Below, piece by piece: positions 1-64,000 of a stretch of 64,000 bases of DNA. How positions within the stretch are numbered: the stretch's first letter is position 1; each line of letters opens with the position of its first letter. The position numbers were made by a program, and so were the translations under genes. The stretch is from NCBI GenBank assembly GCA_001972305.1, contig BDDD01002108.1:15795-79794 (forward strand), written 5' to 3'. Source of the DNA: Cephalotus follicularis (Eukaryota; Streptophyta; Magnoliopsida; Oxalidales; Cephalotaceae). The notes beneath the pieces were generated by a model. The model was given only the letters and a program-made list of their open reading frames with translations. It had not been told where the DNA came from and did not search any database.

Positions 1-1330
1 ACGAACCTCCGTAACTTTCCTCGGTTGGGTCCAATCAATAATACTTTCTATCTTTGACGGATCCACCGTCAATCCTTCACTTGACACTATCTGACCTAGG
101 AAAGTCACATGATCTAGCCAAAATTCGCACTTGCTGAATTTGGCGTACAGCTGTTCCTTCCGTAGTATCTGCAATACAATCTTCAAGTGCTGCATGTGTT
201 CCTCAATGCTCTCTGAGTAGATCAGAATGTCATCTAAAAATATCACAACAAACTGATCAAGATAAGGTTGGAACACTCTGTTCATTAGACACATAAAGGC
301 TGCAGGAGCATTAGTCAAACCAAACGGCAGTATCAGAAATTCGTAGTGCCCATATCTGGTTCGAAATGCAGTCTTCTCCACATCACCTTCTAGGATCCTC
401 AACTGATGATAACCTATCCTCAGGTCAAGTTTGGAGAACATAGTTGAGCCTTGCAATTGGTCGAACAATTCCTCAATATGTGGCAGAGGATACTTGTTCT
501 TCACCGTCACTTGATTCAACAGCCTGTAATCAATGCATAGCCGCATCGATCCATCCTTCTTCTTCACAAACAGAACCGGTGCTCCCCATGGTGATACACT
601 CGGTCTGATAAAACCCTTGTCAAGATAATCCTGCAACTGAACTTTCAACTCCTTCAGTTCGGCAGGAGCCATTCGGTATGGTGCTCTGGATATCGGAGCA
701 GTTCCAGGCAATAATTCAATGCTGAACTCGATTTCCCTCTCCGATGGCAACGAAGTGAGTTCATCTGGAAACACATCAGGAAAATCACATACAACAGGCA
801 CTTGATCAATACTAGGCGTACCTTTCGTATGATCAATCACATACGCCAAATAGCCCTCGTATCCTTGCTTGAGATATTTCTGTGCTCGTGTATATGAAAT
901 GATCGGAGCAGTAACATTCTTCTCTCCGATAAACTTGCACTCAGTCCCATCTTGAAGATAAAAGGTCATCATCTTGTTGTAGCAATCAACACAAGCATGA
1001 TGAGTATATAGCCAGTCCATCCCCAAGATTACATCAAACTCTCGGATAGGTAACACTATCAAGTTAGCGGACAATTCAATCCCAGCTATCACGATTTCAC
1101 AGTCTTTCATAACAGTATCAGACAAAAGACAAGTACCCGCAGGAGTACTCACCTCCAAAACATACGGTAATCTAGAAGTAACACCATGCAACTTACGAGC
1201 AAAAATAGATGCAAAAAATGAATGCGTCGCACAAGGGTAAATCAACACATGAGCTAATATGCCAGATATATAGATAGTACCTCCTACAACAGTAGTAGAT
1301 TCTGGCACATCATCTTTAGATAAGGTGTAG
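1..1330 (-). pseudogene. pol: A1 protease and reverse transcriptase region
   Basis: Read on the minus strand, about 1330-1000 resembles a retroviral-type aspartic protease (a THSF-type segment, then DVILGMDWL). From about 720 down to 1 it resembles Ty3/gypsy reverse transcriptase, with [37 protein letters not shown] and FLDDILIYS. These are family hallmarks. RNase H and integrase would lie outside the window. Confidence 0.88.
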
Positions 1331-1446
1331 ACCCTACCTTTCACAATCCCCTTGCCGGTGTCCTTCCGCGGTTGAGCTGCTGCAACACTACCACTAGCAC
1401 CAGCACTCCCCTGTTGGCCGCGTGCTTGATCCCTCATCATTGGGCA

Positions 1447-2492
1447 ATTAATCTCCATGTGATCTTGTGAACCACACCTCAAGCATTTTCCCATCTTCTT
1501 CCAACAATCGGTCTCATCATGGTTCGGACGACCGCAAAACGTACATCCACTAGCATTCTGCTGACTGTTTCGCCCAGGTGTCCTTGATCGTGTGCGTCTA
1601 GAACCACCTTGCCCTCTGTTGTCAGATCAGTTTGACTTAGCAGGATTATTGCTTCCCTGCCCTTGTGACTGTACGACACTCGATTGATTAGTACGAGTCT
1701 GTTCTGCCCTTCTCTCATTCGCGTCAGTCTCCAAGATCATGGCTCTCTCAGCAACATCAACAAAAGTGTTCAGCTGCAACAACAACAATTTAGATATGAT
1801 ATCTGGTCGAAGGCCCTTCAGAAACCTTCGGATCATCCGTGCCTCACCCTCCACAAGATAAGGCATGTGACTGTCCAGCTCCACAAATCTGGTCTGGTAC
1901 TGAGCTATCGTCATGTCTCCTTGACGTAACTCCAGTAACTCTGTCTCCCATCTGTCACGCTCTATCTGCGGTACATAAGCATCCATAAACTCGGACTGAA
2001 ATCTGCCCCAAGTCTGGTTAAGTCCGCGAGTCTCCCATTTCGCTTCAGTTCTCTCCCACTAGTACGTAGCTTCGCCCCACAAGCGATATACAGCAAAACT
2101 GAGCTTCTGCTCATCAGTACATTCTAGTGCAGCAAATATCTTTTCCAAATCCCTGATCCACCATTCAGCTACAGTAGCTTTCAACTCACCACTAAAGGTC
2201 GGAGGATTTTGTGGCATAAACCGCTCCAGATCTCGGCCAAATCCACCTGCATGACAAGCATCCGGTGCTGGCTGATATGCCCGGTTAGCCTCGTACATCT
2301 GCCGGATCTGCTCCATGTTCGCTGCATTTGCTGTCGGAAAAGATCAGCCAGGTTGTCAAAATTACTCCTCTCATCATGGACTGGAGGAACATTCACTCCT
2401 TCATTCATTTGCGGAACAGTTTCAGGTACTGGCAGAGCATTGAATCCCTCGTCGGCTCTACGCCTTCCTCGTCTACCTCGACTTAGATCCAT
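1447..2492 (-). pseudogene. gag: A1 gag region
   Basis: Begins at an ATG at 2492 with a basic start (MDLSRGRRGRRR), followed by the retrotransposon gag core rich in W, E and LRQGDM-type residues. It ends with two CCHC zinc knuckles (about 1507-1550 and 1447-1490) of spacing CX2CX4HX4C, which bind nucleic acid in nucleocapsid proteins. The start was chosen because A2 has the same MDL-RGRR start just after its primer site. Fossil coding region with a few breaks. Confidence 0.85.
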
Positions 2493-2582
2493 TTTGTTTC
2501 CTATATGGAATGACAAAAATCATTAGGAAACATTTCATTCAAATTTCTGAGAAACTTATCCCAGCTAGCATATATGGAATAT

Positions 2583-2594
2583 GCTCTGATACTA
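2583..2594 (-). other. A1 primer-binding site (tRNA-iMet type)
   Basis: On the minus strand the bases just inside the LTR read TAGTATCAGAGC, one change from TGGTATCAGAGC, the usual complement of the plant initiator-methionine tRNA 3' end. It fixes the inner edge of the LTR and the direction of the element. Confidence 0.85.
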
Positions 2595-3768
2595 TGCTGT
2601 CACACCCCGTTATTTCAACACCATCATCGACAAGCATATATGGTGATATCAGTATTAAACATACATTCCAGCATTTCATTAGACAGTATATAAACAATAT
2701 GCAGAAGCAGTCAATAAGCCAGAATATAAACAACCGTCCGCACGCATCCCATACTACGTGCGGTTACAAGTCAAATATTATCCTTAACATAAGGAAGAAA
2801 ATACAACAGTACACGGAGTGTGATCCGTTCAGTACAATTACAGTAAAACATAAGGAAAATAACAACCTTAATATCGAAAATAAGAAGCTCTCCAAGCTTC
2901 AGCAGCAATCCCCAAGTCTTTGCTCAATCTGAAATTGTAGGGGGTTAGCCGTTGTCCTCACTTGGCTAAGTAGGTAGATAAAGCATGTAGAAGAAACTAT
3001 ACATGTAAATATGTAAGACAGATAATGCATATGTAATTATTTCAAATAGGTACGCAATCATGCCAAATGGCCATAGACAGTACATATGCAAGAATACCGC
3101 ACAAGGGTACAATCAATTCATACAGTGGTTTGGGTGTCACCTGTAGCTAACTCCTAGCACCAACTGTGCACCACCTAGCTATCACCTTTACTCCAAAGAT
3201 GACAGGTAGGTAACATTTACTACTGGCGTTGGCGGGTAGTTTAACAATGAAATCTGCAATGTAGACAGTAAGGGTGATACTCTGGCCAACTCCTGGCACC
3301 CAGAATCACATCCGTAGTCAGGGATAACCTCCATCACTAACTACGGCAGTAAGCATAGACAATCAATTCATTCAGTGTAATTCAGTAATAAAACTACATA
3401 TATGAATAATATGTAATATCAATGGTTTCTTTAGAAACATAAAACATTTCAGTGATCGTACATCTCATATGAGGGAAACGATATCAGTACAGTGGTGGTT
3501 CTCGATTGGAGAACAAAACAGTAACAGTATCTCTAGTGAGAGGAAAATATCAGTTGGTATAACAAGATTTTCAAATAGAAAACCGTTTATAAAACCATTG
3601 TTTATGCTTTAAGCATCAAGTTGGTAAATCCGTGAATATGTATGCATATCAATAGAATTTTACCCAATAACAGTAATAATGATTACAATATAACATATCA
3701 GGAATGTTTGCAACCACAATCAATTCATTCAGTCAATTTACAATTTTCTACATTTTCTGGTCTACAGC

Positions 3769-3900
3769 GTCGACAGTTAGTATTTAAGCGTTGACGGTTA
3801 AAGGCCAGGCGTCGACATTACACAGTTTGAGCGTCGACATTCCAAGCATTACTATGCCATTTCCGTATCAAGCGTCGATAGTTACCTTATAAGCGTCGAC
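3769..3900. repeat. 21-bp phased palindrome array, A1 LTR block 2
   Basis: Cores related to GTCGAC start at 3769, 3790, 3811, 3833, 3874 and 3895. Steps are 21, 21, 22, 41 and 21, the 41 being two steps with a decayed site between. The flank version is AAGCGTCGACGCTT. The bases between cores differ from step to step, so it is not an ordinary tandem repeat. On the LTR's own strand it lies downstream of the donor-like GGTAAGT. Confidence 0.8.
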
Positions 3901-4822
3901 GCTTCTGGGTTTAATACGAATCCCAGGAGCAGTTTCAAAACAGGGGATGTATGGAAATCAATTTAAACTCAGTACAATTCATCATGCAACCAAGTATCAA
4001 CTATCATAACATACTACACATGTTATATGTTCAAAAACATGTCTAAATCCCCTACCTCAAATGCTATCCCAAGATCAATTTGGAATTGATCTTTCACTTT
4101 GTGTTATCCAAGCTTTTCACCAACAAAGCTTCCAATCCAGCAAGATTAATCTAAATCATGCATGTTTATAGGCTTTAGATACGAATTCAGTAGGTTAAAT
4201 AGTCATCTAACCATGATAGCATCAAGGAATTGAACCAAGCTTATGATTAAATCCTAAGCTCCATCTCTTTGAACAACATAACAAGTTCAAGTTCTAAATC
4301 CTAGATTCTCTCCCTAACGTTTGTCAACAATGGACATGCATATCAATTTAATCTGTCTCCATAATTGTTAACCACAGCAACAACAAGGAATTTCGGTTAC
4401 TTACCAAATCCAGGTGATGTTACCAAGCTTTCCTCTCTTTGCTTCAAGTTCCTTCCTCCTCTAGCAATTCTTCAACAATTGTCCAGTTGGTCTCACAATT
4501 CTCTCAGTGTTTCTAACACTCAACCAGCTTAAACACCAGCTGATATAAGAGTTCAAACTTTTGCCTTTGATTTTCTTTGTCAGTTTCCCTTTACTCCCTT
4601 GCACTCTCTCTCACTTCACATGCATATACTCACTTTTTTTCTTTGCAGATTGTGCAGGTTGAAGGAAGGCATGCAAGGCCTTAGTTCTGGTGTTAACAAC
4701 AGTTGGCAAGGACCCCCTTGCATGGAAAACACGTCTAAGGACGCGTGCCTTGGATCCCCTCATTTAAACCTTTAATTTCCATGCCAACATACACGTGTTC
4801 TGCGCCAGAACACGACCAAAGC

Positions 4823-4978
4823 GTCGACTGTTAGCCTTGGGCGTCGGCGCTTAATGCGCCCTTAGGTGTTTATACGGAGCGTTTTAAGTCGACTGTTGGT
4901 GCCTAACTTAGTCTTCAAAGGTGCATTTTGACACATGCCAGGTCTTAAAGTGTCGACGGTGTAATTTTAGGCGTCGGC
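4823..4978. repeat. Phased palindrome array, A1 LTR block 1
   Basis: Cores at 4823, 4843, 4888, 4952 and 4973 (GTCGAC or GTCGGC). Steps are 20, 45, 64 (close to three steps) and 21. Flanks are AAGCGTCGACTG or GGCGTCGGCG. On the element's strand it lies within the first 320 bp of the LTR, upstream of the leader. Confidence 0.7.
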
Positions 4979-5139
4979 GGTTTGACACCAAAAATCAATT
5001 CTTTAGATTTCCATTTAAAATTTTATTCCAAGCATTTATCAAACACAAGAATTATAATGATTGGACATAAAATTCAAATGAGTGCACATTTTATTAATCA
5101 TTATCACAATGTATACGAATTGAATTTGCGGTTATTACA

Positions 5140-5458
5140 CCTACTCTACAGATTTGCCGAAGTGAAGTGGAGTTAGTTGCTGAAGCCGTACGTGGAGGCT
5201 TTTGCTTATCTTAAGGTTGTTATGTGTAATGGTTATGTTTTGTAATGAATAAAGTTACACTCCGTTGTTGTATTTACATTTCCATATGTAATATATAACA
5301 TATACTTTTGAGCTTAAGCACGTAGTATGGGCTACGTGTGCATGCTACCTTTTTAATCCAGTGTGTTGTGCTTCCGCAAAAGTTGTAAGTGTTATGTGTT
5401 TTGGTATAATACTGGATTTATGTGATATCATATATTTTTGTTAAAACGGGGTGTGACA
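5140..5458 (+). repeat. A2 5' LTR, 3' remnant
   Basis: Aligns with 12256-12575 of A2's 3' LTR, starting exactly where A1's LTR ends, and closes with CGGGGTGTGACA. The first five bases (CCTAC) correspond to CCAAC in the 3' LTR, so they are both A2 sequence and the likely right-hand target duplication of A1. Confidence 0.9.
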
Positions 5459-5462
5459 AACA

Positions 5463-5474
5463 TGGTATCAAAGC
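5463..5474 (+). other. A2 primer-binding site (tRNA-iMet type)
   Basis: TGGTATCAAAGC lies four bases inside the LTR end, one change from the canonical initiator-Met primer-binding sequence. Confidence 0.9.
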
Positions 5475-5566
5475 ATATTCCTTATATGCTCAAGCTGTGA
5501 TAAGTTTCTCAAAAAATTAAGTGATTTGTTTCCTAATGGTTATTATCATTCCTTATAGGAAACATA

Positions 5567-6720
5567 ATGGATCTCCAAAGAGGAAGGCGGAGAAGGCCTA
5601 GGGCCGAGGATGGAGTGAATGCACCACAAGAACATGGTGATGTTCTGCAAGCGAACGAAGGAAAGAATGATCCACAGATGAATGTAGACAATAATATGCC
5701 ACAAATGCCTGATGGAAGGAGTAACTTTGATCGTATGGCGGATCTCTTCCAACATCAAATTTAGGCTAATGCAGCGAACATGGAGCAATTGTGACAGATG
5801 TATGAAGTGAATCAAGCATACCAACGAGCTCCCGAGGTGTACCGGGCTGACAGATTTGGGAGAGACTTGGAGCGGTTCATACGACAGAATCCTCCGTTGT
5901 TCAAAGGGGAGTTGGATGCTACAGTGGCAGAGCAGTGGATGAAGGAAATGGAGAAGATCTTTGCTTCTTTAGAATGTTCTAATGCACAGAAGTTAAATTT
6001 TGCTGTGTACCGCTTATGGAGAGAAGCTACCCATTGGTGGGAGATGATTGAAGCAAAGTGGGAATCTCTGCATCTTGACCGAACTTGGGACAGATTTCAG
6101 TCTAAGTTCAATGACGCTTATGTTCCACAAATGGAGCGGGGTAGGAGGGAGACAGAGTTGCTTGAGCTGCGTCAAGGAGACATGAAAATGGATCAATACC
6201 AGATACGGTTCATTGAATTGTCCCGACACACGCCCTATCTAGTGGAGGGAGAGTCGAGGAAGATGCGGAGGTTTTTGAAAGGGTTGAGACAGGACATCCG
6301 ATCCAGACTGGTGGCTTTGCAGTTGTATTCTTTTGTTGACATGACAGAAAAGGAGAGAATTCTGGAAGCTGATGCTAATGAGAGAAGGATGGAGAGATCT
6401 CGTGGATCTCAATCGAAGCCTGCTGCTTTGAACCGGCAAGGAAGTAATGATCTTGTGGGTTCTTCAAAGTCCGGAAACAAGGGACGAAGGAACGCTTCTC
6501 GTTCCAAAACACCGAATCAAAGTGATCAACAGAGTTCTGGAGGGTGTAGTTTTTGTGGTCTTTCCAGTCATGATGAAAATAATTGCTGGAAGAAGGTAGG
6601 AAAGTGTTTGAAGTGTGGTTCGCAAGAGCATCGTGTGAAGGATTGTCCTATTGTGAGGGCTCAACAAGGAGATGCTGGACCTAGTGATGGTAGCGCGACT
6701 GTCCAACTGCGAAGAGATTT
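5567..6720 (+). pseudogene. gag: A2 gag region
   Basis: Starts at the ATG after the primer site with MDLQRGRRRR. An acidic, Q/N-rich stretch follows, then the gag core (about 5800-6360; FIRQNPPLFKGELDATVAEQW and WDRFQSKFNDAYVPQ are typical). A basic, Ser-rich linker leads to two CCHC knuckles at about 6545-6586 and 6605-6646. The product would be the capsid/nucleocapsid precursor. Fossil with few breaks. Confidence 0.9.
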
Positions 6721-6789
6721 AGGAAAAGCTGTTATGAAAGGTAGAGTCTATACCTTGTCTAAGGATGATGTACCAAAGTCTCCTTCTGT

Positions 6790-8650
6790 TGTGGGAGGTA
6801 CCATTTTCATATATGGTATTTCAGCTAGAGTTCTGATTGACCCTGGTGCTACACATTCGTTTATTGGATCATGTTTTCTATCTGATTTGAATTGTGTTAC
6901 TGCTTTCTTGCCATATGTTGTGGAGGTGAATACTCCAGCTGGAAATAGTCTGTTATCTGATACTGTGATACGTGGTTGTGGGATCACGATAGCTGGAGTT
7001 CAGTTATCCGCTGATTTGATTGTGTTGTCTATCCAAGATTTTGATGTTATCTTGGGGATGAACTGGCTTTATGCTCATCATGCGAGTGTTGACTGCTACA
7101 ACAAGATGATGACTTTCTATATGCTTGATGGGACTGAGTGTAGGTTTGTCGGAGAGAAGAAGATTTCTGCTTCTATCATTTCTTACACGTGAGTGTAGAA
7201 ATATCTCAAGCGTGGATGTGAAGGTTACTTGGCGTATGTCATTGATCATACAAAAGGTATGCCTAGTCTGGAACAGATACCTGTTGTCTGTGACTTTCCA
7301 GATGTTTTTCCAGATGATCTTGTTTGTTTGCCACCAGAGAGAGAGATGTTGAGTTTAGTATTGAGCTGTTACATGGAACGGCTCCTATATCTAAAGCTCC
7401 TTATAGAATGGCGCCTGCTGAATTAAAGGAGTTGAAAACTCAATTGCAGGACTATCTTGATAAGGGTTTTTTCCAACCGAGTGTGTCACCATGGGGAGCA
7501 CCGGTCTTGTTTGTGAAAAAGAAAGATGGATCGATGAGGTTATGCATCGATTACAGAATGTTGAATCAAGCGACAATGAAGAAAAAGTATCCTCTATCTC
7601 ACATCGAGGAGTTGTTCGATCAGTTGCAAGGCTCAACTGTATTCTCCAAGCTTGACCTGAGGACTGGTTACCATCAGTTGAGGATTCGTGAAAGGGATAT
7701 GGAAAAGACTGCTTTCTGAACCAGATATGGGCACTATGAGTTTTTGATTTTTCCTTTTGGTTTAACTAATGCTCCTGCAGCTTTTATGTGCTTGATGAAC
7801 AGGGTGTTCCAACCCTACCTTGAGCAGTTCGTCGTTATCTTCTTATATGACATTTTGATTTACTCCAGGAGTGTGGAGGAGCATATGCGACATCTCCGGA
7901 TTGTGTTAAAAACCTTGCGAGAGGAACAGTTACACGCGAAGTTCAGCAAGTGTGAGTTTTGGCTGGACCATGTGACTTTTCTTGGTCATATTGTGTCGAG
8001 TGAAGGTTTGTCAGTGGATCCTTCGAAGATAGCAAGTATTGTGGATTGGCTCCAACCGAGGAATGTTACAGAAGTTCGTAGCTTCTTGGGTTTGGCTGGC
8101 TACTATAGAAGGTTTATCGAAGGGTTCTCGAAGCTTGTGAGTCCCTTGACTCGGTTAACTCAAAAGAAAGCAAGTTGGGAGTGGGATGATGCTTGTGAGG
8201 CAAGTTTCCAAGAGTTGAAGAGTCGGCTAGTTTCGGCTCCAGTGTTGTCATTACCTGAGGGTAATGAGGGGTTTACTGTATATAGTGATGCTTCTGGGAA
8301 AGGACTGGGATGTGTCCTTATGCAGCGTGGTCGCATAATAGCTTATGCATCGAGAAAGTTGAAGCCGTACGAGGAGAACTATACCGTACAAGATCTTGAA
8401 TTGGTAGCCATAGTGTTTGCATTACAGAAGTGGAGACATTATCTCTATGGTGCTCAATTTGAGATCTTTGCTGACCATAAGAGCCTAAAGTATTTGTTTT
8501 CCCAGAAGGAGCTGAACATGTTACAGCGAAGGTGGGTGGAGTTCTTTAATGACTACAATTGCAATATCCAATTCCACCTGGGCAAAGCTAATGTTGTAGC
8601 GGATGCTTTGAGTCGCAAGGCAATGATTACCAGTGCGATGGTTTCCCAGT
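6790..8650 (+). pseudogene. pol: A2 protease, reverse transcriptase and RNase H region
   Basis: The protease shows the active-site segment DPGATHSFI (about 6840) and DVILGMNWL (about 7045). The RT shows [14 protein letters not shown] (about 7516), [13 protein letters not shown] (about 7648), [11 protein letters not shown] (about 7760) and the catalytic ILIYS segment (about 7850). RNase H shows [11 protein letters not shown] (about 8278) and ends in the [10 protein letters not shown] tail. The order protease-RT-RNase H-integrase defines Ty3/gypsy. Broken, with a few breaks. Confidence 0.92.
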
Positions 8651-8769
8651 GGAAGCTTTTGGAGGATTTTCAGAGATGGAATCCGTTCATGGTTTCCCGA
8701 GGAGTGATTGTGGCTAGTCTTAGAGCATAATCGGAACTGCTTGACCGTATTCTGAATGCTCAGTACAGT

Positions 8770-10145
8770 GATACCAAGTTGTGGAATGTTCGGGAGAATT
8801 TGGGCTCAGATACTGACTCTGAATTCACCGTACATGCAGATGGCATCTTGAGGATCCGAGGAAGAGTTTGTGTCCCTAAGGATGAAGGCATAAGGAATGA
8901 GCTACTGCAGCAGGCTCATAAATCGCATTATAGTGTTCATCCAGGAAGCTCTAAGATGTGGCACGACCTGAAAAAGAAACTACCGGTGGTGTGGAATGAA
9001 GAGTGACATTACCGGGTATGTAGCGAGATGTCTGACTTGTCAGAGAGTGAAGGCTAAACATCAAAAGCCTGCCGGAATGTTACAACCTTTACCAGTGTTT
9101 GAATGGAAGTGGGATAATGTGACCATGGACTTTGTGTCAGGGTTACTGAGGTCACATAATGGAAAAGACACAGTGTGGGTTTTAGTGGACAGACTGACTA
9201 AGTCTGCGCACTTTCTTCGGATGAACATGACATATTCGATCGAGAAGTTGGCTCGATTATATATCCAGGAGATTGTGAGACTACATGGTGTGCCGGTCAG
9301 CATTTTGTGTGATCGTGATGCGAGATTTACTTCAAGGTTATGGAAGAAGTTCCAAGCAGCATTGGGAACAACCTTGAACTTCAGCACTGCGTTTCACCCC
9401 CAAATCGATAGACAATCGGAGCGCACTATACAAACTCTTGAGGATATGCTCCGTGCTTGTGTCATTGATTTTGTTGGGAGTTGGGAGGATCACATACCAC
9501 TCATAGAATTCTTCTATAACAACAGCTACCATACCATTATTGGGATGGCTCCGTATGAAGCTTTGTACGGATGGATGTGTAGATCGCCAGTATGCTGGGA
9601 TGAAGTGAGGGAAAGACAAGTGTTGGGACCTGATATCGTCCAGGAGACTATTGATAAAGTGGAGATAATCAGGAAGAGATTACATGCTGCAAAAGATTGT
9701 CAGAAGTGCTATGCCGACAGGAGGAGGAGGAATGTAGAGTTTGAGAAGGGAGACCATGTGTTCTTGAGAGTCTCACCTTCGAAGGGCATACACAGATTCA
9801 GCGTGAAAGGGAAATTAGCTCTAAGGTATGTTGGACCATATGAAATACTGGACTGAATTGGGGAAGTTGCTTATCAGATAGCACTATCGCCCAATCTATC
9901 GAATGTGCATAACGTATTTCATGTTTCCATGTTAAGGAAATACGTTCCTGATCCATCTCATATCTTGAGCTTTGATCCTTGGTTTCTTAGTGATAAGTTG
10001 TCGTATAAGGAACGACCGATACGGGTTCTGGATAGACATGAGAAGGTGTTGTGGAATAGGACAATTCCATGGGGTTGAGGAAGCAACCTGGGAACGTGAA
10101 GCGGACATGGTTGAAACATTTCCTCACCTGTTTGGAATGTAAAAT
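8770..10145 (+). pseudogene. pol: A2 integrase and chromodomain-like tail
   Basis: Integrase zinc-binding HHCC elements lie near 8924-9052 (HKSHYSVHPGSSKM, then CLTCQRVK). The catalytic core follows, with MDFVSGL, VDRLTKSAHF and CDRDARFTSRLWKKF to about 9560. The tail (about 9905-10140) has NVHNVFHVSMLRKYVPDPSH and an EEATWERE type end, which is how the chromodomain-like C terminus of Tekay/Del elements usually looks. Broken. Confidence 0.9.
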
Positions 10146-10168
10146 GAAATTCGGGGACGAATTTTTAT

Positions 10169-10181
10169 AAGGAGGGGGGAA
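10169..10181 (+). other. A2 polypurine tract
   Basis: AAGGAGGGGGGAA immediately precedes TGTAATAACC. It primes plus-strand DNA synthesis in the family and fixes the 3' LTR start. Confidence 0.9.
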
Positions 10182-10348
10182 TGTAATAACCGTAAATTTC
10201 AATTAATGTACATTGTAACCATAATAAATAAAATGTGCATTTAATTGAGATTTAATGTCCAAGTGTTATGTGTTTATGGTTGTTGTTGGTTTAAATACAA
10301 GGCTTGAGTTGAAAGTGTGTTGTGGTGTGAATAGTGGGGAACAAAACA

Positions 10349-10408
10349 CCCGACTGTTTGTATAAACGGCCGACTGGTTGCTTTGTATAGAAGTTAAAAA
10401 TAGTCGAC
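10349..10408. repeat. Palindrome array, A2 LTR block 1
   Basis: Three cores: CCCGAC at 10349, GCCGAC at 10369 and GTCGAC at 10403 (steps 20 and 34), each continuing into CTG. They lie 170-220 bp into the LTR, upstream of the leader. A short, weaker block. Confidence 0.6.
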
Positions 10409-11139
10409 TGGTGGAGTCTGAACAGGAAGGCTATGTGTTGCACGAAAACAGAGTGTGGCGTGTTGCTTTGTGGACATGTGTGAGACGACGGATTTCACAA
10501 GGTTAAGTGGCATGGACGTGTCACAGACTGAGTATACTGATGCATTGGTGTCTCTGAGCCTCTGCAACCTGTAAGGAACCAAAATCAGTAAGTAATGAGA
10601 GAGAGGGGAAGAAAAGAGCAAAAGTTGGAGTTGAAGGAATGAGTTGAATTCCTTGGACGAAGCTGCCTATATCAGCTGTTCATGGATGATTTTGAGTGTT
10701 GGAAACGTTGAAAGGAGAGAAGTTAACTTCTGTGTGTGTGCATGAGGAACTGAAGCAAGTGGAGTTAACTTGGAATAGAAGCTGGGAATTCCTTTTCGGT
10801 AAGCTTCTGTTGTTGAATTCCAGTTGCTGTTATGGTTGTTCAGTAGTAGATACGTACTGATTTTGTTATGTATAACTACTGCTAACATGCGATCGTAGCC
10901 TGAATTGCTGGTTGTTTTGGTTGAAAGTGGAAGTTGGGACTTAGAGAGAAGAATCATTTCAACTGATTCTAGGATAGCGTTTGAGGTAGGTAGAAGGAAT
11001 TTATGACATGATTCTGATATATATAGCATACTTTTCGTGCTATGATAGCCTATATGTGTTTGCATGTTGATTGGAATTCAATTTGAGGTTGTTTTCATGC
11101 ATACTCTGTTTCTGCTGAAAACGAACTTGGGCTTGGACA

Positions 11140-11290
11140 ACCGACTGTCTTGAGTGTCAGTCGACTGCTTAATGTAAACAGCCGGCTGTTTAGTACAAAC
11201 ATCCGACTACTAAATGTATTCCAGCCGGCTATTCATATAGAACAGTCGACTGTGTAAGGCAACAATCGACTGTGAAGGAAAACAGACGAC
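11140..11290. repeat. 21-bp phased palindrome array, A2 LTR block 2
   Basis: Eight cores start at 11140, 11160, 11181, 11202, 11224, 11245, 11265 and 11285, so the steps are 20, 21, 21, 22, 21, 20 and 20. Versions are ACCGAC, GTCGAC, GCCGGC, TCCGAC, GCCGGC, GTCGAC, ATCGAC and GACGAC, nearly all followed by CTG or a close variant. Sequences between cores are unrelated. On the LTR strand the block lies downstream of the leader and the donor-like GGTAAG. Confidence 0.9.
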
Positions 11291-12582
11291 TGTTCAGAGA
11301 CAATTTTGCCTCTAATGCCTACTGTTTAATCTCAATTGAATGAAATTGGAATTGGGTTCATAAGGGATGGTTCTAATAATCAACCTCTTATAATTGTAAT
11401 TGTTTTACAGCAAGTGAAAAACTTATATAGATCCTTGTAGATTGCATGTAATGTTGTTGAGTGACTATTTTGTGCAATTCTTGAATTGTTAGGCAATCTT
11501 ACCTATTGCTAGTGCTACTGTTATTGATGTTCTGTTTTCTTAAAATGATTACAACATCTTTATTTCAAGGGTTACTAATATTGAACACTATATGCATAGT
11601 TATGTTTTAACCACTAAATGATATATGCATATTTTGAAGGTTTTTCACTTATTTTGAAAGAAAACCTAAGGTTATTGAATTGAGTTCTCTAAGTTAGTGT
11701 TTATAGTTTTCTTAAACGAAAACTCAATGAAATGTAATGTTTTCCCAAAAGAGATTTTATTGAAGTGTTATATTACATTACTTATATGTGATATCAGTGA
11801 TTAATTGTGATTGAGTGATGCTGATGGTTTAGTGATTGGAATGTGTCACTAACTACAGCGGGTGAGCGGATGTGTCAGGAGTTGGCTCGAGCTTATTTAC
11901 CCCACCTATCTGCCTTGCAGATTGTGAGTGTTAACTACCCGCCAAGTGCCGGCAGTAGTGATTGCCTTTTCTATCATCATCGGAGTATATGGTGGTGGTT
12001 AGGCTGTGCATCGGTTGGGCTAGGAGGTAGCACGAGATGACACCCAATAGTGGTCTTCGGACAAATGATTTAATTGATTGTACCATTGTGCGGTATTCTT
12101 GTTGATTGATCGTTGTAGCCACTTGGCATGTTTTCTTATATATATTGACATATATAACTGTTTTCAAAATGATAAACTGTCATACATGTCTTGCATCATA
12201 TATCTCTTTATCATGCATATCTTCCTGCTTAGCCAAGTGAGGACAATGGCTAATACCAACTCTTCAGATTTGCCGAAGTGAAGTGGAGTTAGCTGCTGAA
12301 GCCGTACGTGGAGGCTTCTGCTTACCTTAAGGTTGTTATGTGTAATGGTTATGTTTTGTAATGAATAAAGTTACACTTCGTTGTTGTATTTACATTTCCA
12401 TATGTAATATATAACATATACTTTTGAGCTTAAACACGTAGTATGGGCTGCGTGTGCATGCTACCCTTTTAATCCAGTATGTTGTGCTTCCGCAAAAGTT
12501 TTAAGTTTTATGTGTTTTGGTATAATACTGGATTTATGTGATATCATATATGTTTGTTAAAATGGGGTGTGAAACAATTTCC

Positions 12583-13980
12583 CCAACACACCGACCATTA
12601 AATTACAACACCTTGAAGAAAGGCTGAAGGTGGTTGCGCCTGGCACGTATGCTTTCAAGGCCTAGTTTATTTTGTACTCTATTGGCAAGTTGCTATGTTC
12701 GATCACAGACGTATACCCTCCGTCAAAATATGTGTCATGCTTGAACAACAACACACTAACATGGCATACCAACTTGGTCGAGCAAGTGCATGACGCCCCG
12801 CTACATGGCATCCAGGCCCAACAGTAGTCCTCGAAGAAGACATACGCGCATGGATACGTGCTAGTACTACAATTATTATAGCACCACAAGACCCATTATG
12901 AAACATAAATTTGATTTTGTTGAGTAAGACATTACTCGTTTTGTTTCTTCTTTGTGTAGGTGCTATTTTTGGACCATGTCAGTACGATAGGTTGGTCTAG
13001 CAAGCACGATGTCACCCGGTATGTCGCCTTACCGATTGTTGGTGCTTGGGGAGAGGAAGAAATTTGACGGACCCTGTGGAAGGCTGGTGATTACGAGAAA
13101 CATCTTAACACTAAGGTACTGACGATTGGAAAGCAAAGCACAAACTATATTTACTGCATAACTAAGTGACTAACAGTGAAATTATCGCCTTACTGGATCG
13201 TTAAGTACATCTGGGACACATGAGCGCGTACATCCTAGAACCAAGTGTAGAGAAGGATGAGGAATAATCCTAGTGGTGATGCAGGTACGTAAACACACGT
13301 GTTTACGTCATTTGGTTTTTTTTTAAAGTAGTTGACTAACCTTTTGTGCCACATGATTCATGTAGACATTGGAGACCAAGGTTGAACAAATGTTGCATTC
13401 GAGAGTCGAAGCGGCTGAAAAATGTATGGAGATGGTTGTCCAAGGGAAAATGCAGGATATGCAGCTGAGGTAGGATGCCCGACTGGCATCAATTGAAGAC
13501 AAGTATGGAACAAACTGCAAGAGGTGAGACAGAGTGTTGAAACAAGACTTCTAGAGGTTGCTCTGGAAGCGAAGGATGCCAAAGTGTTCGTTAAGGAAGC
13601 AACAACCCAAATCGGGCTGAGGGAAGAAATGTTTACCCTATGGTAAGAAGTTAAAGCTCAATTCTTATTGATACGTAATGAAATTAAGAATGCACTCACG
13701 AAGGGTCATCTAGTAAAGACTCCCACCGAAAGACCAGGAGAGGAGATGACACTTAACCCAACCCGAACTTCCCCGCATGTATCACGATGTCAGTCACCTA
13801 CAAAGGTCATTGGTAGGGTTGTGGTTCAAGTCAACGCTCTTGGATAGCCGACAGAGATAGAGGCATTCGAGAGCCCATGGTTGTCACCAACTACATCAGA
13901 GCCTTCTTCCAACGGTCTGTCACCTCGAAAACTGTTTGGAGATAAGTCGACTGCAAAAAAATGATAAGGTATACCCGCAC
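12583..13980 (+). pseudogene. Decayed multi-exon gene of unrecognised plant family
   Basis: The first open stretch (about 12600-12900) reads LEERLKVVAPGTYAFKA, then a segment like KYVSCLNNNTLTWHTNLVEQ, ending in a Leu-rich stretch and HKTHY. After an AT-rich interval ending in TGTAG at 12958, it resumes with LFLDHVSTIGWSKHDVTRYV. A later block (about 13367-13970) encodes a Glu/Lys/Gln-rich helix of coiled-coil type, then a Ser/Pro-rich tail ending SPRKLFGDKSTAKK before a stop. Several in-frame stops and at least one frame change show it is dead. The style resembles the large plant families seen with plant-mobile-domain and Ulp1-type transposon proteins, but I do not recognise it. It could be a host gene or transposon cargo. 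Confidence 0.5.
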
Positions 13981-13984
13981 ACAA

Positions 13985-14864
13985 AATATAGCCACTGGTC
14001 GTTTCTTATAGTCACATTTACTTATTTATGCTATCATATCATGATCCGTTGCCAATTTACTTAGGGAAGATAAATTTTGTTATTCACGGCGTACCTTTCA
14101 CATGATAATACATGTGCAATTGTAATAGGAATGCACTTGGGAGAAATGGTCCTAAACTACTAAGTCATCCATCATACATGATGCAACGACCTTAAAAAAT
14201 GAAATAAAGGAACATAACGATGACTGTTATGGGGGATAAATGTAGCATCATGTCCTGAATAAGGCTTTCACTGAAAACCTATATTCATGGATTTGCAAAC
14301 GATTATTTTTATTTCAAGATAATTATTAATTTGTTGCGTAAACAATAACTTTCACAGTTACGTATTATAGTTGTAACAGAGGCTGGATTGACTAGTTTGT
14401 TTTAATTGTTGCATGAGATTATTCGTAAAGTATGATGGCATATTATAATACATGTTCTATGTCAATTCTCACCCAATTATGAATGCTTTTTAACATTTTC
14501 ATTGCAGAGGCAGACAATAAAGGCCCATACACTGACACCGGGGGACAACATATTATGCAACTATATACTATTTTCAGCAAAATCAGCAATTGGGTACACA
14601 ATTCATATATTATAAGTAGTATTTTTCTTTCTATGTTTGTATATCATTCATATATATCCACACATAATTTTTTTTTATAACAAATACACACACATATATA
14701 AATATGTGATTTACATGTATATAACTACTACACTCGGCATGTCATAAACTAGATGAGCCTGTAATAAACTTTGGTGAAGCACATGGCGGTGTAAGGGAAA
14801 TGAGGTGTCCTAAGGCTCAAGGATGGCTCAATGACCAAGTAAGTTGTCATAGAGATTGTAGGAT
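13985..14864. other. AT-rich spacer, nothing recognised
   Basis: No coding signal, RNA gene or repeat boundary found. There are poly-T and TATATA runs near 14630-14720. GTATG at 14865-14869 directly precedes the LTR-like end at 14870 and may be its target duplication, but no partner was found. Confidence 0.4.
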
Positions 14865-15239
14865 GTATGTGTCACACCCGTCCCAATCGGTACTAGATGA
14901 TCTTACCGAGACGGAAGTGACAATCACATGGAAAGCCTCCTTTCAGAAACCGCCATGTGATATCTTAAAACTTGTTTTGAAAACTGTCTAAAACCATATA
15001 ATCACATTAAAAATCATAAAGTTGAATTTTCAATAAAACTTGCAAATAATTATAAATCTTAAATTTTTACAAAAATCGGGCATGGGGTATCCATTTATCG
15101 GACTATGCCCCTTGTAAAGAAAACATAATTCATAAAATGGGCTCAACCCTCAGCAAACCACAACTTAAAACAGTAAACATGCATGGGTTGAGCTCCACCT
15201 CAACCATATTATCAAAGCATGAATTATAAATAGGGCCCG

Positions 15240-15858
15240 TGTGACATCCGTGTCCTTATACGGTCTGTGTCTGTGAGCCTGCGTGGCTTCTGTCTGTCTA
15301 TCAGTCTGTTTATCTGTTTTCTGGCATTCATGATATGCATCATGACATTATTTAAATTTTTACGATTTTATTTTGATGGTTTTCTGCATAAGAAATTAAA
15401 TTGTCTTTCCGTAAATTAAACAATGTTTTACTGAAACTGCTGCTGATTTCGGAAAATAGGCCAAGTGGTATGTCCTAAACATCCGATTTTTATCCATATC
15501 GGGTAAATTCTGGGTAAAACCCAGTCCGTTTTGGGTTGAATATATAAGGGAAAATGTCATTTTTTTTGGCATTTTTGGACTTTCTCTCTCTCCCCGCTTT
15601 CTCTCTCCTCTCTCCCGTCTCTCTTCCGATTTGCTTCTGCCGCCGGCGTCAGTGCCGATCTGACGCCGGCAAGGGTACCAACGGGACTGCATCGTCCTCC
15701 CGAGCACGCCGAGCCCCACCCCTACACCGGCCGACGTCTCCTCCGGCGTGCGCGACGCCTTCTCCCTCCGCCCCTATTTTCCTTCGTTCCGGCACCTCCG
15801 GTGGTCGTCACGGCAAGGGGAGGCCAGATTCGGACTCCTGACGACGAGAGGAAGCGAA
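15240..15858 (+). repeat. 5' fragment of a plus-strand LTR inside G's LTR
   Basis: Starts TGTGACATCCGTGTCC, close to the minus-strand start of G's LTR (TGTAACATCTGTGTCC). It has a good TATA box (TATATAAGG near 15540), followed by TC-rich and then GC-rich leader sequence up to about 15850. The right end stops abruptly against G-type sequence and no closing CA edge or target duplication was found. Confidence 0.5.
15540..15548 (+). promoter_or_regulatory. TATA box of the LTR fragment
   Basis: TATATAAGG lies about 300 bp into the LTR fragment. The CTTTCTCTCTCT leader begins some 35-40 bp further on, a normal distance for a plant RNA polymerase II start. Confidence 0.5.
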
Positions 15859-16224
15859 CGGTACACAAATGTCTCCATAGATATAAAAAAACCCATAATG
15901 ATACACAATAAATGGGCTCCACAAATACGATAAGATCCACAATGACACCCAACAATGGGCTCCACAAAGGAAATCAAGATTCACAAATGTAAACGAAATC
16001 CACGATAAGGAATCTGAAATCTCAACAAATGTAATATGGATAAGGCTATAAGCACAAGGTAGATAGAAATGTGAATCCATGGAAATAATCTCGATGCTCA
16101 AGTGAAGATCTCCATAATTATAAACAAAATACACAATGTATAACAGAATCCTCAAATATAACAAAATTCACAAAATGTGCCAACGTATGAATAAAATATA
16201 TGGAGATGCTGGTACAAATAAAAT

Positions 16225-16280
16225 ATCATCTCATCTCATCTCATCTCATCCCATCTCATATCAGCTCATCTCATCTCATG
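16225..16280 (+). repeat. TCATC-type short tandem repeat in G LTR
   Basis: Runs of TCATC with a few variants, within the G LTR. A shorter run is present at about 25012-25032 in the second, rearranged G LTR copy, so it belongs to the family. Copies of a longer unit containing ACGATGGGC follow to about 16640. Confidence 0.7.
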
Positions 16281-18049
16281 CATCATACGTAACACCGCAC
16301 CCCCTACGATGGGCCTACGTGCAAAAATATCTCAATATCATCTCATATCATGCATCATACATAGCACCCCACCTCGTACGATGGGCTAGCTATAGCAAGC
16401 ACCCCACCCTGAACTATGGGCCTACGTGCAAAAATATCTCAATATCATGCACTGGTGCAGAGAGTCTATAGATTGGGCATCATATGTAACATCTTACCCT
16501 CCTCCGATGGGCAAGCTATCGACGCCTGCTGCAATCAATGTAACACCCCATCATACACCAATGAACCTGCTACGGAAACGTGGCTATGGAAGACCGTTGC
16601 AGTCCCATGTAACACCCCATCATTGACCGATGGGCCTGCTACGGAGAGTTGGGCATCAAACGAACAACTCACCCTCTTCCGATAGGCCTGTCACAGGGCA
16701 CTAAGCATCATAACACAGGGTGTATCCAGTATCAGCGTACAAAGCACAATCTCATAATAATGCACATAAGGAAAGGTGACATTGTCACCCATAACAAGAA
16801 ATAATCATCCAATAGACAACAAAGCGTATCATAACAATGGACAAGGAACAGTCACTACGACTGAATCAAATACGAAAATCCAAACTCGAATAAGATTATC
16901 CATAACCGTCTCATATGAAGAATAAATATAAAGGGCACATATCACATCAAAGGAATTTCAGAAACAAGTAAGGTATAGGAAGGGAATGTCCCACTCACTG
17001 TATCAATGCCAATGACCACCGCGGACTAGTGCCATTAGGATCTGGTTCAACTATCGGATCCTCGTCATCGTTTGGAGGCTCCATCATCTTGGTCCACCTC
17101 CTTCACACTACATGAATAGTACACTTTCGTTACATCCTACAAAAATACAGCAAACACTGCTCGCCACTGGAGCTCCAGCCAGATTCCGGCCAACACGTCG
17201 GAGCTCCGGCCACGCTAAACCCGACCCCTAAATCTGTCGATTTACACATTGACAGCCGGGACTCACTGTGACTTGCCTCAGAACGCCGAGTCATAGTTGA
17301 CAGTGAGTCCAACTCACTGAGTTGACTCGTCGTCTTCAACAACTCTGGTCACTTGACAAAAGCGACACAAAACCTCGGTTCTATGCATCTACACCCGAGA
17401 CTCAGCAAGACTCGGTGCTATATCGCCTCGTCGGAGCTTAGGCCACAACGCCTAAGCTCGGGTCACGCCACCGCCGACCTCTAAAACCATTGATCTACAC
17501 GTTGGTGATCGAGACTCTCTGTCACTCGGCGCGCAGCACTTAGCTACAGCTGGGGGCTAGTCAAAACGACCGAGTTGACTCAGTAGGCTAAATCCGGCGG
17601 ATTTTGGCCGAAAAATGCATAAACTACCATCATAATGGGAAGAGCTAATCTTTTAGACAAAGACCGGCCCCCACTCAAGACGATATCGTCGGTGGAAGCG
17701 AGCGACAGTGACGGCAAAGCTCTAAGCTTTGCCGCTGGTGAGAAGAAGGGGAAAGAGGAAGGAAGAGAGGAAGAGTACCTGGAAGTGGGGCTCGCCATCC
17801 TTCTCTTCCAGTTGTCGGTTCAGCGCGTCACGCCTCTCTTCTCTGGCGCTCATCTCTCTCTCATTCCCAATAGCGCAAAAAAATGCGCCCGTTTCTATCT
17901 TTTTCTCTCTTTTAGTTACGGCGCCTAGCGCCTTCTAGATTTTATTTTATTTTTACATGATGCCCATAATCTGCTACAATATACAACGATATTAAATTAT
18001 GATTTTACGAAATACACTTTACTATTCCAAGGGGGACACAGATGTTACA

Positions 18050-18066
18050 ATTCCCCCCCTCCCCCC
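18050..18066 (-). other. Polypurine tract of element G
   Basis: On the minus strand a 17-base purine run (G-rich) directly precedes TGTAACATC, marking the junction of internal region and 3' LTR. Confidence 0.7.
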
Positions 18067-18679
18067 CGATACTTAGTGAAGCCACATGAAACTTGATAAT
18101 TTAATATATATATATATATACATGTAAAGTTCCAAGCAATCTACACCATCAATAACCCGAATCGATAGAAATAAGTCAATTTGTTGAGTCCGTCATAGTC
18201 ATGTCTTGGCTGTGTCTATGGAAGTCCTGTGACAAAGCTCGTCTTAGTACTATTCTCTCCCAAGCCCGCTTAACTTCAGAGTTCTGATGGGATCTGGTGC
18301 ATTAGTGCCGGTATGATCGCACCCCAAAGCGGTCTAGATCATAGGTGAGCTGAATCGACAGAAGTGAGCCTTTTGGGTAGGTCATCCCAGTATGACTTAT
18401 ATCGCATCGTACCTTAGCTGTGTCTGTGTCGGTCATGTGTTGAAGTCTATCATGACATGATCCCACTTCCGCTTGAGAATATAGAGTAGTTGTAATAGAA
18501 TTGAAGTTTTCTACTACTCTGCATTGACTTACTGGTATATTGAACATCTGGATATCAAAGTTACGATATCTCTTTTCATATTGTTCTACCAGAAGTGCTC
18601 TCTCAAGCTATGATACACTTGGCATTACTATGATGCATCGCGTAAGATAAGTTATGATCTTCTCCAAAAATTTATGTTT
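18067..18679 (-). pseudogene. Internal remnant of G, left part
   Basis: Between G's polypurine tract and the target duplication of the solo LTR at 18685. No protein domain could be read. It contains a TA dinucleotide run (about 18102-18120) and the 5S-like sequence listed separately. Confidence 0.4.
18222..18325 (-). pseudogene. 5S rRNA-like fragment
   Basis: Read on the minus strand from 18325 it matches plant 5S rRNA from its first bases: GGTGCGATCATACC, GCACTAATGCACC, GATCCCATCAGAACTC and the A-box region AGTTAAGCGGGC, then GGGAGAGAATAGTACTA. The last third, which includes the C box, has diverged. A second, poorer stretch resembling the 5S 3' part lies at about 18370-18410. 5S-derived sequence is known in Cassandra TRIM elements, but no Cassandra-size LTR pair is visible. 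It is either a stray 5S pseudogene or a retroelement capture. Confidence 0.75.
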
Positions 18680-18684
18680 AACGG

Positions 18685-21520
18685 TGTAACACCCCCGAGC
18701 TGTGGGAGCCGCTACAGGTGCATATAACAAAACTTAACATAACTAATCATACTAGAAAAGTTCGTCTTTATTAAAACGTGATGGTTTAAAGCATAGCCAA
18801 TAACACACTGAAACTGATCATAAACTGAAACTTATTCATAATCCAAGAGTCATAAATTAAAATGAACATATTGTTTATTAAACGGGTCCCACTATGACCA
18901 TATAAACACAAAAGGGATCAGCTCCTAGATGATCCTCAGACATAAAGGAGTCACTCTCATCACACATTGCCCCGTTGCTCCTGATAACCTGCCGCATGGA
19001 AACAAAAACGCGGCTGAGCAAACCTCAGTACGAATATAGAATGTAAAACAGTAACGATATTTTAAGCAAGAAGATTTCAAAAGTACTTTTAAGCAGAAAT
19101 CTTAACCAATAAAATAGTTTAAACATACTTTGTAATGCCCATGGAAAAACATGCAAACCAAGTTCATAACCTTGAAACCATAAAGTATACCTTTCCAAAA
19201 CATAGGTTCCATAACTGAGCACCAAAACCCATAACATATCGAAAACACATAGTAGCAAGGGGTTCACGACACCCACATTGGCAAATAGAATTACAGTGTA
19301 CGGCACTACACATACAATTCCCATATCATAACATATCCCAAAACATATAACTAGGATCGATCCACACGCCTCTATCACAAATCCTATTCAAGGATATCCC
19401 AAAGAGACGCCGTAAACTAATCACACCGTTACGGAAAGTGTCATGCCCCCGTACCAGGCCCACAGCATGCCTATGGTAACCCCATAGGTGGTTATAAAAG
19501 CTCAGTATTTCACCATTTCAAAACTTGATTTCATCAAATCAATTTAAAATGCATAGAAAGGTTTCCCAAACATAATCATAAATCGTTCTCAAACGATATA
19601 GTTTCACATAACGTATACTTTCATAATAAAAAAGGCAACTCTTTAATTTTCACAATAAAGCGACATATCACAGCTGAATTCATAAAGTCAGAAATATTCG
19701 TTTTTGTAAAATATCAAACTGACTTCATTTGAGACATGCAAAATATACTTAGTTCATAAAGCCAAATAAAATATATCATAAAACTGAATTCATTTCAAAT
19801 AATTCAGATGTCCAAAACTGATTTTATTTCGCTAAAATCGAAGATAGTAGCAAAGAGCAGAATCTCATTAAAACAAAACAGATTCAATTCAGATAAAATC
19901 GAATGATAACTAAAACAAGAATCCGTATTTTATCCTCAAAACAGAACTGAATTTGTGCTCTAATAAAATCAGTAAGAGTGTATCAAGGAACGAAGATCCG
20001 TACCTTATGCGATCATAGACTAACTTACGAATATCCGGTAAACTTAATTTGCCTCACGTAGCACAACAATCTATTCAACATAACAATATTCAAATAAGGG
20101 TCTAAAATTCATGTTAGGCATAAAACAGAATCATAATGATGTTTAAAATAGACCTTGATCATTGGGAGAATAAATGGATGAAAACAGAAAGTTACAAGAC
20201 AATCCAGCCGACTGTTTCAGGGATCCAGTCGACTGTTCAAGGGGTGGCAGTCGACTACACAACAGGGCCAGTCGACTACTCAACCTGGACTGCAGGCAGT
20301 CGACTGAATCAGGGGTCCAGCCGACTACTCAACATAAGATAGTTGACTGTTCGTACAAGACAGCCCACTACACAAACTAAACAGCCGACTGTTCATATGG
20401 GCAGTCGACTGCTCTAGGTGACAGAACAGCTGTTTAGTGCAGTTTTGTGCAATCTAGTTGCCAAAACTCGAATTTTTCATCACCAGAAGATTACCAACAT
20501 GCAAAACAACTTTATATGGCATGTAAAACGATGTTATAACACAAAATTTGGCAGGAACATATTGACATCGAATTATTTAAAGGTGACAGGGACATAAACC
20601 ATAGCATACCAATGCATAACCCAATTCAGTCCACTTATCACTCTCACATGCCTCAAAACCAGATTATATAACACTCCCTAGATGTCTGCAGATTGCTGCT
20701 AACACAAGATTTATTTGACAGAAAAATAAGAAGGCAGAAATTTAGACAACTCCTTCTCTAGCAACCTATACATGCTAAAACAAATTCTGGATCATTTAAT
20801 AGCATAACCATCACAAATAAGCATCAACTAACCTGCGATGGCTACACTAACTGAAGAAGAACATATCTGTTCGACAGAATCAAAGGAGAAAAACATACAC
20901 TCAAAATGTTGACAGTGCTATACCATTAACAATAAAACAATTACTGAATTGAACCTTGATGAAACTAACCTTATAAATGGAGTAAGAAGACACAGAAATC
21001 ACAGCCTCAATGACACAGCAAGTTCGGCAGTAGCAACACACAGAAAGAGATAGCCAATTCCATGGCATTGTCTCACATAAATAGCAAAAGGGAAGTAAAA
21101 CGGGAAAGAAGAGAGGATTGAGGGAAAGATAAGGAATAAATGGGATAGAATAAGGTTGATAAGGAAGAAGATGATTGTTGCCGTGTGAAAGTAATGAGGG
21201 AAGGAGAGAGTTTGGGAGAGGAGAGGGAAGAATAGGAAAGAAAGAAGAAAATAAGAAAGGAAGGAAAAAAAGGAATTAAGAGAAATAGGGATTTTGAAAA
21301 TAATTTGTTTTAAAAAGGATTATAATTATGTATTTATAAATTGGTTTGTAATGATAATATGACTAAGCTTAACCAACCAAAAAGTTCATACTAACATGCC
21401 CAAAACTAAGGCTGGTATCAGTCAGCCCAAAAACATAAACCCAACATAGAACAGACAAATGCTTAAACGAAACAGATAAAACTCGTCAGAAAAATACGTA
21501 CAGGCAAGCAGGGTATTACA
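18685..21520 (-). mobile_element. Solo LTR, E family (2.84 kb)
   Basis: Plus-strand edges TGTAACACCC...GGGTATTACA, flanked on both sides by the same five bases AACGG (18680-18684 and 21521-21525). On its own strand it starts TGTAATACCCTG like element E and shares E's segments, for example GTGATAGAGGCGT and GTGTAGTGCCGTACAC. One palindrome array is present at 20207-20409. No internal region is attached, so it is the product of LTR-LTR recombination inside element G. Confidence 0.92.
20207..20409. repeat. 21-bp phased palindrome array in E-family solo LTR
   Basis: Ten cores at 20207, 20228, 20250, 20271, 20299, 20320, 20342, 20363, 20384 and 20404. Steps are 21, 22, 21, 28, 21, 22, 21, 21 and 20. 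The version is CAG(T/C)CGACTG or CAGTCGACTAC. Eight of ten keep the central CpG. Both E LTRs have a similar block at about the same distance from the LTR start, also with a single 28-bp step. Confidence 0.92.
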
Positions 21521-21525
21521 AACGG

Positions 21526-22129
21526 CTTCGTTGTGAAATGCACACAACCTATCTCCATACATCAGCGTTTGTCTAGTGATCCTGAAGAGTAAACAATTGA
21601 GCTCCCATGTCTAAGACTGACAAGTTCACTTACAAAGATTCTGACTTCTCTAACAAGGTAGATAACTCGATTGAGGATGGGCAAGTAGAAAACAACCTAC
21701 TCAGAGCATCTGTAACCACATTCTCTTTGCTCGGTGATAGACGATGGTGTTATCATAGTTCTTAATTATCTCCACCCATCTTTGCTTGAGCTTCAAATCC
21801 TTGTCTTTAAAGATCTAAATAAAACCGACATTCCTCCACAATAGGTGATGTCTACCAAAAGTAGAGCATGAATTTCATGTCTCGATCAGAAATTATGGTC
21901 TTAGGAAGACCATGAAGCCTTATATATATAAACATTTATATAAAACATAATTAATGCATAATTTAAATGCTGATGTCGTGGATGAGATGCACGTGTTGAA
22001 ATTCTGGTAGGCATGCCCTCATGGTCTGACGTCGACTGCAACAGACTTAGCAACTATCTTACTGCTATTTGAAATGGATAAAGACAGGGGGGTTAGTCTA
22101 AATGACCAAGTGAGCAGGAACCAAACATC
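21526..22129 (-). pseudogene. Internal remnant of G, pol fragments
   Basis: Two Ty3/gypsy pieces are readable on the minus strand. One is an integrase-core segment (LHGLPKTIISDRD, about 21880-21920). The other resembles the RNase H end (KQRWVEIIKNYD and TDALSRL, about 21690-21810). Their order is not the usual one, so the region is rearranged as well as decayed. Confidence 0.6.
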
Positions 22130-22134
22130 CCCTG

Positions 22135-24432
22135 TGTAACGACCCTGACCCGAGCTCGCTAATAGCTCAAAGCAAACTCTGAGGATTGGTTGCGTTACGT
22201 TGGGTGTGAAACGTTACATCCTTTGGTACTCTTCTCTAAAAGTACATTACATCATAAACTCATGTCTTGCAACATCATACATAATCTTAAATTCAAACTT
22301 TACACATAATCATCTTATATAAAGATGTCATAACCATATCGTTGGTCTACATTTACACAGGATCATTCTTCTACATAAACATATAATACAGCGGAAAAAC
22401 TTTGTTCTTATTACATATCCAAACATTTATGCAAACATTATTGCATATCCTTTCTTTCACAAAAACTCCTTCTTAAGAGCTCCCTCTAAGCTCGTAATCT
22501 CCATTCAATCATTTCCTGAAAACATTTTATTTGAAAACAAACATTGAAACGAATGAGCTCAAAATAGCTCAGTAAGGTGTTTTTATAGTAAACACATTTC
22601 ATCATAACATTTTTCTGGTCAATACATATAACTAGAACATTTTGTAAAGCATATCAGTTTTCTAATTACAAACTCGTAACTAGAACATTTCATAAACATA
22701 GAAGTCATAAAAACCTTAATGAACCCTTTACACCGCTTCACTGGGGCATTGTGCACTCCTCGACTACTATCCTTACATCACATGCATGTCCGTGAGCATC
22801 TCGCTCCATTAACATTGAGCATCTCGCTCCATTTCCCTTGGATCGCAATCCAAGGGAAGTTCATTCATCATTTATTTTGAGTGATCAGCTCAAAGAATTC
22901 ATAAAAATCATTTCATATCATTTCTTTCACAATTCATAAACTTTTCTCTTCATTTGAGTAATTGACTCAAATAAGTTCATAAAAATAGTTTTGTGTAGCT
23001 TTGCTAAAACTGATAATTCATATAGAAATAAGAATTTTCAGATAAAACTCAAAACATAAACATTAAATCAGACCGCTTTAAGAATTCAGAAAGCACAAGA
23101 TCATGACAATTGGTTGAGATTTGAATCAGTTATGAATTTTTGAAAGTGGCTGGTTCCATATGAAAATAGGGCATGAGCAGTAAAATGAAACAACAATTCT
23201 TATCAATAATTCGATAGAATTTCGAGATACATAAAACATAAAATTTAAAGAGCACATCTTAAGGTTTTCAAAACATCCAACCATTTAATTTTTCGTTAAG
23301 AAACGAGCAAGATATGATTTAAAGAAGTTGTTGCATAATTCAAGAATAAAACAGTACCGAAACAACAGTTTAAAACATGGATTTTCGTCAAGAAATAGAT
23401 AGAATCTTGAAACGTTCAAAGTATAAAAGTTAAAGAGGACATCCTAAAATTTCCATAACATTCAACCATTCAAAAATTCATCAATAATTGAGCAAGATAT
23501 CAATAAAATCATCTGCTATAAAAATTGGAAGTAAAATAGGGGATACTTTGTAGAAAATGGGTATAGAATTTCCTTATTTTGCTTTAGAATTTCTTTCTCT
23601 TTTGCTCTTCCACGAATTCTCCACTTCACTGTTATCAGGAGAACTTTCTTTCTCAGCCAAAAATGAATGAGTTCAACCCTCTTTGCCATTAAATAGATGG
23701 GTTACTTGGGAGGCAAGTTTTCTCCCCCTCTCACATAACTCAACTCCCTCTCTTGGCAGCCCATGTGTTCAAATTCAACCAATCCAAGTGATTACACCTG
23801 TTAGATCACCTGATAACATCTCATATCATCCTCCCCTGGCCTGTCACGTGTCCAAAATTAAAGATTTTTACTAACAAAAAGCCAAAAAGTCAGATTTTGC
23901 ATTTTGTCTGTAGCTCAAAGCGTCGACGTTTTCTCCCTCAGCGTCGACGTTTTCTCCCTAAGCGTCGCCGGTCACGGGCTTCACCTGAGTTCTCCACTTC
24001 TATCCCGACTAAAGCGCTGACTCTTTCTTACAAAGCATCGTCGCTTTAAGTCTTCCTCTAGGACACACTTGGCTTCAACGCGTCGACGTTTACAATTAGA
24101 GCGTCATCCGTTTCCCAAAGCGTCGACTCTTTTAATAAAACCGTCGACGCTTTAGACATCTTTGTCCAGTCTTAACCTTTTAGATTGACGCTTTTAACAT
24201 GACATTCATACAAAATAAATAGCCAATTTCAATTTTCTTTCGGGGGCGCTGCCCTCGAGCCCCTGCCCGCTGACCGGGAAGCAGGACCCCCTGTCCGCTC
24301 ACCTGGGAGCGGAACCCCCAAACCCCCCGAGCGTAGGGTCATACCACGGGTCCCTTGAACTATTTGCCAATTTACACAATAGCAATCATCTTTCCATAAT
24401 TAATATCTTTAATGAAAATTCGGGTCATTACA
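22135..24432 (-). mobile_element. Solo LTR (2.30 kb)
   Basis: Plus-strand edges TGTAACGACCC...GGGTCATTACA, with perfect five-base duplications CCCTG at 22130-22134 and 24433-24437. On its own strand it starts TGTAATGACCCGAATTTT, close to LTR L at 61390 (TGTAATGTCCCGAATTTT), so the two belong to one group. It carries the array at 23922-24148. A C-rich tract (24241-24320) with CCCTGCCCGCTGACC repeats follows. Confidence 0.92.
23922..24148. repeat. 21-bp phased palindrome array, GCGTCGACG version
   Basis: Cores at 23922, 23943, 23964, 24016, 24037, 24082, 24103, 24122 and 24143. Steps are 21, 21, 52, 21, 45, 21, 19 and 21. Best copies read AAAGCGTCGACGTTT. Weaker members (GCTGAC, ATCGTC, GTCATC) still hold the spacing. 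It lies 280-510 bp from the LTR start on the LTR strand, as block 1 does elsewhere. Confidence 0.88.
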
Positions 24433-24549
24433 CCCTGGTACATCCTCAAATAATTGGGAATGTGTTGAATAAAAAGAGCATTATATAAACAAGGGTATAT
24501 GCAATAAAGTAAGATAACAATAAATCTTCAGAAAGAAGAATTCAAATCT

Positions 24550-25740
24550 CAATAAATAGCTCTGCAGAAAGAAAGCTCAATCACAACAAATGGGTCCATA
24601 GACTTAACAAAACACACAATGATACCCAACATATGGGCTGCCCAAATATGATAAGATCCACAATGACCAACAATGGGCTCCACAGATAAGACAAGATACA
24701 CAAAGGTACACAAGACCCACAAAGGAAATCGAGATTCACAAATATAAACGAAATCCACGAAAAGGAATCTCAAATATCAACAAATGTAATATGGATAAGG
24801 CTATAAGCACAAGGCATATAGAAATGTGAATCCATGGAAGCAATCTCGATGCTCAAGTGAAGAGCTCCACAATTATAAACAAAATACACAATGTATAACA
24901 AAATCCTCAAATATAACAAAATTCACAACATGTGCCCACGTATGAATAAAATATCTGGAGATGCTGGTGCAAATAAAACATCTTCTCATATCATCCTATC
25001 TCATATGATATCATCTCATCTCATCTCATCTCATGCATCATACGTAACACCCCACCCCATACGATGGGCCTGCTACAACACGTACCCCACCCCAAATGAT
25101 AGGCCTACGTGCAAAAATATCTCAATATCATCTCATCTCATGTATCATACGTAACACCCCACCCTGTACGATGGGTTTGCTATGGCAAGCACCCCACCTA
25201 GTACGATGGGCTTACATTCAAAATATCTCAATATCATGCACCGGTGCAGAGAGGTGATGACCATGCAACATCAAAAATGCGACTGGTGCAGAGTTCATCT
25301 ACACCAAAGACGAGTCGTATCAACTTATCCCTTTCCGCGGTGGTCATTGGCATTGATACAGTGAGTGGAACATTCTCTTCCCTTACCTTACTTGAATCTG
25401 AAATTTCTTTGATGTGATATGTGCCCTTTATATTTATTCTTCATATGAGATGGTTGTGGATAATCTAATTCGAGTTTGGATTTTCATATTTGATTCAATC
25501 AATAGTGATGGTTCCTTGTCCATTGTTATGATACCCTTTGTTGTGGATTGGATGATTATTTCTTATTCTGGGTGATAATGTCACCTTCCCTTATGTGCAT
25601 TATTATGAGATTGTGCTTTGTACTCTGCTATGGCAAGGGTGAGGTGTACGTTTGATGCCCATAAGGGAAGGTGAATAGGGAAAGGGATAAGTTGATATGA
25701 CTCGTCTTTGGTGATTACCATGCAACATCAGAAATGCGCC
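24550..25740. repeat. Second, rearranged G LTR copy with inverted part
   Basis: 24550-25250 is a direct repeat of G LTR sequence at about 15880-16460. 25327-25640 is the inverse of about 16720-17025. The segment at 25303-25336 and its inverted partner at 25676-25712 form an imperfect inverted repeat of about 34 bp around a 340-bp loop. GACCATGCAACATCA-type sequence occurs at both 25258 and 25714. This may be the rearranged 5' LTR of G. Confidence 0.55.
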
Positions 25741-25744
25741 ATAG

Positions 25745-26555
25745 AGAAATTATACTCTAGGGCATGTTACATTAGAAAAAAGACATCCTGAGTATAACAT
25801 GGCCTACTCCCTTGTGTACATGAACTCATGTTTTTTTTTTGTTTGGGTTGGGGTATAGATTTACAGTGCTTTTGTGTATTTTTGTAAGGCAAAGGCCATG
25901 TGTGTGTTATAAAGATGCCTCCGCGTACGTAATGTGCATTTTTGTTGTTGTACAAAGTTACAGATCAATTGTACACGTGGTACTCATAATAAACTGTGTG
26001 TTTATAACTATGGCTTGACCTCAATATGATATACAGTTCGTTTTGATAGTGGATTGTCTGCTCAAACAAGTTACATTTGTAATTTCAGTTGTTCAATCAG
26101 ATATGATGGATTGTGCCGATCGTGTTTCAAATTTCTTCAAAGAGACTATAGTTGAGATTAGCATATACAACATTGTTTATTTTGGGACTATGGTAATCGA
26201 AATAAGTATTTTGTGCAAAGGATAACAAAAGCTTGCCTAACCAAATCAGTTATTTAATTATGTTATCATATCTGCGTAATAACAGAATAAGCGATGACAT
26301 GTTCATTTTGTCCACTGACAAACGTCGCTGCCTAATTATCAAGTATGAATTCGTAGTTTTTTAAATAAAGCGATGACACCTTGCCTTAGGAGTCACCTCT
26401 TTATGCGTGATTAACGTCACTTGTTAGTCATTTTAATCAAACACTAGCTTTTGTATATCAGATGTTGGTAAAGATTAGTTGCACAAAATCGCAGTATTCC
26501 CAAAATCCTATTTCAATGCCATCCCATATCATAATTTTCCGTCATTGGGCATCTA
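25745..26555. other. AT-rich region, nothing firm
   Basis: No convincing coding region. Degenerate GCGATGACA and GTCGCTGCC motifs at 26290-26430 recall the subterminal repeats of plant CACTA transposons. Similar GCGTCACC and GACGTCGTTGC motifs occur at 30790-30925, on the other side of the transposon-protein pseudogene. No terminal inverted repeats were found. Confidence 0.3.
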
Positions 26556-26975
26556 ATTACATCACTGTGTTACCCTAATTGATCACCAAATGAAAGATCC
26601 AAAGGCAACAAGAGGTCCTCTCAAAGGGAAGAAGGTGAACGACTCTCCAGACCGAGGCCTAGGTCTCATTTGGAGATTTCAACTTTTGAGGTGTGGTATC
26701 CTGAATCTTTCATGAATCGCAAAGTCTTGCCCGGTTATTTGAAAACGTATTATTTTCAAATAGCCATTTTGCATTCAAAATAGTCATTTTCGGTTTCACA
26801 TATGCATTCCCAAATTAACATTGTAATCTAGAAATCATAAACAGCTATAATCAGTCAATAAACAGGCAGTAAACAGTACATATGCAATGCATACAAATGC
26901 TCTAATGCCTCCTAAACAGAGTCGGGATCGTCGCGCACCGTTTCAAGCAAGAGAGAACTAAACAGTAGCTTGAAA

Positions 26976-27136
26976 GTCGGCTGGATCCTTCACCAGTCGA
27001 CGGTTCTGGGTAATCAGTACATGAGTAGTCGACTGGTTCCTTCCACCAGTCGACTATTCATCAGGCAGTCGGCTGTTATCCTTCAACAGTCGACTGTTTC
27101 GATTGAGTAGTCGGATGTCTTCCTTCGACAGCCGAC
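26976..27136. repeat. 21-bp phased palindrome array, block 2 of solo LTR
   Basis: Cores at 26976, 26996, 27028, 27049, 27068, 27089, 27110 and 27131. Steps are 20, 32, 21, 19, 21, 21 and 21. Versions: AGTCGGCTG, CAGTCGACGG, TAGTCGACTG, CAGTCGACTA, CAGTCGGCTG, CAGTCGACTG, TAGTCGGATG and CAGCCGACTG. Confidence 0.9.
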
Positions 27137-27481
27137 TGTTCTGGAACCCGGTTACATGCAGACAAAATATAGTTTACTCTAACGGATCATGGCAATGTCC
27201 GTATACATATTCTTGAAGCAGAACCTCATTAACTAGTCTCAAAGGGTTCATAGCGCACAACAGTAAGCATGCATTTTATCCAGTAATCCAATTCCAAGAT
27301 AAAATTCAACATGCACGTACATAAGTTCAAGAAACCTCCACAGTAAACATGGCATGTGTAAAACCTACAGTAATCATGGTCATATTAACTGAACATCATA
27401 GCTTATACTAGCAGGCAACCAATCGCATAAACATGCAGTAATCTTGAACTCAAAATACAATCATAACTTCCCCTACCTTTT

Positions 27482-27499
27482 TATTCCAAGTTAGGAATA
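27482..27499 (-). other. Hairpin 5 nt upstream of donor-like GTAGGG
   Basis: On the minus strand TATTCC-TAACTT-GGAATA makes a six-base-pair stem with a six-base loop. Five bases later comes GTAGGGG (GT at 27475-27476). The same loop and distance, with different stem bases that still pair, occur at 30055-30072 and 62865-62880. Confidence 0.65.
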
Positions 27500-27966
27500 T
27501 GTAATTCCACCTCTTTGTGTTCCAAAAGTGAAGTTTTGAGCTCCCAGGTGCTTCAACTCCAAGTCCAGCAGCTCCAACCCGTCACGTCCAACTCCTATTG
27601 GTTCAACAATTTGAGAAACTCTCTCTTTTTCTCTCAAGATCCTTTACTATTTTCCTCTGTAATTCTCACTGGTTTTCTTTCCTTGTATGCACTGGGCGAG
27701 AGAGGTGAAGAGGAGAGCGTTTTAAGTAGGTGGTTCTCTCCCTCTTTCCTCCAACCCGTTTCCCATGGCACTAAATGCCATCCTCTTCTCATATTTGCAT
27801 GCACACACACACCAGACTGATTCTCCCTGTCCCATGACCTGCATGGCGCACAGGTGTTCCCTCTCTCCTCTGCATTGATCGCATGACGAACAGATGGCGC
27901 CCCCACTCCTCCCTGTCAGTTATTGCATGTGATTTTGTCACATGAAATAAAACAGAGCATAAACCA

Positions 27967-28113
27967 GTCGGCTGTCCTCACCCAACAACCAACTGTTCGC
28001 CTAGCAATTCGTTGCCACGTGGCTCGACAGTTGTCCAGTTGACTGGTTCATCCCACCAGTCGACTGTTCCAAAACACAGCCAACCAGCCAGCTGGTCTAA
28101 CGTATCAGTCAAC
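27967..28113. repeat. Palindrome array, block 1 of solo LTR
   Basis: Cores at 27967, 27988, 28038, 28059, 28087 and 28108, giving steps of 21, 50, 21, 28 and 21. Several members are weakened (CAACCAACTG, CAGTTGACTG, CAGTCAACTG), but the 21-bp pairing is kept. Confidence 0.8.
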
Positions 28114-28965
28114 TGCTTTGGTTCCCTTACTAAGTAATCACACTTCTAAGTACTTTACTTGATTTAGAATCAACATATTAACCGTGAAACCCATCTTTTC
28201 ATTAACTCAACAACAAGATTACATCTGAAAATAAAAAATTACAACGTGCAAAATTCTCGGGCGTTACATTAATAAACCTCATTTTCCTTATGTCATGAAG
28301 GATATCTATGATAACTTTGTGAGTAGTGATAGGTTTGAGGTTTCAACTTCTATGAAAGAAACTAGAATTGATTTGGATTCTAGAATTCTAGGCACAATTT
28401 TTGATGTTCCGTTTGATGGTGCGTCTGGATTGTCTTAATAGGAATTGGGGATGGTTTCAATAAAGAGGAATGTTTGCATGTGCTATTTGCAGATCATGCT
28501 GAGGTTCCGGACAAAATGCTATTTTGCAATCTAGATTTGAATCTTTGATTTCTTTATAGAATTGTTTACACACATGTCTTTGCCAAGAGTGGTGGATATA
28601 ATAAGGTCATTAAGAAGGCAACATCTACAATGGACCATATCATTATGGGAAAAGGGATCAATTTGCCTTTGCTAGTCCCTCGCTACATGAAGAGTATGTA
28701 AAGCAAAGAAAAAGCCCGTTTTCCATACGAAAATGTTGTCACAAAGATTCTCAAGCATTTCAACATTCAATTGGATCAAGAGACTTCAATTGATCTACTT
28801 CCAATGAATACTCTTGGAAGTGGTACTCTTAGGCGTATGAAATTCAAGAGGCACAAAAAACATGAAGGATGGGTGCCTAGGGATGAAATTTCTGATGAAA
28901 GAGAAGAGGAAGAAGATGGCAAAAGAGATGACCCTATGGATGAAGAAAAATTGGGCGATCAACAG

Positions 28966-29152
28966 TTATGTTTGTTTTTGTGGGCATCACGTAGTATGGG
29001 ATGCGTGATGTGTTTTAATTCGGCTTATATTCGTATGCTTCCGCAAGTGATTGTTGGATACAGAAAGTTTTAAATCTATGGTAATTTTGCATAAGCCGGA
29101 TTTATTTGTTGATTGCTTTACCACTTTTATGTTGTGGGAAGACGGGGTGTGA
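28966..29152 (+). repeat. 3' fragment of an A-family-like LTR
   Basis: Resembles the last 190 bp of A2's LTR: CACGTAGTATGGG, TGCTTCCGCAA, GGATTTAT and the end ACGGGGTGTGACA, the last identical to A2's 5' LTR terminus. No LTR start is present; it is joined directly to the transposon-protein pseudogene. The right edge overlaps the possible left edge of the next solo LTR. Confidence 0.6.
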
Positions 29153-29580
29153 CATCATCGCTGGCATCTCCGCCACACAACTAGTACGGCCACAATCACA
29201 ATCACAATCAGCAATCACAATCAAGCTCAATCACAATCATCTCGATGCTCAAATTGTTTTCCATGTAGTTTATAAAACAAAATAACCTGAAAACAAACTC
29301 ATTTTCACGATGTCACTGTTCACGGTTCTCGATATCACAAAACTCAGTTCACGGTGTTTTTGGAAGCCATTTTCACGGTTCGAAAGTATATATTTCTCAA
29401 AACATATAATTTTGTGTAAAGTAATGATTTTCATTAAACTACAATGCACTTCCAGAATCATGTTATAACAGTCCAATCTCAATAACCACAATACCCAAAA
29501 CAGTTTATAAAGCTTCACGAAGTAAAACACCACAAGACACAATGCATACATATGTTCACGGGCAAAATAGGCCCCCAACA

Positions 29581-29865
29581 GTCGACTGCCTCCCACTGGC
29601 AGTCGGCTGTCCCCCTCAAAGTAGTCGGCTGCCAGTCCCAGGCAGTCGACTACACGACCAGACAGTCGGCTGCTCGCACCCGACAGTCGGTTGTCATCCC
29701 TGACAGTCGGCTGTCCACACCCCCACAGTCGGCTGTTGACCTACAACAGTCGACTACACAATCTCTGCATACATTTTCTAGGAACGAACGTGGGCAGTCG
29801 ACTGGCCTCCCTAGAACAGTCGGCTGGACTCATAGGCAGTCGACTGCCCAAGGTGGGCAGTCGGT
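29581..29865. repeat. 21-bp phased palindrome array, best example
   Basis: Thirteen cores at 29581, 29602, 29624, 29645, 29665, 29686, 29706, 29728, 29749, 29797, 29819, 29839 and 29860. The first nine have a mean step of exactly 21.0 (168/8), the last four again 21.0 (63/3), and one 48-bp gap lies between. All thirteen keep TCG in the core (GTCGAC, GTCGGC or GTCGGT). The bases between cores show no shared sequence. Confidence 0.95.
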
Positions 29866-30054
29866 TGGATTCTGCAGCAGGTGTAAAAACCAGTTGCTAT
29901 AACAGCCACAATCACACACCCAACACAACCCAAAATGACATATTTATGCACATACACGTTCCAAACTCACAATATAACATAAACATGTATTTTATTTCAT
30001 CAAAAACGTTATCAATTGAAATTATGTTGCAAAAACGAATTCCCCCTACCTTAG

Positions 30055-30072
30055 AACTCCAAGTTAGGAGTT
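30055..30072 (-). other. Hairpin 5 nt upstream of donor-like GTAGGG
   Basis: On the minus strand AACTCC-TAACTT-GGAGTT forms a perfect six-pair stem with loop TAACTT. It is followed after five bases by GTAGGGGG (GT at 30048-30049). Confidence 0.65.
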
Positions 30073-30398
30073 TCAATCCACTTCTTTATGTCTAAATCCG
30101 AAGCTCTTGCAACCGCAACACGTCCAGCAACCCTCACTGGTCCGGATTCCCACTGCCAAGCCTCCAAGCTTCACGGTTCCAACACACAAACTCTTTGTTC
30201 CACACAAAACACACACCCACTTCCACTCTCAACTCACAAACACTCTTGGAAAACACAGAGAATGATGGAGAAAGAGGAGAGAAATGCTGTGTTTTAAGGA
30301 GAAACCCCCAGCCCCTCCTCTGCCATTGCAATAAAACCAAAACACTCCTCCTTTTTCCACTTAAGGCAGACAGCACGTGGGCTATCTGGTGCATGGCA

Positions 30399-30525
30399 GT
30401 CGACTGCCTTGGCCTGGCAGTCGACTGTTTCTGCCAACACTCCCACCAGCCAGATGCCTCCCCCTGGCAGCTGGCTGCCACGCCTCAACAAGGGTCCAGT
30501 CGGCTGCCTCCTTGTGGCAGTCGAC
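30399..30525. repeat. Palindrome array, block 1 of solo LTR
   Basis: Cores at 30399, 30420, 30449, 30470, 30499 and 30520: steps 21, 29, 21, 29 and 21. This is three 21-bp pairs at a 50-bp repeat distance. Four are CAGTCGACTG or CAGTCGGCTG; 30449 and 30470 are weakened. Confidence 0.88.
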
Positions 30526-30676
30526 TGCCCCTGCACAAAAACACACAACAACACACATTCTTGCAACATTTCAACACGGGAAAGAGGGAAAACACGATTC
30601 TCATTAACACAAGGTGTAAAATTACATTGGAAAAGCAATATTACACATAAATGAAAATCCTGGGCGTTACATATGT

Positions 30677-31892
30677 TTTATGTTTACACTTGATGCTGCA
30701 ATGGTATGTGACAAACAATTTGTTTTTTTGATATCTTGTAATCTAAACAAGTTTACAATGACATTCATGAATGACTACTGACACTTAGTGTATGGCGTCA
30801 CCTCTTAAATCTTAATTGTTTTACAGTATTGTGCCATATCTAAACACTGACTGTTAGAACTAAGACTGGTCTATTATTTAGGTGCCGAGGCTTATATTTG
30901 ACGTCGTTGCTTATATCTTGATTATGCAAAAAGGGTACCTACTGCATTGTTTATTAGTAATCAGGTGTTTTATAAGAAAACATGTAAGCATAATTTAAGG
31001 TATAAGAAAGCTTAGGAAAACGAGGCTGCGTTATAATGGAAAATGTTATGTATTATATTACTTAATTATCAGTTAGATGAAACATACTTGATTGTTACGA
31101 TTTAATTCATACTTTACTAAACATAATATAAGAACAATCGTTAGGGTATTTATGTAGTTGTTATGTTTGCTTACTCTCTAGTTGATTTGTGCTAACAAAA
31201 CATATACCGGTTGGTTTTTAAGTAAATTTTTAAGAATTAATGTATGTCTAAGATAAAAGAGGTGTTCATTATTTATGTTTGCGCATGTATAAATATCTTA
31301 TGTTTTACTTTAAATCGTTATATGTATTTACTTGATTGTTATGGTTTACTTACTATCTAGTTTATTTATTATAACAAAACATATACGTATTGTTTTTATA
31401 AGGAGTGGGTATTTAGTAAGACTATATGCATGTTTAAGATAAATGTTAGTTATTTACGTTTATATGCTTATAAATATCTTGTGTTTTACTAGAAAATGTT
31501 ATAATTTTTACCTAACTTTTATATATTTTGGCTACCGGTGAGACCTGGATACTAAACTTGCCACGTGTCATACCCACATTAAAATCTCATTTAAACCACA
31601 TTATAGCAACTGCACTAAATAATCCACCATTCAACATAGGTATGACAATATGACATTTAATGCCTCATGTTAAAAAAAAAAAAAAACAAGGAGTGACCAT
31701 AATACTTCCCTTACTTCCATTAACAATGAATTTGTCTCACGTTGCCGGACCAAACCCTTGGACCATCAAACCAAAACATGCATCAAAAGTCCCTTAGTTC
31801 TAACATTTTGTTTAGAGAGAATAGAGAAGAAAAAAAAGAGTTGTCACAACTCATTTACCTAAAGCCCATGAGAGGTCTTCTATAAACTCTTT
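30677..31892. repeat. AT-rich spacer with diverged tandem units
   Basis: No gene seen. Two diverged units of about 190 bp (roughly 31140-31325 and 31330-31500) share TTGTTATG-TT-ACT, CTAGTT, AACAAAACATATAC and TAAATATCTT-TGTTTTACT. A 15-base A run lies at 31672-31686. The remainder shows nothing. Confidence 0.5.
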
Positions 31893-32431
31893 GAAGTTGT
31901 GACGTTCCGCGTAGGGAGGGCCGGTAGCGTTGCGTTACGTGCAAGTAATATACAGTGGTTAGGCCTAGGTACCATATTAGAAAACAAGATAGTTTAAAAC
32001 TTCATTACAATACATGAAATTGAACAAGTTCTACAAGTAATAACATTAATCCATACTTAATTATTACAAATAGGAGTTGCGGTACAATATCAACACAAAT
32101 AAAGTACATGTTGAATACATGGTAAAAGCAATAAAGATAAGGAGTTAGAGTCTTCTCGTTAGAGTTTCTCATAACAGTCTTCAAGTCTTCTATGAAAAGC
32201 GGGATCTAACAGCTCTTATGAGAGCTGGACCCAGCTGCACTACCTGGAACACAATGGATTTTCCATCTTGAAGGATGGGTTAGCCATAGGTCTAAATAGG
32301 TACATCCCCATGCACAAATTATGCTATATACATGTTTACAACACCATATATAAATGTGTAAGAGCACGGTGTCAGGTAATGAGTGTGCAGTAATAATGCA
32401 TGACATATAGGAATGCATGAATGATAGTTGC

Positions 32432-32468
32432 GATCTACCAATCGTATACAACCGTCCCAGATTGGTGC
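32432..32468 (-). repeat. Block shared with element D's LTR
   Basis: On the minus strand this reads TGGGACGGTTGTATACGATT followed by GGTAGATCG. Element D's 5' LTR has three sense-oriented copies of the same block (51881-51924, 53034-53077, 53172-53214), although the two LTRs are otherwise not obviously alike. Confidence 0.7.
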
Positions 32469-32895
32469 GTAAGAGTGGGATCTAATAAAAGCCTAATAAT
32501 CATCTAAAGAATAATTGATGAAAGAGTACAGGTGCACTAAACCCATATCAATCGAGTCTAATCAGATATCAACAATCTACCCCCGAAGGGTAATCATTTG
32601 TATCGGACGGCTAGACCGGCTTAGTAGACTTGAATCGGTTAGATCAAGTCAACTAGTCCTCCCCAATGGTAAGTGCTATTAAGCGGCTATCAAGTCGAGT
32701 AGATCATTCAGGTCAAGTATATCAAATACAATAACATTAAGTCAAGTAAATGTTATAGAGTTTGTGACCTCATCTGCACAAGTCAAGTCAAGTAGAACGA
32801 CGATCTAATCCTCGGAGGGTAGTCCATTAGAGAGGATGGCTAGACCGACCTAGTAGATCAAGATTAGTAGATTAAACCTACTAGGCATGCTTAGT

Positions 32896-33074
32896 GGTAA
32901 GTACCAACTAAGAGCCTACACAGTGGTAGGTACCATCTGAGGACATACACAGTGGTAAGTACCACTCGCATGCATACGTGGTGGTAAGTGCCACCAGGTG
33001 CATCCTCAAATTGTCAGAAGTCATCGTATATGCCACGGTAGGTACCATCAAGAGCATTCATAGTGGTAAGTGCC
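32896..33074. repeat. 29-bp phased GGTAAGTACC palindrome array
   Basis: Cores GGTAAGTACC, GGTAGGTACC or GGTAAGTGCC start at 32896, 32925, 32954, 32983, 33037 and 33065. Steps are 29, 29, 29, 54 and 28. The full palindrome is about AGTGGTANNTACCACT. Intervening bases differ. A different core and pitch from the YCGR arrays, but the same design. Confidence 0.85.
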
Positions 33075-34350
33075 ACTGGAGGGGATCAAGCAGCTCTGCC
33101 CGTAGGCGGCTCAAGTAGCAGCGTAGCCAAAGGCTGGTAACGATCCAATCAGGGAGAGTAGATGGTAAGAATGATTATTTCGCATATTGACTAGGGTTGC
33201 GAGGTAGCTCTAATAGGAACAATCAATCAAATCAAGTAGCCATTAGGTGACAAGTACCTAATCAAAGGGAATAGATGGCTATACAACCAACGCCCTACTT
33301 TCTAACTAGATAGCGCAAAAAACCTATGGTCCAATCAAACAACTAGTCAGATCAAATCAAGAAGTAAAAGCCAATAAGGGGTGAAGACCTATCAGGGGGA
33401 ATAGATGAGTATGAAGTCATCCTATGAATGACCCGACTGGAAGTCGCTAACACGCCAATGGTAACAGAAAAATCAATCAAGTTTTAATCAACACAAACAC
33501 AACATCGAGAAGTAAGAATAGTCGGTGGATAGGTGAACCATAGTCCCAAATCAGTTAGTCAAGCAATACTACTTCATAGATGGATCAGTTAGCCAAACGT
33601 GTCAATCGAAAGTGGTGAACAATCTACTGATCTGCCAAAATATCAACACAACTTGCCTAACCAGAGAGAAAACAGTTTAAAAAGAGCTCAACTAATCTTA
33701 AGTGAAATCCGATCAAGCGATCCTTTGAAAGATATGAAAACGGTTTTAAAACGGGTAACTAAGCGCTTAGGGATTACCCAAATGGCGAAGGTTAGATTAC
33801 AAGAATTGACAATTAGCTCATAGAACTAAATCAAGTGTCGATGCTTAGGCTAACAATTGACTCTAGGCAAAGAACAATGTGGATAGAGCATCATCGCTTA
33901 ACAACCTAGAACCTTAGTGTTGTAAAGACAAATATTAAGCGATTACAACTCGGCTCAAACAAGAATGCTTAGAGAAACATAGTTACCTAATGTCTTCAGT
34001 CAATAAACGTATAAAATATGTTAACACATGTTTAAAGGAAAGTTATTTGGGCCTTGGAAGGCTCATGTAGAAGATCGTTAGAGGAAAACAGTTTAAAAGC
34101 TTCAAACGGTCCATTTCGAAGAAATCTCCGTAAAACTTTACCTTTCAAATTCCTTTGTTCAATTTGTCAAATCCTTGATAAAACATGTTAAAAAGGCTTG
34201 AGTGATCTCCAGAAATGATCAGGTCAAGCAGTTGTTTGAAAAGGATCTAAAATAGATTAAGTAGAAATAAACAGAGCCTTAAGCGATGGTGCTTTGGGCC
34301 TAAAACCAGTTCTGTTAAAAGAGTACTAAGAGGAGACAGTTAGACTAAGC

Positions 34351-34574
34351 GGAGATGCTTTGTATGTCAGAGCCTGGTATCCACGCTTCACACTGTCGGC
34401 AGTGCTTTGCATTAAAACGAAGCCATGTTAAGCGACAACAGTTGATATTAAGTGTCAATGCCTAACATTAGACTGCCAGAATTTAACATCAAAGCGTTGG
34501 CGGTTTGATCGGGTTCATCGGATTTTGAAGTAATTACAACACTAAGCTTTGGCGCTTCTGGGTAAAGCACCAAC
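34351..34574. repeat. Decayed 21-bp lattice of AAGCGTCGACGCTT version
   Basis: Degenerate cores at 34351, 34395, 34434, 34454, 34496, 34548 and 34569 give steps of 44, 39, 20, 42, 52 and 21. Outer flanks (AAGC...GCTT) survive better than the centre. One more weak copy is at 33837 (AAGTGTCGATGCTT). Read as an old block in solo LTR F. Confidence 0.5.
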
Positions 34575-36094
34575 ACTTAGGCTGACAGAAGTATAGTCCA
34601 GTTCATGTGTTTTAGTATATTTTTCAACCCAAATCTTTACCAACTCGTTTTCTGTCAATTTTAGCGGTACATACAAGTATATTAGGATCCAATAAACATG
34701 TTTTCATATATTGAATCCATTGTTTAACCCTAATTCCAATTCTAGGTCATAAATCAAACATAACCTAAACTAGCATTATCAACCAATTCAATCCACATCA
34801 GTTCAAATAGTCAAATAAACAAGTTATATAATGCATAATCAGTACCATTTTTGTAATACCCCGTTCGTTCACGTGCATATTTCGGATTTTAAATTTGATT
34901 TATTGGTTGTGTTGGCATATTTTGCTTTGGCATAATGTGTTCTTTGGGTTATGTGAATTTAAACTTAGGGCTTTTATTTTATTAGGATATGATTGTTGGA
35001 AAAACAAAAATCTATTGTCTTGTTATTATATGGTTGGTGAATATTGGTTGGATTATGTATATGAATAGGTAAAATTAATTAAATTATATTTCGTATGAAT
35101 ATTAAATCAGTTTTTATTATTAACGTGGTGAAATCGTTTTAATTGGAAAACAAATCCTTTTATTTTGGGCTTTCATATTTATTAGAGTATGAATTTATTA
35201 TTTTGTTATATGGTTGGCCTATTTTATAATTTTTGGGCTTTTATGACTTTGGCTAAATAATACCATCTTTGGGCTTTTGCTAAATTATTGGATTAGGGAT
35301 TATGGGAAAGATAAAATCAATTGTTTGTATTATAAATTAGTTTAATTATTAATATGGCATAAGTGTATTATATTGGAAATAAAATAAATGAATTATGGCA
35401 ATTTTATCTTGTTTCTATTTTCTTCCCTCCCATTCCCATTTTTCTTCCTTCTTCCTTCCCAAAACTGATTTCTTTCCTTCTTCCTCTCCCTCAAATCCCG
35501 AAATTATGGCCCCTTTCCACATTATATCAAAATTTGGATTCCTTTTTGGCTCATCATGACTTAAATTGCCTTATTTCTTGGTTATATATGATGTATGCTC
35601 TTTGTTTGTGCCTCCATTGTGTGTCTTTGTCTTGGTAGCCGAATTGCCTAACTTGGAGCCTGTTTTATGCTTCTTTATTCATACAATCAGGTTTGTTATC
35701 TTCCACTGTTTTAGTTTAGCATTCAGTTTTGATTTTATTGTTATCCTATTCTATTTCATGAAGTTGCTAGTGTGGTTTGTTTGATTTTTGCTATCATGGT
35801 TCCTGGACCTGTCAACATGCATTAGGTAAATGTTATGAACTAGTTTTGATAAACAAATAATGATAGTTGACAGGAAATTGATCATATAGGCATCCATGCA
35901 TGAAATTGAAATTGCTTCCCTTTAAAGAAAGGTCACCCATTGCATGAACTTTTGATTCTGGATGTTTAAATGTCACGGTTATGTCACATAAGACCTATAT
36001 AAGTGTTTAAAATCATTTGGTAATGTAGTAAAATGGTTTTGACAGAAAATTGGAATTGAACTGCTATGTTTTTGCTGTTCTGTCGCCCAGAACA

Positions 36095-36241
36095 GTCGAC
36101 TGCCTCTTGAAACAGCCGACTGTTTTGCCTTGCACAGACGACTGGACCCCTGTCACAGTAGACTGGATTCAACCTAGTATTAGTAGTCGGCTACCTATGC
36201 CACACAGTCTACTGCCACCTTTCAGTAGTCGATCAGTCGAC
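36095..36241. repeat. Phased palindrome array, E 5' LTR (decayed)
   Basis: Cores at 36095, 36115, 36137, 36158, 36186, 36207, 36228 and 36236: steps 20, 22, 21, 28, 21, 21 and 8. Three cores have changed at or beside the CpG compared with the 3' LTR, and the last spacing is disturbed by a short deletion. Confidence 0.85.
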
Positions 36242-37370
36242 TGGAATTGTCCAGAAAAATTTCTGGTTTTAAGTTTTGTAATCCGTTTGTTCGTCTACTG
36301 ATTTGGAACATGTTTTAAATATTGTTAAATTACTGTTTGATGTTTGGAAGTGATATTTGAATGCTTATATGAATGATATTGTATCTTTTAGATTTTTGTG
36401 CTTCGAGGGACTTTTAAATTGTTGATCAATTCTGTTATCTTTGTTGCGATCGCTTAAGGTACGAATTTTCGTTCCTTGATACACTCTGGTGATTTCATAA
36501 AAATAAATAAGTTATATGTTTTTGTGAAAATGTAAGGATTTCTATCGTTCTTCGGTTATCTGATTTTATTGAAAATGTCCTGTTTTACTTTATAAATAAC
36601 GTGCGGATTTTCTATCGTTCCTAGGCTATCTGTTTTTCAAACTAAAATCAGTTGTATTCTATGATCTAGTTTTATAGACTTGATTATGTTTTATAATATG
36701 TTACGTAAATAAAATTGGTTTTTGACATTTTATGAAATTAAACGTTCCCAACTATATTTTATGCTAAGATACGTTACGATATATTAATAAATGATCATCT
36801 CTTTATAATGAAAAATAAATGAGTTGATGATATGTAATGATTTTGCTATGTCCAAAAAATGTTTAGAAAATGTGTATACATTTTTAAATTGATTTTAAAA
36901 ATAAAACCATGTTTTTGAAATAAAGATATACACAGAGATATTTCCTACTTATGGAGGTACCATAGGCACGTCGTGGGCCTGGCACGAGGACGTGACATTT
37001 CCGTAGCAATGTGATGCGACTACGGCGTCTCTCTTTGTTTTGAATAAGTGCCATGAGGTGGACTTATGGATCCGATTTTGTGATAGAGGCGTATGGGTAT
37101 ACTCTAGTTTTTGATATGTTAAGGATTCAGATTCTGGGGATTGATTGTGTAGTGCCGTACACGTCTTTCTGTTTGGCATGTGGGCCTCGCGAACCCCTTG
37201 CAACCTCGCATATGTGTATGCACTTTGGATCTCGGTGATGAGATTTTGGAAATCGGATAAGTCTCTGTTTGTTTGTTTTTCGTTTTGAATATGTTTTGGG
37301 ATTTTAAACTTAGCTTATGTTTTTAAAATTGAATAACGCTTTGAAAATTAGATATTCATTTTAAATTGAT

Positions 37371-38305
37371 CCCTGAACCGCGAGAGTAAACCCCCACGAT
37401 CCGACGCGCGAGATACATTCCCTTCAGTCCATCTATATCATATAATTCATACTCCAAAAAGTGCTACAAATTTAAAACTTTAAATCAAAGTCATATAAGC
37501 GGAAGAATCATATATACATCAGCGGAATAAGCAAATCAAATAAAAACTAACTCTTAAAATCTCCCGAAATTTCGGCATGAAGTATTCGTTTATAGAGCTA
37601 AACTCCCTGTAAAGAAAAACTCAATTTATATATTTTCACACTCCCGAAGGAGGAATCAACAGTTTATGCACATATGGGGCTCAGCCCTCAGCAATCACAA
37701 CTTAACTCATTATCACATCATTCTAATGCCTCAAAAGATGGGCTTGTCCCTGTTTAATACATCAATACACATATCATAAGCACTGCCACATGCCGGCAGG
37801 TCGATAGCTGAAATAAAACATCTCTAATATATCTTTAGATCTGTCTCTTATACATAACAAGTCTAACATATCAGTACAGTTCATTTAATCATAAACATGA
37901 GTCCCTTTTCTTTACAACTCTTATATTCAACTCATATAAACAAAACCAAATACGAGCAACTTCATATACAATTGGCTAACAAAAGCTGTTATAGAAAACC
38001 TGTCCTTATCAGCTTACCTCGTTGCAATCCATCACCTGTGCCTGAGCCTGACCCATTCCGCACACAGGGGAAATGGGTCAGCGACATAATGTCGTGTAGG
38101 TATACTATGCTATGCATGCAACAGTATAATAGTGATATGCGTGTAACAATATATCAATGTATGTCATGTAGTGCATCAGCATAATGGTGATATGCGTGCA
38201 ACAGTATAATATATATATGTATGGTATGTCATGTGCACAAATGACAATTGCGGACGGCGTCAATATACCAACTGTCCCTAAGCAGTGGTATACTGGGCTG
38301 GTCCT
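37371..38305 (-). repeat. D-type LTR fragment inside E's 5' LTR
   Basis: On the minus strand it ends ACTCTCGCGGTTCAGGG, matching the 3' part of element D's LTR (53890-53948), and shares D's GGGCTGAGCCC region. The final bases of the D-type end (CGTGACA) are missing at the junction. It runs into the assembly gap, so the right limit is unknown. Confidence 0.7.
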
Positions 38306-38330
38306 NNNNNNNNNNNNNNNNNNNNNNNNN
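38306..38330. other. Assembly gap (25 N)
   Basis: Twenty-five Ns of probably arbitrary length, located inside E's 5' LTR where sequence on the left is D-type LTR and on the right is unlike both. Structure across this point should not be trusted. Confidence 1.
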
Positions 38331-38930
38331 TAGTTTTATAATTGAGTAGAAAATAAGTTTAACGCACTACCAGATTTGCATTGTTAATATTAGATTATTA
38401 CCAGATCGTTGAAATAAGTTTTAGATTTGTACCAGATTTTGAAATAAGTATTATGCTTTGAATTTGTATTTGGTATTCGAATTTGTATTAAGATTCAGTA
38501 TTTGACTTTCTGTATTATATCAAGTTTATCCCCAGGATTGTACTGGTATTTTATTGATTCGTTTTTGCTCAGGTAGAGGATTCACTAGGAATAGTATCCA
38601 CTGTAGAGCGAGTAGTGTGTAACGGGCCTACGACAGGGTATCATGGACGGCGTACCTTTGTTTTTGCGCCGACTCGTTTGGAGTCATGCCTATATCTTAG
38701 TATTTTGTATTTTGCTATTAAATTTTCTATCTTTTATGGACTTAGAAATTTATAGTATATGAAATACGTATAGTAAGAATAAAGGCGAACCTTGATTTAT
38801 AGTTAAATATGAATACATGCTAAGTTAATAACTTGATAAAAAGAATAAAATTGAGCCACGTTATAAGATCGGTTATGTTTAGTTTCGGATTAGGAACCGT
38901 AACGACTCCCTCCGAATCGAGGGTGTTACA

Positions 38931-39311
38931 GAAATGGTATCAGAGAATAGGTTTTGCTTTCCTTAGAAGACCTGTCTAGGTTTGACCTGTGAGATTGGGT
39001 AGACATTGGGTTAGGATCTTTTGTTGTGATCTTTCTGACATGTTTGTTGTTTCGACCTTGGTTTCTTTGTTGTTGTGTTATGTTTTGGATTTATGTTTCG
39101 CCTTAACGACGCATCAGACTGCGAACGCACCAGGTATTGTTTCAGTTTTGTTTTTGTTTGGTAACCCTGAGAAGTTTGTTTTGATTGATAAGTCAATTTA
39201 TGCTATGATAACTGAATCGTTTGTTATGCATCTTGGTGTGTCCTTTCTGTTATTTGTTCGGATTGATATATGTTAAGATTTCGGGACAAAATCTTTTTAA
39301 GGGGGGAAGGA
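38931..39311 (+). other. E internal region
   Basis: Primer site TGGTATCAGAGA at 38935-38946 (initiator-Met type) and polypurine tract AAGGGGGGAAGGA at 39299-39311. The only coding trace is about 39140-39250, where LFLFGNPEKFVLIDKSIYAM and ITESFVMHLGV recall the aspartic-protease region of gypsy elements. This indicates a deletion derivative of a once larger element. Confidence 0.75.
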
Positions 39312-42300
39312 TGTAATACCCTGTTCGTTCACGTGCATATTTTGGATTTTAAATTTGATTTATTGGTTTTGTTGGCATAATGTGTTCTTTGGGTTATGTG
39401 AATTTAAACTTAGGGCTTTTATTTTATTAGGATATGATTGTTGGAAAAACAAAAATCTATTGTCTTGTTATTATATGGTTGGTGAATATTGGTTGGATTA
39501 TGTATATGAATAGGTAAAATTAATTTAATTATATTTCGTATAAATATTAAATTGGTTTTTATTATTAACGTGGTAAAATCGTTTTAATTGGAAAACAAAC
39601 CCTTTTATTTTGGGCTTTCATATTTATTATAAAATAGTTGAATTATTAATATGGCATACGTGTATTATATTGGAAATAAAATAAATGAATTATGGCAATT
39701 TTATCTTGTTTCTATTTTCTTCCCTCCCTTTCCCGTTTTTCTTCCTTCTTCCTTCCCAAAACTGATTTCTTTCCTTCTTCCTCTCCCTCAAATCCCGAAA
39801 TTATGCCCCCTTTCCACGTTATATCAGAATTTGGATTCCTTTTTGGCTCATCATGACTTAAATTGCCTTATTTCTTGGTTATATATGATGTATGCTCTTT
39901 GTTTGTGCCTCCATTGTGTGTCTCTGTCTTGGTAGCCGAATTGCCTAACTTGGAGCCTGTTTTATGCTTCTTTATTCATACAACCAGGTTTGTTATCTTC
40001 CACTGTTTTAGTTTAGCATTCAGTTTTGATTTTATTGTTATCCTATTCTATTTCATGGAGTTGCTAGTGTGGTTTGTTTGATTTTTGCTATCATGGTTCC
40101 TGGACCTGTCAACATGCATTAGGTAAATGTTATGAACTAGTTTTGATAAACAAATAATGATAGTTGACAGGAAATTGATCATATAGGCATCCATGCATGA
40201 AATTGAAATTGCTTCTCTTTAAAGAAAGGTCACCCATTGCATGAACTTTTGATTCTGTATGTTTAAATGCCACGGTTAAGTCACATAAGACCTATATAAG
40301 TGTTTAAAATCATCTGGTAATGTAGTAAGACAGTTTTGACAGAAAATTGGAATTGAACTGCTATTTTTTGCTGTTCTGTCGCCCAGAACAGTCGACTGCC
40401 TCTTGAAACAACCGACTGTTTTGCCTTGCACAGTCGACTGGACTCCTGTCACAGTCGACTGGATTCAACCTAGTATGAGTAGTCGGCTGCCTATGCCACA
40501 CAGTCGACTGCCACCTTTGAGTAGTCGACTGGATCTTGATACAATCGACTGGAATTGTCCAGAAAAATTTCTGGTTTTAAGTTTTGTAATCCGTTTGTTC
40601 GTCTATTGATTTGGAGCATGTTTTAAGCATTGTTAAATTACTGTTTGATGTTTGGAAGTGATATTTGAATGCTTATATGAATGATATTGTATCTTTTAGA
40701 TTTTTGTGCTTCGAGGGACTTTTAAATTGTTGATCAATTCTTCTATCTTTGTTGTGATCGCTTAAGGTACGGATTTTCGTTCCTTGATACACTCTGGTGA
40801 TTTCATAAAAATAAATCAGTTATATGTTTTTGTGAAAATGTAAGGATTTCTATCGTTCTTCGATTATCTGATTTTATTGAAACTGCCCTGTTTTACTTTA
40901 TAAATAACGTGCGGATTTTCTATCATTCCTAGCCTATCTGTTTATCAAACTAAAATCAGTTGTATTCTATGATCTCGTTTTATAGATTTGATTATGTTTT
41001 ATAATATGTTACGTAAATAAAATTGGTTTTTGACGTTTTATGATAGTAAACGTTCCCAACTATATTTTATGCTAAGATACGTTACGATATATTAAGAAAT
41101 GATCATCTCTTTATAGTGAAAAATAAATGAGTTGATGATATGTAATGATTTTGCTATGTCCAGAAAATGTTTAGAAAACGTGTATACATTTTTAAATTGA
41201 TTTTAAAAATAAAACCATGTTTTTGAAATAAAGATATACAAAGAGATATTTCCTACCTATGGAGGTACCATAGGCGCGTCGTGGGCCTGGCACGAGGACA
41301 TGACATTTCTGTAGCAATGTGATGCGACTACGACGTCTCTCTGTGTTTTGAATAAGTGCCATGAGGTGGACTTATGGATCCGATTTTGTGATAGAGGCGT
41401 ATGGGTATACTCTAGTTTTTGATATGTTAAGGATTCGAATTCTGGGGATTGATTGTGTAGTGCCGTACACGTATTTCCGTTTGGCATGTGGGCCTCGCGA
41501 ACCCCTTGCGACTTCGCATATGTGTATGCGCTTTGGATCTCGGTGATGAGATTTTGGAAATCGGATAAGTCTCTGTTTGTTTGTTTTTCGTTTTGAATAT
41601 GTTTTGGGATTTTAAACTTAGCTTATGTTTTTAAAATTGAATAACGCTTTGAAAATTAGATATTCGTTTTAAATTGATTGTATGACTACTTACCCTCATT
41701 TTTTTTGAAATTAATGTTAAATTATTTTATGCATAAAGTATATGATATCTAAAGATTCAGGTATTTTCTATCTTTTAAATTATCGTTTTATGTTTTATGA
41801 TTCTATATCCGTACTGAGGTTTGCTCAGCCGCATTTTTGTTTTCATGCGGCAGGTACTATGGGACAACATCCGGGCAATGTGTGATGAGCGAGATGTCAC
41901 CTATGATAAGGATTACTTAGGAGATGGACTCGTTTTTGTTTAGTTAATTTATGGTCATGTTAGGACCCCTATTCGAACTATGTTATGCCTTTCAGTTTAT
42001 GACTTAGAATTATATTTAAGCTTATGGGTTTATGTTTAAGTTTCGTATTATGAATAAAGTTTTAGACCATGTTTTTAGATTTTGGAATAAAGTTGCTAGA
42101 CCATTATTAGATTATAATTGTTACGTCTAGACCATCACGCAATTCGAATAATCGATGAGTTAATATTTTGATAGTAAGAATAAAGGCGAACCTTGATTTA
42201 TAGTTAAATATGAATACATGCTAAGTTAATAACTTGATAAAAAGAATAAAATTGAGCCACGTTATAAAATCGGTTATGTTTAGTTTAGGATTAGGAACCG

Positions 42301-42331
42301 TAACGACTCCCTCCGAATCGGGGGTGTTACA
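39312..42331 (+). repeat. E 3' LTR (3020 bp)
   Basis: TGTAATACCCTG...GGGGTGTTACA directly after the polypurine tract, followed by the ATTTT duplication. It holds the intact array 40391-40549. It ends with an AAACCGTAACGACTCCCTCCG-type segment shared with the 5' LTR. Confidence 0.93.
40391..40549. repeat. 21-bp phased palindrome array, E 3' LTR
   Basis: Eight cores at 40391, 40411, 40433, 40454, 40482, 40503, 40524 and 40544: steps 20, 22, 21, 28, 21, 21 and 20. All eight keep the CpG (GTCGAC x5, ACCGAC, GTCGGC, ATCGAC). The single 28-bp step recurs in the solo relative at 20207-20409. Confidence 0.93.
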
Positions 42332-43052
42332 ATTTTAGGTTGAGAAACTTTACCAAAATGCTTAGAGCTTTAGAGTTGCTGAAACTGCAAGAATCGAAGG
42401 TTAGACTCAAGTCTAAAATGTACCGGTTTGAGCAAGCTTCAAAGGATGTTGATGGTGATGTTGTGGCTATGTTAGAAGCTTAAGAATCTCTCACTTGGGC
42501 TGCTGGTTGGTGGGATAGTGGAGGAAGAAGAGAGCAATGTGTTTTGTGTTTGAGTGTTGGTCCAGTTACTGGTGGGGAGCAATACAAATGGAAGTGTAGT
42601 GTTTATATGTGGCAGTTAACATGTGTGGAGAAGAAGTGAAGATAAGAAATGAGAGAGGCAGGCGTAAGTGTTTCTGTCTAGTGTAGAGAAGTGTGTACAG
42701 TATATAAGTGTTGTACAAATAGGTGTAGAAGTAGTATGTGGTGTAGGATTAAATACAAGAAGGTTTAAAGGTGTGGCTACGTGGAGTTTTGAAGATATTT
42801 GTAGATAGAATAGGATTGCATAATAATGTAAGGTGGGGCTGACCCATATGTAGTCTAACTAGCTACAATAACAGCGACCCGACACATCGAAATTCAAACG
42901 TCACGAACTCGAATAAAACAATATTAAGTATGCATAACAAGTACAAATAGGACGAATATAAAATACTCTAGTCCATCAAATACAAATAGGATAGTTAAAG
43001 CATCGAGCATACAATAAATATAATACAAAAAAGTTTGGATCGTTACAGAAGT

Positions 43053-43200
43053 ATTGCAGTTTCTGCTTCCTTTATAGCAAGACTCTACCTGATCAAGATT
43101 GGTGCTTATTCTAGATCTAAAATTGTCTAACCAAAACACTATGATAGCTAGAGAGTTCACTACAAAAAGGGATTTGATTGTGTAAATCATTGTAGCAGAC
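43053..43200. other. Short flanking sequence, CACTA-like end
   Basis: The only sequence between LTR F and element C. CACTACAAAAAGGG at 43158-43171 resembles the terminal repeat of CACTA (En/Spm) transposons, opening to the right. No TTTTTGTAGTG partner was found. CAGAC at 43196-43200 is the left target duplication of element C. Confidence 0.35.
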
Positions 43201-43989
43201 TGTCACGCCCCGAACCATGAGGAGGACCCCACGGTTCAACACGTGGCATACCTTCCATATAATCCATTTACGTCATCCAAAATATGCAATAAATTTAAAA
43301 CATTAAAGTAGAATTATGCATATGGAAATAACCATTAAATATCTTGCGTGGATAACCCAAAAGTATACATTCATGTCTTATAACTTAAGCTCTGCCACAA
43401 GCCGGTAAGTCAAATATAACTGTTACTACTGTCTTTGCATATTACATTCTTATACAAGCTAAGTCGAACGGAACTGCACTAAAGAAGAAGCCTTACACTG
43501 CGATCCAGTCTGTTTGGTCACTGCGTTACATCACCTGAACCTGACCAATTTCAAGAATGGGTCCTCAACTCTTGGTTGTGTATGCTATACTTTATACAGA
43601 GCATGAAAATGCATGACATGCAGGATGCACAATGCCAACAATTCATATAGCCCTAGAAGTAATCATCCACAACATTCCATAGTCATAATAATACCGTTCC
43701 ATCATTAATCATCATCCATAATACTCTAAGAATCATTTCAGAGTACATATAAGTTCTCTTCGGCCTCCTCTGCCAAGGTAGCAAACCACAACCATTCCAT
43801 AGTATACAAATTCATCTTAAGACACATATACACCCTCCTCGGCCTCCTCTACCGATGTAGAGTAGATTGGGCACTCTTGGTGCCATAGACAAAGCAGGCA
43901 ATATAGAACTTGCTTGGAAATCCTTCCTCTTAATGCTAGTTTCATATAAGACAGAGTTCCATAGGTTCAATCACTATCTATGCCCCTTC

Positions 43990-44185
43990 TAGGTCATCTT
44001 AATTGGTGACCATTTCGGTCATCTCTGTCGATGACCATTATCCATTCCGGTCACCATTTCGGTCATCTCAGTCGGTGACCATTTCGGTCATCTCGGTCAG
44101 AGACCAATAACAATCTCGGCCATCTCAGTCGCTGACCATTTCGGTCATCTCAGTCTGTTGCCTTCACAGTCATCTCAGTCGGTGA
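43990..44185. repeat. TCGGTCATCTCAGTCGGTGACC repeats in C LTR
   Basis: Diverged repeats containing GTCATCTCAGTCGGTGACC. Successive core starts at 44071, 44096, 44129, 44153 and 44179 (steps 25, 33, 24, 26). A matching block lies in the other C LTR at about 56545-56670. Confidence 0.75.
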
Positions 44186-44337
44186 CCCATATGTTTCTTA
44201 ACTACTCAATTCCTGTAGAATATTGGTATAGAAGCCCCTTTGTAGATAAAAAGGGGATGCAGGGTTGGAACCAACATGTTTTGTAGAGAACATGGTGCTA
44301 TAAACACCGACTCTGCTGTTCTAGCACTTTTGGCATA

Positions 44338-44600
44338 GGTCTGCTCTATAATCTTTGGAATAGGTCTGCTCTGAGGCCTTTGGGCGTAGGTCTGCTCTAC
44401 CGCCGTTGGGACTGGTCTGCTCTGTAGCCTTGGTGCTGGTTTGCTCTACAGCCATTGGGACTGGTCTGCTATGCAGCCTTAAGGACAGGTTCACTTTGCA
44501 GCCTTGGCGTTGGTCTACTTTGCATCCACTAGGACTGGTCTGCTCTGCAGCCTTAAGGACAGGTTTGCTTTGCAGCCTTGGCCCTGGTCTGTTCTGCAGC
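44338..44600. repeat. 25-bp repeats with GGTCTGCTCTGCAGCC core
   Basis: Eleven units starting at 44338, 44363, 44389, 44414, 44438, 44463, 44488, 44512, 44537, 44562 and 44586: steps 24-26, mean 24.8. The core contains CTGCAG, and the ends of the unit alternate between a few versions. The same block is in the right C LTR (about 56817-57080). It is more like a true tandem repeat than the YCGR arrays because more of the unit is conserved. Confidence 0.88.
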
Positions 44601-45514
44601 CATTGGGCAGCTCTGCCTCTAGCACGAGGTTTGCCTTCTAGCAAAGTGCCAATGCTCTAATTGGAGGAGTCAATAGTCTAAGGACTTAGCAGAATGATAA
44701 TATTTGGCTGTTAAACAGCTCATCACAATTCAAGTCCATTTCAAACAATAAATCACTCGATCCAAGGGAGCCATAAGCTCCAGTGGTCGGTTTCATCTCA
44801 AACAACTTAATAAAACCTTAATCCATACATCTAATCCTGATCTAACAATTCATAGTAGCATAACTCATCAGTTCGTAATAGTACAAACTATCAGTTCATA
44901 TTAGCACACATCATTCAAGGTAGAAATATGCCTGAAATCAAAACATATAAGTAAAGCCTACCTCAATAGATGTCAGGCTATAACTCTGGAAGAACTTGCT
45001 GCTAAAACCACTTGCAGATCTAGAAGAATTTGCTACAAAACTATCAATCTGCTGCTTCCTTCAAGCTCTACGCACTACTGCAAGTCTAGCGATTCCTTCT
45101 TTGCGCAAAACCGAGCTTTCTCTCTAAAATTTGCTCTCTCACTGTCTCCCTCTAGATCCAGAGACGAGAAGACAAAAATAATGAGAGTAGAGAGTATCTA
45201 ACTCTCTAGATAAAAGACACTATTTTGTCTCCTCCTGAATTATTCCAATTTAGGTCCCACTCCCACAAATATCTCTTTTATTTGGCGGAAGAATCTTGAG
45301 ACTTGCCTCACATGCCATCCTCCTTCACAATGGCCAGCCCAACATTCATGTTCCCCATGGTCCAAGTTCGGCCAAATGGAGAGAAGAAAACTCTTAAGCC
45401 CAAGTTTCCATGATCCAATATTATACAATATCTTTTAATACAAATAATTTATACAAAATCCGGGGCTTATATCCTCCCCTCCTTAAAGAAATCTCATCAT
45501 GAGATTCTCTAAGG

Positions 45515-48500
45515 TCAAAATAAGTAAGGGTACAATCCTTTCATTTCTTCCTCACGCTCCCATGTAGCTTCCTCAACTCCATCGTATAGCCATAGCACTT
45601 TTACCAATGGAATGGTCTTGCTTCTTAACTTTTTAATTCGGTGGTCAAGGATTTGGATAGGTGCCTCTTCATAACTCATGTACATTCTCAACTCCAATGG
45701 CTCATACTGTAGCATGTGAGAAGGATCTGGATGGTACTTCCTCAGCATTGAGACATGGAAGACATTATGCACATTTGATAAACTGGGCGGTTAAGGCAAG
45801 TCTGTAGGCGACTGCACCTACTCTTTCAAGGATCTCAAAAGGTCCTTGGAATCGAGGGGCCAATTTCCCCTTCTTGCTGAACCTCATGATTCATTTGGTC
45901 GATGAGACCTTGAGGAATACATGATATCCCATGGTGAACTCTAACTTCCACATGCGTTGATCAGCATAACTCTTTTGTCTACTCTAGGCTGTCAAAAGCC
46001 TTTCTCTGATGACTTTAGCCTTCTCCGTTGTCTTTTGCACAAGCTTTGGCCCTAATAGACTCTGTTCACCAACTTCAAACCAACAAATTGAGGTTCTATA
46101 TTTTCGACCATAGAGAGCCTCAAATGGTGCCATTCTGATGCTGGAATGATAACTGTTATTGTACGAGAACTCTACTGCCACCCCAATCCATTACACATAC
46201 CTGTAGCATGTCTTCAAGAGTCTAGATAGTCCTCTTAGACTGACCATCAGTCTGGGGATGAAAAGTTGTGCTAAAATGTGCTGAAACTCAACTGGGTACC
46301 AAATGATGTCTGTAGTTTCTTCCAAAACCGCGATGTAAATCGGGGGTCCTTGTCGGAAACCACACTGACTGGTACTCCATGGAGCCTGAAAATCTCTCCA
46401 AAGTACAAGGTTGCTAACCGTTCAAGAGAATAAGTTGTCTTGATCGTGAGAAAATGTGCAGATTTGGTAAAGCTATCAATGATCATATGGCATCACGGTT
46501 AGACCTTGTTCTTGGTAACCCTGTCACAAAATCCATGGTGATGTGTTACCATTTCCATTGGGCCACAGGCAACGGTTGAAGCGATCCAGCTGGTCTCTGG
46601 TGTTCTGCCTTGATTTGCTGACATGTCAGGCAGGAAGCAACATATTCAGCTATCTCCCTTTTCATGTTACTCCACCAGTAGTTGAGCTTCAAGTCTCAGT
46701 ACATCTTAGTACTCCTCGGATGCACTGAGAAACTGGAGTGATGGGCCTGTGACAAAAGTTCATCCTTCAATTCTTTATTACTGTGAACACAAACTCTTCC
46801 CCTATATTTGATCAATCCATCACCCTAAACGGAGAATTTGGGTTTCAATCCTCCTTGACCATCTAATGCCATCTTAAGCAAGCTTCCATCCATACTTTGT
46901 GCTTCTCTAATCTTGTCCAACAACCGTGGACGTGCCTGAATCTGGCTAACCGTTAAGCAAGCTAATTGGCGACTCAAAGCGTGTACCACCACATTAGCTT
47001 TGCCTATATGGTACTGTATCTCACAGTTATAATCATTAAGCAATTCTATCCATCTTCGTTGCCTCAAATTCAGGTCTTTCTGGGAGAACAGATCCTTCAA
47101 TCTTTTGTGATCGGTATACATATCAAAGTTCATGCCATAGAGGTAGTGCTTCCATTTGCGTAGTGCAAACACTATCGCTGCTATTCGAGGTCATGAGTTG
47201 GATAACTCTCCTCATGAGGCTTCAACTTCCTTGAAGCATACGCGATCACTTTTTTATTATGCATCAGAACACATCCCAAGCCATTTCCTGATGCATCACT
47301 ATATACCACAAAGCCTTCATTACCTTTTGGCAAGGCCAAAATTGGTGTAGGGATCAAACGATGTTTTAACTCTTGGAAGCTTCGTTCAAAATAATCATCC
47401 CATACAAACATTGTCTATTTCTGCATCAATTGGAGGTGTGGCAATCCGTGAAAATCCCTCGACAAAACGACGGTAATACGCTGCAAAGCCTAAGAAACTT
47501 CAGACTTCTGCCACATTTGTCGGTCATTTCGAGTCTCTCAATGCTTCTATCTTTGCTGGATCTACCAATAACCTGACACTAGAAATAACATGACAAAGAA
47601 AATCTACCTCTGACAACCAAAATTCACATTTGCTAAACTTGGCAGACAACTGGTGCTCTCTCAAAATCTGCAACGCCAAGTGCAAATCCTCTCCATGTTC
47701 CTCCATAGATTTGGAGTACACCAAGATATAATCAATGAAGACCACGATGAATTGGTCTAGATATGGACTAAATACCCGATTCAACAGGCTCGTGAATGTA
47801 GCAGGGGCATTGGTCACCCCAAAGGGCATCACCACGAACTCATAATGTCTATACCGTGACATAAAAGCTATCTTTGGAATGTCTTCTGCTCTAACTCTGA
47901 GCTGATGATACCTTGATCTTAAATCCAACTTGGAGAATACTGAAGATCCTCTCAGCTGGTCAAACAATTCCTCAATATGCGACAGTGGGTACTTGTTCTT
48001 GATATCAATCTTATTGAGCTGCCGATAATGAATGCACATCCTCAAAGATCCATCATTCTTCTTAACAAATAGGACATACGCTCCTCATAGGGAGACACTC
48101 AGTCAAATGAAACCTTTATCGAGCAGCTCATGCAATTGCAATTTCAATTCCTTTAGTTCAGGAGGGGCCATGCGATATGGAGCTCTCGATATTGGTGCTG
48201 TCACTGGCAGTAGATCTAAAACAAATTCCACATCTCTTAAGAGGTAAGGATGTCAATTCCTCCATAAATACATCCGGATATTCACAAACATCGAAAACAT
48301 CCTCCAATCTCGGCACCCATTTCCTGCCATCTGTCACATGTGCCAGGTAACCATTGCAATCTTGTCTTAGAAGTCTGTTGGTATGCATAGCAGAAATCAT
48401 CTGAACCGATTGGTACTCTAAGGTTCCAACAAACTGGAACTGAGACTGGCCTGACATACAGAAGGTTACGACCTTTCTATTACAATCCACATAAACATAG

Positions 48501-48823
48501 TGTGTCGCCAACCAATCCATTCCAAGGATTACATCAAGCTCACCCATCGACAACACTATCAGATCAGCCATCAAGACACGATCAACGATCTTGATGGCAC
48601 AAGACTTACACACCCATTCAGAAATAACAGACTCTCCTATTGGTGTGCTAACTTCCATTTTAAAAGGTAAAGGTTCTGGCTCCACATCCAAATAACATAT
48701 AAAATGTGATGCAATGTATGAATGGGATGAGCCTGGATCTATGAGAGTCTGTGCCATATGCTGATATATATAAATGGTACCTCTAATAATTAAGGCAGAT
48801 CCCGCTACGGCTCTCTGATCCAT
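45515..48823 (-). pseudogene. pol: C pol region
   Basis: On the minus strand, from right to left: protease (about 48820-48400; [14 protein letters not shown]), RT (about 48180-47560; [36 protein letters not shown]), RNase H (about 47400-46830; [24 protein letters not shown]), integrase core (about 46490-45990; FTKSAHF, VSDKDPRFTSRFWKKL), and a chromodomain-like tail (45772-45515; HNVFHVSMLRKYHPDPSH, EEATWEREEEM). Tekay/Del-like order. Many breaks. Confidence 0.9.
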
Positions 48824-49039
48824 GGCATAAACTCTATCCTATACGGTAGGTGTCGATCCCATAAGTTGCATACCACGATCTCCTCGCCCCGTAGAAGGTG
48901 AACTGGCAATAGGACGACCCTGGTATTGCGATCCAGAACCACAACTCTGTTGTGAACCTTACTACGATCAAGCTGAACTCTGTCCTGGCTGATTTCTCGA
49001 ACCATACCTGTTATGAGGACACTCCGCAGCCATATGATC

Positions 49040-50278
49040 CATAGCTCCACAAACCATGCATTTGTCGGTCTTCCACCAACAATCATCTCAAGCATGATTG
49101 GTGTACTGACAATATATGCACGGGTCAAAAGGGACCTGACTTCCATCACTAGGAAGCCAAGAGTGACCTCCCTGAGGTGACAATCTCTCCTGGTGCCTCA
49201 CCCGAGAGCCACGACCTCGTCTCCTCTACTAAGAACTACAAAATTGTCCTCCTAGCCTTGAGAACCCGGATGGACTACCGATGCTCTCAGGAGATCCTCC
49301 CTGACTCGGGCTGCTTCTGTTCCTCGACCTCTGGGATTTATTACTACTCCTATAACTTCTTCCTGGAGAAACTGGCCTCCTGTTGTCAACCCGAATCCTC
49401 AAGTTAAGTAGCTCCTCAGCCACCACCTCAATATCTTTGGTTCTGCTATCCAGCTCAACAAAGGATCTCAATTAAAGGAAGTAGCTTCTATCTGACATCC
49501 GGTCTAAGCCCACCAAGAAACTTCTTGGCCTTCCTTGCTTCAGTGCCAACTGTATGAGGAGCTATCCTTGACAATTCAATAAACTTGACCTGGTACTAGG
49601 TCACTAACATGTTGCCTTGGGTTAAGCCAAGAAATTCAGCCTCCCTTTTATCAAATTCAGCCTCAAGATAGTACTGCTCATTGAACTATGTTCTAAACAT
49701 GTTCCATGAATTTGGTATCCCTGATTCTTCCTAGGAGGCAACAACCATTCTCCACCAATGTTCTGCTTCACCCTGGAGCATATAAGTGGCGAAAACAAAC
49801 TTTTTGGAGTCTGAACATCCTAAGACCCTGAAGATTTTCTCAATCAGCATTAGCCATCTCTCAGCAATACCAGCATCAGGGTCCCTCTTAAAAACTAGAG
49901 GATTTAACTTCAAAAACCTGATTAAGGGATCCTCCCTGCGTGTAGGCAGATCAACTGATCTCCTTGCTGCTTCTGCATGCCTAGTCGGTCTTACACCTGG
50001 GGATTGCTCTGGAGCCTCTACTGTACGCCTAATCGGCCTTGCAGCTGGGGTTTGCTCAACTGCAGCTGCTTGTCGTTGCATAAATTCACTTATTCGGGCA
50101 TCATGTCATACATCTTCCTCAAATAACCTTTGGGTTGCTCTTGGCTAGGAGTGACAAATTCTGTTTATTGGCCCACATTCTATTCCTCTTGTTCTTCAAC
50201 ATCTCTACTGGCTTGGGTATGTTTGGTTGACGGCCCTGCCTTAGCCCTTCTTGCAGTTCCTCTTTGATGACCGTCCAT
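49040..50278 (-). pseudogene. gag: C gag region
   Basis: Starts at an ATG at 50278 (MDGHQRGTARRAKAGPS), runs through the gag core (LIRFLKLNPLVFKRD, AEHWWRM), and ends in two zinc knuckles near 49115-49040. Element D starts its gag with MDGQCGRTAKG, so C and D are relatives. Several breaks. Confidence 0.85.
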
Positions 50279-50948
50279 ATCTACCTTGTATAAGAGAAGA
50301 AGGGTTAATATCCACTTATCATATTCACAACTCCAAAATAATTGAATTAACCAATAATCTTACTCACATCAATAAATTCCAAAGCCAAGGATCCTATAGT
50401 GGCATAGCCAACATAGCGTGTCTCCAATAACACATAAACTGTCAAGCCCTAAACCATGAGGAGGACCCCACAGACTGACACTTGGCATACCGTCCACATA
50501 ATCCATTTACGTCATCCAAAATATGCAATCAATTTAAAACTTTAAAGTAGAATTATGCATGCAAAAATAACCATTAAATATCTTGCGTGGGTAACCCAAA
50601 AGTATATATTCATGTCTTATAACTTAAGCTCTGCCACAAGTTGGCAGGTCAAATATAACTGTTACAACCTTATTTGCATATTACATTCTTATACAAGGTA
50701 AGTCGAACAGAACTGCACTGAAGAAGAAGCCTTACACTGCGATCCAGCTTATCTGGTCACTGTGCTGCATCACCTGAACATGACCCATTTCAAGAATGGG
50801 TCAGTAACCCTTGGTTGTGTAGGCTATACTTTATGCAGAGCATGAAAATGCATGACATGCAAGATGCTCAATTCCAACAATTCATATAGTCCTAGAAGTA
50901 ATCATCCACAACATTCCATAGCCATAACAAGACCATTCCATCATCAAT

Positions 50949-53900
50949 TGCAATGCCCCGGATATATATGGATAAATACATATATATAATAATAATAAAA
51001 AAATAAAAATAAAAAAAAGAAAGAAAAAATGCCAGGCACTTCAAGCAAAAGAAAGGGAGAGAGTGCGAGAGAGGAAGCATGCGGGAGAGAGAACCAGAGG
51101 GGGAATGAGAAACCGGAGAAGATGATGGTGAAGGTACCGAACCGGGAAAGCGAGCGGCGCGACTTCACCCACGATAACTTCCTCTCTCTTCTTTATTTTC
51201 TCTTTCCTTCTTCCCCGATGCCAAGCCTCAGTGAGCATCGGCCGTGCGTTTTCGCCACCGTTAGCGTCGCGGCTAGAGCGGGTCTTCCTCTAGAAGGCTA
51301 GCTCTACCCGTTTTGACCACTGTTGAGGCGCCATTCGGTCGAAATCGACCAGTTTTGAGCTGCCGGGTCGACTCAGCGAACCCAAATCGCTGCCGTCTAT
51401 GACTGATTGATGGATTTTAAGGTCGGTTATGGCATTTTTGGGTGTTGACCGGAGTTATGGTTGATCGTCGAGTCAACTCAGTGAGTTGAACTCACTGCCG
51501 GCCGTGACTGGGCGTTTCGACACTGATTCACGGCGAGTTACGGGTGGAGACACCTTAAGCCGACTGTGGATGTTTAGCGAGCCAACTCAGTGAGTTGACT
51601 CACTGATGGCTGTGACTGCGTGATTCACGGCCAGTCACGGTTATCAATGTGTAGATTGTAACGGAATGTGTGATTGTTATTACAGCGATGCTGAAAGAGA
51701 AATAGAGCTCTGTTAACACCAGATGGAGCTGTGATCGTGATCGAGAGTGAAGCTTAGAGGAGGAGGCAGCTAGTCGATTCCACTGCAAGTCCTCCCAACT
51801 CACAAGCTCAGCTGTTAAGAGGTAGGTATACATATGCTCCAACGGTACATGCTCAGATTATTGTTGGCTTCATCCCATTTGTATACGCCGGTATGGGACG
51901 GTAGTATACGAATGGTAGATCACTAGAGTATGGTTATACTACTTTACTTTCATTCATGCATTTTGAATGGATTGTATGGACATGACTGTTCATTAATGAT
52001 TGTATGCTAAATTGATTGTTATGGTTATGCATGATTATAGATTAAATGGATTAATGAACTGTATGCGGGCATAATGGACTAAATGGAGAATTGAGAGAAG
52101 TTGAGCTTCTGCCTTCTCTCAATTCAAGGGTTATGATATTGGAAATGGTTTATGGGTTATGGCTATTGTATGGATTGATCGATTGTATTGTATGAGACTA
52201 AATGAGATAACCCATTCATGACCCACATCTCTGTCATGAAGGTCATGAATGTTAGACCACATCATATGGTGTGGATATGGTATGCGTGGACCTACGTTAT
52301 GCACGGTGTGGTCAGTGTTATCTCGACCCTATTCGTCTATGACACTAAGAGTGCGTAGATAATGGAATGGACCTTATGGATCGCTATTGAATGTATCGTC
52401 ATCGAATCGTATCGTATCGATATTGTATCATTATGGATCGTATCGTTATCGAATCGTATTGCATCGTTATCGTATCGTATCATTATAGATCGTATCGGTA
52501 TCATTTTCAGACCAGGACCTTCGGGAACTGGGTAATCGTATCGTTATCGGACCAGGACCTTCGGGAACTGGGTAATTGTATCGTTATCAGACCAGGACCT
52601 TCGAGAACTGGGTAATCGTATCGTTATTGGACCAGGACCTTTGGGAATTGGGTAATCGTATCATATCGTTATCGAATCGTATTGTATTGTTGTAGATTAT
52701 GTCGTATCGTTATCGAATCGTTATGAATCGAATCGTCATGGATTGTAAACAGTTATGGACCGTTATCGGATATGGACCCTAAACGGATATGAATTGCAAA
52801 TAGTTATGGACCGTTATCGGACATGGACCATAAATGGATGTGAATCGTAAATGGATATGGACCGTAAACGGTTATGGTTATTGAGGGCAACGGTTATGGC
52901 CATGGATGGATACGATATGGTTATGGACCATATGGTTATGGATTGTGATGGTCCTAATTGTTATGGTATGGCTATGATATGGTTACGGTAGGACCATGGT
53001 ATGTATCCCCAGATGGTTGTTGTTGATCCTATTCTTATACATCAGTATGGGACGGTTGTATACGAATGGTAGATCACTAGTGGTGAATCTAGGGGAATGG
53101 TTGTAATGGGCTAGAACCTTTGGGGTCTGGCATTGGCCTGTTAAAGAGTGATGATTGATTTGATGCCATTCCTATACACCGGTATGGGACGGTCGTATAC
53201 GAATGGTAGATCACATGTTCTATTGTTCTCTAGGTTATGGTGCATGACCTTTATATTATGAGCTATATTGCTATGAATTGGCATTCGTACATCTCTTTCC
53301 ATGCATACATCTCACATATTGTACACATATCTACTGCACTTCAATATGTTCATTTCATATGTATATCCTACACAACCTTCGGGTTACTGACCCATTGCAT
53401 TGTATTGTAATGTAATGGGTTAGGTTCAGGTCGAGATGGCGTGCAGCAATGATCAGCCGGGCTAAATCGCAGAGTAAGGATCTACATCTCCTCCGACCTG
53501 TCTTATATAAATGTGTTTAATGTAAATGTACAAATGTTATATAAGAGACATATTTTCCTTCTGTATTAACCTGCCGGCTTGTGGCAGAGCTTGATTTATA
53601 TGTGTGTTGATGTAAAGGATATAGATGGGTCCTCCCATTGTGATAAACTGTTGTTTCCTCCTACGGGAGTGTGGAATTATCGAGGGCTGAGCCCAGATAT
53701 TAATTGTGTTTTCTTTACAGGGGGATATAGTCCCATAAACGAATACTTCATGCCGAAATTTCGGGAAATTTTAAGAGTTAGTTTTTATTTGAATTGATTG
53801 TTCCGCGGATGTAATATGACTTTGACTTAAAGATTTATATGTATAGCACTTTGGAATATGATTGATAAATGATATGGATATGCAATGACTGAATGGAAGG

Positions 53901-53952
53901 TATCTCACGCGTCGGATCGTGGGGGTTTACTCTCGCGGTTCGGGGCGTGATA
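50949..53952 (+). repeat. D 5' LTR (3.0 kb)
   Basis: Contains a GA-rich leader (51030-51130), TCAACTCAGTGAGTTGA-type inverted repeats (51470-51610), three copies of the GTATAC block shared with LTR F, a 40-bp tandem repeat (52509-52665) and ATCG-rich microsatellite. It ends CGGGGCGTGATA. Primer site TGGTATCAGAGC at 53956-53967 is perfect. Confidence 0.9.
52509..52665 (+). repeat. 40-bp tandem repeat, four copies
   Basis: ACCAGGACCTTCGGGAACTG starts at 52511, 52551, 52591 and 52631, exactly 40 bp apart, each followed by GGTAATCGTATCGTTAT with few changes. It is embedded in a longer ATCGTATCG-rich tract (52390-52740). Confidence 0.95.
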
Positions 53953-55166
53953 GCTTGGTATCAGAGCCGGTCCTATGCTGGATACGCTAGGATAGGGTGC
54001 TCGGTTAGTGGAATTGTGATTGATGGATTGAGTAAAAGTGCTATATTTGGAGTTACTTGGCGTAGCGGAATAAGAAGTGTTATATGAAGTATCTTGGAAT
54101 TACGGTTATGAAAGTTGATAGCTGACTGTTGTCTCTTATACAAGGTAGGATATGGATGGTCAATGCGGAAGAACCGCAAAAGGAGATAGAGCCGGGACGA
54201 TGACCAGACGGACCCGAGGTAATAGAATTGTGGAAAAGGAAAGTGCGGCCCAAGAAGCAGAACATGATGCTTCGGCTCAAGGAGAGCCTAGTGATTATTC
54301 AAGAGAGATGCATGGAATGATGACCAAATGCATGGAATGCTGCCGCGACAAGTAGCTGCAAATTGACGGTAGCCAACGTGAGGCTAAGTTTATTGAGTTA
54401 TCAAGGATAACATCTCATATGGTTAGCATGGAAGCAAGGTAGGCTAAGAGGGTTCCTACCTAATCCACAGATCAATGGATCTTGCTAAACGATCCAGTAG
54501 AGTTGCCGATGGATGAATTGGAAGTGATTTCAAAGATGGATCCATACGGATATGCTTTATCATTGGCAACCTCCAATTCACGATGTGGACCTTATGAGTT
54601 GATCGTCATGCCGTTTGGGGTGACCAATGCCCTGTTGGATTCATGGACCTTATGAAAAGGGTGCGTAGTCCGTATCTTGACCACTTCATCGTAGTCTCAT
54701 TCGGTGATGTGTTCGTGCATTCCAAGTTTACGGGATGCCGTGGAAAATGGATGAGCTGGGCATGACAGGTCTTGCAAGATAGCCAATGGTATGCCAAGTT
54801 CAGCAAATGTGGATTTTGGTTATTGGAAGTAGTTTTCCTTGGTCACGATTTCTTCCGTATCGGTTCATTTATGAACCTAACGAGGATAGGAGTAGCAAGG
54901 GATGGAAATGGCTGAGATACGTGACAATAGTCCGTGGTTTCTTAGGGTTAGCCAGCTATTACTGCTGCCTTTTCGAAGGACGATGAAATGGGTTATACTG
55001 TCGTGGACCAAATGGTTAAAGGATGAGGACGTTTCATGGGTGAAGTGTTACGACAGTATCATGGGCTTGAGAAAGCTACATGATACATGAAGGAGAGGTG
55101 AAGGTGTCCCTCACATCTTTTGACCTAAGGAATCTCGAGGACGAGATTTCTCTAAGGAGGGGAGGA
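53953..55166 (+). pseudogene. D internal region
   Basis: Gag start MDGQCGRTAKG at 54152. Further on are RT scraps: [15 protein letters not shown] (about 54590), a KFSKC-FW type segment (about 54800), and a FLGLASYY segment (about 54940). Polypurine tract AAGGAGGGGAGGA at 55154-55166. No usable protein could come from it. Confidence 0.8.
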
Positions 55167-56266
55167 TGTAATACCCTAGATATATATGGATAAATAAATA
55201 AAAGAAAAGCGCTTGGCGTTTTAACACTAGGCACTTCAAGCAAAAGAAAGGGAGAGAGTGCGAGAGAGGAAGCATGCGGGAGAGAGAACCAGAGGGGCAG
55301 AGAGAAGCCGAAGAAGATGACGGCGAAGGCGTCGGACCGGGAAAGTGAGCGGCGCAACTTCACCCACGGTAACTTCCTCTTTCTCTTCTTTCTTTTCTCT
55401 TTCCTTCTTCCCCAACGCCAAGCCTCCGTTAGCATCGGCCAAGCATTTTCGCCGCCGTTAGCGTCGCGGATGGAGTAGGTCTTCCTCTAGAAGGCTAGCT
55501 CTACCCGTTTTGACCACTGTTGAGGCGCCATTCGGTCAGAATCGGCCGAATTTGAGCTGCCAAGTCGACTCAGCGAACCCAACTCGCTGCCGTCTATGAC
55601 CGCGCATTTAGAGCCTAGTCACTGCGAGTCTCGGTCGTTAATGGCCTGATTGAAGGATTTTAAGGTCGGTTATGGAATTTTTGAGTGTTGACCGGAGTTG
55701 TGGTTGACCGTCGAGTCAACACAGTGAGTTGAACTCACTGCCGGCCGTGACTGGGCGTTTCGGCACCGATTCGCAGCGAGTTACGGGTGGAGACACCTTA
55801 AGCTGACTGTTTTGTGACACTTTTATGAAGTGGCTGGAATTGTGGATGTCCGGCGAGTCAACTCAGTGACTTGACTCACTGTCGGCTGTGACTGCGCGAT
55901 TCACAGCGTGTCGCGGTTATCAATGTGTAGATCGTAACGGAATGTGTGATTGTTATTGCAGCGATGCTGAAAGAGAAATAGAGCTATGTTAACACCACAT
56001 GGAGCTGTGATCGTGATCGAGAGTGGAGCTGAAAGAGAAATATAGTCCGATAAACGAATACTTCATGCCGAAATTTCGGGAAATTTTAAGAGTTAGTTTT
56101 TATTTGAATTGATTGTTCCGCTGATGTAATATGCCTTTGACTTAAAGATTTTATGTATAGCACTTTGGAATATGATTGATAGATGATATGGATATGATAT
56201 GACTGATTGGAAGGTATCTCACGCGTCGGATCATGGGGGTTTACTCTCGCGGTTCAGGGCGTGACA
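55167..56266 (+). repeat. D 3' LTR, internally shortened (1.1 kb)
   Basis: The first 870 bp and last 230 bp match the 5' LTR. About 1.9 kb in the middle, including the 40-bp repeats and the shared GTATAC blocks, is missing. It begins TGTAATACCCTAG after the polypurine tract and ends CAGGGCGTGACA. Confidence 0.9.
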
Positions 56267-57937
56267 TCAACATCGTCCATAATACTCTAAGAATCATCTC
56301 GGAGCACATATAAGTTCTCCTCGGCCACCTCTGCCGAGGTAGTAGACCACACCAATTCCATAGCATACAAATTCATCTTAAGACACATATTCCTTGGCCT
56401 CCTTTGCCGAGGTGGAGTAGATTAGGCACTCTTGGTGCCATAGACAAAGTAGGCGAGATAGAACTGGCCTGGGCATCCTTCCTCCGAATGCTAGTTTCAT
56501 ATAAGATAGAGTCCTATAGGTTCAATCACTATATATGCCTCTTCTCGGTCATCTCGATTTGTGACCATTTCGGTCATCTCGATCTGTATCAATTTCGGTC
56601 ATCTCGGTTGATGACCATTTCGGTCATCTCAGTCGGTGGCCTTCACGGTCATCTCAGTCGGTGACCCATAGGGATCTTAACTACTTAATTCCTTTAGAAT
56701 ATTGGTATAGAAGCCCCTTTGTAGATATAAGAGGGGATGCAGGGTTGGAACCGGCATGTTTGGTAGAGAACAAGACGCTAAACACCAACTCTGTAGTTCT
56801 AGCACTTTTGGGACATGTCTACTCTATAATCTTTGGAATAAGTCTTCTTTGAGGCCTTGGGGCGTAGGTCTGCTCTGCAACCATTGGGACATGTCTGCTT
56901 TGTAGCCTCAAGGACAGGTATGCTCTGCAGCCATTGGGACTAGTCTGCTCTGTAGCCTTGGCATTGGCCTGCTCTGCAGCCTTAAGGACTGGTTTGCTCT
57001 GCAGCCTTGGCACTTGTCTGCTATGCAACCATTGGGATTGGTCTGCTCTGCAGCCTTGGCACTGGTCTGCTCTGTAGCCATTGAGCAGGTTTGCCTTCTA
57101 GCAAAGCGCCACCGCTCTAATTGGAGGTGTCAACAATCTAAGGACTTACCAGAATGATAATATATGGTTGTTAAATAGCTCATCATAACTCAAGTCCAAT
57201 TCAGACAATCAATCACTCGATCCAAGTGAGCCATAAGCTCCAGTGATCCGTTCCAACTCAAACAGCTTAATAAAACCTTAATCCATACATCTAATCCTGA
57301 TCTAACAATTCATAGTAGCATAAATCATCAGTTCGTAATAGTACAAACTATCAGTTCATATCAGCGCACATCATTCAAGGTAGAAATATGCCTGAAATAA
57401 AAACATATAAGTAAAGCCTACCTCAATATATGTCAAGCTATAGCTCTGGAAGAACTTGCTGCTAAAACCACTTGCAGATCTAGAAGAATATGCTGCAAAA
57501 CCGTCAATCTGCTGCTTCCTTCAAGCTCTATGCACTTCTGCGAGTCTAACGACTCATTCTTTGCGCCAAACCGAGCTTTCAGTCTCAAATTTTCTCTCTC
57601 ACTGTCTCCCTCTAGATCCAAAGATGAGAAAATAAAAATAATGAGAGTAGAGAGTATCGAACTCTCTAGATAAAAAGGCATTCTTTTGTCTCCTCCAGAA
57701 TTATTCCACCTCAGGTCCCACTCCCACAAATATCTCTTTTATTTGGTGGAATAATATAGAGACTTGCCTCGCATGCCATCCTCCTGCATAATGGCCGACC
57801 CAACATTCATTTTCCCCATGGTCCAAGTTTGGCCCAATGAAAAGAAGAAAACTCTTAAGCCGAAATTGCCATTATCCAATATTATACAATATCTTTTAAT
57901 GCAAATAATTTATACAAAATCCAGGGCTTACACAGAC

Positions 57938-58230
57938 TCTTCGGTTAGAACTATTGGTATCTGAGTCATGGATAGAACATGATTCTCAAGCGTGTGATGA
58001 TGAGAAAAATTGATGACTCTCATGTTTAATAGATGTTATACGATTAACTCTTGATTTAAAAACACTCTGAAACAAGACACAGGGAAATGATGTGTTCATA
58101 TACTCTGATGGTAAATAAAGAGTGTGAAATATGCAAGATTGTTAGAGTTTCATTGTGTTAGGTCAATTTTCTCTTTCAAACTGAAGATTTTAAACCACTA
58201 CATGTTGATTATATGAGGTAAATTGTTTTA
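57938..58230. other. Flank right of element C, nothing firm
   Basis: Continuation of the sequence interrupted by C. TTGGTATCTGAGTCATGG at 57953-57970 looks like an LTR-element primer site, but no LTR edge is visible next to it. Otherwise AT-rich and uninformative. Confidence 0.3.
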
Positions 58231-58239
58231 TTCAATCTA

Positions 58240-59517
58240 TTAGAAATGCAAGGACCTGTTTGATTGTTGGAACCACTTGCTTCATATAATTCAAAGCCAT
58301 AAGACATGTACGCCGAAGGGTATGCAGAGCTTGGCTGGAAGAAGCAGTATGGGTCACAGATAGGCTGAGGGGAAGGGGCTTCAAAGGATGGATTTCGAGG
58401 GTCACTTTGGCGGCTGCTGTATATTTCTGTTGGACTGAACGTAACAACAGGGTTTTCCGAAATGAATACCTGGACATAATCGCTATCCAAAACCAGATTG
58501 ATCTCACTGTCCTAAGCAAGTGCGAGGGCATGAAAATGATTCCAGAGTCCCTGGTAAACAGGGATATTGCATGCAATTGGAGGATCCTAGATCGGCTGCT
58601 AGTAGTGTGAGATGGGCTCCCTATAGGGGTGGATGTGGCGGGTGGGAGGATGTATGGTGATTACGTGCTGCTGAGTTTGTGTGAGCTGCTGGTATGTAGA
58701 GGCTGAGTGCGAGAGGTGAATATGAACTAGTGACTCTGTAGCTGTTGAATTCCCATTCCTTGTGAAGTCTGACTATGGCTTCTGCTGGCAGTGAAGCCGT
58801 GCAAATGCTCCTCGTGGGGCTATGCAGTTCTGAAGCCTTGGTATCTGGGCAGGTCATGATTATGGTAAGTGTTCTTAAATATTAATGTGGATGGTGACGA
58901 ATAGCAGGTTCTGCACAAATCTGAACAAATCCGTTGCTTCTCTATGCAATGCGACTAATATGCTAGTTTGATGTATGACAAGTCCCAAGCAAATCTGATA
59001 TGGTCTGTGGTTAAGTAGGATAGCTGGCTGTTTTCTCCTAAATAGTCGGCTGTACTGGAGAAAGGATGTAAATTATACTTGAGCAGTCGGCTGGCCAATT
59101 TGGGTAGTCGGCTGGCAGACCTTGCATAGCTGGCTGGAGCCCTATTCCAGTCGGTTGGTTGGAGAGCAATTTCAGTCCACTGTTGTTCATTGCATAGTCG
59201 ACTGGAGCCTTGTTCTAGTCAGCTGGTAGGAGTGTAATTCCAGGCCTTATGAGTGGTATATGGAGTGGGTTTTTAGCTTGTATATGGCAGCCTCTTGTGA
59301 GCTATAAACAAGAGGGGCTGCTAGGTTTTGGTTTACCTTTTTTTTTTATGTTCTTATGTTCCAACATGGTAGGGGTCTCCAGTTTTTTCTGTCTTTTAGA
59401 TATGGCTAGGCCCTAAGGTTTTTGTATATGGACCGGCCTCCACCCTTCTTGTGGGTCTTTTACTCCTTTGTATATTTTGGTATAAATATACACAATTTGA
59501 ATTCGTTAAAAAAAAAA
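58240..59517 (+). mobile_element. L1-type LINE, 3' end with poly(A)
   Basis: An open stretch (about 58290-58611) reads WLEEAVWVTDRLRGRGFKGW, then VYFCWTERNNRVF, and ends with a stop after RILDRLLVV. This is the usual C terminus of plant L1 reverse-transcriptase proteins (zf-RVT region). About 900 bp of 3' UTR follow, ending TTTGAATTCGTT plus ten As at 59508-59517. The 5' part is missing, as is normal for truncated LINE copies. No target duplication was found. The UTR holds a 21-bp phased palindrome array. Confidence 0.8.
59023..59223. repeat. 21-bp phased palindrome array in the LINE 3' UTR
   Basis: Nine cores at 59023, 59045, 59086, 59107, 59129, 59150, 59175, 59197 and 59218: steps 22, 41, 21, 22, 21, 25, 22 and 21. 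Versions are TAGCTGGCTG, TAGTCGGCTG, CAGTCGGCTG, CAGTCGGTTG, CAGTCCACTG, TAGTCGACTG and TAGTCAGCTG, the same dialect as in several LTRs here. Confidence 0.88.
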
Positions 59518-59518
59518 G

Positions 59519-61140
59519 AGACAAAAACACCACTTTTTTATTCGTGCTTTGAGGTAGAAAATCAAAATTTAATCCCTTTAATAAGAATAATTATTTATAC
59601 ATGCAGACAATCATTATTAAGACAAGTCATCACTAGAGCGTCAGACCAGTACGCAACATGCTTCCATCACTTAAATAATGCCATGTCACTTTCTCATGGA
59701 ACAATCTCTTTGTATAATCTACTCCTCCTTCAAACTTATTCTTAAAATATACTCTACCAAATAATTATTCTTAAAATAGATTTGAAAATGAAATTATACA
59801 TGTCATATTGCCATACCTAGGTTGATTGTGTTGTTTGAAATAGAAAAAAAAAATCAAAACAACAAAAAAATTCTCTTAGTCTTTCCCGCCACTCTAAAAA
59901 CACTCCAATCTTCTCTCTCAACCTCCTCCCCAACTTTAACCGAAGACTTTCAGGTGTCTTCTTTTTTTCTCTTTTCTTTTTCTTTTACTCTCTTCTTTGT
60001 GCTAATTCTTTTCCTCCCATCTTTTTCTTCTTCATTCCCTCTTTCAGCTAGTATATATATGAAATAAATTAAGGTTTTGTTGGTTACAAAACTATATCAT
60101 AATAATCTCATTATACTAGTACACTATCTATATAAGCTTATATTAGAACATACCGTTTATGTATATTAAATATCCAATAATATCCTTCTATGTTCTACCT
60201 ATAACAACACTAATGGATAAAATATGTAATGTTCAAACAAAATATTGAATCAATTATCTAAAAGAATTTTTAGAATACAACTGAATTATAAATAAATCTT
60301 CAAGAAAAATCAAGAGTTTTAGAATAAATCTAGACTCAAAAAAACATAAAGTTTCATATGCAAGTGAACCATTTAATCAACAATAAAACAAAATATAATA
60401 GTTCCTTACTACTTTTGAATAATTTTACTCATTAAGTGAATCATCATCATCAAGATCTAGATTTTGACGATCTCCTTCATTTTCATCAATCTCTGTAAAT
60501 CACCAAATATGAATTTCATAAAAAATATGAATCCAATCATTTGTATAAAATACAAAAGTATCTAGTTATACCAGAAGAAATTAGTACAATTACACAATGT
60601 TTGATAATTAACAAAAAACAATAAGCATTATCGTCAAGTTTCTATACAAGAACAAAATCTAAATAGTTTTTTTTTTTTTTGCAAGAACAATTTCATGTTT
60701 CTACTTAGAATGTTACAGTCGTCATATCAACTATGGATTTATGTTGCATCATAATATTTGGAATGAAACAACATACCATGAAAGACATATGATCAAATTC
60801 GGAATGATATAAATACAACTTATAACATCATTGAAACATATCAAACAATTCTCATATTTCTCTATGGAATATGATTCGATAGATCTCCAAACTCAATAAT
60901 TTCACCAAATTATCTGAGATACTATCATGGCCAAAAGTGATTCCAAAAATTCAAATTTTTTTTAGGATAGATTAAGACCTATCAAAATGGTCTTTAACCT
61001 CATATCCGCTGCAATTTTGAATATTTGATCTTTGTTCAGTTCCTTTGTAGGAACATCGTCCATATCATCCTTCGATCATACATCAACCATAGTGATGATC
61101 TCGTATTCTATGAGATAAAAATAAAGTTATTTTAGTGTTC
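59519..61140. other. AT-rich sequence, possibly host, nothing recognised
   Basis: No LTR edges and no convincing coding region. There is a TTTTCTTTTTC-rich stretch (59960-60040) and an ATCATCATCATC run (60440-60455) before a possible acidic C terminus on the minus strand. It is the least repeat-like part of the window. Confidence 0.4.
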
Positions 61141-61144
61141 CATA

Positions 61145-61245
61145 AATTCGTTTTTTATTCATAGGAGGGAGTAGGAGGATTCGAAGCCCAGACCTTGCAC
61201 ACTAATGTGAGAGAAGTAACCACTGAGTTAATGTTCCATGATTGA
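61145..61245 (-). mobile_element. tRNA-derived SINE-like fragment
   Basis: On the minus strand an A-box-like TAACTCAGTGGTTA (about 61219-61232) is followed about 30 bp later by a B-box-like GCTTCGAATCC (61175-61185), and then TATGAATAAAAAACG. This is the head of a tRNA-derived SINE, or less likely a decayed tRNA gene, since no cloverleaf can be folded by eye. Confidence 0.5.
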
Positions 61246-61389
61246 TAAATTTGGTATAAAACACCTTTTATAAAATAGAAATTATAAATCAATTTAAAGG
61301 GTATTTTTTCACATCTAAAATTTTTTTCCCATCAGTTTCTTCACAACAATTTAATAAACTTACAACATGCTAAACTACCCCTAACTATT

Positions 61390-62043
61390 TGTAATGTCCC
61401 GAATTTTCATCCAATGTATTTTTTGTAATTCTCATTGTAATTTTATGATGAATTAATGAGAATGATGAATTTTCCCAACTTGTGATGTTGAAGTGTGAAT
61501 TAAGAGTGCTAAAAGTGTTGTGATGGATTGAACATATTAAAATTGGCCTAAAGCGCCAATGCCATGAAGCAAATCATCGAAGCCAAGGAAACTAATCGTG
61601 CCCTTAAGCACATGCCCTCAAAGCGTCAATGCCAAGAGATAGCGTCGACACCAAAGGGTAAGTAGAGTTAAGCGTCGACGCCCAAGTGGTAACCGTCGAT
61701 GCTTAGAATGTCTGACAGCGCGACGTGTTAAGTGATCACCATTCTCCAAGCATACAACAGTTGAGGGGAAGAGAGAATGAGCTACTTGTGCGTCATACGA
61801 CCAAAGGGAAAGAAGAAATGGACACTTGTACACCATGCAAGCCGAATGAAAGAGAGAATGAGCCACTTGTGCGCATGCGGCCTGGTTGGAAGGGAAAGAA
61901 GGGCACTTGTGTGCCATGCGGGTGAAAGGAAGGGAGAGAGACACACACATAAACTCTCTTCTTCTTCTCTTCAAACCGGCGCCTGGAAAGAAAGGGAAGG
62001 AGAAGGAAAACAGAGAGAATAGAGAGAAAACACGGAGAGAAAT
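61390..62043 (+). mobile_element. LTR L, 5' part, interrupted by LTR K
   Basis: Starts TGTAATGTCCCGAATTTT, like the solo LTR 22135-24432. It contains array 61554-61700 and a GA-rich leader (61765-62040). It stops where K begins, and the remainder should continue beyond the window. Confidence 0.75.
61554..61700. repeat. Palindrome array in LTR L
   Basis: Cores at 61554, 61576, 61624, 61644, 61674 and 61695: steps 22, 48, 20, 30 and 21. The best copies are AAGCGTCGACGCC and AGCGTCGACACC; the first two are weak. Confidence 0.7.
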
Positions 62044-62217
62044 TGTAACGCTCGGTATTTTCGTTTTGTAATATTTCATTTTAAGATGTAATCTTATGTT
62101 GAATTAATGAAAATGTTGGAGATTTCGACCTCAATAATGTTACCAAACCCTAATTATTGTTTTGGGGAAAGAAATGTGCATGATAAACCAAAAACGACAC
62201 AGTTTTGGGGCAAACGC

Positions 62218-62359
62218 GTCGATGTCCTTGGAAAGACGTTGACGCCTATGGGAGCAAAGGCGTACGTGAATGCATGTACATGCACGTCGATGTAGGCAAA
62301 GACATCGACCCCCATGTATGAAAAGGAAATAGACATCGACGTCTATGGAAGACGTCGAC
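62218..62359. repeat. Palindrome array, LTR K block 1 (GACATCGACGTC version)
   Basis: Cores at 62218, 62238, 62286, 62304, 62335 and 62354: steps 20, 48, 18, 31 and 19. The version is AGACATCGACGTCT or GACGTCGACGTC. The pair distances are slightly shorter than in the other dialects. Confidence 0.75.
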
Positions 62360-62864
62360 GTCTTTGGAAAGAATGTCAGTCACGTTATGAACTGACAGAG
62401 TAAAATGCAAGAGGGAAGGAATTAGAATCCTTGCAGGCGCCTTGAGGCACGAGAAGGAGACGTGTTGATCATGCACAAGGGCCTCCTGACCTGCATGACT
62501 GAAGAAGGGTGAAATAGGTAACAAGTGTTACCATGCATGCAACCTGCAAAAGAAAACATGAGAAGAAAACAAAATGGAATGCAGAGTTCTGGGAAAGAGG
62601 GAGAGAACACAAGAGTGTTCATTGAATGCAAGGAGAAAGAGGATGGGGGAGCTATTTGCATAAGAACAACCCCCTCCCCATCTCTCTATCTCGTTTAAAA
62701 CACCAAAGGAAAGGAAGAGGAGGAAACCAGTGAGTGGGACAAGGAGAGAGACACCATTGTTGAGCTTGGTTGGAGCTGGGAACTTGGAGCTGGTGGCTTG
62801 CAACAATGGGACGGACCTAGAGGCTGCTGTAACAAATTTGGAACTTAAAGGGGTGGACATTCCA

Positions 62865-62880
62865 GTTCCTAACGTGGAAC
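62865..62880 (+). other. Hairpin upstream of donor-like GTAGGG in LTR K
   Basis: GTTCC-TAACGT-GGAAC: a five-pair stem with loop TAACGT (one loop change from the other two copies). The GT of GTAGGGG is at 62887-62888, the same distance from the stem position as in the two solo LTRs. Confidence 0.65.
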
Positions 62881-63125
62881 AACAAGGTAGGGGAAAGTGA
62901 TGATTCTTATGCATGCCTTTTGAGTTCTAAGATAATGAATGCCATTGATGAATTGCATGTAAATGGGTGAATTGTAATCTCTGGACTTCTGTGATGATTA
63001 CTGTGAAATATGGAGTAACCATGCATGTGTGATTACATGAATATGTGAACTGGTTGTGTAAGGATGGATTTGATAATGGCTTGGTATGTTAAAACTGTGG
63101 ATAAAACGTTCTGGGTTGGTTAGAC

Positions 63126-63631
63126 ATCGACGTCTACACGAAGACTTCGATGCCTTCATGTGAAAATGTGAAAGACATCGATGCTTGAGTAAAGACATAG
63201 ATGCCTTTTCTGGGCATTATAGAACAGTAATGTTATGCCTTCGTGTGAGAATACGAAAGACATCGATGTCTTTGGGGAGACATCGACGCCTTCTCTGGGT
63301 ATTGCAGAACAATAGTGCTTACTGTTGTTGGTGAACTGCCTTTGGTGATTGCATGTTTTATCCATGAAATGATTGTTCTGGTTACATTCCTTGTTAACCA
63401 GTAGCATGCCCTGCACTTTGAGGGAGTGAGATTCGTTTATATGAAGGATTAAAGGCCATATTCTACCCTATAGAATCGAGATTCGCGATCTGATACTTCC
63501 TGGTATCATAAAGACATCAACGTCTTTGGAAAAGCATCGATGTCTTTGGTCCAAAAACGCCTGGGAATAACTGCTCACAATGTTGGCGCCTTAGGGTAAA
63601 AGACGTCGACGCCTTTGGGATAAACATCGAC
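63126..63631. repeat. Palindrome pairs, LTR K block 2
   Basis: Paired cores: 63126/63146, 63177/63197, 63262/63282, 63516/63536 and 63605/63626, each pair 20-21 bp apart. The version is AGACATCGATGTCTT. Unlike the other blocks, pairs are scattered over 500 bp rather than joined into one run. Confidence 0.8.
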
Positions 63632-64000
63632 GCTTATCCCCCCGGTTGGAAGAGTTTCACTCGAATGGGACCCGTTAGACCCGAAACGACTCTAGAAATG
63701 AACCTAGATGCATTCTGAGCATATGTTTGCATGATTACTGTATTGTGGATTGCATTGTGGTTAATTGCTAAAAAGTGTTAACCACTTTGAAAGGCTTGCA
63801 TGATTATCAAAATCATTATTTGCGCAAAAATGTATATTTGCCAAATACGTATATATTTTTGAAATAACTGGGGAAAGTATTTTCCAAAGACGGATAAATG
63901 TTTAAAGGATTGGTTATACCATTAAATCGTATTGTTTAAGTTTTATAACTTATTACAACCTGAGAACGGAGTAATATATTTTAAACAAATATATTTTTGA

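Follow-up and report, generated by a model that had tools for sequence, protein, structure and literature searches.

Blocks of CG-centred palindromes, recurring about every 21 bp, were found in the long terminal repeats (LTRs) of Ty3 elements of Cephalotus follicularis. Judged from the sequence, these blocks are probably cis-regulatory enhancer arrays, which would serve a cooperative, sequence-specific factor. A preliminary description had reported such blocks, with YCGR cores, from a 64,000 nt stretch of contig BDDD01002108.1 (the window). All sixteen were re-read and confirmed, and the arrangement recurs throughout the genome. The sites fall into two classes, class I with the motif CAGYCGRCTG and class II with RCGTCGAYGY; the cores are mostly TCGA, CCGA and TCGG. 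The following LTRs and arrays were mapped in the window.

About 5139 down to 2600, minus strand: LTR A
3765..3906, minus strand: LTR A array 2, class II (RCGTCGACGY)
4820..4985, minus strand: LTR A array 1, class II with irregular steps and a single hybrid site
5795..9856, plus strand: frames of Ty3 element E2 (gag-protease, RT-RNaseH, integrase), which has LTR B as its 3' LTR
10182..12573 (end approximate), plus strand: LTR B, 3' LTR of E2, starting with TGTAATAACCG after the polypurine tract
10346..10412, plus strand: LTR B array 1, class I, three sites
11137..11295, plus strand: LTR B array 2, 8 class I sites (CAGYCGRCTG) spaced by 20–22 bp
20203..20420, minus strand: LTR C array 2, class I (LTR C from about 21517 down to 18690)
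23918..24157, minus strand: LTR D array 1, class II, at ~+290..510 (LTR D start about 24432)
26972..27145, minus strand: LTR E array 2, class I (LTR E start about 28268)
27484..27497, minus strand: LTR E leader motif TTCCTAACTTGGAA, then AAAG/GTAGGGG (putative 5' splice site)
27962..28115, minus strand: LTR E array 1, class I, decayed
29577..29870, minus strand: LTR F array 2, class I, 13 sites (LTR F start about 30671)
30395..30530, minus strand: LTR F array 1, class I, four sites
36091..36247, plus strand: array 2, class I, decayed, in the 5' LTR (from 34852) of the non-autonomous element G
40388..40553, plus strand: array 2, class I, 8 sites, in the 3' LTR (39312–42331) of element G
61560..61715, plus strand: LTR H array 1, class II (LTR H from about 61390, truncated near 62043)
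62215..62372, plus strand: LTR I array 1, class II, GACATCGACGTC form (LTR I start about 62044)
62866..62879, plus strand: LTR I leader motif TTCCTAACGTGGAA, then CAAG/GTAGGGG, between its two arrays
63120..63640, plus strand: LTR I array 2, class II, irregular

No array 1 was seen in LTR C (about 21517 down to 18690) and no array 2 in LTR D (start about 24432). The two LTRs of element G are separated by ~380 bp only. The frames of the host element E2 contain RVP_2 and Retrotrans_gag, with RT-RNaseH before an integrase frame. Within the latter, the zinc-binding domain scored above the cut-off and the core domain below its own; a chromodomain-like end stayed just under the cut-off. We take the host elements to be Tekay-like, a provisional lineage name suggested by the gag-pol domains. 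The best-resolved LTRs carry two arrays, at about +150..330 (array 1) and +800..1600 (array 2), and between these a TATA-like box and the conserved TTCCTAACTTGGAA..AAAG/GTAGGGG. In five LTRs read base by base, a TATA-like box (TAAAAC), as judged by eye, follows array 1 at a distance of ~100–460 bp, and array 2 begins ~200–380 bp downstream of the conserved leader motif and the putative 5' splice site. From these signals we infer the positions of promoter and splice site, which would put array 2 inside the leader of the transcript or inside an intron of that leader. Among eight class II pieces, three have the leader motif between two arrays. The ends of CACTA transposons were considered as well. 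No matching CACTA...TAGTG pair was seen by eye (the pattern used omitted CACTAA/TTAGTG), and this reading was dropped because the LTR boundaries account for the block positions.

Perfect CG-centred 6-bp palindromes form 14 pairs at 19–23 bp in the window, compared to a mean of 0.98 in 60 block shuffles (sd 0.96, maximum 4). Pairs at other distances are raised less steeply (13 vs 3.5 at 24–39 bp, 11 vs 1.4 at 40–45 bp), because the sites are clustered. Pairs with GC, AT or TA cores at 19–23 bp all stay inside their own shuffle range in the window. In ten 10-kb stretches chosen arbitrarily (43% of one is N), 16 CG pairs at 19–23 bp were found vs 1.53 in shuffles (maximum 5), and among the raised bins this is the one with the steepest CG excess. 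AT cores (34 vs 19.7) and TA cores (37 vs 14.8) exceed every shuffle at this distance, as they do in most other bins too; GC cores at 19–23 bp are not above the shuffles in these stretches. Searching the whole assembly of 1.58 Gb for exact close pairs of the 10-bp palindrome CAGTCGACTG (CAGTCGACTG-N4..34-CAGTCGACTG) yielded 64,792 places, the reversed pattern only 209, which makes this a very abundant layout of regulatory appearance. The corresponding pattern with GCGTCGACGC was found at 4,803 places vs 7 for its control, and a control palindrome with CG swapped for GC at none in the genome. Among the matches listed, 86 class I places, all on contig C1, gave 57 distances of 19–22 bp, 12 of 27–28 and 17 of 41–43, and no other value between 14 and 44; 41 out of 50 listed GCGTCGACGC pairs were at 19–23 bp. 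We also fetched 20 LTR pieces blind to the palindromes (L039–L058, picked from 100 listed places for variety of LTR start). A strict lattice array is present in 6 and absent in 14 of these, and 100 shuffles gave 0; by manual reading, 9 of the 20 are without a chain of at least three palindromic sites beyond +900. As the LTRs are related, such counts are not independent. Nothing similar to the arrays was found in plasmid records, and viral contigs, scanned with the palindrome pattern and with the RT protein, yielded no relatives.

The spacing within arrays is regular from one site to the next. The preliminary step lists for the block at 11140 (20,21,21,22,21,20,20) and for that at 40391 (20,22,21,28,21,21,20) proved exact. 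The list for 20207 fits if two decayed, CG-less sites are counted (64 = 22+21+21), and that for 26976 if extra non-palindromic YCGR words are left aside. Steps are irregular in the blocks at 4800–5000, 23910–24170 and 63110–63650. The term 21-bp lattice therefore describes the nearest-neighbour steps of 20–22 bp well and the arrays as a whole less well, since off-lattice steps of 27–28, 49–50 and ~71 bp recur. Steps of 18 bp in L009–L028 are a selection effect, because these loci were taken from places found with an 18-bp-spaced pair. In L015 one array has 16 sites, and so has one in L030. Long-range order is present in class I, with an in-phase component of 0.434 at 10.4 bp (maximum of the jittered null 0.037), and weak in class II (0.083 vs a null maximum of 0.060), where the periodogram peaks near 21.6 and not at 10.4. 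For this analysis L005 was left out and arrays with near-equal step lists were thinned. The off-lattice class I pairs are mostly at 0.6–0.9 turn and hence out of phase. Both the 10.4-bp period of class I and the CG-centred sites would suit a host which reads the arrays to silence the elements, or to set nucleosomes by rotational positioning on CG steps every 10.4 bp, no activator being involved. We consider this improbable. Nucleosome phasing needs no palindromic arms of at least 10 bp, and an element would seem to have no advantage from retaining silencing sites and rebuilding them in another sequence class.

Palindromes are 85% identical between loci. The identity of spacers is 39% for adjacent units compared to 25% expected from composition, 0.36 for units of the same array that are not neighbours and 0.29 between loci (this set omits L001, L003, L006 and L007, duplicates of longer loci, and includes L005). 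This bears out the earlier claim that core and spacing are kept and spacers are not. Neither of the two signs named beforehand as speaking against a phased array, a flat distance histogram and aligning spacers, refutes it on inspection. In 22 LTR pairs of 0.60–0.93 identity, CpGs were kept in 319 of 447 comparisons for cores, 111 of 310 for spacers and 170 of 559 for flanks. Of the LTR pairs compared, the 32 with a flank identity >0.55 are considered here, and in 30 of these the palindromes are more conserved than the spacers. The pair L016/L019 shows no extra conservation of palindromes, and L012/L013, L022/WE and L005/L010 hardly any. The alignment may pair non-orthologous sites. Since the spacers are near chance while palindromes and core CpGs are kept, the arrays are not an ordinary minisatellite. 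One could still regard them as functionless, fast tandem-repeat expansions, alike through slippage, gene conversion and retroelement bursts. Spacers do evolve faster than flanks in some pairs (L010/L028: flank 0.907, spacer 0.633), they are slightly more alike within arrays than between loci (0.36–0.39 vs 0.29), and Tandem Repeats Finder calls some blocks short-period repeats. However, the retention of palindromes and CpGs amid nearly unrelated spacers, and the class held in common by arrays ~1.1 kb apart, already strain this explanation, which we regard as very improbable. After insertion the arrays decay: between the 5' and 3' LTRs of element G, palindromes are 0.912 identical and flanks 0.971.

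Arrays ~1.1 kb apart share their class more often than by chance. Among the matches listed, with class I places from contig C1 only and class II places from nine contigs, same-class arrays 0.6–1.6 kb apart form 9 pairs in class I vs 1.5 expected and 8 in class II vs 0.17 expected; only one of the eight listed class II arrays on C1 is near a class I array. Automatic calling found both zones in 18 of 30 LTRs scanned, with array 1/array 2 classes I/I in 14, II/II in 2, I/II in 1 and II/I in 1. More weight is put on the array distances, because many of the called loci were seeded on class I. In L059–L066 the two arrays agree by selection, because these loci were chosen for having two class II places close together. 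Families appear to have switched the site sequence of the two arrays jointly, which is to be expected if a single factor recognises them.

The sites are not fully symmetric. In oriented loci CCGA occurs 130 times and TCGG 20 times. The first set conformed to a strict strand rule (CCGA in sense), but five blind LTR pieces (L049, L050, L056–L058) are reversed, with 1 CCGA vs 19 TCGG by manual count; therefore orientation was dropped as a general property. The bias bears on the idea that the arrays act as RNA, neighbouring palindromes forming stem-loops which feed siRNA production or regulate the leader. Such a role was proposed for the LTR palindrome clusters of maize Sireviruses, which are siRNA hotspots (PMC5311732, PMC10760457, and Bousios 2016 Genome Res as cited there). 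Against dinucleotide shuffles, sense folding gave z-scores of -3.2 to -6.0 in seven arrays vs -1.6 to 1.4 in four control stretches. However, folding is inevitable in arrays of palindromes, whichever strand is taken, and in 6 of the 7 arrays it is the antisense strand which folds better by z. An excess of CCGA over TCGG weakens pairing within the sense RNA, at least outside the five reversed pieces, stem-loops do not call for the 10.4-bp long-range period of class I, and array 1 precedes the inferred start. An RNA function of the arrays is therefore unlikely in our opinion.

The preliminary description knew of no such module in plant LTRs; that there is none is not supported. Palindromic repeated motifs (RMs), two of 13 centred on TCGA, form clusters in the LTRs of Sireviruses (PMC2829016), so the kind is already known. 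Common to both are a palindromic, CpG-bearing motif, many copies per LTR and variation of the motif, there by element (Vitis CGGTCGACCG, Tnd-1 ACAATCGATTGT) and here as class I and class II. According to the parts of PMC2829016 consulted, Sireviruses are Ty1/copia elements, whereas the arrays here belong to Ty3 elements by RT-RNaseH frames before integrase and by RVP_2. Their core is CGG-CCG in 12 of 13 RMs (all except Tnd-1) and not YCGR, and they lie upstream of the TATA box; here, visual reading of five LTRs puts array 1 upstream of a TATA-like box and array 2 downstream of it. Further copies precede env in Sireviruses, the RMs are said to be absent from 'classic' retrotransposons, and these parts of the text give no spacing rule comparable to the nearest-neighbour steps of 20–22 bp. 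New relative to that account are thus the Ty3 hosts, the helical spacing, the downstream array and the class switching, by which the Sirevirus palindrome module is extended to Ty3 elements. Among the papers listed on palindrome arrays in plant LTRs, no title or abstract opening tells of a Ty3 or helically spaced case.

If the arrays are enhancers, as we favour, each quasi-palindromic site would offer room for a dimer or two facing monomers, and proteins bound two helical turns apart, hence on the same side of the helix, could touch and so activate transcription. This would be a clear spacing rule for factor recruitment by plant retroelements, and the two classes would help to find the factor by comparison. 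A more far-reaching and rather speculative version is a lock-and-key system. A trans-acting DNA-binding protein, encoded by the host or by a helper, would polymerise along the two helically phased arrays on either side of the promoter, and a family would evade competition or silencing when its two arrays change together to another palindrome class. If true, LTR retroelements would have an equivalent of the VANDAL/VANC motif race, in which noncoding motif arrays are read by VANC anti-silencing proteins (PMC5735166). In both systems short motifs are amassed in noncoding parts of elements and differ between related families; here, class I and class II both occur in LTRs with a common leader motif and layout. 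The VANC motifs given in PMC5735166, YAGTATTAY and AGTTGTCC, are non-palindromic, unlike the sites here. There the element itself codes for the protein that reads them, whereas the frames of at least 150 aa in E2 are gag-pol only; a helper element at another place, or a frame that is spliced or below this length, may still supply one. As a lead to the putative binder, an AP2/CBF protein is possible because GTCGAC, the core of the perfect sites in both classes, is catalogued as CRTDREHVCBF2, a CRT/DRE site preferred by HvCBF2 (as listed in PMC4222965 and PMC4553201). The catalogue entry is a single hexamer, with which the sites agree in their core sequence only, and the cited passages mention neither arrays nor palindromic arms nor spacing.

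Re-reading the window confirmed the sixteen blocks of the preliminary description, which had counted at least that many rows of YCGR-centred palindromes recurring at 20–22 bp; of the step lists it quotes, two hold exactly and two more match if one tolerates decayed or additional YCGR words. The window contains 14 pairs of perfect CG-centred 6-bp palindromes at 19–23 bp, compared with 0.98 (sd 0.96, maximum 4) in 60 block-wise dinucleotide shuffles. CG pairs exceed the shuffles in other distance bins as well, less steeply than at 19–23 bp, and GC-, AT- and TA-centred palindromes in the window stay inside the shuffle range at 19–23 bp. The result recurs elsewhere in the assembly: ten 10-kb stretches chosen arbitrarily outside the window yielded 16 CG pairs at this distance versus 1.53 in shuffled sequence (maximum 5). 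Here AT and TA palindromes also lie above the shuffles, at 19–23 bp and in most other bins, as would be expected of simple repeats, but about two-fold as against ten-fold for CG; GC palindromes at 19–23 bp did not exceed the shuffles.

Two classes of site can be distinguished. Class I is CAGYCGRCTG, and class II ranges from AAGCGTCGACGCTT to AAAGACATCGATGTCTTT, often with both forms in a single array; a hybrid site, AACAGTCGACGCTT, occurs in LTR A of the window. Four loci of the assembly (L033 3199; L038 346; L039 683-696; L043 686-699) show pairs of TGAGTCGACTCA-like palindromes at a distance of 13–14 bp, which may form a third class of site. When the assembly (1.577 Gb, 9746 contigs) was scanned, CAGTCGACTG-N4..34-CAGTCGACTG was found at 64,792 places and the pattern read backwards at 209. 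Pairs of GCGTCGACGC numbered 4,803 versus 7 for the backwards pattern, and CAGTGCACTG, with the letters of the motif but GC replacing CG, occurs nowhere in the assembly. Among the matches listed, 86 class I places, all on one contig, have centre distances of 19–22 (57), 27–28 (12) and 41–43 bp (17) and no other distance between 14 and 44 bp; 41 of 50 listed class II places fall at 19–23 bp.

With nearest neighbours left out, class I distances follow a 10.4-bp period with an in-phase component of 0.434, the maximum being 0.037 in 300 sets in which each step was jittered by up to 5 bp. Class I pairs off the lattice lie mostly at 0.6–0.9 of a turn, thus about a quarter turn short of true phase. 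In class II the nearest steps resemble those of class I, but long-range order at 10.4 bp is slight (0.083 versus a null maximum of 0.060) and the periodogram peaks near 21.6. Therefore, the evidence that the sites lie on one helical face is strong for class I only.

The lattice arrays are no ordinary tandem repeats. Across 122 units whose step is exactly 21 bp, spacers of adjacent units share 0.390 identity, those within one array 0.364 and those from different loci 0.291 (0.251 by composition), whereas palindrome identity between loci is 0.854. The least random spacer positions are the outermost ones, so part of the small spacer excess is due to palindrome arms reaching 1–2 bases into the spacer. 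Palindromes are better kept than spacers in 30 of 32 LTR pairs with flank identity above 0.55, aligned from the leader motif onward, an alignment that may match non-orthologous sites and bias the figures for LTR pairs in favour of palindromes. Two pairs depart from this: the LTRs of element G (palindrome 0.912, spacer 0.969), whose palindromes also diverge more than their flanks, and L016/L019 (0.646, 0.670); in three further pairs the margin is below 0.03. Plain LTR flanks are better conserved than spacers in several pairs and not in others; in the former, then, the arrays turn over and the sites persist. Across 22 pairs of 0.60–0.93 identity, the CpG of palindrome cores is retained in 319 of 447 comparisons, that of spacers in 111 of 310 and that of flanks in 170 of 559. 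Another repeat family, with an LTR-like start at about 55167, carries true 25-bp tandem repeats at 43992-44607 and 56545-57083 (GGTCATCTCAGTCGGTGACC.., GGTCTGCTCTGCAGCC..), whose units, unlike those of the lattice arrays, are similar over their full length. TATCG-type and 40-bp repeats (GTATCGTTATCAGACCAGGACC..) occupy 52393-53003.

Ty3 elements lie nested in the window, with frames for RVP_2 protease, gag, RT-RNaseH and integrase, and one of them has a chromodomain scoring slightly below the Pfam cut-off. The element with LTR A, on the minus strand, adjoins at 5137-5139 a remnant of the 5' LTR of E2, a Ty3 element with gag-pol frames; of this LTR only about 5139-5458 is left. The LTRs open with TGTAAYRNCC, preceded by a polypurine tract, and a TGGTATCA primer site follows their end. 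The best-resolved ones show the following order.

Features of the best-resolved LTRs, in LTR sense, from the LTR start
about +150..330 (LTR D, +290..510): array 1
about +375 to +650: TATA-like TAAAAC box, read by eye
between the TATA-like box and array 2: TTCCTAACTTGGAA motif, then AAAG|GTAGGGG, resembling a 5' splice site
about +800..1600: array 2

Array 2 alone is visible in LTR C and both LTRs of G, and array 1 alone in LTR D. Strict lattice arrays (four or more sites, three or more of the steps being 19–23 or 40–44 bp) occur in 6 of 20 LTR pieces retrieved without regard to palindromes and in none of 100 shuffles; by a looser criterion, read by eye, 11 of the 20 have a chain of at least 3 sites beyond +900. 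Copies of TTCCTAACTTGGAA lie at 27484-27497, about 30068, 35647, 39944 and 62866-62879, followed by AAAGGTAGGGG in several LTRs; this stretch, outside the arrays, is well conserved and is itself an inverted repeat adjoining the possible splice donor. Element G (34852-42331) lacks the GTAGGGG part beside TTCCTAACTTGGAA. It is non-autonomous, with long LTRs (the 3' one about 3.0 kb), only about 380 bp in between and an insertion at about 37371-38766 in the 5' LTR.

Among the matches listed, same-class arrays 0.6–1.6 kb apart account for 9 gaps in class I (one contig; 1.5 under random placement) and 8 in class II (nine contigs; 0.17), and on the former contig a class I array lies within this distance of one of eight class II arrays. 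In eight pieces picked as close pairs of class II places, a class I half-site is absent from all 15 arrays printed; in three pieces the leader motif stands between the arrays. Class agrees between zones in 16 of 18 automatically called LTRs with both zones called. Because the elements are related by descent and class I served to seed many of the loci, this is consistent with one factor reading both arrays and is no proof of it.

Judged from sequence, these are most likely enhancer arrays, which would lie upstream as well as within the transcribed leader or an intron in it. A putative dimeric or cooperative factor may bind them, with partners two turns apart in contact on the same side of the helix. 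GTCGAC, the perfect core seen most often, is listed as the site that barley HvCBF2 prefers (PMC4222965); AP2/CBF proteins are therefore a first guess for the binder, no more. In Sireviruses, palindromic repeated motifs cluster upstream of the TATA box, with as many as 32 copies in an element; their sequence is element-specific, and 2 of 13 are TCGA-centred (PMC2829016). The lattice arrays are of the same kind but sit in another superfamily, Ty3, for which no case was found in a search mostly confined to papers free of subscription; they add a second array and a rule for the spacing, neither mentioned in the accessible part of that source (PMC2829016). A small-RNA role, as in maize Sireviruses, is possible because the arrays fold strongly as RNA, which is inevitable for palindromes; yet in one locus set CCGA outnumbers TCGG 130 to 20 among sense sites, a bias that would weaken RNA pairing. 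The opposite bias was counted by eye in five other LTR pieces (TCGG 19, CCGA 1).
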